Of a stretch of 64,000 nucleotides of DNA, positions 1 through 64,000 are shown in pieces. How positions within the stretch are numbered: the first letter of the stretch is position 1; each line of letters opens with the position of its first letter. Made by a program: the position numbers and the translations under genes. A model generated the notes under the pieces. It saw only the letters and a list, made by a program, of their open reading frames with translations. It ran no database searches and had not been told where the DNA came from. The stretch is from Psychrobacillus sp. FSL H8-0483 (GTDB lineage Bacteria; Bacillota; Bacilli; Bacillales_A; Planococcaceae): the NCBI RefSeq assembly GCF_038637725.1, contig NZ_CP152052.1, positions 1,533,501-1,597,500 of the forward strand, given 5' to 3'.

Positions 1-105
1 TTGTTAAAAACACGACCGCGTGTAGAAGCGATTGGTTATTTAGAATGGCTAGATAATTTGTCTGAATCCGATTTTAAAGATCAAACAGATTGTATAAAAT
101 TATAG
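1..105 (+). CDS. C-terminal tail of an unidentified protein (partial)
   Basis: An open frame runs from the left edge to a TAG stop and gives 34 residues beginning LLKTRPRVEAIG and ending DQTDCIKL. The start lies outside the window. There is too little to recognise a family. It is followed directly by a truncated interspersed repeat. That the frame is coding is inferred from its being open and AT-rich but not low-complexity. Confidence 0.4.
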   Translation: MLKTRPRVEAIGYLEWLDNLSESDFKDQTDCIKL

Positions 106-131
106 ATTAGGTAGAAGTTGAACAAAAGGTC

Positions 132-214
132 GGAAAGCGTCCGTCTGGAACGGAAATCAATACATTGGAAAAGGGACCATCTCTCAGTCACTATATGACT
201 TTAGGGACAGCCCC
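132..214 (+). repeat. truncated end of the ggggctgtcc-type palindromic element
   Basis: About 83 bases, from GGAAAGCGTCC to GGACAGCCCC, are nearly identical in reverse complement to 48104-48188, where a complete element has terminal inverted repeats GGGGCTGTCC/GGACAGCCCC. Only one end is present here, just 3' of the preceding gene's stop codon, so this is a degraded or deleted copy. Confidence 0.75.
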
Positions 215-322
215 TTTTTTAGTTTATTTATTTTATATATAAAGCTCCTTTACACAAGAAAAGAAAGAGAACTTGCAAAATATCCGCCGTCAAAGAATTT
301 GTCTGTTCATTTAAACTAGACC

Positions 323-1723
323 TTATAGTTCAGAAACTGGCACGATTTCATACCCTTCTGCTTTTAAGTATTTTAAAATAGGTTCTACTGCTTGTACGCT
401 TGTGTCATGGATATCATGCATGAGAATGATGGAACCATCTTTAACATTTTCTTTAACAATTTTTAATATTTCATTTGGATTATGCGACTTCCAGTCCAAT
501 GTATCTATTGTCCATAAAAATGTTGGGCTGCTGATAGAGTTCTGGATTTGTTTGTTAACAGCCCCATACGGTGGGCGAAACGCAGTCGGTTCTCTCCCAG
601 TAGCACTCTTTATAGCTTCATTTGTTTTTTCAACTTCTTGAATTCCTTCTTCCTTACTTAAGGTAGTAAGGTCCTTATGATTCCAAGTGTGATTTCCTAA
701 TTCATGTCCTTCATCTGCAACTTTTTTTGCAATCTCTGGATAAAAATCGACTCTGTTTCCCAGCATAAAGAAGGTTGCTTTTGCATCATATTTATCCAAT
801 AGATCAATAATCTTCAATGTGTTCTTTGGATGTGGACCATCATCAAATGTAAGTGCCACTCGTTTACCACTTGTTGAAGCACCCGGTTTTTCCTCTTTTG
901 CTATCGGTTTTTCCTTTGCACCATCTTTGTCGGCTTTTTCCTTATGATCCAGTAGTAATTTATCCTTCCATTCATCCGTAAGTAAATCTCGCATCTCATC
1001 TATTGGGATAGAGATTTCTGGCATGCCTGCTGCTCCAGCAGTTACTTCATATTTATCAAATTTAAATACAGCTGACTCTTCAGTGAAATACAGGTTTGAA
1101 AAATTGTTTTCTTCATTCATTGTCCATTCCTTTAAATCTTCTTCAAATAATAATGGGGCATATTCTGCCGATTCTTTGAATCTTTCATTTAATAGCCTAT
1201 ATAGTTGTTCCCTATTCTGTTTTGAATCCTTAAAGATTTTAGTTTGTGGAATAAATGTTCCTTTTTCTACATCTACCAGATAAATCTTTGCTTTTTCTTG
1301 ACCATTTGCTCCTACCACATAACTTCCTTCAGAAAATACAATAGAATATGTATTATCAGCGGTTAGATAGATATCCATAGTTAAGGATAAATTGGCCACA
1401 TGATTTTTAATAAACTCTTTATTTTCTTTAACAGAAATTAAGAAGTCTTTTTTAGTAGTAGACACATATTCTTCTATAACTGCGTTCAATTTGTTACTTT
1501 TAAACTTTGGGTAATGCATGGCAATGTGATAATTTTCTTTATCGGTTATATCTGTAATTAAATCTACTCCAGGATACTTAGAATACTCTATTATTGTTCC
1601 ATTGGTTTTCGCTTCTTGATTTACATCAGCCTTAGTATTTCCCTTTAGGTTTATAAAAAAATAACCAATAGAGAAGATGCAAATTATAAATATAATGCTA
1701 TACGATAGTTTCGTAGGTCTCAT
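323..1723 (-). CDS. pdaC: PdaC-like membrane-anchored polysaccharide (peptidoglycan) deacetylase
   Basis: Removes N-acetyl groups from a cell-wall or other extracellular polysaccharide. One N-terminal membrane segment (about residues 8-27) is followed by a DUF3298/DUF4163-type region and a C-terminal NodB domain from about residue 280. NodB motifs are present in order: TFDDGP, GNHTWNH (metal-binding His pair), RPPYGAVN, a DTLDW segment and ILMHD. Length (466 aa) and architecture match B. subtilis PdaC, a MurNAc deacetylase. A TTG lies 6 bases upstream in frame, but AAGGAG (1733-1738) is spaced 9 nt from the ATG at 1723 and only 2 nt from that TTG, so I chose the ATG. Substrate is inferred from PdaC and not proven. 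Confidence 0.88.
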   Translation of the reverse strand: MRPTKLSYSIIFIICIFSIGYFFINLKGNTKADVNQEAKTNGTIIEYSKYPGVDLITDITDKENYHIAMHYPKFKSNKLNAVIEEYVSTTKKDFLISVKENKEFIKNHVANLSLTMDIYLTADNTYSIVFSEGSYVVGANGQEKAKIYLVDVEKGTFIPQTKIFKDSKQNREQLYRLLNERFKESAEYAPLLFEEDLKEWTMNEENNFSNLYFTEESAVFKFDKYEVTAGAAGMPEISIPIDEMRDLLTDEWKDKLLLDHKEKADKDGAKEKPIAKEEKPGASTSGKRVALTFDDGPHPKNTLKIIDLLDKYDAKATFFMLGNRVDFYPEIAKKVADEGHELGNHTWNHKDLTTLSKEEGIQEVEKTNEAIKSATGREPTAFRPPYGAVNKQIQNSISSPTFLWTIDTLDWKSHNPNEILKIVKENVKDGSIILMHDIHDTSVQAVEPILKYLKAEGYEIVPVSEL

Positions 1724-2182
1724 AAACAAATGCTCCTTGTTGTTTTATTTCTTGGAATGTTGTAGCTGAAATGTTCCCTAACATAACGACCAAACGAATT
1801 CTATTCTATCACATATAAACATTATATGATTAAGAATATATGAGAAAAGCTAGCGAAATTAATATTATTTTGTTTTTGCAAATAAAAAGTAGTATATAAT
1901 GACCAACTGGATATGCTTTGATTCTATTTCTCCTTGTTTGCAAATTTTCTTCAAATAATAACGTTTCAAAGTTCTAGCGACTCTGAATAAAAGGCAATAA
2001 AAATAGTATGAAGCATCTCTCACGAGGTTTTTTTTTATGAAAATTGCTGGTTAATGTATATTTCAAAGTTAGGTTGAGTGCAAAGGGGATTCGTTTCTAT
2101 CTTACTTTTCTTTACTTGAATTAATCATAAATAAAATAACCAGATGATAGAATAAGAAAAATAGGGTGTATGGGAGGACGAG
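1724..2182. other. 459-base AT-rich intergenic region
   Basis: Divergent spacer between the deacetylase and the uppP-like gene, so both promoters should lie here. I see no coding frame with a ribosome binding site and no clear terminator. A T9 run after GAGG at 2024-2036 has no convincing stem. No known riboswitch was recognised. Confidence 0.5.
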
Positions 2183-3001
2183 ATGGAAACAAGCGAATTA
2201 ATTTTGTTGTTCAAATATGTCGTAATAGGGTTAGTACAGGGTTTTACGGAGCCAATTCCTGTATCATCTAGTGGTCATGTCATTATTGCAAATCATTTAC
2301 TTGGGCTAGATGAAAGTGGTCTAACCTTTGCCATATTAACGAATACCGCTTCCTTATTAGCTATTTGCTTTATCTATAGGAAGGATTTAGTACGTTTAAT
2401 AGTGAACTGTTTGTTATATGTTCAAACAAAAAATGGCAAGTATAAAAGTGATTTTCTATTTATTATTTATATCATCATTGGAACAATTCCTGCAGCTGTT
2501 TTAGGAGTACTTTTTAACGAAGTTATTTCAGATCTCCTTACTAATATAAAAACAATTGCCTTCACCTTGTTTGTGACCGGTATAGCCTTATGGGTCATTC
2601 GAAACTTTAGGGGTGTAAAACGAGACAAAGATATTGGAGTAAAGGATGCTTTTATTGTTGGGTTAGCACAAGCGATCGCACTTGTACCAGGTATTAGTCG
2701 TTCAGGCGCTACCGTTATAGCCTCCGTTGCATTAGGGATGAACCAAGAAACAGCATTACGGTATTCATTTATGCTATACATTCCAATCAGCTTAGGCGGA
2801 TTAGTTCTTGGTATTTCAGATTTGATGAATGAACCCGTAGAAAGTACTTTGGTTTTACCGTATATCATGTCCTTTATTGTTACAATCATCATGACGTATA
2901 TTGCGATGAAGTGGTTTATGGGTATTATGAGAGATGGTAATTTAAAATATTTTGCTTACTATTGTTTTGCAGCTAGTATCATACTTTTAATACTTTCTTG
3001 A
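2183..3001 (+). CDS. uppP: undecaprenyl-diphosphatase (UppP/BacA family)
   Basis: Dephosphorylates undecaprenyl pyrophosphate to recycle the lipid carrier for wall synthesis; overexpression in this family gives bacitracin resistance. The 272-aa polytopic membrane protein carries both family signatures: EPIPVSSSGH (residues 23-32, with catalytic Glu) and PGISRSGAT (about 170). The first motif reads PVSSSGH where many members have PISSTGH, so it may be a divergent paralogue. GGGAGG lies 8 bases before the ATG. It is monocistronic, ending in a terminator at 3053. It lies beside a cell-wall deacetylase, but on the opposite strand. Confidence 0.9.
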   Translation: METSELILLFKYVVIGLVQGFTEPIPVSSSGHVIIANHLLGLDESGLTFAILTNTASLLAICFIYRKDLVRLIVNCLLYVQTKNGKYKSDFLFIIYIIIGTIPAAVLGVLFNEVISDLLTNIKTIAFTLFVTGIALWVIRNFRGVKRDKDIGVKDAFIVGLAQAIALVPGISRSGATVIASVALGMNQETALRYSFMLYIPISLGGLVLGISDLMNEPVESTLVLPYIMSFIVTIIMTYIAMKWFMGIMRDGNLKYFAYYCFAASIILLILS

Positions 3002-3052
3002 TCTGCCATTTCTCCGTGTAGAGATAGGTGATTAAATAGGGAAATAACAATG

Positions 3053-3080
3053 AAGAGCATCCCATAGGATGTTCTTTTTT
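3053..3080 (+). terminator. Rho-independent terminator after uppP
   Basis: Stem AAGAGCATCC / GGATGTTCTT with a 4-base loop (one G-T pair) followed by a T run, 52 bases after the uppP stop. Confidence 0.8.
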
Positions 3081-3265
3081 AGTTTTATTTTTTCCTGTTA
3101 AATTTTCTGGAGTAAACATTTTGTGAAAAGGAACAAGTCTATGGAGGAACATTACGTTAAATATTTAGAAGTTAAGTTGTGAAAATCATGTATCAATAAA
3201 ATTGGTGCTTTAAAAGTGAAGCACATAACAACAGGTAAATAAGATAGTTCGTATTTCTTTACTAG

Positions 3266-3466
3266 TTGAGATAATTTCATAAATAGTACTTTGTCATTTA
3301 AATACGAACATTTATCACTTTGTAGATGGAAGCGGCAGGCGGCGACTCCAGCGGGATGAGTGAGACAGATAAGCAATCACAAACGACGCTTAGCGGCGGT
3401 GATGGCTTATCGCGCACCCCGAGGAAAGCGTCCGCCTATAACGGAAATTAACCATACTTTATTCCA
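3266..3466 (+). repeat. ~200-bp interspersed palindromic element, copy 1
   Basis: One of three copies in the window in the same orientation (others at 6683 and 16824). The core is a 13-base inverted repeat, GATAAGCAATCAC (3368-3380) / GTGATGGCTTATC (3399-3411), with one mismatch that the other copies lack. It is embedded in a wider imperfect stem: GGCGGCGACTCCAGCGGG on the left, GGAAAGCGTCCGCC on the right. The flanks contain a conserved TTGAGNTAATTTCATAAATA left end and a CATACTTTATTCC right end. Confidence 0.9.
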
Positions 3467-3495
3467 AGTAAAAAGAATTGTTAATGAAAGAAATT

Positions 3496-3526
3496 GACCT
3501 ATCCTCTTTGGATAGGTCTTTTTTTT
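3496..3526 (+). terminator. Rho-independent terminator downstream of repeat copy 1
   Basis: Perfect 9-bp stem GACCTATCC / GGATAGGTC with a 5-base loop TCTTT, then a run of T. No gene ends nearby: uppP already has its own terminator at 3053, so this one follows only the repeat-containing spacer. Confidence 0.85.
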
Positions 3527-3600
3527 GTGCGTTTGATAATAAATAAATGAGAAGTGTACGTATGAAGAAAAGATTTTGATACAAAATGATGATATTTTTG

Positions 3601-3679
3601 ATTGTTCTGGGGAACAATTATTGTAGTTAGTGTAGGTGACTAATCTAATAGGATTTGATTGACTAATGAACCAGTCAAT
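3601..3679. promoter_or_regulatory. two palindromes ahead of the TetR remnant, possible operator sites
   Basis: ATTGTTC-TGGG-GAACAAT (3601-3618) and ATTGACT-AATGAACC-AGTCAAT (3658-3679) are perfect inverted repeats. The second is shaped like a TetR-family operator and contains the ATG of the following short frame. A role as operator is inference. Confidence 0.4.
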
Positions 3680-3965
3680 GGAGAACCATCAACCGTCTTT
3701 ACAGCAACAAGTTGAAACGATAAAAAAAGATATGCAAGAAGCTTTTGCACAAAATATTCAAAGAGCTTCAGAACTGAATAGGATGCCACGCCCTGTAGAC
3801 CCTGAATTACAATCTGTATTTGTTATGAGTTTGTTAGAGGGAGTATTATCCCGATGGTTATTTCAATCTGTAGACGATGAGTGGCGTCAGTTGGAAATTG
3901 ATGAAATTGATGAACTTGTTGAAAAAAACGTGCAATTTGAATTTTTTGGTTTATTTGGAGTGTAA
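3666..3965 (+). pseudogene. probable C-terminal remnant of a TetR/AcrR-family regulator
   Basis: The 99-aa product resembles the ligand-binding C-terminal half of TetR-type repressors: an amphipathic helix (QQQVETIKKDMQEAF), then FVMSLLEGVLSRWLF, typical of the last helices. The N-terminal helix-turn-helix domain is missing and cannot be found upstream in any frame. There is no good ribosome binding site; the ATG sits inside a 22-base palindrome. Most likely a deletion fused the old operator region to the 3' half of the gene. Alternatively it is a small functional dimerisation protein. It stops 18 bases before the ABC transporter operon, which the intact regulator may once have controlled. 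Confidence 0.5.
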
Positions 3966-3983
3966 TTTAAGGAGGAAAATAAC

Positions 3984-4796
3984 ATGAAAAAAGGTAAATT
4001 TATAGTCGCAATTTTAACATCAGCAGCGTTTCTATTAAGTGCTTGTGGTAAGGATTCCAACGTAGAAAAAGCTCAAAATTCTCTAGAAGCTATTCAAGAA
4101 AAAGGGGAATTAACGGTTGGTATTATGGGTACATATGCTCCTTATAATTTTATGAATGCTGAAAAAGAATACGATGGTTTTGATGTAGACATTGCAAAAG
4201 AATTAGCAAAAAGATTAAATGTTAAAGCAAAATTTGTTGCACAAGACTTCGCTGGATTAATACCTAGTTTGCAAAAAGATAAATTAGATATTTTGGTAAG
4301 CCAAGTAACAATTACAGAAGATAGAAAGAAACAAATTGATTTTACGGAACCGTATATTACAAATGAAGTAAAAGTTATCGTAAAAGAAGATAATACATCT
4401 ATACAATCTGTAGAAGATTTCAAAGGTAAAAAAATCGGTGTTGGATTAGGTACGAACGATGAAGCGTACTTACGTAATGAGTTGATGCCAAAGGTAGGAG
4501 ACTTCCAAATCAACACGTACGATGATGTCATCACCACATTAAAAGATTTAGATGCTGGCCGAGTAGATGCAACGATTAATAATGTATACGCATTAAAACC
4601 AATTATCGAAGAAAATGGTTTTAAAGTGAAATCAGTAGGAGAACCAATTAAATCGGATAAAGCCGCAGTAGCCGTTAAAAAAGGGGAAACTGAATTAGTT
4701 GATGCATTAAACAAAGCACTCGCTGAAATGAAAGAAGACGGTACGTATAAAGAAATTTTTGTAAAATGGTTTGATGAAGAGCCACAAGCTGAGTAA
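3984..4796 (+). CDS. polar amino-acid ABC transporter, substrate-binding lipoprotein
   Basis: Captures an amino acid outside the membrane and delivers it to the permease. Signal peptide with lipobox LLSAC and modifiable Cys21; the rest is a SBP_bac_3 domain (segments such as GIMGTYAPYNF, FDVDIAKELAKRL and LDILVSQVTIT are typical). 270 aa, normal for the family. AAGGAGG lies 7 bases before the ATG. First gene of a three-gene operon with permease and ATPase. The ligand may be glutamine, cystine or a basic amino acid; the sequence alone does not decide it. Confidence 0.92.
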   Translation: MKKGKFIVAILTSAAFLLSACGKDSNVEKAQNSLEAIQEKGELTVGIMGTYAPYNFMNAEKEYDGFDVDIAKELAKRLNVKAKFVAQDFAGLIPSLQKDKLDILVSQVTITEDRKKQIDFTEPYITNEVKVIVKEDNTSIQSVEDFKGKKIGVGLGTNDEAYLRNELMPKVGDFQINTYDDVITTLKDLDAGRVDATINNVYALKPIIEENGFKVKSVGEPIKSDKAAVAVKKGETELVDALNKALAEMKEDGTYKEIFVKWFDEEPQAE

Positions 4797-4814
4797 AGAA
4801 GGTTGGAATTTTAA

Positions 4815-5456
4815 ATGGATATTATCATTGATAATCTGCCCTTTTTATTGAAAGGGGCGTATTATACTTTATTAATTACAGTGGTATCTATGTTTTTCGG
4901 CTTGATTATCGGTTTGATTACAGCGATTGCTCGTTTAAAGGGCAATCGTTTCTTTCGTACAATAGCGAGAGTGTATGTATCGATTATTCGGGGAACACCA
5001 CCACTAGTGCAAATTGTGATTGTGTATTTTGGTCTTGTAGATTATGGAATAGAATTGGATGCCCTTACAGCAGCCTATATTGCATTAAGTATTAATATTG
5101 GTGCATATGTATCGGAAGCATTCCGCGGAGCTATCCAAGCAGTACCAGCAGGTCAAACAGAAGCCGCTCTAGCGACAGGAATGACGGAAGCTCAGGCAAT
5201 CAAACGGATTGTCATTCCACAAGCGATTCGTATAGCAATACCACCACTTGGAAATACATTTGTAGGAATGTTGAAAGAAACTTCATTAGTATCGGTAATT
5301 GCTGTTACAGAATTAATGCGCTCGGCACAGTTATTAGTAGCCCAATACTACGTGTATATGCCGTTTTATTTAACAATCGCTGTGATGTACTGGATTATGA
5401 GTACAGCATTTACATTTATATTAAACAAAATAGAGAAAAGATTATCAGTTTACTAA
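4815..5456 (+). CDS. polar amino-acid ABC transporter, permease
   Basis: Membrane channel subunit of the HisM/GlnP type, 213 aa with about five helices. The conserved coupling segment EAFRGAIQAVPAGQTEAALATGM contacts the ATPase, and IRGTPPLVQI is the usual early motif. It begins 18 bases after the binding protein stop. Only one permease gene is present, so the transporter presumably uses a homodimer. Confidence 0.93.
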   Translation: MDIIIDNLPFLLKGAYYTLLITVVSMFFGLIIGLITAIARLKGNRFFRTIARVYVSIIRGTPPLVQIVIVYFGLVDYGIELDALTAAYIALSINIGAYVSEAFRGAIQAVPAGQTEAALATGMTEAQAIKRIVIPQAIRIAIPPLGNTFVGMLKETSLVSVIAVTELMRSAQLLVAQYYVYMPFYLTIAVMYWIMSTAFTFILNKIEKRLSVY

Positions 5457-5469
5457 AGGGGGGAACGTT

Positions 5470-6216
5470 GTGATACAAGCAAATGATTTATCTAAAAGCT
5501 ATGATCAGCATGAGGTATTAAAACATATTTCATTGACGATTCCTGCCCATCAAGTTGTCGCTATCATTGGTCCAAGTGGCTCAGGAAAAAGTACTTTTTT
5601 GCGCTGTTTAAACGGACTTGAAACAATTTCTGGTGGATCTGTTTCTGTCAATAATCATCTACTACAAGCGACTGATAAGAAAAAGGAACGTCAAAAAACA
5701 ATTCATGCGATTCGTCAAGATACAGGAATGGTATTTCAACAATTTAATTTATACCCGCATAAAACGGTCATAGAAAATGTTATGGAAGCATTAATCATTG
5801 TTAAGAATCAATCCAAACAACAGGCAAAAGGAACAGCCTCTCAATTATTGAAGCGTGTTGGACTGGAAGAAAAGGAGGATGTATATCCCTCAAAATTATC
5901 AGGTGGTCAGCAACAACGTGTTGCCATAGCACGAGCACTTGCAATGGAACCAAAAATCATGTTGTTTGATGAACCTACATCTGCATTAGATCCAGAACTT
6001 GTGGGAGAAGTATTAAAAGTCATGAAAGAATTAGCGGATGAAGGAATGACTATGGTCATCGTAACGCATGAGATGAAATTTGCCCAAGACGCCGCTGATC
6101 GAATATTATTTATGGCAGATGGACAAATCGTGGAGGACTCAGAACCGAAAGGATTTTTTGCACAACCAGCGACAGAACGTGCTCAGCGATTTTTGGCTAA
6201 AGTCAATGAATTCTAA
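5470..6216 (+). CDS. polar amino-acid ABC transporter, ATP-binding protein
   Basis: Powers uptake by ATP hydrolysis on the cytoplasmic face. Walker A GPSGSGKST (34-42), Q-loop in MVFQQFNLYPH, signature LSGGQQQRVA (about 143), Walker B IMLFDEP (about 162) and switch His in VTHEM. 248 aa. The start is GTG with AAGGGGGG 6-7 bases upstream. It completes the binding protein-permease-ATPase operon and is followed 19 bases later by an OsmC gene that is probably co-transcribed. Confidence 0.95.
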   Translation: MIQANDLSKSYDQHEVLKHISLTIPAHQVVAIIGPSGSGKSTFLRCLNGLETISGGSVSVNNHLLQATDKKKERQKTIHAIRQDTGMVFQQFNLYPHKTVIENVMEALIIVKNQSKQQAKGTASQLLKRVGLEEKEDVYPSKLSGGQQQRVAIARALAMEPKIMLFDEPTSALDPELVGEVLKVMKELADEGMTMVIVTHEMKFAQDAADRILFMADGQIVEDSEPKGFFAQPATERAQRFLAKVNEF

Positions 6217-6235
6217 CAAAGGTAGGTTTATTAAA

Positions 6236-6661
6236 ATGGAAATAAAAGCAATTTGGCAAGGTGGACGTGCTTTTGAAGCAAAAGGTCCTTCAGGTTATCC
6301 AATGACTATGGATGCAACACCAACTTATGGAGGGGAAGGAAAGGCGCCAACACCAACAGAAATGTTACTAAGTGCTTTAGCGGGCTGTATCGGAATAGAT
6401 ATCACGATGATCTTGAAACCTCATTTAGAAAAGATTCAATTCATTGAAATTACAGTAGCTGGCACACGACGAGAAGAAATGCCAACTGCATTTACAGCAG
6501 CTGAATTATTATTCGATGTGAAAGGGGATATCGATGCCAAAAAAGTAATACGTGCCATAAAACTTGGAGAAGAAAAGTATTGTGCCGTTTCTGCTTCTTT
6601 AAAAGCAGATATTACGCATCGATTAATCTTAAATGGTGAAGAAATAGAGATGCCAGAATAA
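6236..6661 (+). CDS. OsmC/Ohr-family peroxiredoxin-like protein
   Basis: Thiol-dependent reduction of organic or inorganic hydroperoxides is the known family role. Both family cysteines are present: Cys51 in LAGCIGID and Cys116 in EEKYCAVSASL. 141 aa. A longer in-frame start overlapping the ATPase gene is rejected because the segment before MEIKAIWQ has no family resemblance. The ATG at 6236 has a weak AAAGGTAGG upstream. Position after an amino-acid importer hints at sulfur amino-acid transport, but that is speculative. Confidence 0.85.
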   Translation: MEIKAIWQGGRAFEAKGPSGYPMTMDATPTYGGEGKAPTPTEMLLSALAGCIGIDITMILKPHLEKIQFIEITVAGTRREEMPTAFTAAELLFDVKGDIDAKKVIRAIKLGEEKYCAVSASLKADITHRLILNGEEIEMPE

Positions 6662-6682
6662 ACTAATAAGTTCCTCAATTAT

Positions 6683-6886
6683 TTGAATTAATTTCATAAA
6701 TAGTACCTTGTCATTAAAATACGAACATTTATCATTTTATTGATTGAAGCGACAGGCGGCGACTCCAGCTGGATGAGTGAGACAGATAAGCCATCACAAA
6801 CGACGCGTAGCGGCGGTGATGGCTTATCGCTCACCCCGCGGAAAGCGTCCGCCTATAGCGGAAATCAACTATACTTTATTCCGTGT
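6683..6886 (+). repeat. ~200-bp interspersed palindromic element, copy 2
   Basis: Same family and orientation as 3266 and 16824. Perfect 13-base core GATAAGCCATCAC (6785-6797) / GTGATGGCTTATC (6816-6828), with outer GTTGATT / AATCAAC-type arms. It begins about 20 bases after the OsmC stop codon; no conventional terminator lies between them, so the element may form the mRNA 3' structure. Confidence 0.92.
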
Positions 6887-6972
6887 AGACCTATATTTCT
6901 TTAGTTTCATTTAGTATTGTTTGTGTTTTCTCGTGAAATTTTGAATTATCAAAATGATTCAATTAATAAATA

Positions 6973-7008
6973 AAACTCCCTCATTCATTTTGTTGGATGA
7001 GGGAGTTT
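6973..7008 (-). terminator. Rho-independent terminator of the Excalibur gene (possibly bidirectional)
   Basis: Perfect 12-bp stem AAACTCCCTCAT / ATGAGGGAGTTT. On the minus strand it is followed by TTATTTATT, which suits the gene ending at 7098; it could also stop plus-strand transcription from the OsmC operon. Confidence 0.8.
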
Positions 7009-7097
7009 ACTTTAGATGTAAATGCTAATAAATGATTGACAAGTAGATTCGCAAGAATTTACGTTAATTCGTGTGAGACCAGATAAGATTATAAAAA

Positions 7098-7361
7098 TCA
7101 ATTTTCACATGCAATGCCATCTTTGTCACGGTCTTTGCTTTCATTTAATTTGTAAATTTCTGCAGATACTGTTGGTTTATTTTTAGTTTTACCGCCTTTG
7201 TTTTTGACTTTGGCATCTTTTGCAACTCCACCTTTATAGTCTTTGATTAGCTCGGTACAATTTTTATAGTTTTTTTCAGCTGCACCAGTGGTTTTAGGTT
7301 CTACTGTCATTAATCCAAATATTAATAGTGTGGAAAATAGTGTTAGAATAAATCGTTTCAA
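7098..7361 (-). CDS. secreted Excalibur calcium-binding domain protein
   Basis: 87 aa. N-terminal signal peptide (MKRFILTLFSTLLIFGLM, cleavage likely in TTGAAEK), then an Excalibur domain: YKNCTELIKDYKGG and the terminal DRDKDGIACEN, which has the EF-hand-like Asp loop and paired cysteines. Function in this family is not defined beyond calcium binding at the cell surface. AAGGAG is 7-8 bases before the ATG. It is monocistronic with its own terminator. Confidence 0.85.
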   Translation of the reverse strand: MKRFILTLFSTLLIFGLMTVEPKTTGAAEKNYKNCTELIKDYKGGVAKDAKVKNKGGKTKNKPTVSAEIYKLNESKDRDKDGIACEN

Positions 7362-7473
7362 TTAAAAATCTCCTTTTAAGGGAAATTCCTTTTAAAGAAC
7401 ACCCTCGTTATAATAATAAATATTATATATAAAATTGGTTTCATTTACCAATAAATAGTGTTTTACTAAAAAC

Positions 7474-7545
7474 AAAACCCCTCAACCATAAAGGTAAAGG
7501 GGTTTTTCGATGATCTAAACGAAAATGTCCACTTTTCGTTTAGAT
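7474..7545 (-). terminator. double hairpin downstream of lexA
   Basis: On the minus strand transcription leaving lexA first meets a perfect 13-bp inverted repeat ATCTAAACGAAAA / TTTTCGTTTAGAT (7513-7545), then an AAAACCCCT...AGGGGTTTT hairpin (7474-7506) followed by TTTTGTTTTT. The second is a standard terminator; the first may stabilise the 3' end. Confidence 0.75.
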
Positions 7546-7605
7546 ATGATATCGGCTCTACGTAATCATACGTACAATACGTGATTTTGTCAAGATTTAG
7601 CGAAA

Positions 7606-8226
7606 TTATTGGATATTACGATAAACTCCTACAACTTTTCCGAGTATCGAAACTTGGTTTACGATAATTGGTTCCATTGATGAATTTTCAGGTTGCAAGC
7701 GGAAGTATGATTTTTCTTTAAAGAAACGTTTGACAGTTGCTTCATCATCCTCGGTCATTGCTACTACAATATCTCCATTATTAGCAGATTGCTGTTGTTT
7801 AACGACAACATAATCTCCATTTAAAATTCCCGCTTCTATCATACTATCACCCATAATTTCGAGCATGAACAAATTGTCATCAGAAGTACCGAATGTTTCT
7901 GGAAGAGGGAAGAATTCTTCTACATTTTCAATTGCTGTAATAGGCATACCCGCAGTTACTTTCCCTACTAACGGAACATGAACCACACCTTGTTTTTCTG
8001 CAGTAACTCCAAAACCATCAAGTATTTCAATTGCACGTGGTTTAGTTGGGTCTCTTCTAATTAATCCTTTACTTTCAAGTCTAGCTAAATGTCCATGTAC
8101 AGTTGAACTAGACGCAAGCCCTACCGCTTCCCCGATTTCACGTACGGAAGGTGGATAACCTTTTTTTCGAACTTCTTCTTTTATAAAAGCTAAAATATCT
8201 TCTTGTCTTTTAGATGCTTTTTTCAA
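7606..8226 (-). CDS. lexA: SOS transcriptional repressor LexA (DinR)
   Basis: Represses SOS genes and cleaves itself when RecA is activated by DNA damage. Winged helix domain at residues 1-65 ([13 protein letters not shown] recognition region), then the S24 peptidase domain: cleavage site Ala92-Gly93 in KVTAGMP, Ser128 in GDSM, Lys166 in ATVKRF, each within one residue of B. subtilis. A GTG three codons upstream is possible, but AGAGGTG overlaps it and is well spaced from the TTG at 8226, which also aligns the N-terminus (MKKASKRQ) with B. subtilis MTKLSKRQ. Divergent from yneA, with LexA boxes between. Confidence 0.96.
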
Positions 8227-8281
8227 TGAGTTCACCTCTTTTTGTTAATTAATTTTTCCTATTAGAATATTTCTTAATAGT

Positions 8282-8321
8282 AGTATAACAGTCTCTAAAA
8301 GATTATGCAAACATAGGTTCT
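8282..8321 (-). promoter_or_regulatory. lexA promoter with overlapping LexA box
   Basis: On the minus strand TTGCAT (8310-8305), 17 bases, TATACT (8287-8282). The palindromic LexA/DinR-like site CAAACATAGGTTCT (8308-8321) overlaps the -35, consistent with autoregulation. Confidence 0.65.
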
Positions 8322-8329
8322 AAAAAACG

Positions 8330-8386
8330 TTGACAAAAACAAGTGTTCGTTTTATGATTAGAACATACATACCGAACAAACATTCT
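8330..8386 (+). promoter_or_regulatory. yneA promoter with LexA boxes
   Basis: TTGACA (8330-8335), 17-base spacer, TATGAT (8353-8358) is a near-consensus sigma-A promoter. A good DinR/LexA site, CGAACAAACATTCT (8373-8386), lies just downstream, and a weaker AAACAAGTGTTCG (8337-8349) lies between -35 and -10. This supports SOS induction of yneA-yneB. Confidence 0.8.
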
Positions 8387-8403
8387 AATTAGGGGGATTT
8401 ATA

Positions 8404-9390
<987 letters not shown>

Positions 9391-9430
9391 CTTACCTTTA
9401 TATAAGGAAATAAATGAAAGGGTGAGAACT

Positions 9431-9664
9431 ATGTTAAGTAAAGAAAAGTTAGCACGTATTAGTGAACTTTCGAAAAAATCAAAAACTAATGGTCTATCTA
9501 TAGAAGAGGCGAAAGAACAAAGCGCGTTACGAAAAGAATACCTAGAAACATTTCGTTCTACTATGAGAGACACGATTGAGAGCGTAAAAATTGTTGACCC
9601 AGCTGGAAATGATGTTACTCCTGCAAAAGTACAGCAAGCGAAAAAAGGTAAATTTCTGAATTAA
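9431..9664 (+). CDS. ynzC: YnzC, DUF896 family small protein
   Basis: 77 aa, mostly two antiparallel helices (LSKEKLARISELSKKSK and LSIEEAKEQSALRKEYL) with a short C-terminal tail DPAGNDVTP, matching YnzC in length and motif. An upstream in-frame GTG at 9422 is rejected since AAAGGG at 9416-9421 is spaced 8-9 bases from this ATG. Cytoplasmic; role unclear, although the family lies with SOS genes in bacilli. Confidence 0.92.
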   Translation: MLSKEKLARISELSKKSKTNGLSIEEAKEQSALRKEYLETFRSTMRDTIESVKIVDPAGNDVTPAKVQQAKKGKFLN

Positions 9665-9683
9665 TTAATCATTTCAGAAACCA

Positions 9684-9712
9684 TTGATAATACAGACATT
9701 CTTGTCTAAACT
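9684..9712 (+). promoter_or_regulatory. probable tkt promoter
   Basis: TTGATA, 17-base spacer, TAAACT, placed 40 bases before the tkt start. Hexamers are each 4-5 of 6 to consensus. Confidence 0.4.
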
Positions 9713-9751
9713 AGTATTATAGAAAAAAATTTGTTCGAGAGGATGTCATTT

Positions 9752-11752
9752 ATGTCATTACAATCAGATTTACTAGCAATTAATACGATCCGTACATTAT
9801 CTATTGATGCGATCGATAAAGCGAATTCAGGTCATCCAGGTCTTCCTATGGGAGCAGCACCAATGGCTTATACATTATGGACAAAACATATGCGTCACAA
9901 TCCGAATAACCCAAATTGGTTTAATCGGGACCGTTTTGTATTATCTGCCGGACATGGTTCAATGCTTCTTTATAGTTTGCTTCATCTTGGTGGATATGAT
10001 TTACCAATGGAGGAAATTAAGAACTTCAGACAGTGGGACTCAAAAACTCCTGGACATCCAGAATTTGGGCATACTGCTGGTGTAGAAGCAACTACTGGTC
10101 CTCTAGGTCAAGGTATTGGAATGGCTGTTGGGATGGCAATGGCTGAAGCTCATTTAGCGGCAACTTATAATAAAGGTGAACATTCGATAATCGACCATTA
10201 TACGTATTCACTTTGTGGTGATGGAGATTTGATGGAAGGCGTAGCAGCGGAAGCTATTTCCCTTGCTGGACATTTACAATTAGATAAACTGATTGTGTTG
10301 TATGATAGTAATGATATTTCTTTAGATGGAGATTTACATAAATCATTCTCTGAAAAAATCGAGAAGCGTTTTGAATCTTATGGATGGAATTATATTTTAG
10401 TAAAAGATGGCAATGATATTACTGAAATTTCTGCTGCAATCGAGAAAGCGAAAGCGCAAAATGATAAACCAACAATCATTGAAGTAAAAACAGTAATCGG
10501 ATTTGGTTCTCCAAACAGATCTGGTAAATCAGATGCACACGGAATGCCACTTGGTAAAGAAGAAACACTTTTAGCAAAAGCTGCGTATGAGTGGGCATTT
10601 GAAAATGATTTCTACGTACCTGAAGAAGTGTATGAAACTTTCAAGCAAGCAGCTAACCGTTTAGGGGTAGAGGAAGAATCTGCATGGAATGAAACTTTCA
10701 ATGCATATGAATCGGAATTTCCTGAACTTGCTTCTACCTTAAAACAAGCAATAACAGGAGAGCTTCCTGAAAACTTTGCAGATGCGTTAAAAACGTATGA
10801 AGAGGGAACTTCTCATGCGACTCGTTCTGCTTCTGGTGATGCAATTAACGCTATAGCACAAAATCTCCCTTCATTCTTTGGAGGAAGTGCAGACTTAGCA
10901 GGGTCAAACAAAACAACAATGAAGAATGCAGGAGATTTCTCTGCAACTGATTATGCTGGCAAAAATATTTGGTTCGGTGTACGTGAGTTTGCAATGGGTG
11001 CTGCATTGAACGGTATGGCTCTTCATGGAGGCTTAAATGTATTTGGTGGAACATTCTTTGTCTTTAGTGATTATGTTCGTCCAGCGATTCGTTTATCCGC
11101 TTTAATGGGCCTTCCTGTTACTTATGTATTTACACATGACAGTATCGCAGTAGGGGAAGATGGTCCAACACATGAGCCGATTGAGCATTTAGCATCTTTA
11201 AGAGCTATGCCAGGTTTATCGGTCATTCGTCCAGCTGATGCGAATGAAACTGCAGAAGCTTGGAGACTTGCAGTATCTGCCAAAAATAAACCAACAGTAC
11301 TAGTTCTTTCTCGACAAAACTTACCGACACTAAAAGGTTCAGTGGAGCAAGCAAGCGAAGGAGTTTCTAAAGGAGCATATGTTGTTTCTCCAAACGAGAA
11401 CGCTGAAGCAATCTTACTTGCAACTGGATCTGAAGTTAGTCTTGCAGTAGAAGCTCAACAAGAACTTGCTAAAGAAGGAATTCAAGTATCTGTTGTTTCT
11501 ATGCCTTCATGGGATTTATTTGAGAATCAAGATGAAGCTTACAAAAAATCAGTATTACCATCACATTTAACAAAACGTCTTGCTATTGAAATGGGATCTT
11601 CTCTAGGATGGCATCGTTATGTTGGATTTGAAGGAGACGTAATTGCTATCGATAAATTTGGTGCAAGTGCTCCAGGTGAGATTGTCATGAAAGAATACGG
11701 CTTCTCTGTAGAGAATGTTGTTTCTAAAATGAAAAACTTACTTCAAAAATAA
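9752..11752 (+). CDS. tkt: transketolase
   Basis: Thiamine-diphosphate enzyme of the non-oxidative pentose phosphate pathway. 666 aa, equal to the usual length. Visible signatures: substrate loop [19 protein letters not shown] motif GDGDLMEG...SND, pyrimidine-domain [13 protein letters not shown] and the [16 protein letters not shown] loop. A TTG start seven codons upstream is possible, but GAGAGG is best spaced to the ATG at 9752 and the resulting [14 protein letters not shown] is a normal N-terminus. Monocistronic. Confidence 0.97.
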
Positions 11753-11763
11753 AAAATGGTAAG

Positions 11764-11809
11764 AGCAATTCGAATACTTGTCTATAAAAGTATTCGAATT
11801 GCTTTTTTA
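11764..11809 (+). terminator. tkt terminator
   Basis: Perfect 16-bp stem AGCAATTCGAATACTT / AAGTATTCGAATTGCT with an 8-base loop, then TTTTTT. Confidence 0.92.
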
Positions 11810-11902
11810 TTGGAATTTATATATAGAATGCATACAGAATCTATAGTATAATTTTCATTGGTGTCTTGTACACGTAGACAAGAACGTAAAGGAGGAGAAA
11901 GT

Positions 11903-12121
11903 ATGGATACATGGATTTGGATTATAATTGTAGTAGTTGCGTTAATCGCTGGTGCAGCACTTGGATTTTTTGCAGCACGTCAATATATGATGAAATATTT
12001 GAAAGAAAATCCACCAATCAATGAACAAATGCTTCGTATGATGATGGCTCAAATGGGTCGTAAGCCTTCTGAAAAACAAGTAAAACAAATGATGAATCAA
12101 ATGAATAAAATGCAAAAATAA
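11903..12121 (+). CDS. yneF: YneF family (UPF0154) small membrane protein
   Basis: 72 aa. One N-terminal membrane helix ([20 protein letters not shown]), then a basic, Met-rich cytoplasmic tail ([34 protein letters not shown]), the UPF0154 pattern. GGAGGAG lies 7 bases upstream of this ATG; the longer GTG-started frame is unsupported. Position after tkt is as in B. subtilis. Function unknown. Confidence 0.93.
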
Positions 12122-12123
12122 TA

Positions 12124-12151
12124 AAAAGCACTCGAAGTTGAGTGCTTTTTT
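12124..12151 (+). terminator. yneF terminator
   Basis: AAGCACTC / GAGTGCTT stem extended by A-T pairs, 6-base loop, T run; begins 2 bases after the stop codon. Confidence 0.88.
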
Positions 12152-12160
12152 ATTTGTTTA

Positions 12161-12335
12161 GCGCTATTATATTTTACTGTTGCTTTTAGCATATAATTGG
12201 CGGTAGAATCGCGCAGACTCCTGCGGGAAAGCGAGAAAGACAAGACCCCGTAGGCGCAGCCGAGGAGGCTTGTCGGCTCGCCCGCGGAAAGTAAGCGGAT
12301 TCTAACTAGATGTCAACAATGTAATTTAACAGCGC
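12161..12335. repeat. 175-bp palindromic element with GCGCTGTTA-type ends
   Basis: Ends GCGCTATTATATTTTACTG and CAATGTAATTTAACAGCGC form imperfect terminal inverted repeats. Inside, AGAATCGCGCAGACTCCTGC pairs with the GCGG...GGATTCT side, and GACAAGACCCCG / CGAGGAGGCTTGTC form a second stem. The right edge touches the yqkD stop codon at 12336-12338. The core motifs GACTCCTGCGGG and GCGGAAAG are shared with other repeats in the window. Confidence 0.85.
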
Positions 12336-13265
12336 CTATTTATTTAATAAATTATTTTCTAGAAGGAAATCTGCAACAACTTGTTCATATTCCTCGCTAT
12401 TCTCATTAAAAGACTTAGCGTGTTCGCCAATCTCAAACAGTTTAAGCTTTTTCGGGCCATTTTTCTTCTCGTATAAATCTTTCGTCATTTTAGGTAAAAT
12501 AAAATCATCCTGTAAGCTGTGAATAAATAACACAGGCTTTTCAATGTTATCTACTACGTCAATTGGTGATACGAGATTTAACGTATAGCCATCACGTATT
12601 TTTAAAAATAAATTTGCGAAACGAATAGCAAGACTAGAACGAATTGGGGTAGTTTGTGTCATAATATGATACACCTGGTCTTCAAAATCTGAAAAAGCAC
12701 AATCAGAAATATAAAAATCCGCATCATCTACTATGGACCCAGCATAAAGAAGAGTAGTTGCTGCACCCATAGATTCCCCGTGGATTCCTATAATAGCTTG
12801 TTCTCCAGCACGTTCTCTTACTGCTTCTAAAATGGATTGTAAATCTATCTTTTCATAAAAACCGAAACTTGTTGTTTTTCCTCCAGAATCTCCATGTCGA
12901 CGATGATCGTACACCACAGTGTTAAAGCCCAATCTCTCAAACATCCGAACGAATCGAAGGGAATTGATTTTGTTTTCGGTCACTCCATGACAAATAATAA
13001 CGTAATTGTTTGTTTGTAATGGTTCTAGAAAAATTGCTTTTAACGAGTACCCATTTTTAGACTCGATCCACTGTTCTGTTTTATTGACAGTGTTATACCA
13101 TACTTCGTCTAATCGTTTTGAGGTAATTTCTCGATTTAAGATAAAGTCATATTCTTTTTTCTTCATATACATTAGCTTATTCGTCACAAAAAAACCAAAA
13201 ACAGTAGCCATTGCTGTAAGAACGCTTGTAAAAATACTCGTCCAAATGATTACTCTTTTTTTCAT
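12336..13265 (-). CDS. yqkD: YqkD-like membrane-anchored alpha/beta hydrolase
   Basis: 309 aa. N-terminal membrane helix (about 7-29), then an alpha/beta hydrolase fold: oxyanion segment ICHGVTENK, YDHRRHGDSGG, nucleophile elbow GIHGESMGA, acid residue in HSLQDDFI and His in GEHAKSF. Substrate unknown. AGGAG is 8 bases before the ATG. The gene is 11 bases downstream of the HMG-CoA lyase gene on the same strand, so they are probably one transcript. B. subtilis YqkD has the same length and neighbours (yqkE, yqkF). Confidence 0.85.
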   Translation of the reverse strand: MKKRVIIWTSIFTSVLTAMATVFGFFVTNKLMYMKKKEYDFILNREITSKRLDEVWYNTVNKTEQWIESKNGYSLKAIFLEPLQTNNYVIICHGVTENKINSLRFVRMFERLGFNTVVYDHRRHGDSGGKTTSFGFYEKIDLQSILEAVRERAGEQAIIGIHGESMGAATTLLYAGSIVDDADFYISDCAFSDFEDQVYHIMTQTTPIRSSLAIRFANLFLKIRDGYTLNLVSPIDVVDNIEKPVLFIHSLQDDFILPKMTKDLYEKKNGPKKLKLFEIGEHAKSFNENSEEYEQVVADFLLENNLLNK

Positions 13266-13276
13266 TCTCTCAACTC

Positions 13277-14173
13277 CTACTTGCTTTTGGATAGTTTATA
13301 CATCCCCGTTTCAATTGGGCGAGATACAAATGGTTCTATTGTATCTACAGCTTCTATTAATAAATCGAGGTCAATATTCGTTTCAATATTCATTTGTTCT
13401 AGCATATTCACAACATCCTCGGTTGCTACATTTCCAGTCGCACCAGGGGCAAAAGGACAACCTCCCAATCCACCGGTAGAGGTGTCAAATCGGTTAACCC
13501 CAGCTTGAAGTGCAGCCAAAATATTAGCTAGTCCCATTTTTCGAGTATCATGGAAATGAGCTGTAATAAGTGTGTTTGGAAATTCTTTTAGTAAGGCATC
13601 AAATAGATAATAACTTTCTTTTGGATTTGCCATTCCTATTGTATCCGCAACACTTAGTTCGTTTACACCCCAAGAAACAAACTTTCTACATAATTCGATT
13701 GTTTTTTTGGAATCAATTGCTCCTTCATATGGACAATGAAAAGCTGTAGATATGCATGCACGTACAAAATTCCCTTGTTCTAGTAGTTTTCCCACAATTG
13801 GTTGAAGTTCATCCATACTTTCTTGCGTTGTTTTATTAATATTTTTCTTATTAAAGCTATTAGATACCCCAACAAAAACAGCAAAGCTGCTAGCGTTAGC
13901 TTGAATCGCAAGTTCGACACCTTTTTCATTTGGTGTTAATACAAATTGTCGTCCTACTTTTTTAGCGTTAGCAACAATTTCTTGGGCATCTTTCATTTGT
14001 GGAACCCATTTTGGTGATACAAATGAGGTCAATTCCATCTCTTCCACCCCAGCCAATTGGAGTTTTTCAATAAACGCTAATTTTACCTCTGTAGGCACTT
14101 CATTTTTCTCGTTTTGTAGTCCATCTCTCGGTCCTACCTCGATAATTGTCACTTTATTTGGTAAACTAAACAT
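13277..14173 (-). CDS. mvaB: hydroxymethylglutaryl-CoA lyase
   Basis: Cleaves HMG-CoA to acetoacetate and acetyl-CoA at the end of leucine degradation. 298 aa TIM-barrel of the HMGL family: VGPRDGLQNE near the N-terminus, HFHDTR metal ligands and the GLGGCPFAPGATGN loop with the active-site cysteine. Two ATGs lie 6 bases apart; GGGAGG leaves 7 bases to the second (14173), so I start there. Divergent from a thiolase that can use the acetoacetyl-CoA product route, a sensible catabolic pairing. The B. subtilis equivalent is yngG. Confidence 0.93.
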   Translation of the reverse strand: MFSLPNKVTIIEVGPRDGLQNEKNEVPTEVKLAFIEKLQLAGVEEMELTSFVSPKWVPQMKDAQEIVANAKKVGRQFVLTPNEKGVELAIQANASSFAVFVGVSNSFNKKNINKTTQESMDELQPIVGKLLEQGNFVRACISTAFHCPYEGAIDSKKTIELCRKFVSWGVNELSVADTIGMANPKESYYLFDALLKEFPNTLITAHFHDTRKMGLANILAALQAGVNRFDTSTGGLGGCPFAPGATGNVATEDVVNMLEQMNIETNIDLDLLIEAVDTIEPFVSRPIETGMYKLSKSK

Positions 14174-14356
14174 AATCATCCCTCCCTCTTATATTGTAAG
14201 GAATGGATGGTTAAACAAGCAAATTTTATTCTAAATTAATAGAATAAGATTAAACCCTACAGTAGATATCACAGATTTGAGACTGTGTCGAGCTTGGCGT
14301 AGGAGTAAATAAGGTAAATAGGATTTGAATTTAGGGGAAAATGAGGAGGAATTAAC

Positions 14357-15538
14357 GTGACAAATGAAGTAGTGATTGTTAGTGCAGTAAGAACTGCAAT
14401 TGGGTCATTCCAAGGTGCGTTAAAAGATGTACCTGCAACAAAATTAGGGGCAATAGTAATTGAAAAAGCGTTGGAAAAAGCTGGGGTGTCAAAGGAAGTA
14501 GTAGATGAAGTGATAATGGGGAATGTCCTTCAAGCAGGTCTTGGGCAAAATCCAGCAAGACAAGCGTCCATTCAAGCAGGTTTACCACAATCTGTATCGG
14601 CACTTACCATTAATAAGGTATGTGGCTCTGGTTTAAAAGCAATTCATCTCGCAACTCAAGCAATTATTGCTGGTGATGCAGATATTATTGTAGCAGGTGG
14701 AATGGAGAACATGAGCCAAGCTCCTTATTTATTAAAAAATGCGAGAGATGGCTTCCGTATGGGCGATCAAAAAGTTGTGGATAGCATGATTTCAGATGGT
14801 TTATGGTGCGCCTTTAATGATTATCATATGGGAATTACAGCCGAAAACTTATGTGATCAATATAGCATTACAAGAGAAGAGCAAGATGCATTCTCTGCAC
14901 GTTCACAGGCAAGAGCAGCAACAGCGATTGAAGAAGGAAAATTTCAGGATGAGATCGTCCCTGTAGAAATTCCACAGCGAAAAGGCGATCCAATCATATT
15001 TGATACGGATGAATATCCGAAAAAAGACTCCACGCAAGAAAAATTAAGTGGTCTTCGTCCAGCATTTAAAAAGGATGGATCTGTCACTGCAGGAAACGCT
15101 TCTGGTATTAATGATGGAGCCGCTGCAGTAGTCGTGATGTCTAAAGCGAAAGCAGATGAGTTAGGATTAAAACCTCTTGCGACAATCGTTGCAAATGCAT
15201 CTGCCGGTGTAGATCCAAGTATTATGGGAATCGGACCAGTGGAAGCAGTGAAAAAAGTTTTGAACAAATCAAAAATTTCACTTGCGGATATTGATTTAAT
15301 TGAAGCAAATGAAGCTTTTGCTGCCCAATCGATTGCTGTTGATAGAGAACTAGTGTTTAATCATGATAAACTAAATGTAAACGGTGGTGCTATTGCTTTA
15401 GGCCATCCAATTGGTGCAAGTGGAGCACGTATTTTTGTATCTTTACTCCATGAAATGGAGAAACAGGATGCAAAAACTGGACTTGCAACACTTTGTATCG
15501 GTGGTGGGCAAGGAGTAGCAACAATCGTTACACGATAA
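14357..15538 (+). CDS. acetyl-CoA C-acetyltransferase (thiolase)
   Basis: Interconverts two acetyl-CoA and acetoacetyl-CoA. 393 aa with both catalytic cysteines ([10 protein letters not shown] and LCIGGGQG) and the active-site His in [14 protein letters not shown], plus NEAFAAQ. GTG start with GAGGAGG 7 bases upstream. It fits degradation of the acetoacetate released by the divergent HMG-CoA lyase, or supply for the mevalonate route or polyhydroxybutyrate; no genes here settle that. Confidence 0.95.
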
Positions 15539-15653
15539 GAAAAGCGGAAGAGATTTGCTAAGCATCGACAAGAAACGTTCTACTGCTACGAACTTGCGCA
15601 AGCAGAAAATTGGCATTTGACCTCGAGGGGCTAGGCGCTGCAACTAGACAGTA
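15539..15653 (+). repeat. degenerate AAGCGGAAG...GGGGCTAGGCGCT repeat abutting the thiolase stop codon
   Basis: Begins GAAAAGCGGAAGAG immediately after the thiolase TAA and ends GAGGGGCTAGGCGCTGCAACTAGACAGT. From general knowledge this resembles a widespread Bacillaceae intergenic repeat with these end motifs; I cannot verify by search. It contains small palindromes such as CTTGCGCAAG. Only one copy is in the window. Confidence 0.55.
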
Positions 15654-15706
15654 ACTAAGGAAGAAGGTTATACTTTCTTATATTTTTACTAAAGTAGGTG
15701 AACATT

Positions 15707-15967
15707 TTGGCGAAGAAAAAACAGAGACAACAACAGCGACAAGTAAAACCTTCTACTCCAAAGGAAGAAGGGAACGGTCTATTCGATCAACTTTCATCTG
15801 ATGTACTTGCTAAACTAAAAGAGACAAAGAAACAACTAATGGCAGTGGAGCAAGAGAAAGAGGAAGAGCGACAAGCACAATTGGCTTTTGAGAAGAAGCA
15901 AAAAGAAAAAAATAAATCATTTGAAGAACTACTGGATGAATATGGTTATGGTGGTTCAAAGTTTTAA
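15707..15967 (+). CDS. yqkE: YqkE-like DUF3886 protein
   Basis: 86 aa, very basic N-terminus (MAKKKQRQQQRQVK), then a charged coiled-coil-like helix (LAKLKETKKQLMAVEQEKEEE) and a conserved tail SFEELLDEYGYGGSKF. An upstream GTG at 15698 overlaps the ribosome binding site; TTG at 15707 gives the typical MAKKKQRQ start. Function unknown. Position near yqkD and yqkF agrees with B. subtilis. Confidence 0.8.
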   Translation: MAKKKQRQQQRQVKPSTPKEEGNGLFDQLSSDVLAKLKETKKQLMAVEQEKEEERQAQLAFEKKQKEKNKSFEELLDEYGYGGSKF

Positions 15968-15972
15968 TCAAT

Positions 15973-16252
15973 GGCTCTGTTAAATTAGACTATAGTTTTC
16001 TAGAAGAATACATTTTGTGTTGAAAATCTACGAGACTCCTGCGGAAAAATGGGCTGCCAAGACCCCATAACGGGCTTGTAGGAACAAATCGGTTTCCACC
16101 ATGTGGAAACCGATTTTCGTCTGTCGGCAACGCCATTCGACGTAGAAGGGGCGCTGTGATCAACATCCTGTTGCACTGAGGGGGCTTGACCGTTCGAACG
16201 CGGAAAGCGAGCTGATTTTCGGTAGCTAACAACATGATCTTTTAACAGAGCC
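15973..16252. repeat. 280-bp palindromic element with GGCTCTGTTAAA terminal inverted repeats, carrying inner hairpins
   Basis: Perfect 12-base ends GGCTCTGTTAAA / TTTAACAGAGCC. Inside are ACGAGACTCCTGCGG and GCGGAAAGCGAGC half-stems. Two inner hairpins stand out: a 14-bp perfect stem with a 3-base loop at 16086-16116 (AAATCGGTTTCCAC, CAT, complement) and CAACA-TCC-TGTTG at 16161-16173. It begins 6 bases after the yqkE stop. Shorter relatives are at 19759, 40430 and 61805. Confidence 0.9.
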
Positions 16253-16320
16253 TAATCAAAAAGCGATAAGATATGGTAAATGGTCTTTTTGATGAAATAA
16301 AAACAAAATATAGAGCGAAT

Positions 16321-16360
16321 AAATGACCTATCTGCAAAAGTAGATAGGTCATTTATTTTT
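16321..16360 (+). terminator. Rho-independent terminator downstream of the yqkE-side repeat
   Basis: Perfect 13-bp stem AAATGACCTATCT / AGATAGGTCATTT, 8-base loop, then ATTTTT. Probably the original yqkE terminator, separated from the gene by the repeat. Confidence 0.85.
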
Positions 16361-16469
16361 GGTATTTTGGGAGAATAATAAAAGTTCCCAAGTCATTGGG
16401 CAGAATAAGCATATAGTAATTAATAGGTAAATTATACATGGGCGATCATACAATAAAGGGGAGATAACA

Positions 16470-16814
16470 TTGGGTTTTCAAAACCCGTTTATTGGCAATA
16501 TTAATAACAATAACAATAATTCGAGTAATAATAACAGTTCACAAAACTTTGGACCTTTGCTCGCTCTTTGGGGTACAGTTGTATCCACATTAGGGGATAC
16601 GATGCAAGCAATTGGAGGAGCAATTGCAATTGAAGAGAGTAATATTGCCGACCAACAGCAGCAACAAGAACTGCAAAACCTGCAAAGTCAAATTGATGAA
16701 TTAAAGAAGGCTCAAACAAGCCCAGACATAGATAAGTTCAACAAATTGTTAGAGCAAGTCCTTAACCGTTTAGAACCGCAAGCCAACCCAAAAAAGAGCA
16801 CTAACCATAAATAG
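16470..16814 (+). CDS. hypothetical asparagine-rich small protein
   Basis: 114 aa, family not recognised. Residues 10-25 are almost pure Asn/Ser (NINNNNNNSSNNNSSQN), followed by a hydrophobic-amphipathic stretch FGPLLALWGTVVSTLGDTMQAIGG, a Gln-rich patch DQQQQQELQN and a coiled-coil helix (LQSQIDELKKAQ). TTG start; AAGGGGAG is spaced about 6-8 bases. The layout recalls small spore-associated or surface proteins of bacilli, but that is only a guess. It sits alone between two palindromic repeats and interrupts the yqkE-yqkF neighbourhood. Confidence 0.6.
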   Translation: MGFQNPFIGNINNNNNNSSNNNSSQNFGPLLALWGTVVSTLGDTMQAIGGAIAIEESNIADQQQQQELQNLQSQIDELKKAQTSPDIDKFNKLLEQVLNRLEPQANPKKSTNHK

Positions 16815-16823
16815 AATTAATTA

Positions 16824-17027
16824 TTGAGTTAATTTCATAAATAATACTTTGTCATTAAAAAACAACGTTTATCACATTGTTGATTGAAGTGGCAGGCGGC
16901 GACTCCAGCGGGATGAGTGAGGCAGATAAGCCATCACAAACGACGCGTGAGCGGCGGTGATGGCTTATCGCTCACCCCACGGAAAGCGTCCGCCTATAGC
17001 GGAAATCAACTATACTTTATTCCGTGT
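16824..17027 (+). repeat. ~200-bp interspersed palindromic element, copy 3
   Basis: Third member of the family at 3266 and 6683, same orientation. Perfect core GATAAGCCATCAC (16925-16937) / GTGATGGCTTATC (16957-16969); the loop is one base longer (GCGTGAGCGGC versus GCGTAGCGGC). It begins 10 bases after the stop codon of the Asn-rich gene. Confidence 0.92.
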
Positions 17028-17056
17028 AAAATATAAGATTTCTGGTAAACGACAAA

Positions 17057-17086
17057 AAGCTCTTAGCGACATCACGCTAGGAGCTT
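17057..17086 (-). terminator. terminator of the aldo/keto reductase gene
   Basis: AAGCTCTTAGCG / CGCTAGGAGCTT stem (one mismatch), 6-base loop, followed on the minus strand by a T run; 20 bases beyond the stop. Confidence 0.82.
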
Positions 17087-17105
17087 AATACCATGTGAAA
17101 AATGT

Positions 17106-18008
17106 TTAAACTCTATGCTCTGTATATACATCTTGTTTCGTAATCTGGTTAACTTTTTGCAATATGTCTTCCGAAACATGCACATTGTATGCTTCGATGG
17201 ATTCTAGAAGCTGTTCTCTACTACTTGCACCAATTATCATTGAACCTGTCACTTTTCTTTGTAATACATACTTAAGTGCAACGGAAGTAATAGGGGCATT
17301 TAAAGATTGTAATTGTTCGATAGTCTCCATTAATTCCGCATTAGAATATGACAAATATTCATTGGTTTTATTCGCGCGATTTAGCCCATCTGCAGTTAAT
17401 AATCCTTTAGCCAGGGTTCCGCGACTAAACAAGGAAGCGTCATTCTTCTCTAGTAATGAAAACCATTCTTCTGGTCTTCTATCTAGTAAACTATATTGCA
17501 TCATAACGGAGACAGCATTGCTTTTTTGTAAAAAGCGATTAATCACAGTTGGTCGAATAGAAGAGATACCATATTCGCGGATAAGTCCTTCCTTTTTCAG
17601 TGATTCCATCGTATCGATCACTTCATCGACATCATCTTCCATTGTTCCTCCGTGTAATTGATACACATCTATATAATCAGTTTGAAGACGCTTTAATGAC
17701 TCGTGAACTGCTGCAGTTATCCATTTCTTCGATGGATCCCAATTCCAGCCGTCTCCTGATTCCTTCATGCGATTGCCGACTTTCGTTGCGAGGATAATAT
17801 TCTGTCGATTGTTTTTGAAGGAATTTCCGACAATCTGTTCATTTTCACCTTTATCATATAAATCTGCTGTATCAAAATAAGTAATTCCGTTATCGATTGC
17901 TGTATGGATAATTTTATCTGCATTTTTTTGATCTGTTGGAAGCGACATACAACCTAACCCAATCTCCGAAACATATATATCACTTTTTCCTAATTGTCTT
18001 GTTTTCAA
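17106..18008 (-). CDS. yqkF: YqkF-like aldo/keto reductase
   Basis: NAD(P)H-dependent reductase of unknown carbonyl substrate. 300-aa AKR barrel: GLGCMSLP near the N-terminus, catalytic Tyr in DTADLYDKGENE, Lys in ATKVGNR, His in YQLHGGT, and a C-terminal IIGASSREQLLE cofactor segment. TTG start; AAAGGA lies about 11 bases upstream, a slightly long spacing. Position next to nudF, and on the opposite strand, is as in B. subtilis. Confidence 0.9.
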   Translation of the reverse strand: MKTRQLGKSDIYVSEIGLGCMSLPTDQKNADKIIHTAIDNGITYFDTADLYDKGENEQIVGNSFKNNRQNIILATKVGNRMKESGDGWNWDPSKKWITAAVHESLKRLQTDYIDVYQLHGGTMEDDVDEVIDTMESLKKEGLIREYGISSIRPTVINRFLQKSNAVSVMMQYSLLDRRPEEWFSLLEKNDASLFSRGTLAKGLLTADGLNRANKTNEYLSYSNAELMETIEQLQSLNAPITSVALKYVLQRKVTGSMIIGASSREQLLESIEAYNVHVSEDILQKVNQITKQDVYTEHRV

Positions 18009-18164
18009 GATTCATCACGTCCTTTACTCCATGTTACAATTAGTACTATATAGATTCAACCTTATACTAGGGTTGGTATAGGGTAGAAGTTTCTGGGGAT
18101 TGCATAGATTTACTTAATCTGATGCAATACTTCGAGATACATTTGATAGGAGAGGAAGATAGAA

Positions 18165-18713
18165 ATGAAAAAATTTGAGGAAAAAACTACTCAATCTGAT
18201 CTTATATACAAAGGGAGAATTATCACCTTACAAGTGGATGAAGTCTTACTCCCAAACGGAAAAACTAGTAACAGAGAGATTGTGAAACACCCGGGAGCAG
18301 TAGCTGTTATTGCTTTGACGAAAGATAAAAAGATTATCTTAGTAGAACAATATCGAAAAGCGTTAGAACGTTCCTTAGTAGAAATTCCTGCTGGGAAAAT
18401 GGAACTTGGCGAACTGCCAGAAGTAACTGCACTCCGAGAATTGGAAGAAGAGACCGGGTATACCGCTAGTAAGCTGCAATATGTTCAATCTTTTGCCACA
18501 TCTCCTGGGTTTGCAGATGAGATTATACATCTCTATTTTGCAGAGAATATAGAGAAAATGACAGTAAAAGCAGATCTAGATGAGGATGAGTTTGTTGAGT
18601 TAATGCATGTTTCTATGGAAGAAATGGAAGGTTTAATTGCTAATAAACAAGTCTATGATGCGAAAACAGCTTTTGCATTTCTTTGGTTAAAAGATTATTT
18701 AAAATTGGCATGA
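18165..18713 (+). CDS. nudF: ADP-ribose pyrophosphatase, Nudix hydrolase
   Basis: Hydrolyses ADP-ribose to AMP and ribose-5-phosphate. 182 aa with a complete Nudix box, GELPEVTALRELEEETGY (G-x5-E-x7-REx2EExG). The N-terminal IYKGRIITLQVDEVLLPNGK strand region is typical of this subfamily. GAGAGGAAG lies 9 bases before the ATG. Followed 49 bases later by a membrane protein gene and then fur. Confidence 0.94.
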   Translation: MKKFEEKTTQSDLIYKGRIITLQVDEVLLPNGKTSNREIVKHPGAVAVIALTKDKKIILVEQYRKALERSLVEIPAGKMELGELPEVTALRELEEETGYTASKLQYVQSFATSPGFADEIIHLYFAENIEKMTVKADLDEDEFVELMHVSMEEMEGLIANKQVYDAKTAFAFLWLKDYLKLA

Positions 18714-18762
18714 TTTAAACTAGTACAAGCATATGATGAAAATAGATAGGGGGTGTTCCAAT

Positions 18763-19230
18763 TTGAACCAGTCTTATACTATTTTCATTTCACTATGCGT
18801 ACTTGTTATTAGTTTTATCGGCGGATTATATTTGTTTGAAAAAAGCACACCAGAACAGCAGCAATGGATTATTAATCTCTTGGACGCACGTGTTCTATTA
18901 GTAGAACAACCTACTTTTCTAGAAACTATTTTTCCTCATTTGATGATCGCAGTCGTATTTTTTTTGTTTTATCAACACCGTTATTTGCGAAAACTCATCT
19001 TAGTTATTTGTGCTTTTAAAATTACATTTTACGGTTTCTGCTCTAGTTATTTGCTTCAATCACAAGACTCTACATTTCCATATGTATTTTGGTGGTTCCC
19101 ATTTCAATTAGTCTATTGTATCCTTCTTCTAGCTCTAGCAAATCGGGTTAATTTATTCGCGCTGTCCTTCTATATAATCGTTATTATTATAGAGTTCTTC
19201 TTAATGCCATTTATACTATTTAATAATTAG
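18763..19230 (+). CDS. polytopic membrane protein between nudF and fur
   Basis: 155 aa, about four to five membrane helices (residues 5-25, 50-65, 72-90, 105-125, 128-150). I do not recognise it firmly. In B. subtilis spoIIM (septal peptidoglycan dissolution in sporulation) lies in this interval just before fur, and the helix pattern with LILVICAFKITFYGFCSSYLL recalls SpoIIM, but the protein is shorter and divergent. TTG at 18763 has GGGGGTG well spaced; the ATGs upstream do not. Confidence 0.7.
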   Translation: MNQSYTIFISLCVLVISFIGGLYLFEKSTPEQQQWIINLLDARVLLVEQPTFLETIFPHLMIAVVFFLFYQHRYLRKLILVICAFKITFYGFCSSYLLQSQDSTFPYVFWWFPFQLVYCILLLALANRVNLFALSFYIIVIIIEFFLMPFILFNN

Positions 19231-19237
19231 TACTTAT

Positions 19238-19292
19238 TAATAATTATTATAGATTGAATCTCTTGTAATGAGAATTCAATTCTTGGTATAAT
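19238..19292 (+). promoter_or_regulatory. fur promoter with PerR-box-like operator
   Basis: TAATAATTATTATAG (19238-19252) matches the PerR box TTATAATNATTATAA at 12 of 14 fixed positions. Downstream, TTGTAA (19263-19268) and an extended -10 TGGTATAAT (19284-19292) form a promoter 24 bases before the fur start. A perfect AGAATT-C-AATTCT repeat lies between -35 and -10. PerR control of fur is known in B. subtilis. Confidence 0.6.
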
Positions 19293-19315
19293 GGAGGAAG
19301 TTAAGGAGGCGTCAC

Positions 19316-19756
19316 ATGGAGAGCCGTATTGATCGTATTAAAAAACAATTATCTGGTGCGAGCTATAAACTGACGCCACAGCGTGAAGCGACAGTCCGAG
19401 TTTTGCTAGAAAATGAAGAGGATCATTTGAGTGCAGAGGATGTATTTTTACTAGTTAGAGAGAAGTCCCCTGAGATAGGACTTGCTACAGTTTATCGTAC
19501 ATTAGAATTATTAAATGAATTGAATGTTGTGGATAAAATTCAATTTGGAGATGGCGTATCACGCTACGATTTACGACAAGAAGGTGCAGCTCATTTTCAT
19601 CATCATCTTGTTTGTATTGAATGTGGTGCAGTGGACGAAATACAGGAAGATTTATTAGAAGACGTAGAAGCTATTGTTGAGAAAAAATGGAACTTTATTA
19701 TTAAGGATCATCGATTAACTTTTCACGGTATATGTCATCGTTGCCAAGATAAATAA
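19316..19756 (+). CDS. fur: ferric uptake regulator Fur
   Basis: Fe(II)-dependent repressor of iron uptake genes. 146 aa: winged helix with LTPQREATVRVLLEN and PEIGLATVYRTLELL, metal segment HFHHHLVCIECG, and the structural zinc cysteines CIEC and CHRC. It could in principle be PerR or Zur, but the nudF-(membrane)-fur-xerD neighbourhood identifies Fur. AAGGAGG lies 7 bases before the ATG. Confidence 0.93.
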   Translation: MESRIDRIKKQLSGASYKLTPQREATVRVLLENEEDHLSAEDVFLLVREKSPEIGLATVYRTLELLNELNVVDKIQFGDGVSRYDLRQEGAAHFHHHLVCIECGAVDEIQEDLLEDVEAIVEKKWNFIIKDHRLTFHGICHRCQDK

Positions 19757-19758
19757 TA

Positions 19759-19867
19759 GTCTCTGTATTATTAGGTTGTTGTTTTTTAGAAGAATATATT
19801 TTGTGCCGAAAATCCGCGGAAAGCGAGCGAATTATCGGCAGGTAACAACTTATCGTTTCACAAAGCC
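19759..19867. repeat. internally deleted palindromic element of the GGCTCTGTTAAA family
   Basis: Starts GTCTCTGTATTATTAGG 3 bases after the fur stop and ends TTTCACAAAGCC. It keeps TTTTTTAGAAGAATATATTTTG and the right part GCGGAAAGCGAGCGAATTAT, ending as the 15973 copy does, but lacks the middle including the GACTCC arm. Confidence 0.8.
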
Positions 19868-19874
19868 AAATAAT

Positions 19875-19907
19875 AAAAAAAGGATAGCTATCTGCTATCC
19901 TTTTTTT
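19875..19907 (+). terminator. fur terminator
   Basis: AGGATAG / CTATCCT stem with a 7-base loop, flanked by an A run and TTTTTTT; pushed about 115 bases away from fur by the repeat. Confidence 0.85.
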
Positions 19908-19924
19908 AATCGGGAGGTATTAGG

Positions 19925-20827
19925 TTGAAAGACGGGTTACTTCACTTAGAGGACTATTTACATTTTTTACGTATTGAGCGTCAATTGGCAAATAACACAC
20001 TCGTTTCTTACAAAAAAGATTTAACAGAGTATTTAAAATCTATACTAGAAACACAGCAATTACATAAGCTAGATGTGGTAGAGCGTCAGCATATCCTTGT
20101 CCATCTTCGAAAACTAAAAGAAGAAGGTAAGTCTGCTCGAACAATTGCCAGACATATATCATCCATTCGTTCCTTTCATCAATTTTTATTGCGTGAGAAA
20201 GTGACGAGTAAAGATCCAACGATCCATTTGGAACTTCCCCAACTAGAACAAAAATTACCTAACTTTTTATCTGTTGACGAACTTAATAATCTACTAAGTA
20301 GTATCAATTTATCAAAGCCACAAGGTGTGAGAGATTTAGCTATGTTTGAAATAATGTATGCGAGTGGTATGCGTATTAGTGAGTGTTTAAGTTTAAACTT
20401 AGAAGATTTACACTTAACGATGGGGTTTGTGAGAGTATTCGGTAAAGGCGGCAAAGAACGCATCATTCCTTTAGGTGGTGCTGCTATTCGTGCATGTACT
20501 CAATATATTGAGGAAGCAAGACCAAAACTACTAAAATCTAGTGAGCGTACAGATGCAATATTCGTCAATCAAAGAGGGAAGCGTTTAACAAGACAAGGAA
20601 TCTGGAAATTATTAAATAAGCACGCATTAAATGCCGGTATACAAAAAGATATAACCCCTCATGTGCTACGACATACGTTTGCTACTCATTTAATCGAAAA
20701 TGGAGCAGATTTACGTGCGGTTCAAGAAATGCTAGGGCATGCAGATATTGCTACTACTCAAATTTATACACATGTAAGTAAGACAAGGTTAAAAGAAGTA
20801 TACAAACAATTTCATCCTCGTGCATAA
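19925..20827 (+). CDS. xerD: site-specific tyrosine recombinase XerD
   Basis: Resolves chromosome dimers at dif with XerC (CodV). 300 aa: N-terminal SAM-like core-binding domain, C-terminal catalytic domain with Arg in YASGMRISECL, Lys in GKGGKER, HVLRHTFATHL (His, Arg), LGHADIATTQIY (His) and the nucleophile Tyr in YTHVSK. TTG start with GGGAGG 7 bases upstream. Gene order fur-xerD-deoB matches B. subtilis ripX. Confidence 0.95.
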   Translation: MKDGLLHLEDYLHFLRIERQLANNTLVSYKKDLTEYLKSILETQQLHKLDVVERQHILVHLRKLKEEGKSARTIARHISSIRSFHQFLLREKVTSKDPTIHLELPQLEQKLPNFLSVDELNNLLSSINLSKPQGVRDLAMFEIMYASGMRISECLSLNLEDLHLTMGFVRVFGKGGKERIIPLGGAAIRACTQYIEEARPKLLKSSERTDAIFVNQRGKRLTRQGIWKLLNKHALNAGIQKDITPHVLRHTFATHLIENGADLRAVQEMLGHADIATTQIYTHVSKTRLKEVYKQFHPRA

Positions 20828-20899
20828 TTTGTCCGAGGTCTGACCTGTACTTTATTAATTTTTTTGGTAAACTAGAAGAAAATAGTAGGAGGGAATAAA

Positions 20900-22078
20900 A
20901 TGTACAAATTTAAGCGCATACATGTTATCGTCATGGATTCTGTTGGCATTGGAGAAGCTCCAGATGCAGCAGCTTTCGGTGATGTAGGCTCACATACTAT
21001 AGGACATATTGCAGAACAAATGAACGGTCTTCATATGCCGGTAATGCAAAAATTAGGATTAGGTAATATTGACACGATCAAAGGCATTCTTCCAGCTGAT
21101 AAGCCCACAGCGTACTATGGGAAAATGCAAGAAGCTTCTGTTGGGAAGGATACAATGACTGGCCACTGGGAAATTATGGGTCTAAACATTCATACACCTT
21201 TTAAAGTATATCCGAATGGATTTCCAGAAGAATTAGTAAAAGCATTAGAAGAGAAAACAGGTCGTAAAGTTATTGGAAATAAACCAGCGAGTGGTACAGA
21301 AATTTTGGATGAACTTGGGGAAGAGCATATGCAAACAGGCGCTATTATTGTGTATACATCTGCTGACCCTGTTTTACAGATTGCTGCGCATGAAGAGATT
21401 ATTCCATTAGAAGAATTATATCGAATTTGTGAAATTGCTCGTGAGCTAACATTGTCAGATGAGTTTTTAGTTGGCCGAATTATCGCTCGTCCTTTCGTTG
21501 GAGAACCAGGAAACTTTATTCGTACTTCAAATCGTCACGACTATGCATTAAAACCATTTGGCCGTACAGCTATGAATGAATTACAAGATGCTGGACTAGA
21601 TGTTATTGCAATCGGTAAGATACATGATATCTACAATGGAGAAGGTATAACTTCTGCCGAAAGAACGAAAGATAACATGGATGGGATGGATAAATTCATC
21701 GCCACATTAGATAAGGATTTTACTGGAATTAGCTTTATAAATTTAGTCGATTTTGATGCGTTATTTGGACATCGTCGTGATCCAATTGGATATGGTAAAG
21801 CATTAGAAGAGTTTGATGCCCGATTAAAAGAAGTTTTACCTAAGTTAACAGAAGAAGATTTGTTAATTATTACAGCAGATCATGGAAATGATCCGACGAT
21901 GCCAGGAACAGATCACACACGTGAATATGTTCCTCTGACTGTATATTCTCCAAGATTTAACGAAATAACAGAATTACCTCTTCGCACAACGTTTGCGGAT
22001 ATTGGTGCGACAATTTCTGAAAATTTTGGCGTAGCAAAAACAGCATTTGGAGATAGTTTTCTATCTTTATTAAAATAA
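20900..22078 (+). CDS. deoB: phosphopentomutase
   Basis: Converts (deoxy)ribose-1-phosphate to the 5-phosphate in nucleoside salvage. 392-aa alkaline phosphatase-fold enzyme: [16 protein letters not shown], phosphorylated Thr in [10 protein letters not shown], and metal ligands [11 protein letters not shown] and [18 protein letters not shown] lies before the ATG. Followed 16 bases later by pyrimidine nucleoside phosphorylase, forming a two-gene nucleoside catabolism operon. Confidence 0.96.
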
Positions 22079-22094
22079 AAGGGCGTGTTAAGCA

Positions 22095-23399
22095 ATGAGA
22101 ATGATTGATATTATTGAAAAAAAGAGAGACGGTCATCCTTTAACAAAAGAGGAGATTGAATTCTTTATAACTGGATACACGAATAATACGATTCCAGATT
22201 ACCAAATGAGCGCGCTTCTTATGGCCATTTTCTTTCAAAATATGAATGACGATGAACGAGCTAATTTAACTTTAGCAATGGTGAACTCTGGAGAGCAAAT
22301 TGATTTATCTGCGATTGAAGGTGTCAAAGTTGATAAGCATTCCACTGGTGGAGTCGGTGACACGACTACGTTAGTTCTAGGGCCGCTAGTAGCAGCATGT
22401 GGTGTTCCCGTTGCTAAAATGAGTGGACGTGGGTTAGGTCATACTGGAGGAACCATTGATAAGTTAGAAGCAATTGAAGGTTTCCATGTGGAGCTTACAT
22501 CTGAACAATTCGTTAAACAAGTAAATGAGATAAAAGTTGCCGTAATCGGACAAAGTGGAAATTTAACGCCAGCGGATAAGAAATTGTATGCGCTGCGTGA
22601 TGTGACTGCTACTGTTAACAGTATTCCTTTAATAGCGAGCTCTATTATGAGTAAGAAAATCGCAGCAGGAGCAGGAGCGATCGTTTTAGATGTGAAAACT
22701 GGTGACGGCGCATTTATGAAAACAACAGAAGATGCACGTGCATTAGCAAAAGCGATGGTACGAATCGGAAATAATGTTGGAAGAACAACAATGGCCATTA
22801 TTTCTGATATGAGTCAACCTCTTGGAAACGCGATTGGAAACTCCTTGGAAGTCATAGAGGCAATTGATACGTTAAAAGGAAATGGACCAAAAGATTTAAC
22901 TGAGCTTTGTTTGACCCTTGGCAGCCAAATGGTAGTCGTTGGAGAGAAAGCGGATACACTAGAAGAAGCAAGAGAAATGTTGCTTCAAGTAATTAAAGAT
23001 GGTTCGGCTCTAGAAATCTTTAAACAGTTTATCAAATGGCAAGGTGGAAATGAAAAAATTGTGGATGATGTGTCATTACTTCCACAAGCAGCTTATACAT
23101 TTGAAGTGCCAGCCTCAAAAGATGGCTACGTAACATTTATGGAAGCAGATGAAGTTGGTACTGCTGCAATGTTATTAGGTGCAGGACGAGCAACAAAGGA
23201 ATCTGAAATTGATTTAGCAGTAGGGATTAAGCTAAATAAAAAAGTTGGAGATTCTGTTAAAAAAGGTGAATCACTTGCAACTATACATGCAAATTCGGAG
23301 AATGTAGAGGAAGTGTTGAATAAATTGACTCAATTTATTGAAATAGAATCTACAAGAAAAGAAGCTCCTCCTTTAATTTATGAAATAATTACAGAATAA
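22095..23399 (+). CDS. pdp: pyrimidine-nucleoside phosphorylase
   Basis: Phosphorolyses uridine/thymidine to base plus sugar-1-phosphate, which DeoB then isomerises. 434 aa: signature [16 protein letters not shown], phosphate-binding KHSTGGVGD, and a C-terminal domain ([10 protein letters not shown]-type). Starts [10 protein letters not shown], which matches the family N-terminus. At this position B. subtilis carries the purine enzyme gene pupG; here it is the pyrimidine enzyme. Terminator follows. Confidence 0.95.
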
Positions 23400-23409
23400 A
23401 CATTATATA

Positions 23410-23461
23410 AATAGGCATCTCGTAAAGGTTTATAAAAACTTTTATGAGATGTCTATTTTTT
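23410..23461 (+). terminator. terminator of the deoB-pdp operon
   Basis: Long imperfect stem AATAGGCATCTCGTAAA / TTTATGAGATGTCTATT followed by TTTTTT. Confidence 0.8.
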
Positions 23462-23556
23462 GATTAAAAAATAATAAAGATTCCCATACTTTAAGTGAAC
23501 AGCCCTTTGTCGAAAATCGACTAATAAACAATGATTTCTTCTACTTTTGTCAAGCG

Positions 23557-23585
23557 CAAGGAATTAAACCTGTTCATGTGGAATT
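23557..23585 (+). promoter_or_regulatory. candidate sigma-H promoter of the spoIIA operon
   Basis: CAAGGAATT (23557-23565), 12-base spacer, GTGGAATT (23578-23585), fitting the sigma-H pattern RnAGGAwww / RnnGAATww, 24 bases before the spoIIAA start. B. subtilis spoIIA is sigma-H and Spo0A~P dependent. I did not find a strong 0A box. Confidence 0.6.
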
Positions 23586-23608
23586 GCGCTATCAGAGGAG
23601 GCGATTTT

Positions 23609-23965
23609 ATGATTCATGAAGTAGAAAAAGTTGGAGACGAAATTATTATTATTCGATTAAAAGGTGAGCTAGACCATCATAGTACAAATGATATCCGAAA
23701 CGAGATAGTTCCAATGATTAAAAATGGTTCTATTAAAGTAATAGTTTGGAATTTAAAAGATTTGCATTTTATGGATAGCTCAGGAATAGGACTTATCCTA
23801 GGTAGAATGCGAGAACTAGCTCCAATAGATGGACAAACTATCATTGTGAATCCATCACCAACCATGCGTAAAATTTTTCAGTTTGCGGGGTTAAGCCCAT
23901 ATATTTATAGCGAGTCAGAAATTGAAATAATGTCAAAATTAGGAGGAATTGTTTATGGACAATGA
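23609..23965 (+). CDS. spoIIAA: anti-sigma F factor antagonist SpoIIAA
   Basis: STAS-domain protein that, when unphosphorylated, frees sigma-F from SpoIIAB in the forespore. 118 aa; the phosphorylatable Ser lies in HFMDSSGIGLILG. AGAGGAGG lies 8 bases before the ATG; an upstream in-frame start at 23531 overlaps the promoter and is rejected. First gene of spoIIAA-spoIIAB-sigF-spoVAF. The dacF gene that precedes it in B. subtilis is not present here. Confidence 0.96.
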   Translation: MIHEVEKVGDEIIIIRLKGELDHHSTNDIRNEIVPMIKNGSIKVIVWNLKDLHFMDSSGIGLILGRMRELAPIDGQTIIVNPSPTMRKIFQFAGLSPYIYSESEIEIMSKLGGIVYGQ

Positions 23966-24401
23966 GATCACACTATCTTTTATTGCCAAAAGCGAGAATG
24001 AAGCATTAGCAAGAATGGTTATGTCTAGTTTTATCGCGGCAATAGATCCAACAATCGAAGAACTATCTGAATTTAAAACGGTGATTTCGGAAGCAGTAAC
24101 AAACGCTATTGTACATGGCTATGAGGAGGATGGAGTTGGTAAGATCGAAATTCATGCACAAAGAACAAATCGAGATATTGTAGTTTCCATCGTGGATTAT
24201 GGTCGTGGAATTCGAGATGTTACGCAAGCGCGTGAACCTCTTTTTACAACTAAGCCAGAACAAGAACGTTCGGGTATGGGATTTACGATTATGGAAAGTT
24301 TTAGTGATGATGTGGAGATATACTCAATTCCTGATAGGGGGACGACTGTAACTATTACGAAGAAATTTGTACCAATTCAAGAATCTTGTAGGATCGTCTA
24401 A
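23955..24401 (+). CDS. spoIIAB: anti-sigma F factor and serine kinase SpoIIAB
   Basis: Binds and inhibits sigma-F; phosphorylates SpoIIAA. 148-aa GHKL ATPase: N-box EAVTNAIVHGYE, G1 DYGRGI, G2 RSGMGFTIME. AGGAGG is 8 bases before the ATG at 23955; the gene overlaps the spoIIAA end by 11 bases and its stop overlaps the sigF start, so the three are tightly coupled. Confidence 0.96.
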   Translation: MDNEITLSFIAKSENEALARMVMSSFIAAIDPTIEELSEFKTVISEAVTNAIVHGYEEDGVGKIEIHAQRTNRDIVVSIVDYGRGIRDVTQAREPLFTTKPEQERSGMGFTIMESFSDDVEIYSIPDRGTTVTITKKFVPIQESCRIV

Positions 24402-25189
24402 TGATGAATAATAATAAGCCGACTACTTTATTGACGCAAGAGAAAATGAGGGAACTCATAGCTCTATCGCAAGCTGGGGATAAACTTGCAAGACAGCAGA
24501 TGATTGAAGGTAATACAAGATTAGTTTGGTCCATTGTTCAACGATTTGCTTCCAGAGGAGCGGATTTAGAGGATTTGTTTCAAATAGGTTGTATCGGTCT
24601 AATGAAGTCGGTTGATAAGTTTGATTTGTCTTATGAGGTAAAGTTTTCTACGTATGCGGTTCCGATGATTATTGGAGAAATTCAGCGATTTTTAAGAGAC
24701 GACGGAATGGTGAAAATAAGCCGCTCTATTCGTGAATTAAATTTTAAAATTCGTCATGCAACGGACGATTTTTTAAAAATGCATGAACGTCAGCCAACTA
24801 TTTTAGAACTTGCAAGTATATTAGAAGTCTCTAGAGAAGAAATTGTGATGGCCGCAGACGCATTGAGAGACCCAGCATCCTTACAAGAGCAACTCTATGA
24901 GAATGAAAGTGGGGATGCACTAACATTAATGGATCAAATGAAAGATGAACGATCAGAAAAGTCCTTTGACCATATACCTCTCAGAGAATTGGTAGAAAAA
25001 CTTGAAAAAAGAGAACAAATGATTATTTATTTACGTTATTACTTAGACTGTACACAAAGTGATATTGCAGAAAGATTAGGTATTTCTCAAGTACAAGTAT
25101 CGAGATTAGAGAAAAAAATTCTAACTCAGCTAAAGACTTGGCTAGTACCTGTAGGTTTTGCTAATAATTCAAAAGCTAAAGATAGGTGA
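24401..25189 (+). CDS. sigF: RNA polymerase sigma-F factor, forespore specific
   Basis: First compartment-specific sigma factor of sporulation. 262-aa sigma-70 type: region 2 with LVWSIVQRFASRGADLEDLFQ and FSTYAVPMIIGEIQRFLRD, region 3, and region 4 helix-turn-helix QSDIAERLGISQVQVSRLEK. ATGATG start overlapping the spoIIAB TAA; either ATG may be used. Stop overlaps the next start (GTGA). Confidence 0.97.
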   Translation: MMNNNKPTTLLTQEKMRELIALSQAGDKLARQQMIEGNTRLVWSIVQRFASRGADLEDLFQIGCIGLMKSVDKFDLSYEVKFSTYAVPMIIGEIQRFLRDDGMVKISRSIRELNFKIRHATDDFLKMHERQPTILELASILEVSREEIVMAADALRDPASLQEQLYENESGDALTLMDQMKDERSEKSFDHIPLRELVEKLEKREQMIIYLRYYLDCTQSDIAERLGISQVQVSRLEKKILTQLKTWLVPVGFANNSKAKDR

Positions 25190-26634
25190 TTGAAACGAAA
25201 TCATTATTTAAAAGTATGACAGAAGCAGAAAATTTTTTGAAGGAAAAGTTTGGAGTAAATGAGTCCTATGATTTTGGAACTCTGCATACTCATTTATATG
25301 AGTTTCCGGTATTACTTGTCTATATTAATGGATTAGTTGACGGCTTAGTTTTAACTGAGTTACTAACGGATACGCAAAGGAGATTTACGGAAGAAGAAAT
25401 AGATGAAAATGAAATTATGGAGCATTACTTCCCGTATTATTCTATTACAAAATATGATTCAAAAGAAAAGTGGCTTATTGCTCTACTAAGTGGACAAGTA
25501 ACTTTTATTTTAAATAATGGATCTGTATATACAATAGATGTCCGTCATTATCCTGGAAGAAATCCGGAAGAGCCGGATAATGAGAAAGTAGTGAGAGGCT
25601 CTAGAGATGGCTTTACGGAAAATATCGTACAAAATACAGCCCTCGTTAGAAGGAGAATCCGAGACACTAATTTACGTTTTGAGTTACATCAGGTGACTAA
25701 CTTAGGTCAAACAGATATAGCTATTTCGTATATAAAAGGTATTGCGAATGATGATAATTTAATTCAAATTCGAAAAAGATTGAAACAAATTAAGCACGAT
25801 GGATTAACTATGACTGATAAAGCAATAGAAGAGTGGTTATTTAAGCAAGGGTTTCATCCACTGCCATTTGTTCGTTTTACAGAAAGACCAGATATAGCAG
25901 CTGCTCATCTATTAGAAGGTCATATTTTAATTATAGTGGATACTTCTCCATCGGCAATTATTGTGCCAACTACACTGTTTCACCATTTGCAACATGCAGA
26001 AGAGTATCGACAAGCTCCTGCTATTGGAACAATAGTTCGATGGATTCGTTTTTTTGGTGTATTTTTAAGTTTATTCTTATTACCTTTTTGGTACCTGTTA
26101 TCCAAGTATCCAGAGTTTGTACCGAAAGCACTTGACTTTTTGGGACCAAAAGAAATGGGCGAAATCCCACTCTTAATCCAAATAATTGTTGCAGATATCG
26201 GAATTGAATTTTTACGATTAGCAGCCATTCATACGCCGTCTCCTTTGTCTACGGCAATGGGAATTATCGCAGCCCTAGTCATTGGACAAATGGCGGTAGA
26301 TGTAGGTTTATTTGTTTCAGAAGTAATATTGTATACAGCACTAACAGCAATTTTTACTTTCTCTATTCCATCGTATGAACTGAGCATTACAACTAAAATT
26401 TTTAGAACGTTTATTTTACTAAGCACGGCAGCTTTTGGAGCAAACGGATTTTTTATATCGTCGGTATGTTTACTTTGGTATGTGTGTTCTGTAAGACCTT
26501 TAAATGTGCCTTATTTGTGGCCTGTCCTTCCTTTTTTCCCAACTGCATTTATGCGAACACTGATCCGTTTTCCTATGCCTGTGGATGCGAAGCGCCCGTT
26601 TATTACAAGATCACCTGTTCGTAAAAGGTCTTGA
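25186..26634 (+). CDS. spoVAF: SpoVAF, GerA-family spore germination protein
   Basis: Membrane protein of the GerAA/SpoVAF family in the spore inner membrane; with FigP-like partners it aids dipicolinate release in germination. 482 aa: soluble N-terminal domain (about 1-270) and about five helices in the C-terminal half (IPLLIQIIVADIGIEFLRLAA is typical). GTG start overlapping the sigF stop by 4 bases. In B. subtilis spoVAA-AE lie between sigF and spoVAF; here they are missing and spoVAF is read as a fourth gene of the sigF operon. Confidence 0.92.
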   Translation: MIETKSLFKSMTEAENFLKEKFGVNESYDFGTLHTHLYEFPVLLVYINGLVDGLVLTELLTDTQRRFTEEEIDENEIMEHYFPYYSITKYDSKEKWLIALLSGQVTFILNNGSVYTIDVRHYPGRNPEEPDNEKVVRGSRDGFTENIVQNTALVRRRIRDTNLRFELHQVTNLGQTDIAISYIKGIANDDNLIQIRKRLKQIKHDGLTMTDKAIEEWLFKQGFHPLPFVRFTERPDIAAAHLLEGHILIIVDTSPSAIIVPTTLFHHLQHAEEYRQAPAIGTIVRWIRFFGVFLSLFLLPFWYLLSKYPEFVPKALDFLGPKEMGEIPLLIQIIVADIGIEFLRLAAIHTPSPLSTAMGIIAALVIGQMAVDVGLFVSEVILYTALTAIFTFSIPSYELSITTKIFRTFILLSTAAFGANGFFISSVCLLWYVCSVRPLNVPYLWPVLPFFPTAFMRTLIRFPMPVDAKRPFITRSPVRKRS

Positions 26635-26703
26635 ATAGAATTGCAATTTCCTCATTTAATATGGTAAAGTTCATATAGGAATAGAGGAAATGAGGCGAGA
26701 TAC

Positions 26704-28020
26704 ATGGTGATGGTATCAGAGCATGCAGTAAATGAAAAAGGGCACCTTTTAATAGGTGGAATGGATAGCTTAGAACTAGCAAAAACCTACGGTACTCCGC
26801 TATTTGTATACGATTTGTCTCTTATAAGAGAACGAGCTCGTGCATTTATTAACACGTTTAAAGAACAGAATGTTAAAGCGCAAGTAGCGTATGCAAGTAA
26901 AGCTTTTTCAAGTATTGCAATGTATCAAGTGATGAAACAAGAGAATTTATCGTTAGATGTAGTTTCTGCAGGTGAACTTTTTACAGCTATAAAAGCTGGA
27001 TATCCAGTAGACCGAATTCATTTTCATGGAAATAATAAAAGTAAAGATGAATTATTATTGGCAATCGAGCATAAAATTGGATGTATCGTAGTAGATAATT
27101 TTTATGAAATTGAGTTATTAAAAAAATTAGCTAAAGAACATAACCAAAAAGTGAATATTTTGCTACGAGTAACCCCAGGTGTCGAAGCACATACCCATGA
27201 CTATATTACAACAGGTCAACAAGATTCAAAATTTGGTTTTGACTTAATGAACGGACAAGCAGATCTTGCTTTCCAGCAAGTGTATCAAGATGAATGGATT
27301 CAATTACTTGGTTTACACTGTCATATTGGATCACAAATATTTGAAACAATTGGTTTTAAAGTGGCAGCTGAAAAACTGATCAAGAAAATGTTTGAATGGT
27401 TTAATAATTATCAATTCCAATGTACTGTTTTAAATCTAGGTGGTGGCTTTGGTATTAAATATACGAAGGAAGATACGCCTCTAGAGCCATCCGTTTACGT
27501 AAAGGAAATGATCATTGTTGTTAAGGATTTGGTAGCCGAAACACAGTTTGCTATGCCTGAAATTTGGATAGAACCAGGCCGCTCGCTGGTAGGGGATGCA
27601 GGAACCTCTCTGTATACAATCGGATCTGAAAAAGAAGTGCCAGATGTTCGCAAGTATTTAGCTGTGGATGGAGGCATGTCTGATAATATTCGCCCAGCTT
27701 TGTATGGCGCAGTGTATGATGCCGTTATTGCAAATAAAATGGACGAACAAAGGGAAGAAGACTATACAATTGCAGGGAAATGTTGTGAATCTGGGGATAA
27801 GCTGATTGATAATATATCATTGCCAAAAGCAGAACCTGGGGACATCTTAGCAATGTTTTGTACTGGAGCTTACGGCTATGCTATGGCAAGCAACTATAAT
27901 CGTTTAGCTAGACCAGCTGTTGTCTTTGTAGAAAAAGGAAAGCATCAATTAGCTGTAAGAAGAGAAACTTTGGAAGACATCGTTCAACTTGACCTTCCCT
28001 TCACATTGGAAAAGGGGTGA
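26704..28020 (+). CDS. lysA: diaminopimelate decarboxylase
   Basis: Last step of lysine synthesis, meso-DAP to lysine. 438-aa PLP fold III enzyme: YASKAFSS (PLP lysine), HFHGNNKS, GGGFGIKY phosphate loop, EPGRSLVG, CCESGD and GAYGYAMASNYN. ATG start, with GAGG upstream. Position after spoVAF matches B. subtilis. No lysine riboswitch precedes it. Confidence 0.96.
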   Translation: MVMVSEHAVNEKGHLLIGGMDSLELAKTYGTPLFVYDLSLIRERARAFINTFKEQNVKAQVAYASKAFSSIAMYQVMKQENLSLDVVSAGELFTAIKAGYPVDRIHFHGNNKSKDELLLAIEHKIGCIVVDNFYEIELLKKLAKEHNQKVNILLRVTPGVEAHTHDYITTGQQDSKFGFDLMNGQADLAFQQVYQDEWIQLLGLHCHIGSQIFETIGFKVAAEKLIKKMFEWFNNYQFQCTVLNLGGGFGIKYTKEDTPLEPSVYVKEMIIVVKDLVAETQFAMPEIWIEPGRSLVGDAGTSLYTIGSEKEVPDVRKYLAVDGGMSDNIRPALYGAVYDAVIANKMDEQREEDYTIAGKCCESGDKLIDNISLPKAEPGDILAMFCTGAYGYAMASNYNRLARPAVVFVEKGKHQLAVRRETLEDIVQLDLPFTLEKG

Positions 28021-28027
28021 AGTTAGG

Positions 28028-28129
28028 TTGAAAAAGTTAAATGTCATTTTATTTTCCATTATTTTCTTAACAGGGGTTATTTGGGGATTAATTTATTGGC
28101 TCTTCATTGCTCCAAATGCTAATTTGTAA
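28028..28129 (+). CDS. 33-aa single-pass membrane peptide downstream of lysA
   Basis: TTG-started frame giving MKKLNVILFSIIFLTGVIWG followed by LIYWLFIAPNANL: a basic start and one membrane helix. It begins 8 bases after the lysA stop with GGGGTGAAG upstream, so it is probably co-translated. Too short for family assignment. No homologue recalled. Confidence 0.5.
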   Translation: MKKLNVILFSIIFLTGVIWGLIYWLFIAPNANL

Positions 28130-28319
28130 TTTGGACAAATGTCGTGTACGATTAAAAAGTTCTTTTTAACCTTATGCAACTGAAGAAGCTACTTCTAATG
28201 AAATAAGTTAAAGCCTCCGGTGGATGCCGCAGATAGTTCATTGTGGAAGAAGCATGATGCAAGATCTTGCTCAAATACGCCAAGGCGTATTTGATGAAAT
28301 TAAAAGAGGGTCTAAAAAT

Positions 28320-28679
28320 ATGTTACTTCGTTATAAAAAAGCATTTGAGAAGATTTCTATGGGGCTTCTTTCTTTTATGCCTCAAGAAAAAGATATGAAA
28401 AAATTATTAGAAACCATTCATCAGTATGAGACAAATCCAGAATGGCATTTGTTTGTATGGAAAGAAGAAGAGGATTTTATTGGGATTATTGGTGTTCGTG
28501 TGGATGAAACTATTGGAATCATTCAGCATATTTCAGTTAGTCCCTCCCATCGTGGAGAAGGAATTGGAAAAGAAATGATTCAAACGTTGCCAAACATTTT
28601 ACATACTTCGTCTATTCAACCGTCGGAAGAAATAAAACCTTTCTTCGAAAAGTGCCAAATAGAAAAAGAAGAGGATTGA
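28320..28679 (+). CDS. ribT: RibT-like GNAT acetyltransferase
   Basis: 119 aa, GNAT fold with acetyl-CoA loop HRGEGIGKEM. MLLRYKKAFEKISMGLLSFM and SPSHRGEG align with RibT of the B. subtilis riboflavin operon. AGAGGG lies 9 bases before the ATG at 28320; a longer frame to 28224 exists but lacks a ribosome binding site and adds unrelated residues. The ribDEAH genes that precede it in B. subtilis are absent here, leaving ribT as an orphan beside ypuF. Acetyl acceptor unknown. Confidence 0.85.
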   Translation: MLLRYKKAFEKISMGLLSFMPQEKDMKKLLETIHQYETNPEWHLFVWKEEEDFIGIIGVRVDETIGIIQHISVSPSHRGEGIGKEMIQTLPNILHTSSIQPSEEIKPFFEKCQIEKEED

Positions 28680-28684
28680 CTTTG

Positions 28685-29188
28685 TTATAAGTCATCTCTT
28701 CTTTTTTTCTGTTTTTCTCGTTCTTCCAGTATTTCTGATCGATCTCGAAGCATATGCTTATGAATAAGAAAATGTAAATCTTCTCTGTTTTCTACTTCCA
28801 TATCATTGACTAAAGAAAGTAGCTGTACATTTTCAATTTCAATATGAAATTTTGAGAATGCTTTATTTTCTCTCATCAAGCGAAGAGCATTTGTCGCATC
28901 ATGCATCAATTTTGTGTAATTAATCGTTTCATAGAAAGGGGACTGTCTTGTTTTTTCCAGTCGATTAATACTGCCCGACATTGTTTTAATCGCTCCGGTA
29001 TTATTTCCTCTACGCCAATGATACATAGATGTTGATAATAGAATGAGTGCTGCTAGTGGATGGCTCTTTTGTCTGGGAGCAATTTCTTTCCAATAATCCT
29101 CTAATAGCTCATGGCATTCAAAATAATCGTATGTGTCATTAAATTCTTTTAAAAAATGAACAAAACTAGGATGAAATGTGGGGTGCAA
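28685..29188 (-). CDS. ypuF: YpuF-like DUF309 protein
   Basis: 167 aa. DUF309 signature HELLEDYWKE (FECHELLEDYW) with the following HPLAALILLSTSMYHWRRGN helix. The TTG at 29188 has GGAAAGG spaced 8 bases and gives MHPTFHPSF; an upstream GTG at 29197 lies too close to it. Function unknown. Convergent with ribT (stops 5 bases apart) and divergent from scpA, as a strand switch relative to B. subtilis where it runs with scpA. Confidence 0.85.
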   Translation of the reverse strand: MHPTFHPSFVHFLKEFNDTYDYFECHELLEDYWKEIAPRQKSHPLAALILLSTSMYHWRRGNNTGAIKTMSGSINRLEKTRQSPFYETINYTKLMHDATNALRLMRENKAFSKFHIEIENVQLLSLVNDMEVENREDLHFLIHKHMLRDRSEILEEREKQKKRRDDL

Positions 29189-29243
29189 TACAATCACCTT
29201 TCCTCTATAATAGTGTTAAAAACCGAATAATAGGTGGAGTTTT

Positions 29244-30023
29244 ATGTCTTATGAAGTAAAAACAGAAGCATTTGAAGGGCCTCTCGATTTATTATTGCAT
29301 TTAATAAATCGTTTGGAAATAGATATATATGATATTAAAATGGCAGAAATAACAACACAGTATATGGACCATATACATGCTATGAGAGTTTTAGAGCTTA
29401 ACGAAGCAAGTGAATATCTAGTAATGGCCGCTACGCTATTGTCCATTAAAAGTAAAATGCTTCTCCCCATTCATCAAGATGATGAGATGGATGATGATTT
29501 TGATATCAACTTGAATGATCCGCGGGACGAGTTAGTACTCAAATTAATAGAGTATAAAAAGTACAAAGAAGCTGCTAATAGTTTACAAGAGATGGAGGAA
29601 ACTCGTAATCTCTTTTACACACGGCCACCTACAGATTTAAGTGGATACCAAAGTAATCAACAACTTGCCTTATTTGAACTTGACGTCAATGTGTATGACA
29701 TGCTTGGAGCATTTCAAAAAATGCTTCGAAGAAAACAATTGAACGCTCCGCTCCATACACGAATTAGTAAACAAGAAGTATCGATAAAAGATCAAATGAA
29801 AAATGTCATTGCCACACTCAAGCAAAGTGGGGGAAGATTATCTTTTTACGAGCTTTTTCCAACAAGAGATAAAACTACGATAGTTACGACGTTTCTATCT
29901 TTGCTCGAGCTTATGAAACGTCAGATTGTACAAGTGGAGCAAAAAAGTAATTTTGAAGATTTATTTGTTCACTTGCGAAAGGAAGATATAGGTAGTGAAT
30001 TCGAAGACGAAATTGAAGAGTAG
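29244..30023 (+). CDS. scpA: segregation and condensation protein A
   Basis: Kleisin subunit of the Smc-ScpAB complex that organises and segregates the nucleoid. 259 aa: N-terminal FEGPLDLLLHLINRLEIDIYDI, which binds the Smc neck, and a C-terminal winged helix that binds the Smc head. GGTGGAG is 4 bases before the ATG. Overlaps scpB by 29 bases in another frame. Confidence 0.95.
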   Translation: MSYEVKTEAFEGPLDLLLHLINRLEIDIYDIKMAEITTQYMDHIHAMRVLELNEASEYLVMAATLLSIKSKMLLPIHQDDEMDDDFDINLNDPRDELVLKLIEYKKYKEAANSLQEMEETRNLFYTRPPTDLSGYQSNQQLALFELDVNVYDMLGAFQKMLRRKQLNAPLHTRISKQEVSIKDQMKNVIATLKQSGGRLSFYELFPTRDKTTIVTTFLSLLELMKRQIVQVEQKSNFEDLFVHLRKEDIGSEFEDEIEE

Positions 30024-30582
30024 TATAGAGAGCTTGCTTTTTGTAAGTGGAGAAGATGGTTTAACAAAAAAGCAGCTAGCTTTTTTAACAGAATCAACGG
30101 AAGAACAAGTAGCAGAAGCTATAGATAATATGATAATGGCTTATGAAGACAATGAAAATCGAGGAATACAAATTAAGCAACTAGCAGGTACTTTTCAGTT
30201 TGTGACAAAAGAAGAAAATGTTGCATGTATTCAGAAATTAGTAGAAAATCCTACGACGCAATCTCTATCACAAGCCTCTCTGGAAGTATTGGCGATAATC
30301 TCCTATAAACAGCCGATTACAAGAGTGGAGATTGAAGATATTCGTGGAGTGAAGTCCGAACGACCAATACATACATTGTCTGCTAAAGGGCTTGTTCAAG
30401 AGGTTGGACGCGCAGAGGGAACAGGCAGAGCTATTTTGTATGGTACAACAAATGAATTTCTTCAATATTTTGGTTTAAAAGATATTCATGGACTTCCACC
30501 ATTACCGGAGGATGTAGCTGTAGATGAGATGGAAGACACGGATCTTTTTATGACGAAGTTTCAAGAAGCATTTGAAGGATAG
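29995..30582 (+). CDS. scpB: segregation and condensation protein B
   Basis: Winged-helix dimer partner of ScpA. 195 aa with LSQASLEVLAIISYKQPITR, IRGVKSER and GRAEGTGRAILYGTT. The start may be GTG 29995 (GGAAG 9-10 bases upstream) or TTG 30013; I keep the former. Directly followed by dacB. Confidence 0.93.
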   Translation: MNSKTKLKSSIESLLFVSGEDGLTKKQLAFLTESTEEQVAEAIDNMIMAYEDNENRGIQIKQLAGTFQFVTKEENVACIQKLVENPTTQSLSQASLEVLAIISYKQPITRVEIEDIRGVKSERPIHTLSAKGLVQEVGRAEGTGRAILYGTTNEFLQYFGLKDIHGLPPLPEDVAVDEMEDTDLFMTKFQEAFEG

Positions 30583-30608
30583 AAATAATATAAAGAGGAG
30601 TATTTTCT

Positions 30609-31595
30609 ATTTATAAAAAAGCGCTGATTCTATTTTTGTTTTTTTTGATTTGGAACGTTAACGATGCGGAGGCTTCCTCTTCATATGCAGTAATTGATGC
30701 AAAAACAGGCAGATTATTAGAAGGAAGCAATGTAGATGCGGAACTGCCAATAGCGAGCCTTACAAAGGTTTGGACTGCATTAACGGTGCTTGATAACGCT
30801 TCGTTGGATGAAGAAGTAACTATTTCTTCTAATGCTGCCATTCAAGAAGGTTCTTCTTTGTATTTACAAGCTGGGGAAGTGTGGACAGTTAATTCGTTAT
30901 TGCATGGTCTTCTTTTGCAATCTGGAAATGACGCTGCATATGCCCTTGCGGAACATACAGGGGGATCACTAGAAGGCTTTACAAAAATGATGAATGAAAA
31001 AATACAGCTTGCAGGATTAGAGAATGCACACTTTACAAATCCATCAGGACTCCATCATGATGATCATTATGCCTCTGCATTAGATATGGCAAATATGTTC
31101 CGTTTGGCGCTACAAAATGAGGAGTTTAACAAAATTGCATCAGCCAAAACCTTTAAACCAAAAGAACGCGCTGTTATTTGGCGTAATAAGCATAGATTAT
31201 TGCATGAAAATGATCACGCAGTTGCAGGAAAAACTGGATATACGAAAAGAGCAGGGCGTACGCTCGTCACTTACTTTAAGGATAAAGAAAAAGAAGTGAT
31301 CGTTGTCACTTTAAATCATTCAAATGACTGGGCTACTCATACCGCTCTTGCAGAACAAATTTTCCAAAACTATGATGTCGTAAAAGTAGTAGAAAAAGGG
31401 AAGTATCGCCTCTTTCAAAAGGATATAATTGAAGTCAATAAGGATTATTATTTATTGTTAAATGAAGAAGAACAAAAAAAGGTAAATAATGTGCTGTTAA
31501 TTCCTCGAAAAGCCAGTGTAAAAAATCCATATTTGTGGAACGTTACAATAGACAATCAAGTCGCTCTGCGTTTTAATGTGAAGAAAATAAAGTAG
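30609..31595 (+). CDS. dacB: D-alanyl-D-alanine carboxypeptidase (DacB-type PBP), probable ATT start
   Basis: Trims stem peptides of (spore cortex) peptidoglycan. S11 motifs: SLTK (PIASLTKVW), SGN (LLQSGNDAAY) and KTG (VAGKTGYT). The first ATG/GTG/TTG in frame, TTG 30636, has no ribosome binding site and cuts into the signal peptide. GAGGAG at 30595-30600 sits exactly 8 bases before ATT at 30609, giving a proper signal sequence (x-YKKALILFLFFLIW...AEA). I therefore propose initiation at ATT (328 aa). It lies where B. subtilis has dacB, but is shorter (382 aa there), and the spmA-spmB genes that follow in B. subtilis are missing. Confidence 0.8.
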   Translation: MYKKALILFLFFLIWNVNDAEASSSYAVIDAKTGRLLEGSNVDAELPIASLTKVWTALTVLDNASLDEEVTISSNAAIQEGSSLYLQAGEVWTVNSLLHGLLLQSGNDAAYALAEHTGGSLEGFTKMMNEKIQLAGLENAHFTNPSGLHHDDHYASALDMANMFRLALQNEEFNKIASAKTFKPKERAVIWRNKHRLLHENDHAVAGKTGYTKRAGRTLVTYFKDKEKEVIVVTLNHSNDWATHTALAEQIFQNYDVVKVVEKGKYRLFQKDIIEVNKDYYLLLNEEEQKKVNNVLLIPRKASVKNPYLWNVTIDNQVALRFNVKKIK

Positions 31596-31604
31596 AATAA
31601 TCTG

Positions 31605-31640
31605 GAAGACAGTTTTTACAAAAGACTGTCTTCTTTTATT
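31605..31640 (+). terminator. terminator after dacB
   Basis: GAAGACAGT / ACTGTCTTC perfect 9-bp stem, then TTTTATTTT. Confidence 0.85.
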
Positions 31641-31701
31641 TTGCTGGAAAGTGTGACATAATTCAGTCATGTAACTGGAAAGAATGGACGAGGTGAATGT
31701 G

Positions 31702-32439
31702 TTGGAAAGATTACAAAAAGTACTTGCACATGCAGGTGTAGCATCGAGAAGAAAAGCGGAAGAATTAATCCTTCAAGGAAAAGTGAAAGTGAACGGAAAA
31801 GTTATTACGGAACTAGGAACAAAAGTTTCGAATTCGGATACGGTAGAAGTTGAAGGAGTAAAATTAGAAAAAGAACAAAAAGTGTACTATTTACTCTATA
31901 AACCAAGAGGTGTAATATCAGCAGTTTCAGATGACAAAGGTAGGAAAACAGTGACAGATTTATTACCACTGCATATAAAAGAACGTGTTTACCCAGTTGG
32001 TAGACTCGATTACGAAACATCTGGTTTATTACTACTGACGAATGATGGCGATTTTTCGTATGCATTAACGCATCCAAAATTTAAAGTGGATAAGACATAT
32101 GTTGCAAGAGTAAAAGGAATTCCTTTGAAAGAACAGTTAAGACCTTTAGAGCGTGGAATCGTTTTAGAAGATGGAAAAACGGCTCCTGCTAAAGTGAAGT
32201 TATTATCCGGAGAAAGAAAAACGAATAAAGCAATAGTAGAGATAACCATTCATGAAGGAAAAAATAGACAAGTGCGTCGTATGTTTGATGCTATTGGTTT
32301 TCCTGTGCAAAAATTAAAACGCGAAAGATTTGGCTTTTTAACATTACATGGCCTAAATGCTGGTGATTGGCGCGAATTAACAACACATGAAATAAAACAG
32401 CTTCGCGTGTTAGCTGAAACTGGGAAAATAGGTAACTGA
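31702..32439 (+). CDS. rluB: 23S rRNA pseudouridine synthase RluB
   Basis: Isomerises a uridine in 23S rRNA helix 80-90 region. 245 aa: N-terminal S4 domain (RLQKVLAHAGVASRRKAEELI region), catalytic Asp in GRLDYETSGLLLLTNDG, and GKNRQVRRMF. An ATG at 31684 is in frame but GAGGTG at 31690-31695 is spaced 6 bases from TTG 31702, which yields the canonical MERLQKVLAHAG. Confidence 0.94.
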   Translation: MERLQKVLAHAGVASRRKAEELILQGKVKVNGKVITELGTKVSNSDTVEVEGVKLEKEQKVYYLLYKPRGVISAVSDDKGRKTVTDLLPLHIKERVYPVGRLDYETSGLLLLTNDGDFSYALTHPKFKVDKTYVARVKGIPLKEQLRPLERGIVLEDGKTAPAKVKLLSGERKTNKAIVEITIHEGKNRQVRRMFDAIGFPVQKLKRERFGFLTLHGLNAGDWRELTTHEIKQLRVLAETGKIGN

Positions 32440-32492
32440 TCTAAAAAGTTCACAAACCATTCAAATGTAGTCCTTTTCTGATAGGTTTATTT

Positions 32493-32501
32493 TGGTATAA
32501 T
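32493..32501 (+). promoter_or_regulatory. extended -10 element of the res operon
   Basis: TGGTATAAT (TGn plus consensus TATAAT) 34 bases upstream of resA, with no good -35. A weak -35 is expected if the promoter needs an activator such as ResD. Confidence 0.45.
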
Positions 32502-32534
32502 ATTGACGATTATGCATGGACTGGAGGAAAAAGA

Positions 32535-33071
32535 GTGGCTCAATCGAAAAAGCAACGATTTTATATTCGAACTTTTATTTTGGTAGTGCTTACAATTGCT
32601 ATTGTATTTACTGTATATTCAAACTTGACAAAAGATAAAAATGCAGTTTTACAAGTTGGCGATAAAGCACCGGATTTCGTATTAGTTGATATGGAAGGTA
32701 ATGAACATAAACTTTCTGATTATAAAGGGCAAGGGGTATTTTTAAATTTTTGGGGAACTTGGTGTAAGCCATGTGCCAAAGAAATGCCTGCTATGGACAA
32801 TCAATTTAATGTATACAAAGATCAAGGAGTTCAAACATTTGCAATTAATATTGGTGAATCAGATTTAAAAGTAAATAGCTTTGCGAATCGCTATAAATTA
32901 TCATTTCCTATTGCAATCGATCGAAATAAGAGCGTGATGGAATCATATAATATCGACCCTTTGCCAACAACATTTTTAATAAATCCTGAAGGGAAAATTG
33001 AAAAGATTATTAAAGGTGAAATGACAGAGCAAGACATAGCGAATTTTATGGAACAAATTAAACCTTCCTAA
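32535..33071 (+). CDS. resA: thiol-disulfide oxidoreductase ResA
   Basis: Membrane-tethered thioredoxin-like protein that reduces apocytochrome c heme-binding cysteines outside the membrane. 178 aa: membrane anchor at about 10-28, TlpA-like fold, active site WGTWCKPCAKEMP, and cis-Pro in DPLPTTF. GTG start with GGAGG upstream. First of resABC, which continue into resDE. Confidence 0.96.
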   Translation: MAQSKKQRFYIRTFILVVLTIAIVFTVYSNLTKDKNAVLQVGDKAPDFVLVDMEGNEHKLSDYKGQGVFLNFWGTWCKPCAKEMPAMDNQFNVYKDQGVQTFAINIGESDLKVNSFANRYKLSFPIAIDRNKSVMESYNIDPLPTTFLINPEGKIEKIIKGEMTEQDIANFMEQIKPS

Positions 33072-33084
33072 AGGAGTCTTATAA

Positions 33085-34734
33085 ATGGACAAGATAGTTT
33101 GTACATGTGGACATGTTAATCCAGTTGGCACAGAATTGTGTGAAAGCTGTGGGCGTCCTTTAAATCAAGAGACAAAAGATAAGAAATTGGTAGATATGAG
33201 GTATGAAGGATCTGCCAGACGATCACAAACATACAACAAAACAATTATTGATAAAATTTGGAATTTCTTTTCGAGTGTAAAAGTAGGTATGTGGATAATT
33301 GTAGCTATTTTAATTGCAGCAGCAATTGGTACTATACTTCCTCAAGTGTTTTATGTACCCGCAGTTAATGAAGAAGAAATTGCAGCATATTATGAAAGAA
33401 TTTACGGGACTTTTGGAACAATTTATTACGAGCTTGGATTATCCGATTTGTATAGCTCTTGGTGGTTCCAAGGACTAGTTGGAATGTTAGGTATTTCTTT
33501 GGTAATTGCGAGTTTAGATAGAGTTATCCCGCTTTATAAATCACTTAAAAAACAGAAAACCAAAAGACATATTAGTTTTTTGACTCGCCAACGTGTTTAT
33601 GGAACGGGAGAAGTGGATTCTCCGATCAAATCTATTGAACAAGCGGAAGAAAAGTTGAAAAAAATGCGCTATAAAGTGAAACGTGAAGGAAATGCTATCT
33701 TAGCTGAGAAAGGTCGTTTTTCCCGCTGGGGCCCATATGTGAACCATCTAGGTCTTATATTGTTCTTATTTGGTGTCATGCTTCGAGCACTACCAGGTTT
33801 CTATGTAGATGAGACAATGTGGTTACGTGAAGGAGAAACGTTATATATTCCAAAAACAGATGGTTATTTCTTAGAAAGTAAGGAATTCATTTATGAAACT
33901 TATACGAAGGAAGAATCGGAAGAAGTATATGGCGCTGCTCTAGATCGTGTTGGTAGCATAGCAAAGAACTATCAATCAGATGTCGCTTTGTATAAAGGAC
34001 CAGAAGATGCAGTTGCAGGACAACCAGAAGATTTGGCTTTTGTAAAAGAAGAATCTATTCAAGTAAATAAGCCATTGAAATTCGATCATTTTTCTGTTTT
34101 TCAAATGGATTTCCGTCTAGATGAACTGAAATCAATGACGTTCCAGTTACAGGACAAAGAAACGGCAGATTCGTTTGGGGAATTTACAATTGATTTAGCA
34201 AATCCTCAAACCGAATATAAATTGCAAAATGGCTATAAAGTTGAAATTCTAGATTACTATGCTGACTTTACTGGTTTTGAAGAAGGCGTGCCACAATCAA
34301 AGTCGCCAATTCCAAACAATCCGGCATTTTTAGTGAAAATGTATAGTCCTGAATATCCTAAAGGTGAAACTAGTTTCGTTATGATTAAAGAAACTTTGGA
34401 ACCGCTTGGAGAAAACAAACATAAAATTGCCTTCCAAAGCGTAGAAACAAGAGACGTTTCAGGATTAACGGTTCGAAAAGATTTAACACTTCCTATTCTT
34501 GCACTTGGCGGTCTTATCTTTATGATTGGGGTAGCACAAGGGTCTTATTGGAACCATCGTCGTATTTGGATTCAGCTACTAGAAAATGGACAAGTTGTAG
34601 TAGCAGCCCATACGAATAAAAACTGGCTCAGTGTTAAAAAGGATTTAGATGAAGTTTCAAAAGTTTCAAATCTCCCACAATATGAAGATCAACAAGACAT
34701 AGATTCCAAAGAGGAAAAAGAGGAAGGGGTATAA
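33085..34734 (+). CDS. resB: cytochrome c biogenesis protein ResB
   Basis: With ResC forms the system II heme export and ligation complex. 549 aa, four membrane helices and a large extracellular domain (about 230-470). A short zinc-ribbon-like N-terminus [18 protein letters not shown] carries four cysteines before the first helix. AAAGGAG before the ATG; 14 bases from resA and 5 from resC. Confidence 0.95.
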
Positions 34735-34738
34735 CAAG

Positions 34739-35917
34739 ATGGTTTCATTAAGTAGTAATTTACTATTTATTGCATTCGTAGCTTATTTAATAGGGACATT
34801 TTTATTTGGTGGTGCAGTTAGATCCTCTAGTTCAGAATCAACTAAGTCCTATGCTCGTTGGGGAAAAATGGCGATTATTGTAACGATAATTGGATTTGTA
34901 TCCAACTTAGGATATTTCATTACTAGATGGATTGCAGCTGGACATGCGCCAGTTAGTAACTTATTTGAATTTACAACTGCATTTGGAATGATGGTTGTAG
35001 GTGCGTTTATTTTAATTTATTTTATTTATAAAACGCCTGCTCTTGGTCTATTTGCTTTACCAATTGCAGTATTAATCATTGCATACGCGAGTATGTTCCC
35101 TAAAGAAATTACACCGTTAATCCCTGCACTTAAGAGTTATTGGTTAACGATTCACGTAATTACGGCAGCACTAGGTGAATCAATTTTAGCAATTAGTGCG
35201 GTTGCAGGGTTTATTTGGTTATTAAAAAATATTGATATGACGAAAAAAACGAAACAACGATTTTGGATTGAAGCTGTAATGTATCTGCTAATACTTGTTG
35301 TTGGATTTGTTGTAGCACAAACAAGTTTTGCAATTGCAGATTATAAAGCAGAGTATTCATATGTAAGTAAAGACGAAACGGAGCATACGATTGAATATAA
35401 TATGCCAGCATTATTTGGTATGAATCAATCTGTAGCACTTACTGAAAATGCATTTGAGCCTCTTGCTGAGATGCCTCCACTTGTAAACGCAAAGAAATTA
35501 ACAACCGTTACTTGGGCAATTTTATTTGGTACAGTTATCTATTTATTATTAAGATTAATCCTACGTAAGCGTCTTGCTGCTGTCTTACAACCATTGGCTA
35601 AAAAGGCGAACTCTCAGCTAATGGATGAAATTGGATATCGGGCTGTATTGATTGGTTTCCCTGTATTTACGCTAGGTGCACTAATCTTCGCAATGATTTG
35701 GGCACATGAAGCTTGGTCACGTTTCTGGGGCTGGGATCCAAAAGAAGTGTGGGCACTTATTACATGGCTATTCTATGCATTATTCTTGCATCTTCGTCTT
35801 TCAAAAGGCTGGCAAGGTGAGAAGTCAGCTTGGATTGCATTAATAGGATTTATCATTATCATGTTTAACTTAATTGCTGTCAACTTAATTATTGCTGGGC
35901 TTCACTCCTACGCGTAA
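34739..35917 (+). CDS. resC: cytochrome c biogenesis protein ResC (CcsA family)
   Basis: Heme-handling partner of ResB. 392 aa, eight predicted helices; the WWD-type heme motif [18 protein letters not shown] and flanking His ([20 protein letters not shown]) are visible. AGGAAGGGG ribosome binding site overlapping the end of resB. Ends at a strong terminator. Confidence 0.95.
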
Positions 35918-35930
35918 TTGTTACATTTAT

Positions 35931-35978
35931 AAGAAAAGCTCTTAACTCTTATACTAAAGAGTTAAGAGCTTTTCTTTC
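35931..35978 (+). terminator. terminator between resC and resD
   Basis: Perfect 20-bp stem AAGAAAAGCTCTTAACTCTT and its complement, 6-base loop, then TTC. Strong enough to separate resABC from resDE, so resDE needs its own promoter or read-through. Confidence 0.92.
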
Positions 35979-36037
35979 ATTTTAGTAAGAGTAACTGTAC
36001 AATATATATTAGATGTTGAAGAAGGGTATGATAATCT

Positions 36038-36754
36038 ATGTCTGAAATGATAAAACTTTTAGTAGTAGATGATGAAGAACGTATTCGTCGTTTATTGAAA
36101 ATGTACTTAGAAAGAGAAGGTTATGCTGTAGAAGAAGCAGAAAATGGTGAGGTTGCTTTACAACTTGCACTAGAAAATGAATATAATTGTATATTATTAG
36201 ATATCATGATGCCTGAAAAGGATGGTATTGAAGTAATTACTGAGCTAAGAGAGCATAAAGAAACCCCAATCATATTGTTAACAGCAAAAGGGGAAGAAGC
36301 AAACCGCGTAGAAGGCTTTGAATTAGGGGCAGACGATTATATCGTAAAACCTTTTAGCCCAAGAGAAGTTGTATTACGTGTAAAAGCTCTTATCAAGCGA
36401 TCATCTGCGTTTTCTCCAACGCAAGGGACTTCAGTCTCGAAAGATATCGTAGTATTCCCACATCTTACCATTGATCATGATGCACATCGTGTTACTGCTG
36501 ATGGTGTTGAGGTAAGTTTAACTCCGAAAGAATATGAGTTACTTTATTTCTTAGCGAAAGCACCTGATAAAGTATTCGATCGTGAACAATTACTAAAAGA
36601 AGTTTGGCATTATGATTTCTTTGGAGATTTGAGAACAGTAGATACACATGTGAAACGTTTACGAGAGAAGTTAAACAGAGTATCCGAAAAATCAGCGAAG
36701 ATGATTGTGACTGTTTGGGGTGTAGGCTATAAATTTGAGGTAGTCAATGAATAG
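36038..36754 (+). CDS. resD: response regulator ResD
   Basis: OmpR-type regulator of aerobic/anaerobic respiration genes. 238 aa: receiver with VDDEERIRRLL, phosphoacceptor Asp in LLDIMMPEKDG, Thr in LLTAKG, Lys in IVKPFSPRE; winged helix with DLRTVDTHVKRLREKL. Overlaps resE by 8 bases. Confidence 0.96.
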   Translation: MSEMIKLLVVDDEERIRRLLKMYLEREGYAVEEAENGEVALQLALENEYNCILLDIMMPEKDGIEVITELREHKETPIILLTAKGEEANRVEGFELGADDYIVKPFSPREVVLRVKALIKRSSAFSPTQGTSVSKDIVVFPHLTIDHDAHRVTADGVEVSLTPKEYELLYFLAKAPDKVFDREQLLKEVWHYDFFGDLRTVDTHVKRLREKLNRVSEKSAKMIVTVWGVGYKFEVVNE

Positions 36755-38522
36755 AATTTGGAATAGTGTTGTCGGGAAGCTATGGGGAACCATATTGCTT
36801 CTCGTCTTATTTGTGTTGTTTATAGTCACGGTATTAATGCTGGAATTTTTGGAAGATTTCCATACGCAACAGGCGGAGGAGTCACTTAGACAAGAAGCTG
36901 CTACCATTGGGAAGATAGTGGAACAGCATGATGAAGTAGAAGACTCCCTGGAAATCATCCAAGATATTTTGGGTTCTGAAACGAATGCCTTAATTGTCCG
37001 AAACTCCGAATCTGTCTTTTTATCTGTCCATGAAGGACTAAATAAAGACGTAATTAAAGACAAGATTTTAGATGATAAGGATCTTGCTAAAATCTATACT
37101 TCTGATAAAACGATTATTAAAAAGACGCTTATGCCTTCCATGACTTTTGAAGATCGGATGGAAAACTATATTATTCTTGCTTCTCCTTTAGAATCGGACA
37201 AAAAAAAACATGGAGCAGTATTTATTTATCAAAGTTTAGAAGTAGTGAATAAGACTTCAAATAGTACGACAAAAATAGTCTTTTTATCTGGTTTTATTGC
37301 ATTGTTATTAACAACTATGTTCACCTTCTTTTTAACCTCTCGAATTACATCTCCTCTGCGAAGTATGAGAGAAGCAGCATTGGAATTAGCAAAAGGAAAC
37401 TTTGAAACGAAAGTTCCATATCTTCAAAGAGATGAAATTGGGGAGCTGGGCTCTGCTTTTAACCGAATGGGAAGACAGTTAAAGCACCATGTGGAAGTGA
37501 TTAATCAAGAAAAAGAACAACTTTCTAGTATTCTTACATCTATGACAGATGCTGTCATTACATTTAACAAAGATTTTAAAGTTATTGTCAGTAATCCTCA
37601 AGCAGACCAGCTCTTTCAAAAATGGTATGCTAACAATGAAACAACCAATAATTCCCATTTGCCTGCAGAGTTACATCATCTACTCGATCATGTATTTAAC
37701 TTGGAGGAAGAAATAGATGAAGAATTAGAGATTAAAGGAGCCTATTTCTCCGTTTCTATTAGTCTTCTGTATAGTAAAGACTCTGTTCGTGGAGCAGTAG
37801 TAGTTCTTAGAGATATGACGGAACAACATCGTTTGGATAAGATGCGATCCGATTTTATTGCTAATGTCTCGCATGAGCTAAGAACACCTATTTCCATGTT
37901 ACAAGGATATAGTGAAGCAATTATAGATGATGTAGTAACGACAGAAGAAGACAAAAACGAAATGATACGTGTTATTTATGATGAGTCGAAACGAATGGGA
38001 AGATTAGTGACAGAGCTACTCGATCTAGCTCGATTGGAGTCCGGGTATTTAAGTATTTACAAAGAAGAAGTTTCCATTATTCCAACGATTGAACGTATTA
38101 CTCAAAAGTTTGATCAAATTGCAAAAGAAAAAAATATACAATTGGCGTTTGAACATACACTATCAGAAGGACTTTATTTACAAATTGATGAAGATCGCAT
38201 GGAGCAGGTTCTTACTAATTTAATAGATAATGCTCTTCGACATACACCAGATGACGGGGCCGTCACGGTTAAATTAGCACATGTAAATCAGCAAATTACG
38301 ATTGAAGTAGCGGATACAGGATATGGTATTCCGAAAGAAGACCTTCCGTATGTATTTGAACGTTTTTACAAAGCAGATAAAGCAAGAACGAGAGGGAAGA
38401 GTGGAACTGGGCTTGGACTTGCAATAGCTAAAAATATTGTGGAAAGACATAATGGTTCTTTGTCTGTTGAAAGCGAAGTTGGCATTGGGACGACATTCGT
38501 TATTAAATTACCTTTAAGTTAG
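36747..38522 (+). CDS. resE: sensor histidine kinase ResE
   Basis: Membrane kinase partner of ResD. 591 aa: helices at about 12-32 and 172-193 flanking an extracellular sensor, HAMP (SRITSPLRSMREAALELAKGNF region), PAS (about 255-365), HisKA with phospho-His in NVSHELRTP (about 375), N-box DNALRHTPDD, G1 DTGYGIPKED, F-box YVFERFYKAD and G2 GTGLGLAIAK. Confidence 0.96.
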   Translation: MNRIWNSVVGKLWGTILLLVLFVLFIVTVLMLEFLEDFHTQQAEESLRQEAATIGKIVEQHDEVEDSLEIIQDILGSETNALIVRNSESVFLSVHEGLNKDVIKDKILDDKDLAKIYTSDKTIIKKTLMPSMTFEDRMENYIILASPLESDKKKHGAVFIYQSLEVVNKTSNSTTKIVFLSGFIALLLTTMFTFFLTSRITSPLRSMREAALELAKGNFETKVPYLQRDEIGELGSAFNRMGRQLKHHVEVINQEKEQLSSILTSMTDAVITFNKDFKVIVSNPQADQLFQKWYANNETTNNSHLPAELHHLLDHVFNLEEEIDEELEIKGAYFSVSISLLYSKDSVRGAVVVLRDMTEQHRLDKMRSDFIANVSHELRTPISMLQGYSEAIIDDVVTTEEDKNEMIRVIYDESKRMGRLVTELLDLARLESGYLSIYKEEVSIIPTIERITQKFDQIAKEKNIQLAFEHTLSEGLYLQIDEDRMEQVLTNLIDNALRHTPDDGAVTVKLAHVNQQITIEVADTGYGIPKEDLPYVFERFYKADKARTRGKSGTGLGLAIAKNIVERHNGSLSVESEVGIGTTFVIKLPLS

Positions 38523-38572
38523 TGAAACAAAACTGTACATGAAACGACTAATTGAAAGAACGGGGGGAGCAT

Positions 38573-39109
38573 ATGAATGACTCCGTTTTCCACCGCTTGT
38601 ATGATAGTTATCATCAAGACGTTTTTCAGTTTTTGATCTATTTAGTGAAAAATAGACAAACTGCGGAAGACCTGGTCCAAGAGGTATATGTTCGTGTGTT
38701 AAGAGCTTATAGTAAATTCGAAGGAAAAAGTTCGGAAAAAACCTGGTTATTTTCAATTGCTAAGAATGTAGCAATTGATCATTTTAGAAAACATGCGGTT
38801 AGGAAGAAAAGATTGTTTGATTCGTTTGATTGGGAGACCATGCAGCTCGCTTCTACAGACATGCTTCCAGAAGATTTAGTGCAGTTAAATGATGAAATGA
38901 AAACTTTACTGATTGCTTTAGATGAATGTACGGGTGACCAAAAGATGGTCATTATTATGCGTTATTTTCAAGAGCTTTCGATTGCGGAGACAGCCCAAAT
39001 ATTAAATTGGACAGAAGGTAAAGTGAAGACAACACAGCATCGTGCAGTAAAAGCACTTCGTCAACGGTTATCTGTAAAAGAAAAGGAGGGTAATGTTCAT
39101 CATGAGTAA
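38573..39109 (+). CDS. sigX: ECF sigma factor SigX
   Basis: Extracytoplasmic sigma controlling cell envelope charge modification in B. subtilis. 178 aa: region 2 FQFLIYLVKNRQTAEDLVQEVYVRVL, SSEKTWLFSIAKNVAIDHFRK, region 4 SIAETAQILNWTEGKVKTTQHRA. GGGGGAG precedes the ATG at 38573; a longer start at 38552 runs through it. Position after resE and before its anti-sigma gene is diagnostic. Confidence 0.94.
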   Translation: MNDSVFHRLYDSYHQDVFQFLIYLVKNRQTAEDLVQEVYVRVLRAYSKFEGKSSEKTWLFSIAKNVAIDHFRKHAVRKKRLFDSFDWETMQLASTDMLPEDLVQLNDEMKTLLIALDECTGDQKMVIIMRYFQELSIAETAQILNWTEGKVKTTQHRAVKALRQRLSVKEKEGNVHHE

Positions 39110-40385
39110 CATGGAAAACGAAGATCGCATCTTAGATGAGCTTTTAAGTAACATGCCCAAATTTACAGATCATCGTCCTAAGGAAGAAGTGTTAATGAGG
39201 GTACAAACAGAACTAGAAGGTCACAAGATTGAAGATAAAAGAAATAAAGTTAGCGGCTCTGTATCTAGATGGATGCCTTTAGTCGTTTCAGTTGCTTCCG
39301 TTATTTTGTTAACTTTTCTTGTCTCCTCTTATATAAATGAAGAAACGACGATGAAAGAAGAAAGTAAGGCTGACCGATCTTCAAAAGAAGAAAGTATGCG
39401 TTCTATGGATGTAACAGAAGAAAGTGTAGAGGAAGATAAATCAATAGAGACCAATGATAGTAAATCAAAAGAACAAGAACAAGAACAAGCAAATGAAATG
39501 ACGACAATGGCTAGTATTGTTGAGTCTCCAGTAGAGTTGATACCACTTAATACTGCCGCAACAGCTGTATATGGAGATAGTTTAAATGGAGGAACGGTAT
39601 TCCACTTTTCGTTAGTGGAAAATGCATATTCGCTTCCAGTGACCATTATAATTCCAAAAGAACAAATAGCTATTGATTTTCCTGGTATAACGCCAAATAG
39701 TCTACAGTTGTATGAACGCTATGCAGAAATGATTGATGAAGAGGCATTAGGATTTAATGATTATCATCCATACAAAGGTTATTTTGTTGCAGAGGAAAAT
39801 GTGTTAAAGCATTATTTACCAGAAGGTCATGGCTATGATACAGCTTCTGGCACGTCCATTCCTTACTGGACTTCAATAAATGAAATTTTTGCAGACTTTG
39901 ATTGGTTAGCTAGATTAAACGAGGATGGAACTCCTAGCGTTTGGGATCAGTTCGGACCCTTGGATGAACCTACCCCTTTAACAGGTGTAAATGGACGTTA
40001 CTATCACAAATATGTAGCTTTGAACGGTGAAACGTATTTAACTTCCAATGTAAATGAAGTTACAACAATTTCTGAGGCATTTGATCAAATGAAGAAACGA
40101 GAGAGCGATCTATACATTCCTGTTATTCCAAATGAAGTTACTTATTCCTATAGAGATGACAATGGGACTTCTGTTATTCAGTTTGATGAACCTCTAGACT
40201 TAACAACATTGGATCGAAAAGATGCAACTCTGATGATAGAAGCATTCGCTTTGACAGCTGCTAGCTTCGAGACTGAAGTGAAGCTGGAAAATATTGTCCA
40301 GCAGCAATGGGAGGAATTTGATTTAACAAAGACACTTCCTAAACCACTAGGTCCTAATGGATTTATCTTGCAAACAAAACAATAG
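39102..40385 (+). CDS. rsiX: anti-sigma X factor RsiX
   Basis: Membrane anti-sigma that sequesters SigX. 427 aa: cytoplasmic N-terminus (about 1-50), one membrane helix (WMPLVVSVASVILLTFLVSS), an acidic Ser/Glu-rich linker and a large extracellular domain. Two ATGs are possible: 39093 lies 3 bases from AAGGAGG and 39102 lies 12 away; I take the latter with doubt. Overlaps sigX by 8 bases. Confidence 0.88.
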   Translation: MSNMENEDRILDELLSNMPKFTDHRPKEEVLMRVQTELEGHKIEDKRNKVSGSVSRWMPLVVSVASVILLTFLVSSYINEETTMKEESKADRSSKEESMRSMDVTEESVEEDKSIETNDSKSKEQEQEQANEMTTMASIVESPVELIPLNTAATAVYGDSLNGGTVFHFSLVENAYSLPVTIIIPKEQIAIDFPGITPNSLQLYERYAEMIDEEALGFNDYHPYKGYFVAEENVLKHYLPEGHGYDTASGTSIPYWTSINEIFADFDWLARLNEDGTPSVWDQFGPLDEPTPLTGVNGRYYHKYVALNGETYLTSNVNEVTTISEAFDQMKKRESDLYIPVIPNEVTYSYRDDNGTSVIQFDEPLDLTTLDRKDATLMIEAFALTAASFETEVKLENIVQQQWEEFDLTKTLPKPLGPNGFILQTKQ

Positions 40386-40390
40386 CTGAG

Positions 40391-40428
40391 AATGCTACCC
40401 TTAAATAACTTAGGGGTAGCATTTTTTT
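40391..40428 (+). terminator. sigX-rsiX terminator
   Basis: AATGCTACCC / GGGTAGCATT perfect stem with an AT-rich loop, then TTTTT. A truncated repeat starts 2 bases after it. Confidence 0.9.
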
Positions 40429-40429
40429 C

Positions 40430-40482
40430 ATCGGAAAGCGAACAGATTTTCGTTCATAACATCATGATCGTTTAACAGAGCC
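40430..40482. repeat. right-end fragment of the GGCTCTGTTAAA palindromic family
   Basis: CATCGGAAAGCGAACAGATTTTCGTTCATAACATCATGATCGTTTAACAGAGCC-like segment (positions given) matching the last 53 bases of the 15973 element. The left end is missing. Confidence 0.8.
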
Positions 40483-40583
40483 TTCTACTAAAATATGAAA
40501 CAGTATTATTGCATCTCCTCCATTATTTTGTTAAGATGTTATTAATTCAAGATAAATAGCTTGAAGGACAACAAAATATTGAT

Positions 40584-40716
40584 TCATCTTCGGGGCAGGG
40601 TGTAATTCCCGATCGGCGGTAATAGAATTTTTTTCTTGAGCCCGCGAGCCGTTAAGGCAGGATTTGGTTAAATTCCAAAGCCGACAGTATAGTCTGGATG
40701 GGAGAAGGTGAAGGTG
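40584..40716 (+). ncRNA. FMN riboswitch (RFN element)
   Basis: Conserved RFN blocks in order: CTTCGGGGCAGGGTG, AATTCCCGATCGGCGGT, GAGCCCGCGAGCC, GGCAGGATTTGGTTAAATTCC, AAAGCCGACAGT and GTCTGGATGGGAGAAGG. It lies 150 bases upstream of ribU and is followed by an intrinsic terminator, so it most likely works by FMN-dependent transcription termination. Confidence 0.95.
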
Positions 40717-40770
40717 CAGTCGTTTTTCGTATGCTCTATACGGATACGCTTATTTAAGTGTACCTTTTAC

Positions 40771-40802
40771 TCCCTTAAGCAAATAACCGCTTAAGGGATT
40801 TT
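40771..40802 (+). terminator. riboswitch-controlled attenuator ahead of ribU
   Basis: Perfect TCCCTTAAGC / GCTTAAGGGA stem, 8-base loop, TTTTCT. Located between the RFN aptamer and ribU, the expected place for the expression platform. Confidence 0.88.
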
Positions 40803-40867
40803 CTGAGTTATACAAACGATCTGAACCTTTCTTCTTGTGGAGTGAATCGCAAAAGGAGAGAGGATTT

Positions 40868-41461
40868 ATGATTAAAAGTAAGACGCGAATGCTTATTGCA
40901 ATCGCTATGTTGAGTAGTATTTCTTTTGTATTAATGCTGCTTGCGTTTCCGTTACCTGTTTTACCTGCATATTTGAAAGTGGACTTCAGTGATATTCCAG
41001 CATTAATTGCTGCAATCACTATGGGACCTATAGCAGGAGTACTCGTTGCATTTTTGAAAAATGTGTTAGATTGGCTGTTCGCAGGTAGTCCAACTGGTGT
41101 GCCAGTAGGACATATGGCTAACTTCGTAACAAGTATTTTATTTTTAACACCGGTTTATTTAATTTATCGTAAAGTTACATCTTCTAAAGGAATTGCGTTT
41201 GGTTTAGGAGCAGGAACAATTTCGATGGCCTTTGGCATGAGTATTTTAAATTATTATGTATTCTTACCAATGTATTCCTATTTTTTAAATTTTCCAATGG
41301 AAACAGGTACAGCATTATTCAATACAATAATTTTCGGTATTTTACCGTTTAACTTAATAAAAGGTATTTTAGTGACAATTGTTATGATTGTTTTATTTAA
41401 GCGAATGAAACCTTTGCTGGATAAAGTAACACATTCATTTCAACTTCCTAATGTAAATTAA
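40868..41461 (+). CDS. ribU: riboflavin transporter RibU, ECF S component
   Basis: Substrate-binding membrane subunit for riboflavin/FMN uptake with the shared ECF energising module. 197 aa, six helices; typical segments VDFSDIPALIAAITMGPIAG, FLKNVLDWLF and PTGVPVGHMANF. AAGGAG lies 9 bases before the ATG at 40868. Controlled by the FMN riboswitch upstream. Its presence fits with the loss of the biosynthetic rib operon from the ribT locus. Confidence 0.95.
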   Translation: MIKSKTRMLIAIAMLSSISFVLMLLAFPLPVLPAYLKVDFSDIPALIAAITMGPIAGVLVAFLKNVLDWLFAGSPTGVPVGHMANFVTSILFLTPVYLIYRKVTSSKGIAFGLGAGTISMAFGMSILNYYVFLPMYSYFLNFPMETGTALFNTIIFGILPFNLIKGILVTIVMIVLFKRMKPLLDKVTHSFQLPNVN

Positions 41462-41463
41462 AA

Positions 41464-41500
41464 AAAGGTCGTTTCTCTAATGGAGAGAAACGACCTTTCA
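41464..41500 (+). terminator. ribU terminator (first of two identical hairpins)
   Basis: 15-bp perfect stem AAAGGTCGTTTCTCT / AGAGAAACGACCTTT with loop AATGG, 2 bases after the ribU stop. The same hairpin recurs at 41781. Confidence 0.85.
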
Positions 41501-41548
41501 GACTGTAGACAAACTCAATTTTGGGTGCATAGAGTTGATATTAAATTC

Positions 41549-41664
41549 GGCAAGGACCACCACTTCGCTTTCCGTGGGCTTGGCTTCAGCCTCCTCGTCA
41601 CTGTGTTCCTGCGGGGTCTTCTGCTCAAGCTGTTCCCACAGGAGTCTTCGTGGTGGTCCTTGCC
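41549..41664. repeat. 116-bp palindromic element with 15-bp perfect terminal inverted repeats
   Basis: GGCAAGGACCACCAC (41549-41563) and GTGGTGGTCCTTGCC (41650-41664). The interior has CGCTTTCCG, GGCTTCAGCCTCCTCG and CTGCGGGGTCTT, the reverse-complement versions of the motifs in the 12161 element, so it is the same superfamily in the opposite orientation. Confidence 0.85.
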
Positions 41665-41780
41665 TTATAAACAATTCCTTCTAGATATCCACTATTTTTA
41701 CTTTTAATTTGATAAAGCAACCTCTTTAGGATTATTTATTATTCATAACCGTTTAAAAAAATACTTTTGTCATCAAGTCG

Positions 41781-41818
41781 AAAGGTCGTTTCTCTAATGG
41801 AGAGAAACGACCTTTCGT
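41781..41818 (-). terminator. fer terminator (second identical hairpin)
   Basis: Exact copy of the 35-base hairpin at 41464, here 7 bases beyond the fer stop (41825). Palindromic, so it can serve either strand. Confidence 0.82.
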
Positions 41819-41824
41819 TTTGTA

Positions 41825-42091
<267 letters not shown>

Positions 42092-42184
42092 TTACCTACT
42101 TACACGAATTAGCTATCGTATTCATTCTAAAGATGTTTTCATTACTTTTCAACAAAAATACTTTATAAATGTGAGGTATTTCAA

Positions 42185-43219
42185 TTGTATTTTCAAAAAC
42201 TTTTACTTGTAATCATACATAAATTTAATGGAGAACGGTCTTCCATGGCACCATATTATCTATTAAAAGGAAAGAAATCAGGACAGACGATACAAGATGT
42301 TACTTATTTTGACCTTCATCCTTTTTTCTCTCTTTATCCTAAACTATCTAAAGAAGAATATAATGTCGAAATTTCAACACTTCTCTCCAAAAATCTTATA
42401 GAAGTGAAAGAAGCGTTTATTTTTATTACCGAACAAGGACTTGGGCAAATCAAGTCGATGAGAGAAAATCTTTACAATGGATGGGACTTAAGGGGTAATG
42501 AACATATTTTCTGGAGGAGATTGGATCTTACCGTACAAACATTATCCCATTTCCAGGCAAATGAGAAAAGATTTATACCAAACCAAAAAGATAACGCTAT
42601 ACATCATTTTGTGAGGGGATTTTTATTAAAGAGAAATTTCCAATCCTCGACTTATGGTTCCCAATTTAAGAATCAACTTATGCTACTTCTCGAAAATCCA
42701 AAATTATTAGAAATACATCGCACCTTGTTTGTGTATCGACTAAGTGGATATAAAGAAAGCGGCTTGACCTGGGAGCAGCTTGCGCAGGAACAAAACTCAA
42801 CAATTTTAGATATGAAGTTCCAATTTATTGAGTGTTTGCATATCCTGTTGAGCGATATAACTGCTGAGAAATTTCCGGATTTGTATGAACTATCGAAAGA
42901 TATTTATGTCCTCACTCCTTTAACTGATTCCGCATCGAAAACAAGTCAATTATTTGAAAAAGGATATACCATCGATGAAATTGCACAAATGCGCTTTTTA
43001 AAATTAAATACAATTGAAGACCATGTCATTGAAATTGTTTCCGCTAATCAAATGTTTCCTATTTATTCTTTTATAACATCTGAGCAACTTCAAAGAGTGT
43101 TGGATATATCTAAACAATTAAAAACGAAAAAATTAAAAATTATTCGGGAAAATGCTTCGGATTTAAGTTATTTTCAAATAAGACTCGCTTTAACAAAAGG
43201 GGAAGAAGTGCATGGATAA
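42185..43219 (+). CDS. ypbB: YpbB, helicase-associated helix-turn-helix protein
   Basis: 344 aa; C-terminal helix-turn-helix (KGYTIDEIAQMRFLKLNTIEDHVIE). The family is always found next to the RecQ-like recS and may help that helicase bind DNA. TTG start: TGAGGT is spaced 8 bases. Overlaps recS by 8 bases, so the pair is translationally coupled. Confidence 0.88.
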   Translation: MYFQKLLLVIIHKFNGERSSMAPYYLLKGKKSGQTIQDVTYFDLHPFFSLYPKLSKEEYNVEISTLLSKNLIEVKEAFIFITEQGLGQIKSMRENLYNGWDLRGNEHIFWRRLDLTVQTLSHFQANEKRFIPNQKDNAIHHFVRGFLLKRNFQSSTYGSQFKNQLMLLLENPKLLEIHRTLFVYRLSGYKESGLTWEQLAQEQNSTILDMKFQFIECLHILLSDITAEKFPDLYELSKDIYVLTPLTDSASKTSQLFEKGYTIDEIAQMRFLKLNTIEDHVIEIVSANQMFPIYSFITSEQLQRVLDISKQLKTKKLKIIRENASDLSYFQIRLALTKGEEVHG

Positions 43220-44630
43220 GTTGACTGAAGTACTTCATAGTAAATTTGGTTACACTTCTTTTAGAGAAGGTCAAAAAGAAGTAATCGAGCAAGTTCTTGC
43301 AAGACAGGATGTAGTTGCGATTTTACCCACTGGCATGGGGAAATCGTTGCTGTATCAGTTGCCGGCTTACTTTATGGATGGAACTGTCATTGTCATTTCA
43401 CCTTTGTTATCGTTAATGCAAGATCAAGTAGAACAACTTAAAATGATGGGAGAGAAACGAGTTATTGCCATTAACTCATTTTTATCTTATGACCAAAAAG
43501 AAATTGTTCTTAGGGATTTAGCTGTCTATAAGTTTATTTTTACTTCGCCTGAAATGCTACAGAACGAACGTTTTAACAAAGCGCTATCTGCAATTCCTAT
43601 TGCCTACATTGTAGCCGATGAAGCACATTGTATCTCGCAATGGGGATTTGATTTTAGACCTGATTATTTAAGAATATCGAAATCGCTAAAAAATGTTAAA
43701 GATGTTCCTGTACTCGCACTGACTGCTACTGCAACTAAAAATGTAGTAGAAGATATTAAATCGACGTTATTAATGAAAAGTCCATATGAATATATCCATT
43801 CGCTTGACCGTACTTCTATTGCTTACGAAGCCCGAGAGGTAGATAACCAACAAGAAAAAATAACATGGATATTTGGAAGGATAACTTCCACTAGAGGACC
43901 AGGTATTTTATATACACAGTCCCGAAAAAAAACAGAATTTTATGCAGAGGAGCTACGAAATCGGGGAATTCGTGTTGCGTTCTATCATGCAAAAATGGAT
44001 CAAGACGATCGCATATTAATTCAACAGCAGTTTCAGCAAGGACAATTGGATTGGATCTGTGCTACAAATGCTTTCGGGATGGGTATACATAAAGGAGATA
44101 TAAGACAAGTTATACATGATCATATCCCAACTTCTATTGCTAGCTATATGCAAGAGGTAGGTAGAGCTGCCCGCGACGGTAAGCAGTCTATTGCTTCCAT
44201 CATTTATACGAACTCAGATGTAGAACAAGCATTTTATGTTGCAATGCAAGATTTTCCAGGTGAACCTGATATTCGATTGACCTACCAACACCAATTAGAG
44301 GGAATAGAATTACAGCTTCCAGAAACAACTGCCCGTATTTTAAATTATTGGAAGGAAGAGTTAACTGAACAGGAAACAATTCATTTATTTCAAAACATTA
44401 AACAAAAGAAGTGGGTAGAAATTCAAAGCTTATACACAATGCTTCAAAATGAGGTATGTGTGAGAGAACAATTATTACACTATTTCGATGAACAGTTGTT
44501 GGAAAGGCCGGTTCATTGTTGTTCTAAATGCGGTCTTCATATACAAGATATTTTTCAAATGGATAAAGAACAAAAGATAGAAAAAATTGAGTTAAATTGG
44601 AAAAACAGACTAAATAGACTGCTCCACTAG
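43212..44630 (+). CDS. recS: RecQ-like ATP-dependent DNA helicase RecS
   Basis: 3'-5' helicase for recombination and repair. 472 aa, shorter than full RecQ: Walker A LPTGMGKSLLYQ (about residue 40), DEAH box ADEAHCISQWGFDFRPDYL, LTATAT, and the helicase C domain GRAARDGKQS, followed by a Cys-containing segment CCSKCGL. No HRDC domain. Matches B. subtilis RecS (ypbC) in position. Confidence 0.94.
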   Translation: MDKLTEVLHSKFGYTSFREGQKEVIEQVLARQDVVAILPTGMGKSLLYQLPAYFMDGTVIVISPLLSLMQDQVEQLKMMGEKRVIAINSFLSYDQKEIVLRDLAVYKFIFTSPEMLQNERFNKALSAIPIAYIVADEAHCISQWGFDFRPDYLRISKSLKNVKDVPVLALTATATKNVVEDIKSTLLMKSPYEYIHSLDRTSIAYEAREVDNQQEKITWIFGRITSTRGPGILYTQSRKKTEFYAEELRNRGIRVAFYHAKMDQDDRILIQQQFQQGQLDWICATNAFGMGIHKGDIRQVIHDHIPTSIASYMQEVGRAARDGKQSIASIIYTNSDVEQAFYVAMQDFPGEPDIRLTYQHQLEGIELQLPETTARILNYWKEELTEQETIHLFQNIKQKKWVEIQSLYTMLQNEVCVREQLLHYFDEQLLERPVHCCSKCGLHIQDIFQMDKEQKIEKIELNWKNRLNRLLH

Positions 44631-44713
44631 TTAAACTTTTGATAAGTTTACATTTTCAACAAAATTCGGCATAATAGAAGTAGATATGAAGGCAGAAATG
44701 GAGTTAGACTAAA

Positions 44714-45304
44714 ATGAAACAAGATGACTATCAGAAAAAAATTGATGAACATAGACAATCAATCAGTTTAGAAGATGATTCTACTGAATTAAGAAGAAGC
44801 AGAAGATCTAATTCATCGAAAAAGGCGAAGAAAAAGTCGAAAAATGTATTAATTCCCACATTATTTGGTGTTTTTATCTTAATTCCCATTTTCATGTTCA
44901 TTTATGTGTATTATTTCTTCACACCGGAAGAGGAAGAAGTTACCGATCCTGGAATAATCCAAATGGAAACTAAAACAATTTCAAATGGATTAAGTAAACA
45001 GGAAGAAGCGAAAGAAACTGTCGATGAAAATACTGAAGGCGTAGAACAAACGCCTGTGACAACTACTGAAACAGAAGAAAAAGAAGAGACAAAAAATGTA
45101 GAAAATCTAGAAGAAAAAAAGGAAACTCAAGTAGAAACCAGTCAACAAGTTCAAGCTAACACACATACTGTAGGGAAAGGAGAAACACTTTATCGAATAG
45201 CTATGAACTATTATAATAATCCTGATGCAGTAGAAAAAATTAAGGACGCAAATGGTTTATCATCTAATGAAATTTCCGTTGGTCAAAAATTAATTCTGCC
45301 ATAA
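44714..45304 (+). CDS. ypbE: LysM-domain membrane protein (YpbE-like)
   Basis: 196 aa: basic N-terminal cytoplasmic region, a membrane helix (about 47-68), a long Glu/Thr-rich extracellular linker and a C-terminal LysM domain (HTVGKGETLYRIAMNYY to VGQKLILP) that should bind peptidoglycan. B. subtilis YpbE has the same layout and follows recS-ypbD; ypbD is not seen here. Confidence 0.85.
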   Translation: MKQDDYQKKIDEHRQSISLEDDSTELRRSRRSNSSKKAKKKSKNVLIPTLFGVFILIPIFMFIYVYYFFTPEEEEVTDPGIIQMETKTISNGLSKQEEAKETVDENTEGVEQTPVTTTETEEKEETKNVENLEEKKETQVETSQQVQANTHTVGKGETLYRIAMNYYNNPDAVEKIKDANGLSSNEISVGQKLILP

Positions 45305-45377
45305 TTAGGATTAAAAGAAGGATAATTGTGGCTTTTGTTGAATATAAATATGTATCTTGTTTGGGAGAGGTGTTTAT

Positions 45378-46010
45378 ATGTTTGTAAAAAGTGTCATGAT
45401 TCCGAAAGAAAAATGTTTAACGGTACATGTGAATACTACAGTATTAGAAGCTCTACAAGAACTAGAAGCAAAAGAAATCGATGCACTACCGATTATTGAA
45501 AATGGAAAGTATAAAGGAATGTTCAATAAGTATCTTTTATACAAAGCCTTTTTTTATAGTGATTTAGATAAAGAAAGCTTTTTACAACAAACAACAGTAT
45601 CAGATGTTATAACTAGAGAAGATACGTTTGTTCAAATAGAGGATGTATTTGAAAATGCATTTATCAAGCTCTATGATTTTCCAATCCTTGCGGTTGTAGA
45701 AAACGACAAGTTTCTTGGTCTGGTTACTCGCTATGATACAATTACTCAATTTAAAAGTGCATTCGGAATGAATAGTAAAGGTACGAGGATAACGTTTACT
45801 TCAGTTGAATCAGAAGGGCGTATTCTAAAAATGTCTGATATTCTTCATAAATATCATACATCTGTTATTTCACTTGTAACATTTGATGAAACAGACAAAC
45901 TAGTTCGCCGAATTGTGCTCAAAATTGAGAACGATCAAAAAATAGATCGAATTTTAAAGGATCTCGAGAAGTCAGGTTTTCGTGTTTTACATATTGAAAA
46001 AGATGCGTAA
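45378..46010 (+). CDS. tandem CBS-domain protein with ACT-like C-terminus
   Basis: 210 aa. Two CBS motifs (residues about 5-60 and 75-135; LEAKEIDALPIIENG and YDFPILAVVENDKFLGLVTRYD), then an ACT-like domain of about 70 residues. The same architecture occurs in c-di-AMP-binding CbpA of Listeria, so nucleotide sensing is plausible but unproven. GGAGAGG lies before the ATG at 45378. Confidence 0.8.
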   Translation: MFVKSVMIPKEKCLTVHVNTTVLEALQELEAKEIDALPIIENGKYKGMFNKYLLYKAFFYSDLDKESFLQQTTVSDVITREDTFVQIEDVFENAFIKLYDFPILAVVENDKFLGLVTRYDTITQFKSAFGMNSKGTRITFTSVESEGRILKMSDILHKYHTSVISLVTFDETDKLVRRIVLKIENDQKIDRILKDLEKSGFRVLHIEKDA

Positions 46011-46036
46011 AATTATCAATATAGAAAATACGAGCG

Positions 46037-46064
46037 AGGACAGGGATAATTCCCTGTCCTTTTG
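46037..46064 (+). terminator. terminator after the CBS gene
   Basis: AGGACAGGGA / TCCCTGTCCT perfect 10-bp stem with TAAT loop, then TTT. Confidence 0.85.
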
Positions 46065-46088
46065 CATGTTTACATAGGAGGTTTATAG

Positions 46089-46865
46089 TTGATATATATG
46101 GTCATATCTATTGTCGTTATCTTCATCATCTTATTTTTATATATGCTATTTCTTGCATTTCAAATTAACGTGAAAGAGCATTCTATACAAATAAAAGAAA
46201 TGCTGGACGGAGAACAGTTTCACCTATTTTTCATATCCGATATTCACCGAAGAAAAATAGATGACAAATTGATTCACTCGATTATAGGAAAAGTAGACAT
46301 AGTTATTATTGGTGGGGACTTAACAGAAAAGGGAGTACCACTAGAGCGTACAGAGCACAATATTAAGCAATTAAAAAAACTTGGAAAAGTATATTACGTA
46401 TACGGCAATAATGATCGAGAAGTAAATGAACAAAGACTTCAATCTATCTTCGATAAGCATAGCGTTCGCATGCTAGTAAACGAATCGGTCGATCTGAATT
46501 TTAGAAGTTCTTTGATTCGCCTTGTTGGGATTAATGATGGATTTAGTGGGAATGTAAAAATATATGAGGCATTTCAGGAAGTAAAAGATACGGATATCCT
46601 CGTTTTTGTGTCACATGCGCCAGCGTATTTCCATCATGCGAAAAAGTTAAGTAAACCCCATTTACTATTAGCTGGCCATCTTCACGGAGGTCAAATTCGT
46701 TTAGGTCCTTTTGGTATGTATGAAAATGGAACTTTTAAAATAAATGAGAACAGCGCAGAGCTTGTAAGCAATGGTTTTGGTACGACGGGTGTTCCACTAA
46801 GGTTAGGGGCAAAATCGGAGTGTCATATAATAACTATGCATGGCACATCGATTGATCAAAGATAG
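46089..46865 (+). CDS. ypbG: YpbG-like metallophosphoesterase
   Basis: 258 aa. Membrane anchor at about 3-25, then a calcineurin-like fold: SDIHRRKID, IIGGDLTEKG, YVYGNNDREV, SHAP and AGHLHGGQ supply the metal ligands. The third motif is GNND rather than the common GNHE/D. TTG start with AGGAGG 7 bases upstream. Substrate unknown. Followed 25 bases later by ypdA. Confidence 0.9.
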   Translation: MIYMVISIVVIFIILFLYMLFLAFQINVKEHSIQIKEMLDGEQFHLFFISDIHRRKIDDKLIHSIIGKVDIVIIGGDLTEKGVPLERTEHNIKQLKKLGKVYYVYGNNDREVNEQRLQSIFDKHSVRMLVNESVDLNFRSSLIRLVGINDGFSGNVKIYEAFQEVKDTDILVFVSHAPAYFHHAKKLSKPHLLLAGHLHGGQIRLGPFGMYENGTFKINENSAELVSNGFGTTGVPLRLGAKSECHIITMHGTSIDQR

Positions 46866-46890
46866 TAAGAAGAGAAAGGAAGTTTTACCA

Positions 46891-47871
46891 GTGGTACAAC
46901 ATGTAGATGTTTTAATTGTAGGAGGAGGGCCATGTGGAATAGCTGCTGCTATTTCCACTCAAGAGCTTGGTTTGAAAACAATAGTAATCGAAAAAGGAAA
47001 CATTGTAGAAGCAATATACAATTATCCAACTCATCAAACCTTCTTTAGCACAAGTGAAAAATTAGCAATTGGAAATGTACCTTTTATTGTAGAGGAAAGG
47101 AAACCAAAGCGAAATCAAGCATTAGTATACTATAGAGAAGTAACGAAGCTGAAAAATATTCAAGTGAATAAATACGAACAAGTAGAAAAGGTGGAAAAAA
47201 AGGATCGCTACTTTCTTGTAACGACATCAAAAACAATTTACCACTCTACCTACGTCATAATTGCAACTGGTTATTATGATCATCCAAACTTTATGGGAAT
47301 TCCAGGTGAAGATTTACCGAAAGTACTTCATTATTTTAAAGAAGGCCATCCGTATTTCGCTCAAAATGTTTTGGTGATTGGAGGGAAAAACTCTGCCGTA
47401 GATGCAGCACTTGAGCTGAATAAGGCAGGAGCGAATGTCACTGTCGCTTATCGTGGAAGTGTATACTCCCCTAGTATAAAGCCTTGGGTATTACCAGAGT
47501 TTGAGGGGCTCGTGCGAAACAAAGAGATTCAAATGCATTTTGATACAGAAATTTTGTCAATAGACGAGCAGTTTGTCTATTTAAATGGACCAGAAGGAAA
47601 GTTCCAAATGGAAAACGATTTTGTCTTTGCGATGACAGGTTATCATCCTGACCATGTATTTTTAGAGAAAATGGGTGTTCAGATAGACCAAACATCTGGT
47701 CGACCTACATATAATGCAGAAACAATGGAAACAAATGTAGAAGGTATATTTATCGCAGGTGTGATAGCGGCAGGGAATAATGCAAATGAAATTTTTATTG
47801 AAAATGGAAGATTCCATGGAAATCAAATTGCTCAAGAAATTGAACGCAAGAGAAAAGACACGAAAATATAA
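46891..47871 (+). CDS. ypdA: YpdA, bacillithiol disulfide reductase (thioredoxin reductase-like)
   Basis: NADPH-dependent flavoprotein that reduces oxidised bacillithiol. 326 aa: FAD motif IVGGGPCGIAAA, NADPH motif VIGGKNSAVDAALEL, C-terminal GIFIAGVIAAGNNANEIFIENGR. No CxxC of true thioredoxin reductases. The GTG at 46891 has AAAGGAAG 8 bases upstream and gives the expected length; a frame extending back into ypbG is ignored. Confidence 0.93.
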   Translation: MVQHVDVLIVGGGPCGIAAAISTQELGLKTIVIEKGNIVEAIYNYPTHQTFFSTSEKLAIGNVPFIVEERKPKRNQALVYYREVTKLKNIQVNKYEQVEKVEKKDRYFLVTTSKTIYHSTYVIIATGYYDHPNFMGIPGEDLPKVLHYFKEGHPYFAQNVLVIGGKNSAVDAALELNKAGANVTVAYRGSVYSPSIKPWVLPEFEGLVRNKEIQMHFDTEILSIDEQFVYLNGPEGKFQMENDFVFAMTGYHPDHVFLEKMGVQIDQTSGRPTYNAETMETNVEGIFIAGVIAAGNNANEIFIENGRFHGNQIAQEIERKRKDTKI

Positions 47872-48014
47872 AATTTTGGTCTTGTGACTGTCCAGATTTC
47901 AGAGATCACTTGTAGAACCAAAACGGAGCTTTAGCAGTAACGACTTGAAAGACATGACATAAAGAGTACTCTGTAATTATACAGATACAGCACTTTTCAA
48001 ACCATTTCTTGAAA

Positions 48015-48101
48015 ATGGATATGCCTATATTTACTTTGTTTCTCCTTGTTTTCGGATTGCTTTGGACAGAGCGACTATTACACCATTACCGGGATTTCTA
48101 G
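48015..48101 (+). CDS. possible 28-aa membrane peptide
   Basis: MDMPIFTLFLLVFGLLWTER then LLHHYRDF: one hydrophobic helix and a basic tail. It ends 2 bases before the repeat at 48104. No ribosome binding site is visible, so this may be chance. Confidence 0.22.
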   Translation: MDMPIFTLFLLVFGLLWTERLLHHYRDF

Positions 48102-48103
48102 AA

Positions 48104-48549
48104 GGGGCTGTCCCTAAAGTCATATAGTGACTGAGAGATGGTCCCTTTTCCAATGTATTGATTTCCGTTCCTGACGGACGCCTTCCGCGGGCATGGCTTT
48201 AGTCTCCTCAGGCCAACACGATGTTGGTCACGAAGGCGTTGAGGCCCACAGGATGTGGGTCATGCAATCGTTGCCGCAGGACGCGGCGAACTTAGATTGC
48301 CTTCCATTTGAGGTGGCGTTCTTAGCCTTTGTTCCTTTGTTCTCTCCTGCGGGGCCTTCAGCTCATGCACCTGCCGCTTCGCTTTCGGTGCAGAAAACAT
48401 CTGCTATTCCCGCTGGAGTCGCCGTCTTCCCCTACAATCAATTGCCTACAAAAAATAGTAGTTTTATAAAAAGTATACAAATAACAGGTGTAGAAAAAGA
48501 CTCGTTTTTCTACACCTGCTTCAATTTTATGGGCTTATTGGACAGCCCC
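48104..48549. repeat. 446-bp palindromic element with GGGGCTGTCC ends and tandem mini-hairpins
   Basis: Terminal inverted repeats GGGGCTGTCC (48104-48113) / GGACAGCCCC (48540-48549). The interior carries CTTCCGCGG, GTCTCCTCAGG, TCTCCTGCGGGGCC and CGCTGGAGTCGCCG, superfamily motifs. Three small hairpins lie in a row: CCAACA-CGA-TGTTGG (48213-48227), CCCACA-GGA-TGTGGG (48245-48259) and GCCGC-AGGAC-GCGGC (48273-48287). A further stem, GGTGTAGAAAAAGA / TTTTTCTACACC, lies near 48489-48517. An open frame across it has no ribosome binding site and is not treated as a gene. Confidence 0.9.
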
Positions 48550-48874
48550 ATCTTTTCGGTAATCGTATGGCCGTTGCCTTCCGCCTATTTTTGTCAGAAT
48601 AAGCAAGGAATTACCGTAGAAAAGGATAAAGTGCCCGAAATTGAATCTTCGGGCACTTACATCAACAATATAAAAGTAGTAATTCTTTTATTTTCAGAAA
48701 GTGCTCTTTTCCTGACAATTTGTTCAGGACAAACTTTATCTCTAGGCTTCTCTCCACGATTGACTCTCGGTAATGGTATAGCAGAAATATGTTCCAAAGC
48801 GATCCAGGAATGATTGTGGAACAGTTAACATGAATCAACTTAACACGCTTATAAGGGCAAGGCTGGCACTTTTC
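48550..48874. other. 325-base intergenic region downstream of ansA
   Basis: Contains a perfect AAGTGCCCGAA / TTCGGGCACTT hairpin (48629-48658). On the minus strand, 48660-48830 is open for about 55 codons without a start or ribosome binding site; it may be a gene relic but I cannot name it. Nothing else recognised. Confidence 0.45.
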
Positions 48875-49846
48875 TTAGATAGAGAAAATATGATTCATTG
48901 CTTTTTGTGGGTCTGGATGATTAAGAGCAATGAGGAGTGCCAGTCTTGCTTTTTGACCGTTTATGCCCTGTGCAAATATGACTCCTAGCTCTTTTAACCC
49001 TTTTCCACCACCTACATAACCATATACATCTTGTGCAATTCCATTAAAGCAACGAGAAACGAGTACAATTGGTATGTTTCTTTGCAAGATATCTTCAATA
49101 ATAGGGACAAGGCTCGGAGGCACATTTCCTTGACCTAATCCTTCCAATACTATTCCGTCATAGCCTAGCTGGATGGATGATTCTAATAAATCTGGTTCCA
49201 TTCCTGCATACACTTTAAAAAGTGCTACTCGTTTCGAGATACTTTGAATTGGGAAAACTGTCCGGTAATTAGGAGAATGATGAAAATGTACAATGGACTT
49301 TGAAATAAAACCAATGGGTCCATATTGCGGACTTTGGAAGGTGCTGACATTGCTAGCGTGCGTTTTTGTCGCATTTTCTGCGGTATGTATCTCATCATTT
49401 AAGACAATTAATACCCCTTTACCAATTGCGTCCTTTGATGAGGCTACTTTTATAGCAGAAACTAAATTGTATAACCCATCTGAGCCAATTTCATTGGAAG
49501 ATCTCATTGCACCTGTTATCACGATCGGGATCGATGTATCGACTGTTATGTCCAAAAAGTAGGCTGTTTCTTCCAATGTATCTGTACCATGTGTAATGAC
49601 AACTCCATCAATATTTTTTTCTACTATATACTGATCGATTAACTGTTTTAGAGTTAACATTTCCGCAGAGGTAATATGAGGAGAAGGTAAATTAAAAGCC
49701 TCGATTTCCAAAATATTTGCAAGTTTTTTTAGTTTTTCTGCCTCTACAATGAGAGGATTTTGAGAAGCAGGAACTACTGCGCCTGTTTCCGCATTTACTT
49801 GCATAGATATTGTTCCGCCTGTATGAATAAGTAAAATTGTTTTCAA
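48875..49846 (-). CDS. ansA: L-asparaginase, type I/II fold
   Basis: Hydrolyses asparagine to aspartate and ammonia. 323 aa: first catalytic Thr12 in IHTGGTISM, second motif VITHGTDTLEET, and TGAMRSSNEIGSDG. The long frame reaches 49933 but GGGGG is spaced 8 bases from TTG 49846, which gives MKTILLIHTGG at the proper N-terminus. Without a signal peptide, so cytoplasmic. Divergent from prsW. Confidence 0.93.
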   Translation of the reverse strand: MKTILLIHTGGTISMQVNAETGAVVPASQNPLIVEAEKLKKLANILEIEAFNLPSPHITSAEMLTLKQLIDQYIVEKNIDGVVITHGTDTLEETAYFLDITVDTSIPIVITGAMRSSNEIGSDGLYNLVSAIKVASSKDAIGKGVLIVLNDEIHTAENATKTHASNVSTFQSPQYGPIGFISKSIVHFHHSPNYRTVFPIQSISKRVALFKVYAGMEPDLLESSIQLGYDGIVLEGLGQGNVPPSLVPIIEDILQRNIPIVLVSRCFNGIAQDVYGYVGGGKGLKELGVIFAQGINGQKARLALLIALNHPDPQKAMNHIFSI

Positions 49847-49925
49847 TAGAAAAACCCCCAAAATTTTTACAATTAATGCAAATAATAATGTATAATAAAG
49901 ATAATGAATTGGAAGGAGTAAGGAT

Positions 49926-50618
49926 ATGTTCATACTGCTTTCCGTTGCAATTGCTCCTGCACTTGCACTTTTAAGTTATTTTTATTTACGTAAAGAAATT
50001 GCCAAAGAGCCTTCTAGATTATTGTTACACACATTTATATATGGCGCTATATTAACTTTTCCAATTTTATTTATTCAGCATGTAATTCAAGAAGAGCAAG
50101 TATTTTCAGCCTTATTTATTCGAAATGCCTTATTTTCTAGCACCTTAGAAGAGTTTTTTAAATGGTTAGCACTTCTAGTAGCTATATACAAACATGTGGA
50201 GTTTGATGATCCTTACGATGGGATCTTATATGGAGCTAGTGTTTCTCTTGGATTCGCAACGGTCGAAAATATTTTGTTCCTATTAAACTTTGGTATGCAT
50301 GATGCATTTATGCGTGCGTTGCTTCCAGTTTCCAGTCATGCATTATTTGGTGTCGTAATGGGGTATTATTTAGGTAGAGCAAAATTTTCAACTTTAAATA
50401 AGTCCCGATATGAAATTACGTATGCATTAGCTGCTCCTTTAGTTTTACATATAATATATAATAGCATTTTAATTTTTACTGGATTTGAACTAATCTTAAT
50501 GGTCCCATTCATGCTTTTTTTATGGGTATTTGGCTTATCAAAAGTAAAGAAAGCACATATTTTATCGCATAAAAGAAGATATGAACATCATGAATATTTT
50601 ATTAGAGAGGAAATCTAG
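49926..50618 (+). CDS. prsW: PrsW-family intramembrane protease
   Basis: Site-1 protease for anti-sigma RsiW in B. subtilis. 230 aa, about six helices; active-site segments EEFFKW (EExxK), FDDPYDGILYGASVSLGFATVEN and SHALFGVVMGYY. GGAAGGAG lies 6 bases before the ATG. Located just before sleB as in B. subtilis. Whether a SigW/RsiW pair exists lies outside the window. Confidence 0.93.
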   Translation: MFILLSVAIAPALALLSYFYLRKEIAKEPSRLLLHTFIYGAILTFPILFIQHVIQEEQVFSALFIRNALFSSTLEEFFKWLALLVAIYKHVEFDDPYDGILYGASVSLGFATVENILFLLNFGMHDAFMRALLPVSSHALFGVVMGYYLGRAKFSTLNKSRYEITYALAAPLVLHIIYNSILIFTGFELILMVPFMLFLWVFGLSKVKKAHILSHKRRYEHHEYFIREEI

Positions 50619-50637
50619 CTGATGCTAGATTTTTTTT
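50611..50637 (+). terminator. prsW terminator overlapping its stop codon
   Basis: AAATCTAGC-TGAT-GCTAGATTT followed by TTTTTT. The stop codon lies in the stem. Confidence 0.85.
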
Positions 50638-50687
50638 GTATATTTAGTAAAAACTTACCCAAGCTATATAAAAAGGAGAGATGTCGT

Positions 50688-51476
50688 TTGAAACAAATTA
50701 AATACATCCTTATTAGCTTGGTAATTTGTACAGCTAGTTATGCGTTATTAAATCAAGAGCAACCTACACAGGCTTTCTCCGCTCAGATATTAGAACGGGG
50801 AGCATACGGAGATGATGTAATTGAGCTACAAGCTAGACTACAATACATTGGATATTACACGAGTGAAATAGACGGTAAGTTTGGATACAGCACTTACTGG
50901 GCCCTTAGAAATTTTCAAGAGAAATACGGACTTCCTGTCGATGGAATGTTAGGTGAAAAAACGAAGAAAAAGCTTGTGAATGCTTCGGAATTCAATGAGA
51001 AATTTGTGCATGAACAAATAAAAAAAGGTAATAGTTTTACACATTACGGTGGGAAGGACCTAAAGGCACAAGTAAAAAATAAAAAACCGGAAAGTACAAA
51101 TATGCAGCTTCCCCCAAAATACACAGAAAAAGATTTAAAGCTAATTGCAAACGCAGTATATGGAGAATCTAGGGGAGAGCCATATGAAGGGCAAGTTGCA
51201 GTTGCAGCAGTTATATTAAATCGAGTTGATCACCCTGATTTTCCAAATACAATTAGCGAAGTAATATTCCAACCACGAGCATTTACTGCAGTAGCAGATG
51301 GGCAAATTTGGTTAGAGCCGAATGAACGTGCTAAAGAGGCTGTATTAGACGCACTAAATGGATGGGATCCAACTGAAAATGCTATCTACTATTTTAACCC
51401 GGAAACTGCTACTAGTGAATGGATCTGGTCTAGACCACAAATTAAAAAAATCGGACAGCATATATTTTGTTCATAA
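50688..51476 (+). CDS. sleB: spore cortex-lytic enzyme SleB
   Basis: Lytic transglycosylase that degrades cortex peptidoglycan at germination. 262 aa: signal peptide, PG-binding domain (RGAYGDDVIELQARLQYIGYY, about 35-95), linker and a C-terminal Hydrolase_2 domain with catalytic Glu in NAVYGESRGEPYEGQVAVAAV-type motif. A 22-codon longer frame exists, but AAGGAG is spaced 9 bases from TTG 50688 and the product then begins with a normal signal peptide. Paired with ypeB 9 bases downstream. Confidence 0.95.
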   Translation: MKQIKYILISLVICTASYALLNQEQPTQAFSAQILERGAYGDDVIELQARLQYIGYYTSEIDGKFGYSTYWALRNFQEKYGLPVDGMLGEKTKKKLVNASEFNEKFVHEQIKKGNSFTHYGGKDLKAQVKNKKPESTNMQLPPKYTEKDLKLIANAVYGESRGEPYEGQVAVAAVILNRVDHPDFPNTISEVIFQPRAFTAVADGQIWLEPNERAKEAVLDALNGWDPTENAIYYFNPETATSEWIWSRPQIKKIGQHIFCS

Positions 51477-51485
51477 GGAGATAAA

Positions 51486-52769
51486 ATGAAAAAAATTGTA
51501 TGGATAATAGTTGTTGCTGCTGCCGCCATATTTCTTGTATATCATTTTCAAGTTCAAGCCCAAAACACGCGATTAGAAACTGCACTTGCAAACCAATATG
51601 CAAATCAATTAACAACAGCTTCTGAACAGCTTACGGTATTAAGTGATTCCATTGATCAGACATTACTATTTAAAGATAAAGCCGCACTCGATAAACCTCT
51701 AGATGATGTATGGAGAGTATCTTCTGATGTGCGGGCATCTATTTCAGCCTTACCAATAGATCAAGAAACCTCCACGGTGTGGATGAATTATTTAACCCGT
51801 ATTGGAAATGGCGCTTCGCAAGTTAAGGCTGGAAAAGTGCCAATAGAAGAATGGCAAAAAAACATGACAAGTGCTCGTGATAATTTAAGATCGTTATCTG
51901 ATCAATGGGCTTTTACGAATAGAGAGGATGGAAAGAAAGATTATATCGTAGCATCTTTTGTACAAAACAAAGTAAGTAAAGAAAATGAGAAGAGTTGGAA
52001 AGCTCTTGGGAGTTCTGTAAAAACTTATACGGAAAGTGATTTTCCAATGACTGCAAGTGAAGCGGATCAACAAAAGAAGAAGGATTTGCAACACATTAAA
52101 GACGCAGAGATTAGTATGGATCAAGTAAAACAAAAATTTAGGGAGCTGTTCCCTGAACTAAAAGATGCTAAACTGCATATTACAGAAAGCGCAAAAGATG
52201 CTCCTTATCCCTTTTATCATGTAGAATTTCATAAGGGAATTCGAATTGGATATGCAGATTTCACGAAAAAAGGAGGTCATCTACTATCCTTCTTATTGGA
52301 AAGACCTTTTGATAATACAACCATTAGTGTTGAACAAATGAAAGCTAAAGCATTAAAATATATGAAATCCTTTAATTATGCCGATACGAAAATGGTTGAT
52401 TTCCGAGAAAATAATATTGCTTGGCATTTAGCTTTTGCAAGAAATGATGCTGAAAATAATGCACTAGTGTATGCAGATGGCGTTCAGTTGAAAGTTGCAA
52501 AAGATAATGGAGAGCTTTTAGGATTAAATGCAATGGAATATATTCAAAAGGAAAAGCTTGTACCTCAAAAAGTTATTCCTATAAATTATGATGAACTATT
52601 TTCCGGGAATTTCTCTGTAGAAGAAGAGCGATTATCCTATGTGGAAAATCAACAATTACAACAACGTCTTGCATATGAAGTTTTAACAAGAAGTGATACT
52701 ATTGGCACGTATAAAATATATATTGATACGGAAACTCACGAAATATTACACTCAGAAAAACTCCCGTAA
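51486..52769 (+). CDS. ypeB: germination protein YpeB
   Basis: Needed for SleB localisation and stability in the spore. 427 aa: N-terminal membrane anchor (about 5-21), a helical region and repeated PepSY-like domains in the C-terminal half (MDQVKQKFRELFPELKDA, VEQMKAKALKYMKSF). AAGGAG precedes the ATG. Standard sleB-ypeB operon. Confidence 0.95.
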   Translation: MKKIVWIIVVAAAAIFLVYHFQVQAQNTRLETALANQYANQLTTASEQLTVLSDSIDQTLLFKDKAALDKPLDDVWRVSSDVRASISALPIDQETSTVWMNYLTRIGNGASQVKAGKVPIEEWQKNMTSARDNLRSLSDQWAFTNREDGKKDYIVASFVQNKVSKENEKSWKALGSSVKTYTESDFPMTASEADQQKKKDLQHIKDAEISMDQVKQKFRELFPELKDAKLHITESAKDAPYPFYHVEFHKGIRIGYADFTKKGGHLLSFLLERPFDNTTISVEQMKAKALKYMKSFNYADTKMVDFRENNIAWHLAFARNDAENNALVYADGVQLKVAKDNGELLGLNAMEYIQKEKLVPQKVIPINYDELFSGNFSVEEERLSYVENQQLQQRLAYEVLTRSDTIGTYKIYIDTETHEILHSEKLP

Positions 52770-52798
52770 AATATTTTCTTATAGAAAATGGAAACTTT

Positions 52799-52828
52799 AA
52801 ATGTCATAATAAAAGTATTATGACATTT
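52799..52828. promoter_or_regulatory. perfect palindrome upstream of ypfA
   Basis: AAATGTCATAAT (52799-52810) / ATTATGACATTT (52817-52828) with a 6-base loop, 16 bases before the ypfA start, without a T run. It could be an operator or a 5' UTR hairpin, or a weak ypeB terminator. Confidence 0.5.
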
Positions 52829-52843
52829 GAAGAGGGTAAAAAC

Positions 52844-53491
52844 ATGAAAATCAAGTTAGGTACAAATTTAACCTTAGAGCCAACCTTTACTGAGAAAAAA
52901 GAAAAATACCGTTGTAAAGTAGTTGATATGGATGATCAATATATTTATGTGGATTATCCTATCGACACAATAACAAACAAAACTGTATTTTTAATTGACG
53001 GTACCCAGCTACGTGCCACCTATGTAGAAGAATTAAAGTCAGCGTTTGCCTTCCAAACAGAAGTGTTAGGAAAGAGGAATGGGCAAATTCCGATGATTAG
53101 GCTTTCGTATCCAGGTGATTCCGAAATTATTAAAATTCAACGAAGAGATTTTGTACGTGTCCATTCACCACTAGATGTGTCTGTTCAATTTGAAGATGAA
53201 AAGTATCAATTTATTACAGACGATATTAGTGCAGGAGGTAGTGCAATATTATTGAATCGAGAGGTAAAATTTAAAGCTAATGACGATGTATCGATATTAA
53301 TCCCCTTAGCATTCAACAATGGGGATATTAAATACGTATCTACTATTGCTAAAGTTGTGCGCATTTGGGACAAAGATTCCCTAACGTTAGCATCCTTGCA
53401 ATTTACTGATACGGATGATATAGATAAGCAACACATTGTACGTTTTTGCTTTGAAAGACAGTTATTAATGAGGAAAAAAGGATTGAAGTAA
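52844..53491 (+). CDS. ypfA: PilZ-domain c-di-GMP receptor YpfA (MotI/DgrA-like)
   Basis: 215 aa: N-terminal YcgR-type domain and a C-terminal PilZ domain with the c-di-GMP ligand motif RRDFVR and DISAGGSA. In B. subtilis this protein brakes the flagellar motor when c-di-GMP is bound. AGAGGG lies 7 bases before the ATG at 52844. Conserved position between ypeB and cmk. Confidence 0.9.
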   Translation: MKIKLGTNLTLEPTFTEKKEKYRCKVVDMDDQYIYVDYPIDTITNKTVFLIDGTQLRATYVEELKSAFAFQTEVLGKRNGQIPMIRLSYPGDSEIIKIQRRDFVRVHSPLDVSVQFEDEKYQFITDDISAGGSAILLNREVKFKANDDVSILIPLAFNNGDIKYVSTIAKVVRIWDKDSLTLASLQFTDTDDIDKQHIVRFCFERQLLMRKKGLK

Positions 53492-53519
53492 AAGTCTGTT
53501 TTTACAGGCTTTTTTTTTT
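53492..53519 (+). terminator. ypfA terminator
   Basis: AAGTCTGT / ACAGGCTT stem (one G-T pair), 4-base loop, nine T. Confidence 0.82.
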
Positions 53520-53568
53520 CGTATCATTCTATGATAAAATATATTCGAATAGAGTGGAGGATAAAAAT

Positions 53569-54243
53569 ATGACGAAACAAATACAAGTTGCTATTGATGG
53601 TCCAGCTGCGGCAGGTAAGAGTACAATAGCTAAAAAAACAGCCGAGTTATTAGGGTATACATATGTGGATACAGGAGCAATGTATCGAGCTATTACGTAT
53701 AAAGCAATACATTCAAACATAGATTTGCTAGACGGAGAAAAATTAACAGATCTATTGAATAAAACCTCTATTGAGTTAAAGCCTTCTCCTAAAGGACAAT
53801 TAGTATTTTTAGATAATAGAGAGGTAACGGAAGAAATTCGTTCTAAAGAAGTAACTGCTTCCGTTTCAGCTGTAGCTGCTCATGCAAACTTAAGAGCAGA
53901 AATGGTAAGAAGACAGGTTGAAATGGGTAAAAACGGCAGTATTGTAATGGATGGACGGGATATTGGGACACATGTATTAACCAATGCAGAGCTTAAGATA
54001 TTCATGTCTGCTAGCGTGGAAGAAAGAGCAAGTAGAAGATTTTTAGAGAACCAAAAAAGAGGAATTAATACAAGTTTAGAAGAACTAATAAAAGAGATTG
54101 CTCTTAGAGATAAATTAGATAGTGAACGAGAAGCATCTCCTTTATTACAAGCTGAAGATGCCATCTACATCGACACAACCTCGCTAACAATCGAAGAAGT
54201 TTCCGAGAAGATTATGCAGCTAGCTAAAGAGAGGATGGTTTAA
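53569..54243 (+). CDS. cmk: cytidylate kinase
   Basis: Phosphorylates CMP and dCMP. 224 aa, exactly the usual length; P-loop IDGPAAAGKST, DTGAMYRAITY, MDGRDIGTHV. GTGGAGG is 8 bases before the ATG at 53569; the in-frame GTG at 53554 is the ribosome binding site itself. Confidence 0.96.
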   Translation: MTKQIQVAIDGPAAAGKSTIAKKTAELLGYTYVDTGAMYRAITYKAIHSNIDLLDGEKLTDLLNKTSIELKPSPKGQLVFLDNREVTEEIRSKEVTASVSAVAAHANLRAEMVRRQVEMGKNGSIVMDGRDIGTHVLTNAELKIFMSASVEERASRRFLENQKRGINTSLEELIKEIALRDKLDSEREASPLLQAEDAIYIDTTSLTIEEVSEKIMQLAKERMV

Positions 54244-54244
54244 A

Positions 54245-54832
54245 ATGAATCTTTATTCCTTTGCAAAGACGATCGTTTTTACCGCCTTAAAGCCAATTTA
54301 TCGATTCGATGTGATTGGAGCTGATAACTTTCCAAAAGATGGAGGGATATTGCTCTGTACCAATCATATTAATGCATTAGATCCCCCTGTTGTCGGGATA
54401 AATGCTCCGAGGCCCGTAAATTTTATGGCAAAAGAAGAATTGTTTCAAATACCATTATTAAAAAGTATCCTACCGGGAGTACATGCATTTCCCGTAAAAA
54501 GAGGAATGAGTGATCGTGATGCACTACGTCGTGCTTTAAAGCTATTAAAAGAAGGCGAAGTGGTCGGTCTTTTCCCAGAAGGAACGAGAAGTAAAGATGG
54601 GAAGCTTGGAAAGGGTTTTAGCGGTGCAGGATTCTTTGCTTTAAGAGGAGAGGCAAACGTCGTACCATGTGCGATTGTCGGTCCATATAAGCCGTTCAGG
54701 CGTTTAAAGGTAGTATATGGGAATGTAATAGATATGCAGCCATATCGAGAAAGAAAGGCTTCTCCTGAAGAAGTGACGGAAGTTATTATGGCAAATATTG
54801 CTCAATTACTTGAAGAACATAAAACAAAATAA
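54245..54832 (+). CDS. plsC: 1-acylglycerol-3-phosphate acyltransferase (PlsC family)
   Basis: Makes phosphatidic acid at the membrane. 195 aa: NHINALDPPVV (NHx4D), FPVKRG and FPEGTRSKDG motifs in order. It starts one base after the cmk stop, so the two are coupled. AGGATGG overlaps the cmk end. Confidence 0.93.
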   Translation: MNLYSFAKTIVFTALKPIYRFDVIGADNFPKDGGILLCTNHINALDPPVVGINAPRPVNFMAKEELFQIPLLKSILPGVHAFPVKRGMSDRDALRRALKLLKEGEVVGLFPEGTRSKDGKLGKGFSGAGFFALRGEANVVPCAIVGPYKPFRRLKVVYGNVIDMQPYRERKASPEEVTEVIMANIAQLLEEHKTK

Positions 54833-54925
54833 TTAGAATTTTTATTTTCCAGAAGTGCTTCTTTTTGTATTTCTGTCTTAGTTCGCATAAAATAGATAAG
54901 AGACGTTGTGAAGGAGGAATATCAT

Positions 54926-56065
54926 ATGTCAGAAGAAATGAACTTAAACACACATGAGTTTAAAGAGGGAGATCTAGTAAAAGCGACGGTTGCACAGGTA
55001 GACGAAAAATCCGTAATCGTATCAATTGAAGGTGCACCTTTCGATGGAATAGTTCCAATTAGTGAACTATCTAGCTTGCATATTGAAAAAGCATCCGACT
55101 CCGTTTCCATCGGTGATGAATTAGAACTTATGATTACAAAAGTAGAAGAAACAAACTTTGTTCTCTCTAAACGAAAAGTGGATGCTGAGAAAGCATGGGA
55201 ACAGTTAGAAAAGCAATATCAAGCAGGAGAAATTATTGAAACAGAAGTAAAAGAGGTAGTTAAAGGTGGATTGGTCGTAGATCTAGGCGTACGTGGATTC
55301 ATACCTGCTTCTTTAATTGAAGATCATTTCGTTGAGTCGTTTGAAGATTATAAAGGCAAAGTATTAACTTTTAAAATTGTCGAGTTAGAAAAAGATAAAA
55401 ATCGATTAATCCTGTCACATAAAGCAGTTCTAGAAGATGAAAAATCCGTAAGTAAACAAAAAACATTGAATTCCATTCAAAGTGGAGATATAGTTTCTGG
55501 GACAGTACAACGAATTGCTTCATTTGGTGCTTTCGTAGATATAGGTGGAGTAGACGGACTTGTGCATATTTCGCAAATCTCTCATGAACATTTGGAGAGT
55601 GTGACTAATGTTTTATCAGAAGGACAACAAGTGAAAGTGAAAGTACTTTCAATCGATAGAGATGCAGAAAGAATTTCTTTATCTATTAAAGATACTTTAC
55701 CTGGTCCATGGGCAGAAATGGAAGAAAAAGCTTCTAAAGGAGCTGTATTAACAGGTAAAATTAAACGACTTGTTTCTTATGGAGCATTTGTTGAAGTATT
55801 CCCTGGTGTGGAAGGACTTGTTCATATTTCTCAAATTGCACACCAACATGTTGGTACACCGCAAGAAGTGTTAAAAGAAGGCCAAGAAGTCCAAGTGAAA
55901 GTGCTAGAGGTAAATAGTGCGGAAAAACGACTTTCTTTAAGTATTAAAGAGCTAGTTGAAAACGAGGATGCATTTAATTTGGCTGATTATCAACTACCGG
56001 AAGAATCTAAAGGTTTCTCCATTAGTGATGTGCTAGGTGACAGACTAAAAAACTTTACAAAATAA
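54926..56065 (+). CDS. rpsA: 30S ribosomal protein S1 homologue
   Basis: RNA-binding protein assisting translation. 379 aa with four S1 domains (about 12-80, 100-165, 190-258, 275-343), each with GxxVDIGG- or [15 protein letters not shown]-type motifs. Shorter than the six-domain Gram-negative S1, as normal in bacilli (YpfD). AAGGAGG lies 8 bases before the ATG at 54926. Confidence 0.95.
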
Positions 56066-56085
56066 GATTAGTAACTAAGAATCAC

Positions 56086-56120
56086 AAAGCAGGTGACTTC
56101 AATAAAGTCGCCTGCTTTTG
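56086..56120 (+). terminator. rpsA terminator
   Basis: AAAGCAGGTGACTT / AAGTCGCCTGCTTT stem (one G-T pair), 5-base loop, T run. Confidence 0.88.
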
Positions 56121-56171
56121 TCATTTTGTTGTATAATACAAAATAGACGAAGTTGGAAGGATGAATAAGTA

Positions 56172-57482
56172 ATGACAAAACCAGTAGTAGCAATCGTTGG
56201 TAGGCCGAATGTCGGCAAATCGACTATATTTAATCGAATCGTAGGAGAGCGTGTATCTATCGTGGAAGATATTCCAGGAATTACACGTGATCGTATATAT
56301 AGTTCTGCCGATTGGTTAACACATGAATTTAATATTATTGATACAGGTGGTATTGAATTAAGTGATGAACCGTTTTTAGAACAAATAAAACAACAAGCTG
56401 AAATCGCAATGGATGAAGCAGATGTTATTATTTTCTTAACAAATGGTCGTGAAGGAATTACATCAGCGGATGAGTATGTAGCTAAGATTTTATACAAAAC
56501 AAAAAAACCAATCGTTTTAGCAGTAAATAAAATTGATAATCCTGATATGCGTGAAATGATTTATGACTTTTATTCTTTAGGAATGGGTGAACCTTTCCCT
56601 ATTTCAGGATCTCATGGTCTTGGTTTAGGAGATTTATTAGACGAAGTGGCGAAAAACTTCCCAGAAGTAGAAGATCAAGAGTATGGCGAAGAAGTTATCA
56701 AATTCTCTCTAATCGGAAGACCGAATGTTGGTAAATCTTCTTTAATCAATGCATTTTTAGGGCATGATCGCGTAATTGTAAGTGAAATAGCAGGTACAAC
56801 ACGAGATGCTATTGATACGGAGTATACATTTGACGATCAAGATTACGTGATGATTGATACAGCTGGAATGCGTAAAAAAGGAAAAGTATACGAAACAACT
56901 GAAAAATACAGTGTGCTTCGTGCTTTAAAGGCTATCGAACGTTCTGACGTTGTTTTAGTTGTTTTAAATGCGGAAGAAGGAATTCAAGAGCAAGATAAAA
57001 AAATTGCTGGATATGCGCATGAAGGCGGAAAAGCAGTAATTATTGTTATGAATAAATGGGATGCAATCGAAAAGGATGACAAAACTATGAATGAAATGAC
57101 GAAATCCATTCGTGAACATTTCCAATTCTTAGATTATGCACCGATTATTTTTGTTTCAGCAAAAACCAAACAACGTGTAAATGCTATTTTCCCAGTTATT
57201 AATAAAGTAAGTGAAAACCATGCACTACGAGTTCAATCTTCCGTATTAAATGAGGTAATTGAGGACTCTGTAGCACGTAATCCTGCTCCAACAGACAAAG
57301 GAAAACGACTTCGTATTTATTATGCAACTCAAGTAGCTATTAAGCCACCTACATTTGTTGTGTTCGTAAATGAACCTGAAATGATGCATTTCTCATATGA
57401 ACGATTTTTAGAAAATCGAATTCGTGAATCCTTTGATTTTGAAGGGACTCCAATACGAATTATTACTCGCGCAAGAACTTGA
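56172..57482 (+). CDS. der: ribosome biogenesis GTPase Der (EngA)
   Basis: Double GTPase for 50S assembly. 436 aa: two G domains, each with P-loop ([18 protein letters not shown]), G3 (DTGG, DTAG) and NKxD (NKID, NKWD), then a KH-like C-terminal domain. Gene order rpsA-der-gpsA as in B. subtilis, without the intervening yphA-type genes. Confidence 0.97.
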
Positions 57483-57510
57483 TTATATAGGTTTAGGGGG
57501 CGTAATTGAA

Positions 57511-58530
57511 ATGGAGAAAGTAACTGTACTTGGAGCAGGGAGCTGGGGAACAGCACTTGCAATGGTGCTTGCTAATAATAATCATGATTGTCTCCTTTGG
57601 TCACATCGAGAAGACCAAGCGAGCGAAATAAATGAACAACATACAAACAATAAGTATTTACCGAATACTCTTTTACCTAATAACTTAAAATCGACGAGTG
57701 ATTTTGAGCAAGCAATTCAACATGCATCAACAATTGTTATAGCAGTACCTACGAAGGCTATCAGAGAAGTATGTCAGGACATGATACAACATTTAAATGA
57801 AAAAAAATTGTTTGTACATGTTTCAAAAGGAATCGAACCTGATTCCTTCAAACGAATTTCGGAAATGATAGAAGATGAGTTGCCGACTAATCTTGTGGAA
57901 GCAATTGTTGTTCTATCAGGTCCAAGTCATGCAGAAGAAGTAGTGTTGCATCACCCTACAACTGTTACTGCTGCAAGTTCAATGATTGACGCCGCAAAAA
58001 AAGTACAAAATCTATTTACGAATACTTCTTTTCGAGTTTATACAAACGAAGATGTAATCGGGGTAGAGATTGGAGCAGCACTAAAAAATGTAATAGGTTT
58101 AGCAGCTGGTATTGTCGATGGATTAGGTTATGGAGACAATGCAAAGGCTGCTCTAATTACTAGAGGACTTGCAGAAATTTCAAGACTAGGTATTAGTTTA
58201 GGTGCTCAACCGTATACTTTTTCAGGTTTAACTGGTATGGGTGATTTAATTGCGACATGTACAAGTGTTCACTCTAGAAACTGGAGAGCGGGGAATATGC
58301 TTGGGAAAGGGGCTTCCCTCGAAAAAGTATTGGATGAAATAGGTATGGTAGTCGAAGGTGTACGAACAACGAAAGCGGCATACCAACTTGCGAAAAAGCA
58401 GCAAGTAGACATGCCTATTACAGAAGCACTACATTCGGTATTATTTGAAGGTGGTCAACCAAAAGAAGCCGTAGATATCCTTATGCATCGTACAAAAAAA
58501 CATGAGTTAGAGGATTATAAAACGTTCTAA
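57511..58530 (+). CDS. gpsA: glycerol-3-phosphate dehydrogenase (NAD(P)+)
   Basis: Makes sn-glycerol-3-phosphate for phospholipids. 339 aa: Rossmann motif VLGAGSWGTALA, catalytic Lys in GAALKNVIGLAAG, and GLTGMGDLIATC. A frame reaching back into der is ignored; GGGGG lies before the ATG at 57511. Ends directly at a repeat. Confidence 0.96.
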   Translation: MEKVTVLGAGSWGTALAMVLANNNHDCLLWSHREDQASEINEQHTNNKYLPNTLLPNNLKSTSDFEQAIQHASTIVIAVPTKAIREVCQDMIQHLNEKKLFVHVSKGIEPDSFKRISEMIEDELPTNLVEAIVVLSGPSHAEEVVLHHPTTVTAASSMIDAAKKVQNLFTNTSFRVYTNEDVIGVEIGAALKNVIGLAAGIVDGLGYGDNAKAALITRGLAEISRLGISLGAQPYTFSGLTGMGDLIATCTSVHSRNWRAGNMLGKGASLEKVLDEIGMVVEGVRTTKAAYQLAKKQQVDMPITEALHSVLFEGGQPKEAVDILMHRTKKHELEDYKTF

Positions 58531-58531
58531 C

Positions 58532-58704
58532 CTTCAGACTGTTGAGAAACGCTCGCATTCTTCGTTGCTCCTGCGGTTACTCGTCGCAGAAAAAAGCGTT
58601 GCTCCTGCGCGAAGCTCGTCGCATACAAAGAATTAAAACCGATCCGACATGATTTCGCGAACTTAGGTTGCATTCTTGGACAAGTGTTTTCATTCCGTCT
58701 GAAG
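58532..58704. repeat. 173-bp palindromic element with CTTCAGAC ends and a 34-bp tandem duplication
   Basis: Ends CTTCAGAC (58532-58539) / GTCTGAAG (58697-58704). Two tandem 34-bp units begin at 58563 and 58597, each CGTTGCTCCTGCG-x5-TCGTCGCA, and each folds into a small CTGCG/CGCAG-type hairpin. It starts 2 bases after the gpsA stop. Confidence 0.8.
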
Positions 58705-58797
58705 AACATATTAAAACAACAAATTGAGTTGTATGAAATACAACTCTTTTTTTGTTATGGTATACTTTTTAACTGTAGAAAGGTGGGGAAACTCTTG

Positions 58798-59001
58798 TTG
58801 TTAATATCATCAATGGATAAGATGTGGATTTCGTTTGGGTCTATGGGATGTTTGTTGCTAGCTATGATAGTTATGTATTTTGTAAAAAATAAGTTTACAA
58901 ACAGTTTCTTGAAATTTATCTTCGGTTTGTTTGCATACATATTGTTATTTATAGGTTTTATCACGATGGTGTATATCATCTTTAATCCAACAAAAGCTTA
59001 G
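58798..59001 (+). CDS. yphE: YphE, DUF2768 membrane protein
   Basis: 67 aa, two membrane helices (GSMGCLLLAMIVMYFV and FLKFIFGLFAYILLFIGFI). AGGTGGGG lies 9 bases before TTG 58798 (another TTG at 58795 and an ATG at 58813 are possible). Length equals B. subtilis YphE, which also lies between gpsA and spoIVA. Function unknown. Confidence 0.82.
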   Translation: MLISSMDKMWISFGSMGCLLLAMIVMYFVKNKFTNSFLKFIFGLFAYILLFIGFITMVYIIFNPTKA

Positions 59002-59014
59002 TAAGGAGATTCGG

Positions 59015-59725
59015 ATGAAAAAAATTAGTCTTTTTGCAGTTCTTGCCTTTGGGGTACTACTATTAACCGGTTGCGGTTATAAAAGTGGTTATGAACCAGA
59101 AAATTTATTGCCATATGAAGATCAATTAGACGCTGTACAAAACGCTGTCGACAGCTTTAGAGAAAACTCTAGTGGTTTGTTACCAATCAAGACACGTGAT
59201 ATGGAGACCGATCAATATATTAAATATCCAATAGACTTTAAAAAAATCGTTCCAGCTTATTTGGGTAAAGCACCAGCAAATTCGTATGAAGCAGGTGGAA
59301 TTTATCAATATGTTCTAATGGATGTTGAAGAAAATCCGACTGTAAAATTAGTTGATTTGCGAATGGCAGATACCCTACGTGACATAAATTACAGAAAAGG
59401 GATTAATGGGTTTGGCCCTATTGCAGATACCATCGCTGAAGGTGTATATAAGCTAGATTACAAGAAGATGGGATATAAAAGTGAACTGTCTGTTCAAAGC
59501 CCGTATTCGGACACTCAGCTACCTCTAGTAGCTACTGGCGATGGAAAGGTATATGTAGATTATTCTATTGAGTTGAGTCGGTTGCTTCAAGAAACGAAAG
59601 CTGAAGTAAAGCCAGGGGAAGATATTCGCTTTCTTTTGACGGATAATTTTGCAATTGTTCCAGCTTACTCACTTCCCTACACTGTAAATGAAAATAATGA
59701 GCCTGTTTTTATGATTGCTAAATAA
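59015..59725 (+). CDS. yphF: YphF-like lipoprotein
   Basis: 236 aa. Signal peptide with lipobox LLTGC (Cys20), rest exported. AAGGAG lies 6-7 bases before the ATG. Found between yphE and spoIVA in bacilli; probably sporulation-linked by position only. No catalytic motif seen. Confidence 0.87.
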   Translation: MKKISLFAVLAFGVLLLTGCGYKSGYEPENLLPYEDQLDAVQNAVDSFRENSSGLLPIKTRDMETDQYIKYPIDFKKIVPAYLGKAPANSYEAGGIYQYVLMDVEENPTVKLVDLRMADTLRDINYRKGINGFGPIADTIAEGVYKLDYKKMGYKSELSVQSPYSDTQLPLVATGDGKVYVDYSIELSRLLQETKAEVKPGEDIRFLLTDNFAIVPAYSLPYTVNENNEPVFMIAK

Positions 59726-59744
59726 ATTGAATTTTCTTAAACTT

Positions 59745-59777
59745 AACGTTTCATGCTTTATGCATGAAACGTTTTTT
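59745..59777 (+). terminator. yphF terminator
   Basis: AACGTTTCATGC / GCATGAAACGTT perfect 12-bp stem, 5-base loop, then TTTT. Confidence 0.9.
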
Positions 59778-59815
59778 GTGTGCATATATTAAATGGCGAA
59801 GAAAGGAGAGTATCC

Positions 59816-61294
59816 ATGTCGAGTAAACTGTATGAACAAATAGCAGAACGAACAAATGGCGATGTGTATATTGGTGTAGTTGGTCCGGTGAGGGTAGGGA
59901 AATCTACCTTTGTTAAAAGAGTAATGGAGCTAGTTGTCATTCCGAATATTCAAGAGGAATCAGAAAGATTACGTGCTCAAGATGAACTGCCACAAAGCTC
60001 CCCAGGTAATGTTATTATGACTGCTGAACCTAAATTTGTACCTGCTCATGGAACGAATATTCATCTTGGTGAAGACCAACTACGTCTACAAATTCGGTTA
60101 GTAGATTGTGTAGGTTACATGATTGATGGCATAAAGACGCACTCAGGTGAAGATGGACAGAAACTAGTGCATACGCCATGGCACAATGAAGCTATACCAT
60201 TTGAAGAAGCTGCTAGAATTGGAACTGATAAGGTAATTCGTGACCATTCTACCATTGGGATTGTTGTAACCACAGACGGAACAGTTAATAATATTCCTAG
60301 AAAAGCGGCGGAAGCGGCAGAGCAACAAATAATTGCACAATTAAAAGAAATAGGAAAGCCTTTTGTTATTGTTTTAAATAGTAAGACGCCTGGTCATATT
60401 GAGACACTTCAATTATCTGAAGAATTACAAAAACTACACGAAGTTCCTGTTATTCCCGTTGCAGTAGATCGAATGACGGCGGAGGAAATTCAATACATAC
60501 TTCAACAAGCATTGTATGAATTTCCAATTACCGATATTGAATTAGTAAAGCCAGATTGGACCGATGTATTAGAACCAGATCATTTTGTGAATAATGCAAT
60601 TACATCTTCCTTACAGGAATGGCTTCAAATCGTCTCAAAGATGAAAGATGTAAAAGAACTAGCTAATAGATTTAAGCAAGTGCCTTTTATTCAATCAGCA
60701 GAAGTAGTTGAAGCGAATCCAGGTAGAGGGTCTGCATGCATTCAAATAGGCTTAAAACCAGAAGTATTTCAAGAAGTGTGTGATGAGTGGCTAGAAGAAC
60801 CAATTCAATCCAAAAAAGACTGGCTCTTATTTGTGAAAGAAGCTTCTACCGCGAAAAAAGCGTACAATAAATTTTCTGAAGCATTGGAAGCAGCTAAAAC
60901 TACTGGTTATGGGGTTTCACTTCCAACTTTACAAGACTTTCAGCCTTCTGCACCAGAAATTATTAAGCAAAATAATTTTTTTGGAGTTAGTTTAAAAGCA
61001 AAAGCCGCGTCTCTTCACATTATTCGAGTAGACATGGAAGCAGAATTTGCACCACTCATTGGCTCAGAGTTTCACAGTCAACAGTTATTAAAAGATTTAA
61101 AACATGGTTATTTACATGATCGTGATGCTCTATGGCAAACACAAGTCTTTGGAACATCCTTAGTCGAAGTGTTGAAAGAGAGCTTGCGATATAAAACGGA
61201 TAGCGTTTCAACTGTTGCGAAAAAAAGAATGAGACAAACGATTGAACGAATGGTCAATGAAGGCGATCGAGGGATGGTTACATTTATACTGTAA
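59816..61294 (+). CDS. spoIVA: spore coat morphogenetic ATPase SpoIVA
   Basis: Polymerises on the forespore surface to form the coat basement layer and is needed for cortex. 492 aa, identical in length to B. subtilis: Walker A GPVRVGKST (23-31), middle and C-terminal domains, C-terminal NEGDRGMVTFIL. AAAGGAGAG precedes the ATG at 59816; a longer frame upstream is unsupported. Confidence 0.97.
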   Translation: MSSKLYEQIAERTNGDVYIGVVGPVRVGKSTFVKRVMELVVIPNIQEESERLRAQDELPQSSPGNVIMTAEPKFVPAHGTNIHLGEDQLRLQIRLVDCVGYMIDGIKTHSGEDGQKLVHTPWHNEAIPFEEAARIGTDKVIRDHSTIGIVVTTDGTVNNIPRKAAEAAEQQIIAQLKEIGKPFVIVLNSKTPGHIETLQLSEELQKLHEVPVIPVAVDRMTAEEIQYILQQALYEFPITDIELVKPDWTDVLEPDHFVNNAITSSLQEWLQIVSKMKDVKELANRFKQVPFIQSAEVVEANPGRGSACIQIGLKPEVFQEVCDEWLEEPIQSKKDWLLFVKEASTAKKAYNKFSEALEAAKTTGYGVSLPTLQDFQPSAPEIIKQNNFFGVSLKAKAASLHIIRVDMEAEFAPLIGSEFHSQQLLKDLKHGYLHDRDALWQTQVFGTSLVEVLKESLRYKTDSVSTVAKKRMRQTIERMVNEGDRGMVTFIL

Positions 61295-61301
61295 ATATGC
61301 T

Positions 61302-61340
61302 ACAGGGCTTTTCGCATCTATGCGAAAAGTCCTGTTATTT
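61302..61340 (+). terminator. spoIVA terminator
   Basis: 16-bp stem ACAGGGCTTTTCGCAT / ATGCGAAAAGTCCTGT (one G-T pair), 2-base loop, then TATTT. Confidence 0.88.
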
Positions 61341-61466
61341 CATAATTTTACAAGTTTTTTCGGGAAAGTTCGCTAAACACGCACAAATAGTGTTGCGAAG
61401 GGTTTTCCATTGTGATAATCTTTTAACAGGATTGAAGCTATCTTCCTTTGAGAGGAGGTGAATGGT

Positions 61467-61739
61467 ATGAATAAAACAGAATTAGTGAACTCTGTTGCAG
61501 AGGCTGCAGATCTTTCTAAAAAAGACGCTTCTAAAGCTGTAGAAGCTGTATTTGAATCAATTCAAACTGCTCTTGCAGATGGTGAAAAGGTTCAATTAAT
61601 CGGTTTTGGTAACTTTGAGGTTCGTGAACGTGCAGCACGTAAAGGGCGTAACCCTCAAACAGGTATGGAAATCGACATCGCTGCAAGCAAGGTGCCAGCT
61701 TTTAAACCAGGTAAAGCACTTAAAGACGCAGTTAAATAA
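61467..61739 (+). CDS. hbs: DNA-binding protein HU (HBsu)
   Basis: Nucleoid-associated histone-like protein. 90 aa: [41 protein letters not shown] beta-arm region and [24 protein letters not shown] is 7 bases before the ATG at 61467; the GTG three codons upstream overlaps it. Confidence 0.97.
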
Positions 61740-61757
61740 CTGATGACGTAGTACATA

Positions 61758-61799
61758 GAACGGTTATTGTGGAGCTTACTTCACGGTAACCGTTCTTTT
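61758..61799 (+). terminator. hbs terminator
   Basis: GAACGGTTA / TAACCGTTC perfect 9-bp stem with an inner GTG/CAC pairing, then TTTT. Confidence 0.85.
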
Positions 61800-61804
61800 C
61801 AATT

Positions 61805-62014
61805 GGCCTTGTTATATTAGGCAGTTGTTTTTTAGAAAAATATATTTTATTACAAATATCCGTGAGACTCCTTCGGAAAGACGGGCTGCCAAGACCCCCT
61901 AGCGGGCTTATAAGAACAAATCCTACATCCGGTTGTCCCGAGGAGGCTCGGAAGTTCTTCCGCGGAAAGCGAACGGATTTTCGGCAGGTAACAGCATTAT
62001 CGTTAAACAGAGCA
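61805..62014. repeat. 210-bp palindromic element of the GGCTCTGTTAAA family
   Basis: Left end GGCCTTGTTATATTAGGCAG, right end CGTTAAACAGAGC, with TTTTTTAGAAAAATATATTTT, GTGAGACTCCTTCGGAAAG, CCGAGGAGGCTCGG and CCGCGGAAAGCGAACGGATT in the order of the 15973 copy. It begins 6 bases after the hbs terminator. Confidence 0.88.
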
Positions 62015-62139
62015 TTTCAATTACATAACAAATACGAAAGATTTCAATATACATAGATAAAAATTATTTCTTAAATTTGTTTCATATGCTAAGATGCTTA
62101 TGATATATTTACGCAGTTTAGTTTAGGGGGTCAGCAGAT

Positions 62140-62709
62140 ATGACGAACGTCGATCTGAAAAAAATAGAAGAAGCAATTAAAATGATTTTAGAAGCAGTTG
62201 GAGAAAATCCAGAAAGAGAAGGATTACTCGAAACACCGAAAAGAGTTTCCAAAATGTATGCAGAAATGTTCGAAGGATTACATCAAGATCCAAAAGAATA
62301 TTTTAATACAGTTTTTCATGAAGAACATGAAGAGCTTGTCTTAGTGAAAGATATTCCTTTTTATTCCATGTGTGAGCATCATCTAGTTCCTTTCTACGGA
62401 AAGGCTCATGTGGCCTATATTCCACGTGATGGGGTAGTCACAGGCTTAAGTAAATTAGCAAGAGCAGTTGACACAACTGCTAGACGCCCTCAATTACAGG
62501 AAAGAATTACCTCTAGCATTGCAGATGATATTATGGAAATGTTAAACCCACATGGAGTGTACGTAGTAGTTGAAGCGGAACATATGTGCATGACGATGCG
62601 TGGTATTAAGAAACCAGGTACTAAAACGGTAACTGCTGTTGCTAGAGGGATTTTAGAAACAGACGATGTAAAACGTTCGGAAATTTTATCCTTTATACAG
62701 ATGAAGTAA
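62140..62709 (+). CDS. folE: GTP cyclohydrolase I
   Basis: First step of folate synthesis. 189 aa: zinc ligands in [20 protein letters not shown] and the later Cys in [16 protein letters not shown] lies upstream of the ATG. Called mtrA in B. subtilis, where it also precedes mtrB. Confidence 0.96.
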
Positions 62710-62776
62710 CAGTTTTGTCTGAATGGTTAGGAATATGGTATGATAAAAAAAGACTGTGAACAAAGGAGACTATAAA

Positions 62777-62998
62777 ATGTCTAGTTCAGATTTTATCGTT
62801 ATAAAAGCAGAAGAAGATGGCGTTCATGTAATCGGCTTAACACGTGGCACAGATACTAAATTCCATCATTCTGAAAAGCTTGATGCTGGTGAAGTGATGA
62901 TCGCTCAATTTACGGAACATACTTCAGCTATGAAAATTAGAGGAAAAGCATCCATTCATTCTGCAAACGGAATAATTCAAAGCGAATCAAAAAAATAA
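62777..62998 (+). CDS. mtrB: trp RNA-binding attenuation protein TRAP
   Basis: Forms an 11-mer ring that, when loaded with tryptophan, binds GAG/UAG repeats in trp leader RNA. 73 aa; [33 protein letters not shown] and [13 protein letters not shown] match TRAP, including the Lys and Arg of the KKR RNA-binding surface region. AAAGGAG is 7 bases before the ATG. Its trp targets are not in this window. Confidence 0.96.
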
Positions 62999-63000
62999 AC

Positions 63001-63052
63001 CAGACTGACAAACAAAGCAAGCAAACTTCTTTGCTTGCTGATGAAAAGTCTG
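63001..63052 (+). other. two-tier hairpin between mtrB and hepS
   Basis: Outer CAGACT / AGTCTG and inner perfect AGCAAGCAAA-CTTC-TTTGCTTGCT (63016-63039), no T run. It could protect or process the mRNA between mtrB and hepS. Confidence 0.5.
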
Positions 63053-63130
63053 AGTGACAACTTCGCAAAACTGTAAATATAAAGAACCACATAGAAAAAT
63101 CAAGCGCGGTTGGGAAATGGAGTAAAGTGT

Positions 63131-63892
63131 ATGAACGAATCTTTGATCACACAACATGTAGAGCAATATAAAAAGGATATTCTCATGCAAACTCAGCAAA
63201 GCACTTTGTTAAAATATACAGGAAGTCCTGTTATTGACGAAGAGCGTTTGTTTTTTACACTTTTACCACTCCTCAATGGTGAAGATTGGAACGAATCAGT
63301 TAAGATTTCTGCAATTGCTGTTTCCCTTATTTTTGCTGCACTTGCTGCACATGATTTAGTGAAAGAACAAAAAGCAACATCAAAAGTACAGCAATTACAG
63401 GTGTTAGCTGGAGATTACTATAGCGGAAAATACTATCAGCTTTTAGCGAAAGATAACAATATTGAATTGATTCAACAACTATCAGATAGCGTCGCTTCCA
63501 TTACGGAGCATAAAACGAGATTCTATGATCATCAAGATTATTCATTTGAACAGCTAATTCAATCTATCCAACTAATCGAAAGCAAACCTATTGAACAGTT
63601 TATGGAATTCTACTCATTTCATGAATATGTGTTTATCATGAAAGAGGCGTTATTATTATCCACCATGAAAAAAGAATTGACTGCTTTTGAGAACCAAGAG
63701 AGTGTATTTTATATTAGTAAATCTATTAAATTACAAACAAAATTAGACATTTTTCAATCAGAGATAGAAAAAATTGAAAAAGAGTTGATTAAAGATATCC
63801 GTAATTCGGAATTATTAAAAGAACACGTAAAACATGCTATTTTAGAGCGAGTAACTGAACGTGCGCTAGAAAAGCAGTTGAGAGAAGGTTAA
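63131..63892 (+). CDS. hepS: heptaprenyl diphosphate synthase component I
   Basis: Regulatory/chain-length subunit that works with HepT to make the menaquinone side chain. 253 aa, mostly helical, with DEERLFFTLLPLL and AAHDLVKE regions typical of HepS. Weak GGAG upstream of ATG 63131. Identified as much by position (mtrB-hepS-menG) as by sequence. Confidence 0.9.
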   Translation: MNESLITQHVEQYKKDILMQTQQSTLLKYTGSPVIDEERLFFTLLPLLNGEDWNESVKISAIAVSLIFAALAAHDLVKEQKATSKVQQLQVLAGDYYSGKYYQLLAKDNNIELIQQLSDSVASITEHKTRFYDHQDYSFEQLIQSIQLIESKPIEQFMEFYSFHEYVFIMKEALLLSTMKKELTAFENQESVFYISKSIKLQTKLDIFQSEIEKIEKELIKDIRNSELLKEHVKHAILERVTERALEKQLREG

Positions 63893-63895
63893 ACG

Positions 63896-64000
63896 GTGGG
63901 AAAATCAAAAGAGCAACATGTACATGAGGTTTTTGAAAAGATTTCGACTAACTATGATTCGATGAACTCAGTGATTAGCTTTCAGCAACATAAAGTTTGG
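63896..64000 (+). CDS. menG: demethylmenaquinone methyltransferase, N-terminal part
   Basis: 35 residues to the window edge: [20 protein letters not shown] and [15 protein letters not shown], the standard UbiE/MenG N-terminus. GTG start 4 bases after hepS. Last methylation step of menaquinone synthesis. Confidence 0.92.

Follow-up and report, generated by a model that had tools for sequence, protein, structure and literature searches.

Insertion downstream of terminator stem-loops is known from group IIC introns, which are RNA-based and leave no target duplication such as the one described here. The main repeat family of this study, alpha, differs from them in having inverted repeats, 8-bp duplications and copies of 75-412 bp; the lengths and duplications do not fit a group IIC intron, and no group II intron match was found in the window (the whole 64,000-nt stretch of the Psychrobacillus sp. 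FSL H8-0483 chromosome that was analysed).

Bacterial MITEs, as described in the available parts of PMC10969869 and PMC6382973 (the latter on MITEAba12), share more with alpha: they are short and non-coding, with terminal inverted repeats, target duplications, A/T-rich insertion sites and a mostly intergenic location. Unlike the elements covered there, alpha prefers the run of Ts that follows a terminator hairpin, often has a stop codon within its duplication and carries a GC-rich nested core. The pneumococcal BOX, RUP and SPRITE repeats resemble alpha in being over-represented between convergent genes and in nesting, and SPRITE also lies near gene 3' ends, a bias that the available part of PMC3049150 attributes to tolerance. 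SPRITE is itself terminator-like in that account, whereas alpha mostly lacks an internal hairpin with a T-run and follows closely on a terminator that is not part of it. The Bacillaceae-1 RNA (RF01690), a candidate RNA in the sections available of PMC2864571 and PMC4333381, is here a module within dispersed repeats.

Repeat families in the window

Copies of the palindromes that a sequence-only reading had noticed at gene 3' ends were collected from the 4.14-Mb chromosome; the gene names used here (yqkD, yqkE, fur, hbs, rsiX, gpsA, thiolase, Asn-rich) are labels from that reading. A single family for all of the palindromes was ruled out, since their ends and duplication lengths differ (8 bp for alpha, 3-4 bp for beta). 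Several families lie behind the 3'-end pattern, with the following members in the window:

12159..12336, no strand assigned: alpha-type element of the sub-type with a GGCGCTGTTAAA-like end, between yqkD and a convergent gene ending at 12121 (terminal inverted repeats; duplication TATTTGTT at 12151-12158 and TATTTATT at 12337-12344)
15973..16252, + strand: alpha element 3' of yqkE (duplication TAATCAAT at 15965-15972, which starts with the stop codon, and TAATCAAA at 16253-16260)
19759..19867, + strand: alpha element without the central core, between the fur stop codon and a two-way terminator (duplication AAATAATA on both sides)
40429..40482, + strand: right-hand fragment of alpha, directly 3' of the terminator at rsiX (profile match and BLAST)
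61805..62014, + strand: alpha element 3' of the hbs terminator (duplication TTTCAATT on both sides)
3254..3470, + strand: beta copy (edges are those of the shared repeat; terminal repeat from about 3268)
6685..6961, + strand: beta copy with both terminal repeats, 3' of a gene ending at 6661 (edges by eye)
16826..17028, + strand: beta copy with a shortened right end, 3' of the Asn-rich gene ending at 16814
15539..15662, + strand: delta insert 3' of the thiolase gene (two more partial matches genome-wide)
41549..41664, no strand assigned: epsilon palindrome, with other copies in the genome
48102..48560, no strand assigned: eta repeat, carrying Bacillaceae-1 (RF01690) at 48245-48311 on the - strand
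58531..58626, no strand assigned: zeta, the insert after gpsA (approximate edges)

The close spacing claimed for these elements largely stood. The distances from the stop codon at yqkE (5 nt) and fur (2 nt) were as given; at yqkD the element overlaps the stop by 1 nt rather than abutting it (its end, 12336, is the last G of TAG), and T-runs begin 14 and 7 nt before 12160. The elements at hbs and rsiX do lie beside terminators: counted from where the T-run starts, the hbs edge is at 12 nt and the rsiX fragment at 7 nt (terminator distances of 5 and 1 had been claimed). By eye, the beta copies behind the genes ending at 6661 and 16814 begin about 23 nt and 11 nt past the stop, respectively (claimed, 21 and 9).

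Alpha as a MITE

The terminal inverted repeats of alpha are GGCTCTGTTAAA, with 137 matches at one mismatch or fewer compared with 24 for a reversed control. Its target duplication is 8 bp long (flank identity 0.77 versus 0.435 in shuffles, z = 11, 30 copies) and its target consists of a T-tract, eight A-or-T bases and an A-tract. For beta, the duplication is 3-4 bp (z = 6.3 at 3 bp; 3 bp by identity, 4 bp with a shared A included). Orthologous sites in relatives are empty of alpha: the element was absent from 18/18 congeneric genomes at hbs, where the terminator was conserved, and from 18/18 at fur. None of 11 Psychrobacillus-group loci had an alpha element at yqkD, and none of 16 relatives examined had an alpha-like element after yqkE. 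Alpha thus has the terminal inverted repeats, fixed-length target duplication and empty orthologous sites by which a MITE is recognized. No ISL3 or IS240 transposase that could be its parent was found in its own genome, and a search of 1.604 Mb gave no unit bounded by terminal inverted repeats with a transposase-like gene (nine long pairs with alpha ends were checked by eye).

Placement relative to terminators and stop codons

Placement was counted after removal of eight of 53 pairs of terminal inverted repeats that were without profile support; of 54 two-ended alpha copies, one was unplaceable and 53 were used. A loose terminator rule, under which most calls fell in genes, was replaced by a tightened one. 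An in-pointing intrinsic terminator lay within 20 nt of 25/53 copies, compared with 5.0% expected for random intergenic sites, 11.6% for AT- and class-matched sites and 20.5% for sites matched by a PWM of 20 target columns, learned from the same alpha sites that it was used to match (p = 1.2e-5). A stop codon lay within -3 to 5 nt of 13/53 copies versus 4.9% of PWM-matched sites (p = 1.4e-6). When gap class was matched as well, 22.1% and 6.4% were expected for terminators and stops, respectively (p = 4.8e-5 and 2.3e-5), so that the stop excess was 5.0-fold with the PWM and 3.8-fold with PWM and class. A narrow stop-distance control with nothing below +5 had given an excess of about 41- to 48-fold, which the widened control lowered. 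The 3'-end bias first noticed in the window therefore exceeds chance among the 53 copies, against both random and motif-matched sites. The other 28/53 copies were free of terminators to a distance of 20 nt.

The terminator excess over motif-matched sites climbed with hairpin stability, from 2.2- to 2.8- to 3.3-fold at -9, -11 and -13 kcal/mol (25, 25 and 23 of the 53 copies), and the hairpin excess was seen in tandem and divergent gaps too. Within convergent gaps alone, where 8/15 copies were at hairpins, the excess was not significant at -8 and -9 kcal/mol (p = 0.08 and 0.06), and was significant only at -11 and -13 kcal/mol (p = 0.019 and 0.0025).

The divergent promoter regions named in the sequence-only reading are indeed free of elements, but this does not extend beyond the window: 9/53 alpha copies lay in divergent gaps, where about 12 were expected (PWM, 23.5%; depletion not significant, p = 0.33). 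Among 38 copies facing a called gene start, ten had it within 40 nt. Good target sites numbered 2292 in genes and 1955 between genes. None of 153 alpha loci was centred in a kept gene call, a weak test of coding sequence because gene calls largely covered by elements had been left out; with an earlier, looser placement, 4/104 alpha and 8/110 beta loci lay in or over a gene or the edge of a stretch.

Model for insertion and competing explanations

We consider it probable (about 0.72) that the palindromes are non-autonomous transposable elements, MITEs, placed by terminator-proximal insertion plus purifying selection. A putative transposase, whose identity we infer rather than observe, would act on the alpha ends and insert the element with its 8-bp duplication at sites of T-tract, eight A/T and A-tract, a description that would fit the run of Ts following the hairpin of an intrinsic terminator. 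Stable hairpins would be preferred beyond the base motif, presumably by acting during insertion rather than via later selection, and the distance from the beginning of the T-run to the element would then be 6-16 nt in many copies. A stop codon that falls inside or next to the 8-bp duplication would end up 0-5 nt from the edge of the element, so that much of the striking stop-codon spacing is explained without function. Gene-breaking insertions would be purged, and those in 3' regions would remain. Of the two origins first proposed for the bias, insertion at terminators or 3' ends is supported by the duplications, empty sites, target motif and excess at stable hairpins. With small jumping elements landing behind terminators, the pattern is mainly one of insertion and tolerance, not a new RNA-ending system. 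This would provide a concrete targeting rule (terminator T-run, 8-bp duplication) for a bacterial MITE, where 3' bias had been ascribed to tolerance; no published report of such a rule for a MITE or IS element was found in the literature searched, which lay mostly outside the subscription journals.

More tentatively, the transposase might recognize the terminator as a structure (hairpin and T-run), a safe-haven rule by which alpha would have spread to about two hundred loci with genes left intact. Bacillaceae-1 might then be no stand-alone gene but a module that travels within such elements, in many of the family's genomes.

Tolerance alone, with MITEs inserting at any A/T-rich site and surviving behind genes, where terminators merely happen to lie, seems to us unlikely. 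The target motif by itself does account for a rise in sites at terminators from 5% to about 21%, convergent gaps are over-represented (15/53 copies versus 16% expected, p = 0.024), and the same bias of pneumococcal repeats and IS elements is put down to tolerance in the available part of PMC3049150. However, the excess over motif-matched sites persists, grows with hairpin stability and is not confined to convergent gaps, and divergent gaps are not significantly depleted.

It is improbable that the RF01690 centre is a dispersed CsrA-binding RNA kept for that role. RF01690 makes up the alpha centre in 10/13 loci tested, with matches above the gathering score; CsrA binding by its reverse complement is proposed in the available part of PMC4333381; the genome has csrA; and RF01690 occurs in 82/105 csrA-positive but 7/16 csrA-negative genomes of the family. 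That association is confounded by ancestry, one genus (g12) mostly lacking both, and the elements have no clear orientation bias. Two genomes without a csrA hit (G102 and G110) have 20 and 37 RF01690 matches, so CsrA is not required. The Rfam 'sRNA' RF01690 should be treated with caution in this bacterial family, where its matches may be transposable sequence in dispersed copies.

The other origin first proposed, in which the elements are retained as terminators or as 3' structures of mRNAs, is very improbable: stable palindromes do adjoin stop codons, a far-side hairpin within 30 nt is missing from 8/13 of the copies next to a stop (transcripts may thus extend into the elements), and alpha keeps 93% of predicted pairs, with an identity of 0.93 at the centre versus 0.81-0.89 in the arms, but in 22/53 copies the facing gene has a terminator of its own ahead of the element, an internal hairpin and T-run that could make the element an intrinsic terminator occur in only 6/54 alpha and 0/18 beta two-ended copies, covariation is weak (15 alpha copies; double changes, 4 versus 1.4 in shuffles with a maximum of 6; broken pairs, 43 versus 47), orientation is little skewed (17 to 12 and 8 to 5) and the 18 congeneric genomes examined lack the hbs and fur elements.

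Beta and the minor families

As raw counts without a control, 6 of the 18 two-ended beta copies had a stop codon within 12 nt and 7 had an in-pointing terminator within 40 nt. The delta insert had three matches genome-wide, itself included, and zeta had nine BLAST matches, itself included, in 39% of the genome.

Repeat families, target duplications and empty sites

The window (G000:C1:1533501-1597500) belongs to one 4,136,829-bp contig. Ten Psychrobacillus genomes are the nearest named relatives by yqkD protein (85-90% identity), together with another that is labelled Bacillus sp. FJAT-22090. Repeat searches assigned the window palindromes to several families, not a single one. The main family, alpha, has 12-bp ends (GGCTCTGTTAAA) that occur 137 times with at most one mismatch, versus 24 times for the reversed control; a second family, beta, has ends GARTYAATTTCATAA. 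Profiles identified 55 alpha and 64 beta loci in 60 evenly spaced 20-kb stretches, which extrapolates to ~190 and ~221 loci genome-wide; these figures are rough, since they take in fragments and elements with only the core in common.

Across 30 full-length copies, the alpha edges carry direct repeats of exactly 8 bp (identity 0.77 versus 0.435 for shuffled pairs, z=11); z stays at or below 3.1 for every other length between 2 and 12. The beta repeats are 3 bp (18 copies; 0.85 versus 0.45, z=6.3), or 4 when one common A is included. In the window, the duplication is exact at hbs (TTTCAATT) and fur (AAATAATA); the pairs at yqkE and yqkD are TAATCAAT/TAATCAAA and TATTTGTT/TATTTATT. By eye, the hbs and fur elements are absent from 18/18 other congeneric genomes examined, all of which retain the hbs terminator hairpin and T-run. 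At yqkD, an alpha element is missing from all 11 loci of the Psychrobacillus group, two of which (L152 and L153) contain some other sequence at that position, and the window's elements on the 3' sides of thiolase and yqkE are absent from all 14 and all 16 relatives compared, respectively.

Alpha copies of ~110 bp without the central core were seen at window 19759-19867 and at genome positions 1214689, 4024898 and 2728210. With arms joined at or near CCGC, these copies look as though they either lost the palindrome through deletion between short direct repeats or had yet to gain it.

Position relative to terminators and stop codons

Gene calling used a dicodon model; for terminators, the rule required a hairpin plus T-run. 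The two-ended alpha set (n=54) comprised 45 copies defined by terminal repeats (TIR) plus duplication and nine by profile; 8/53 TIR pairs, which had no profile support, were excluded. The copies are those fetched by searches rather than a random sample, and controls came from the same blocks. Of these, 53 could be placed: 29 in tandem, 15 in convergent and nine in divergent gaps.

The alpha target consists of ~5 T-rich bases (T 83% beside the duplication), eight A/T and an A-rich stretch (A 76%), and was modelled with a 20-column motif (PWM). An in-pointing terminator lies within 20 nt of 25/53 copies (20.5% expected from PWM-matched sites; 2.3-fold excess, p=1.2e-5), with the element edge 6-16 nt, most commonly 11, past the start of the T-run. 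A stop codon lies at -3 to 5 nt in 13/53 (4.9% expected; 5.0-fold, p=1.4e-6). Seven of these are at exactly 5 nt, which is where a duplication starting with the stop codon would put them. With controls matched on both PWM and gap class, the excesses were 2.1-fold and 3.8-fold.

At the fur 3' end, other repeat-like sequences were seen by eye at or beside the same terminator in L342 (genome G021), L334 (G010) and L339 (G009), which hints at terminators as recurrent targets. In L342, a sequence between the fur stop and terminator ends like the window's thiolase insert (...CTAGGTACTGCCGCTAGACAG) and may represent another delta-type insertion next to a gene 3' end. A perfect 36-nt hairpin (AAAGGTCGTTTCTC...) flanks the epsilon palindrome as two identical (100%) copies (window 41464-41499 and 41781-41816), with no further copy in the scanned 39% of the genome; a terminator may have been duplicated along with the epsilon insertion. 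The alpha fragment past the rsiX terminator is followed, ~100 nt downstream, by the start of an FMN riboswitch (RF00050; window 40582-40713, +).

Targeting, tolerance or a retained RNA role

The sequence-only reading had attributed the position of palindromes at gene 3' ends either to insertion targeting or to retention as mRNA 3' structures. With PWM-matched controls, the terminator excess climbs with hairpin stability: 25, 25 and 23 of 53 copies qualify at -9, -11 and -13 kcal/mol (2.2-, 2.8- and 3.3-fold). In convergent gaps, in which promoter-related selection is expected to be weak, 8/15 copies qualify at all thresholds (p=0.08, 0.06, 0.019 and 0.0025 at -8, -9, -11 and -13 kcal/mol). This favours targeting, on a small sample (n=15) and with several thresholds tried. 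A two-way terminator accounts for only part of the stop-adjacent copies, since a far-side hairpin within 30 nt is found in 5/13 and lacking in 8/13.

If tolerance alone acted, elements behind genes would be those that survive selection. Good alpha target sites are roughly equally divided (2292 in genes, 1955 between genes), and no locus was centred in a kept gene call (0/153 alpha, 0/125 beta), a weak test given the prior removal of gene calls lying mostly under elements. Alpha is somewhat enriched in convergent gaps (15 versus ~9 expected, p=0.024) and not significantly depleted in divergent ones (9 versus ~12, p=0.33). Tolerance and targeting may act together.

A retained function could explain why the alpha centre is better conserved (0.93) than the arms (0.81-0.89) in 15 aligned full-length copies, in which 93% of predicted pairs are kept. 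Several observations speak against a retained RNA role: in 22/53 copies, the terminator of the gene that faces the element lies between the two (3 more have an in-pointing hairpin on the side whose gene does not face the element); just 6/54 alpha and 0/18 beta two-ended copies contain a hairpin plus T-run; covariation is weak, judged by double changes (4; shuffle mean 1.4, maximum 6) and broken pairs (43; mean 47, minimum 42); and orientation shows no clear bias (17 to 12 among tandem-gap copies, 8 to 5 among stop-adjacent ones).

The RF01690 core and CsrA

RF01690 lies inside 10/13 alpha loci tested. When the full alpha sequence was searched against relatives, only its middle was covered among the matches listed. 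By eye, 11/17 RF01690 loci from other genomes have the same GC-rich shell as alpha (7/7 from the genus, 4/10 others). RF01690 is present in at least 89/121 family genomes (up to 38 candidates scored per genome).

PMC4333381 proposes that CsrA binds the reverse complement of RF01690. We found csrA in 105/121 family genomes; RF01690 is in at least 82 of these 105 and in at least 7/16 genomes without a csrA match, two of which contain at least 20 and at least 37 RF01690 matches. A role for CsrA is neither established nor needed.

In the window, a Bacillaceae-1 RNA (RF01690) match at 48245-48311 (-) lies in a repeat with GGGGCTGTCC-like ends, the shell of which differs from that of alpha.
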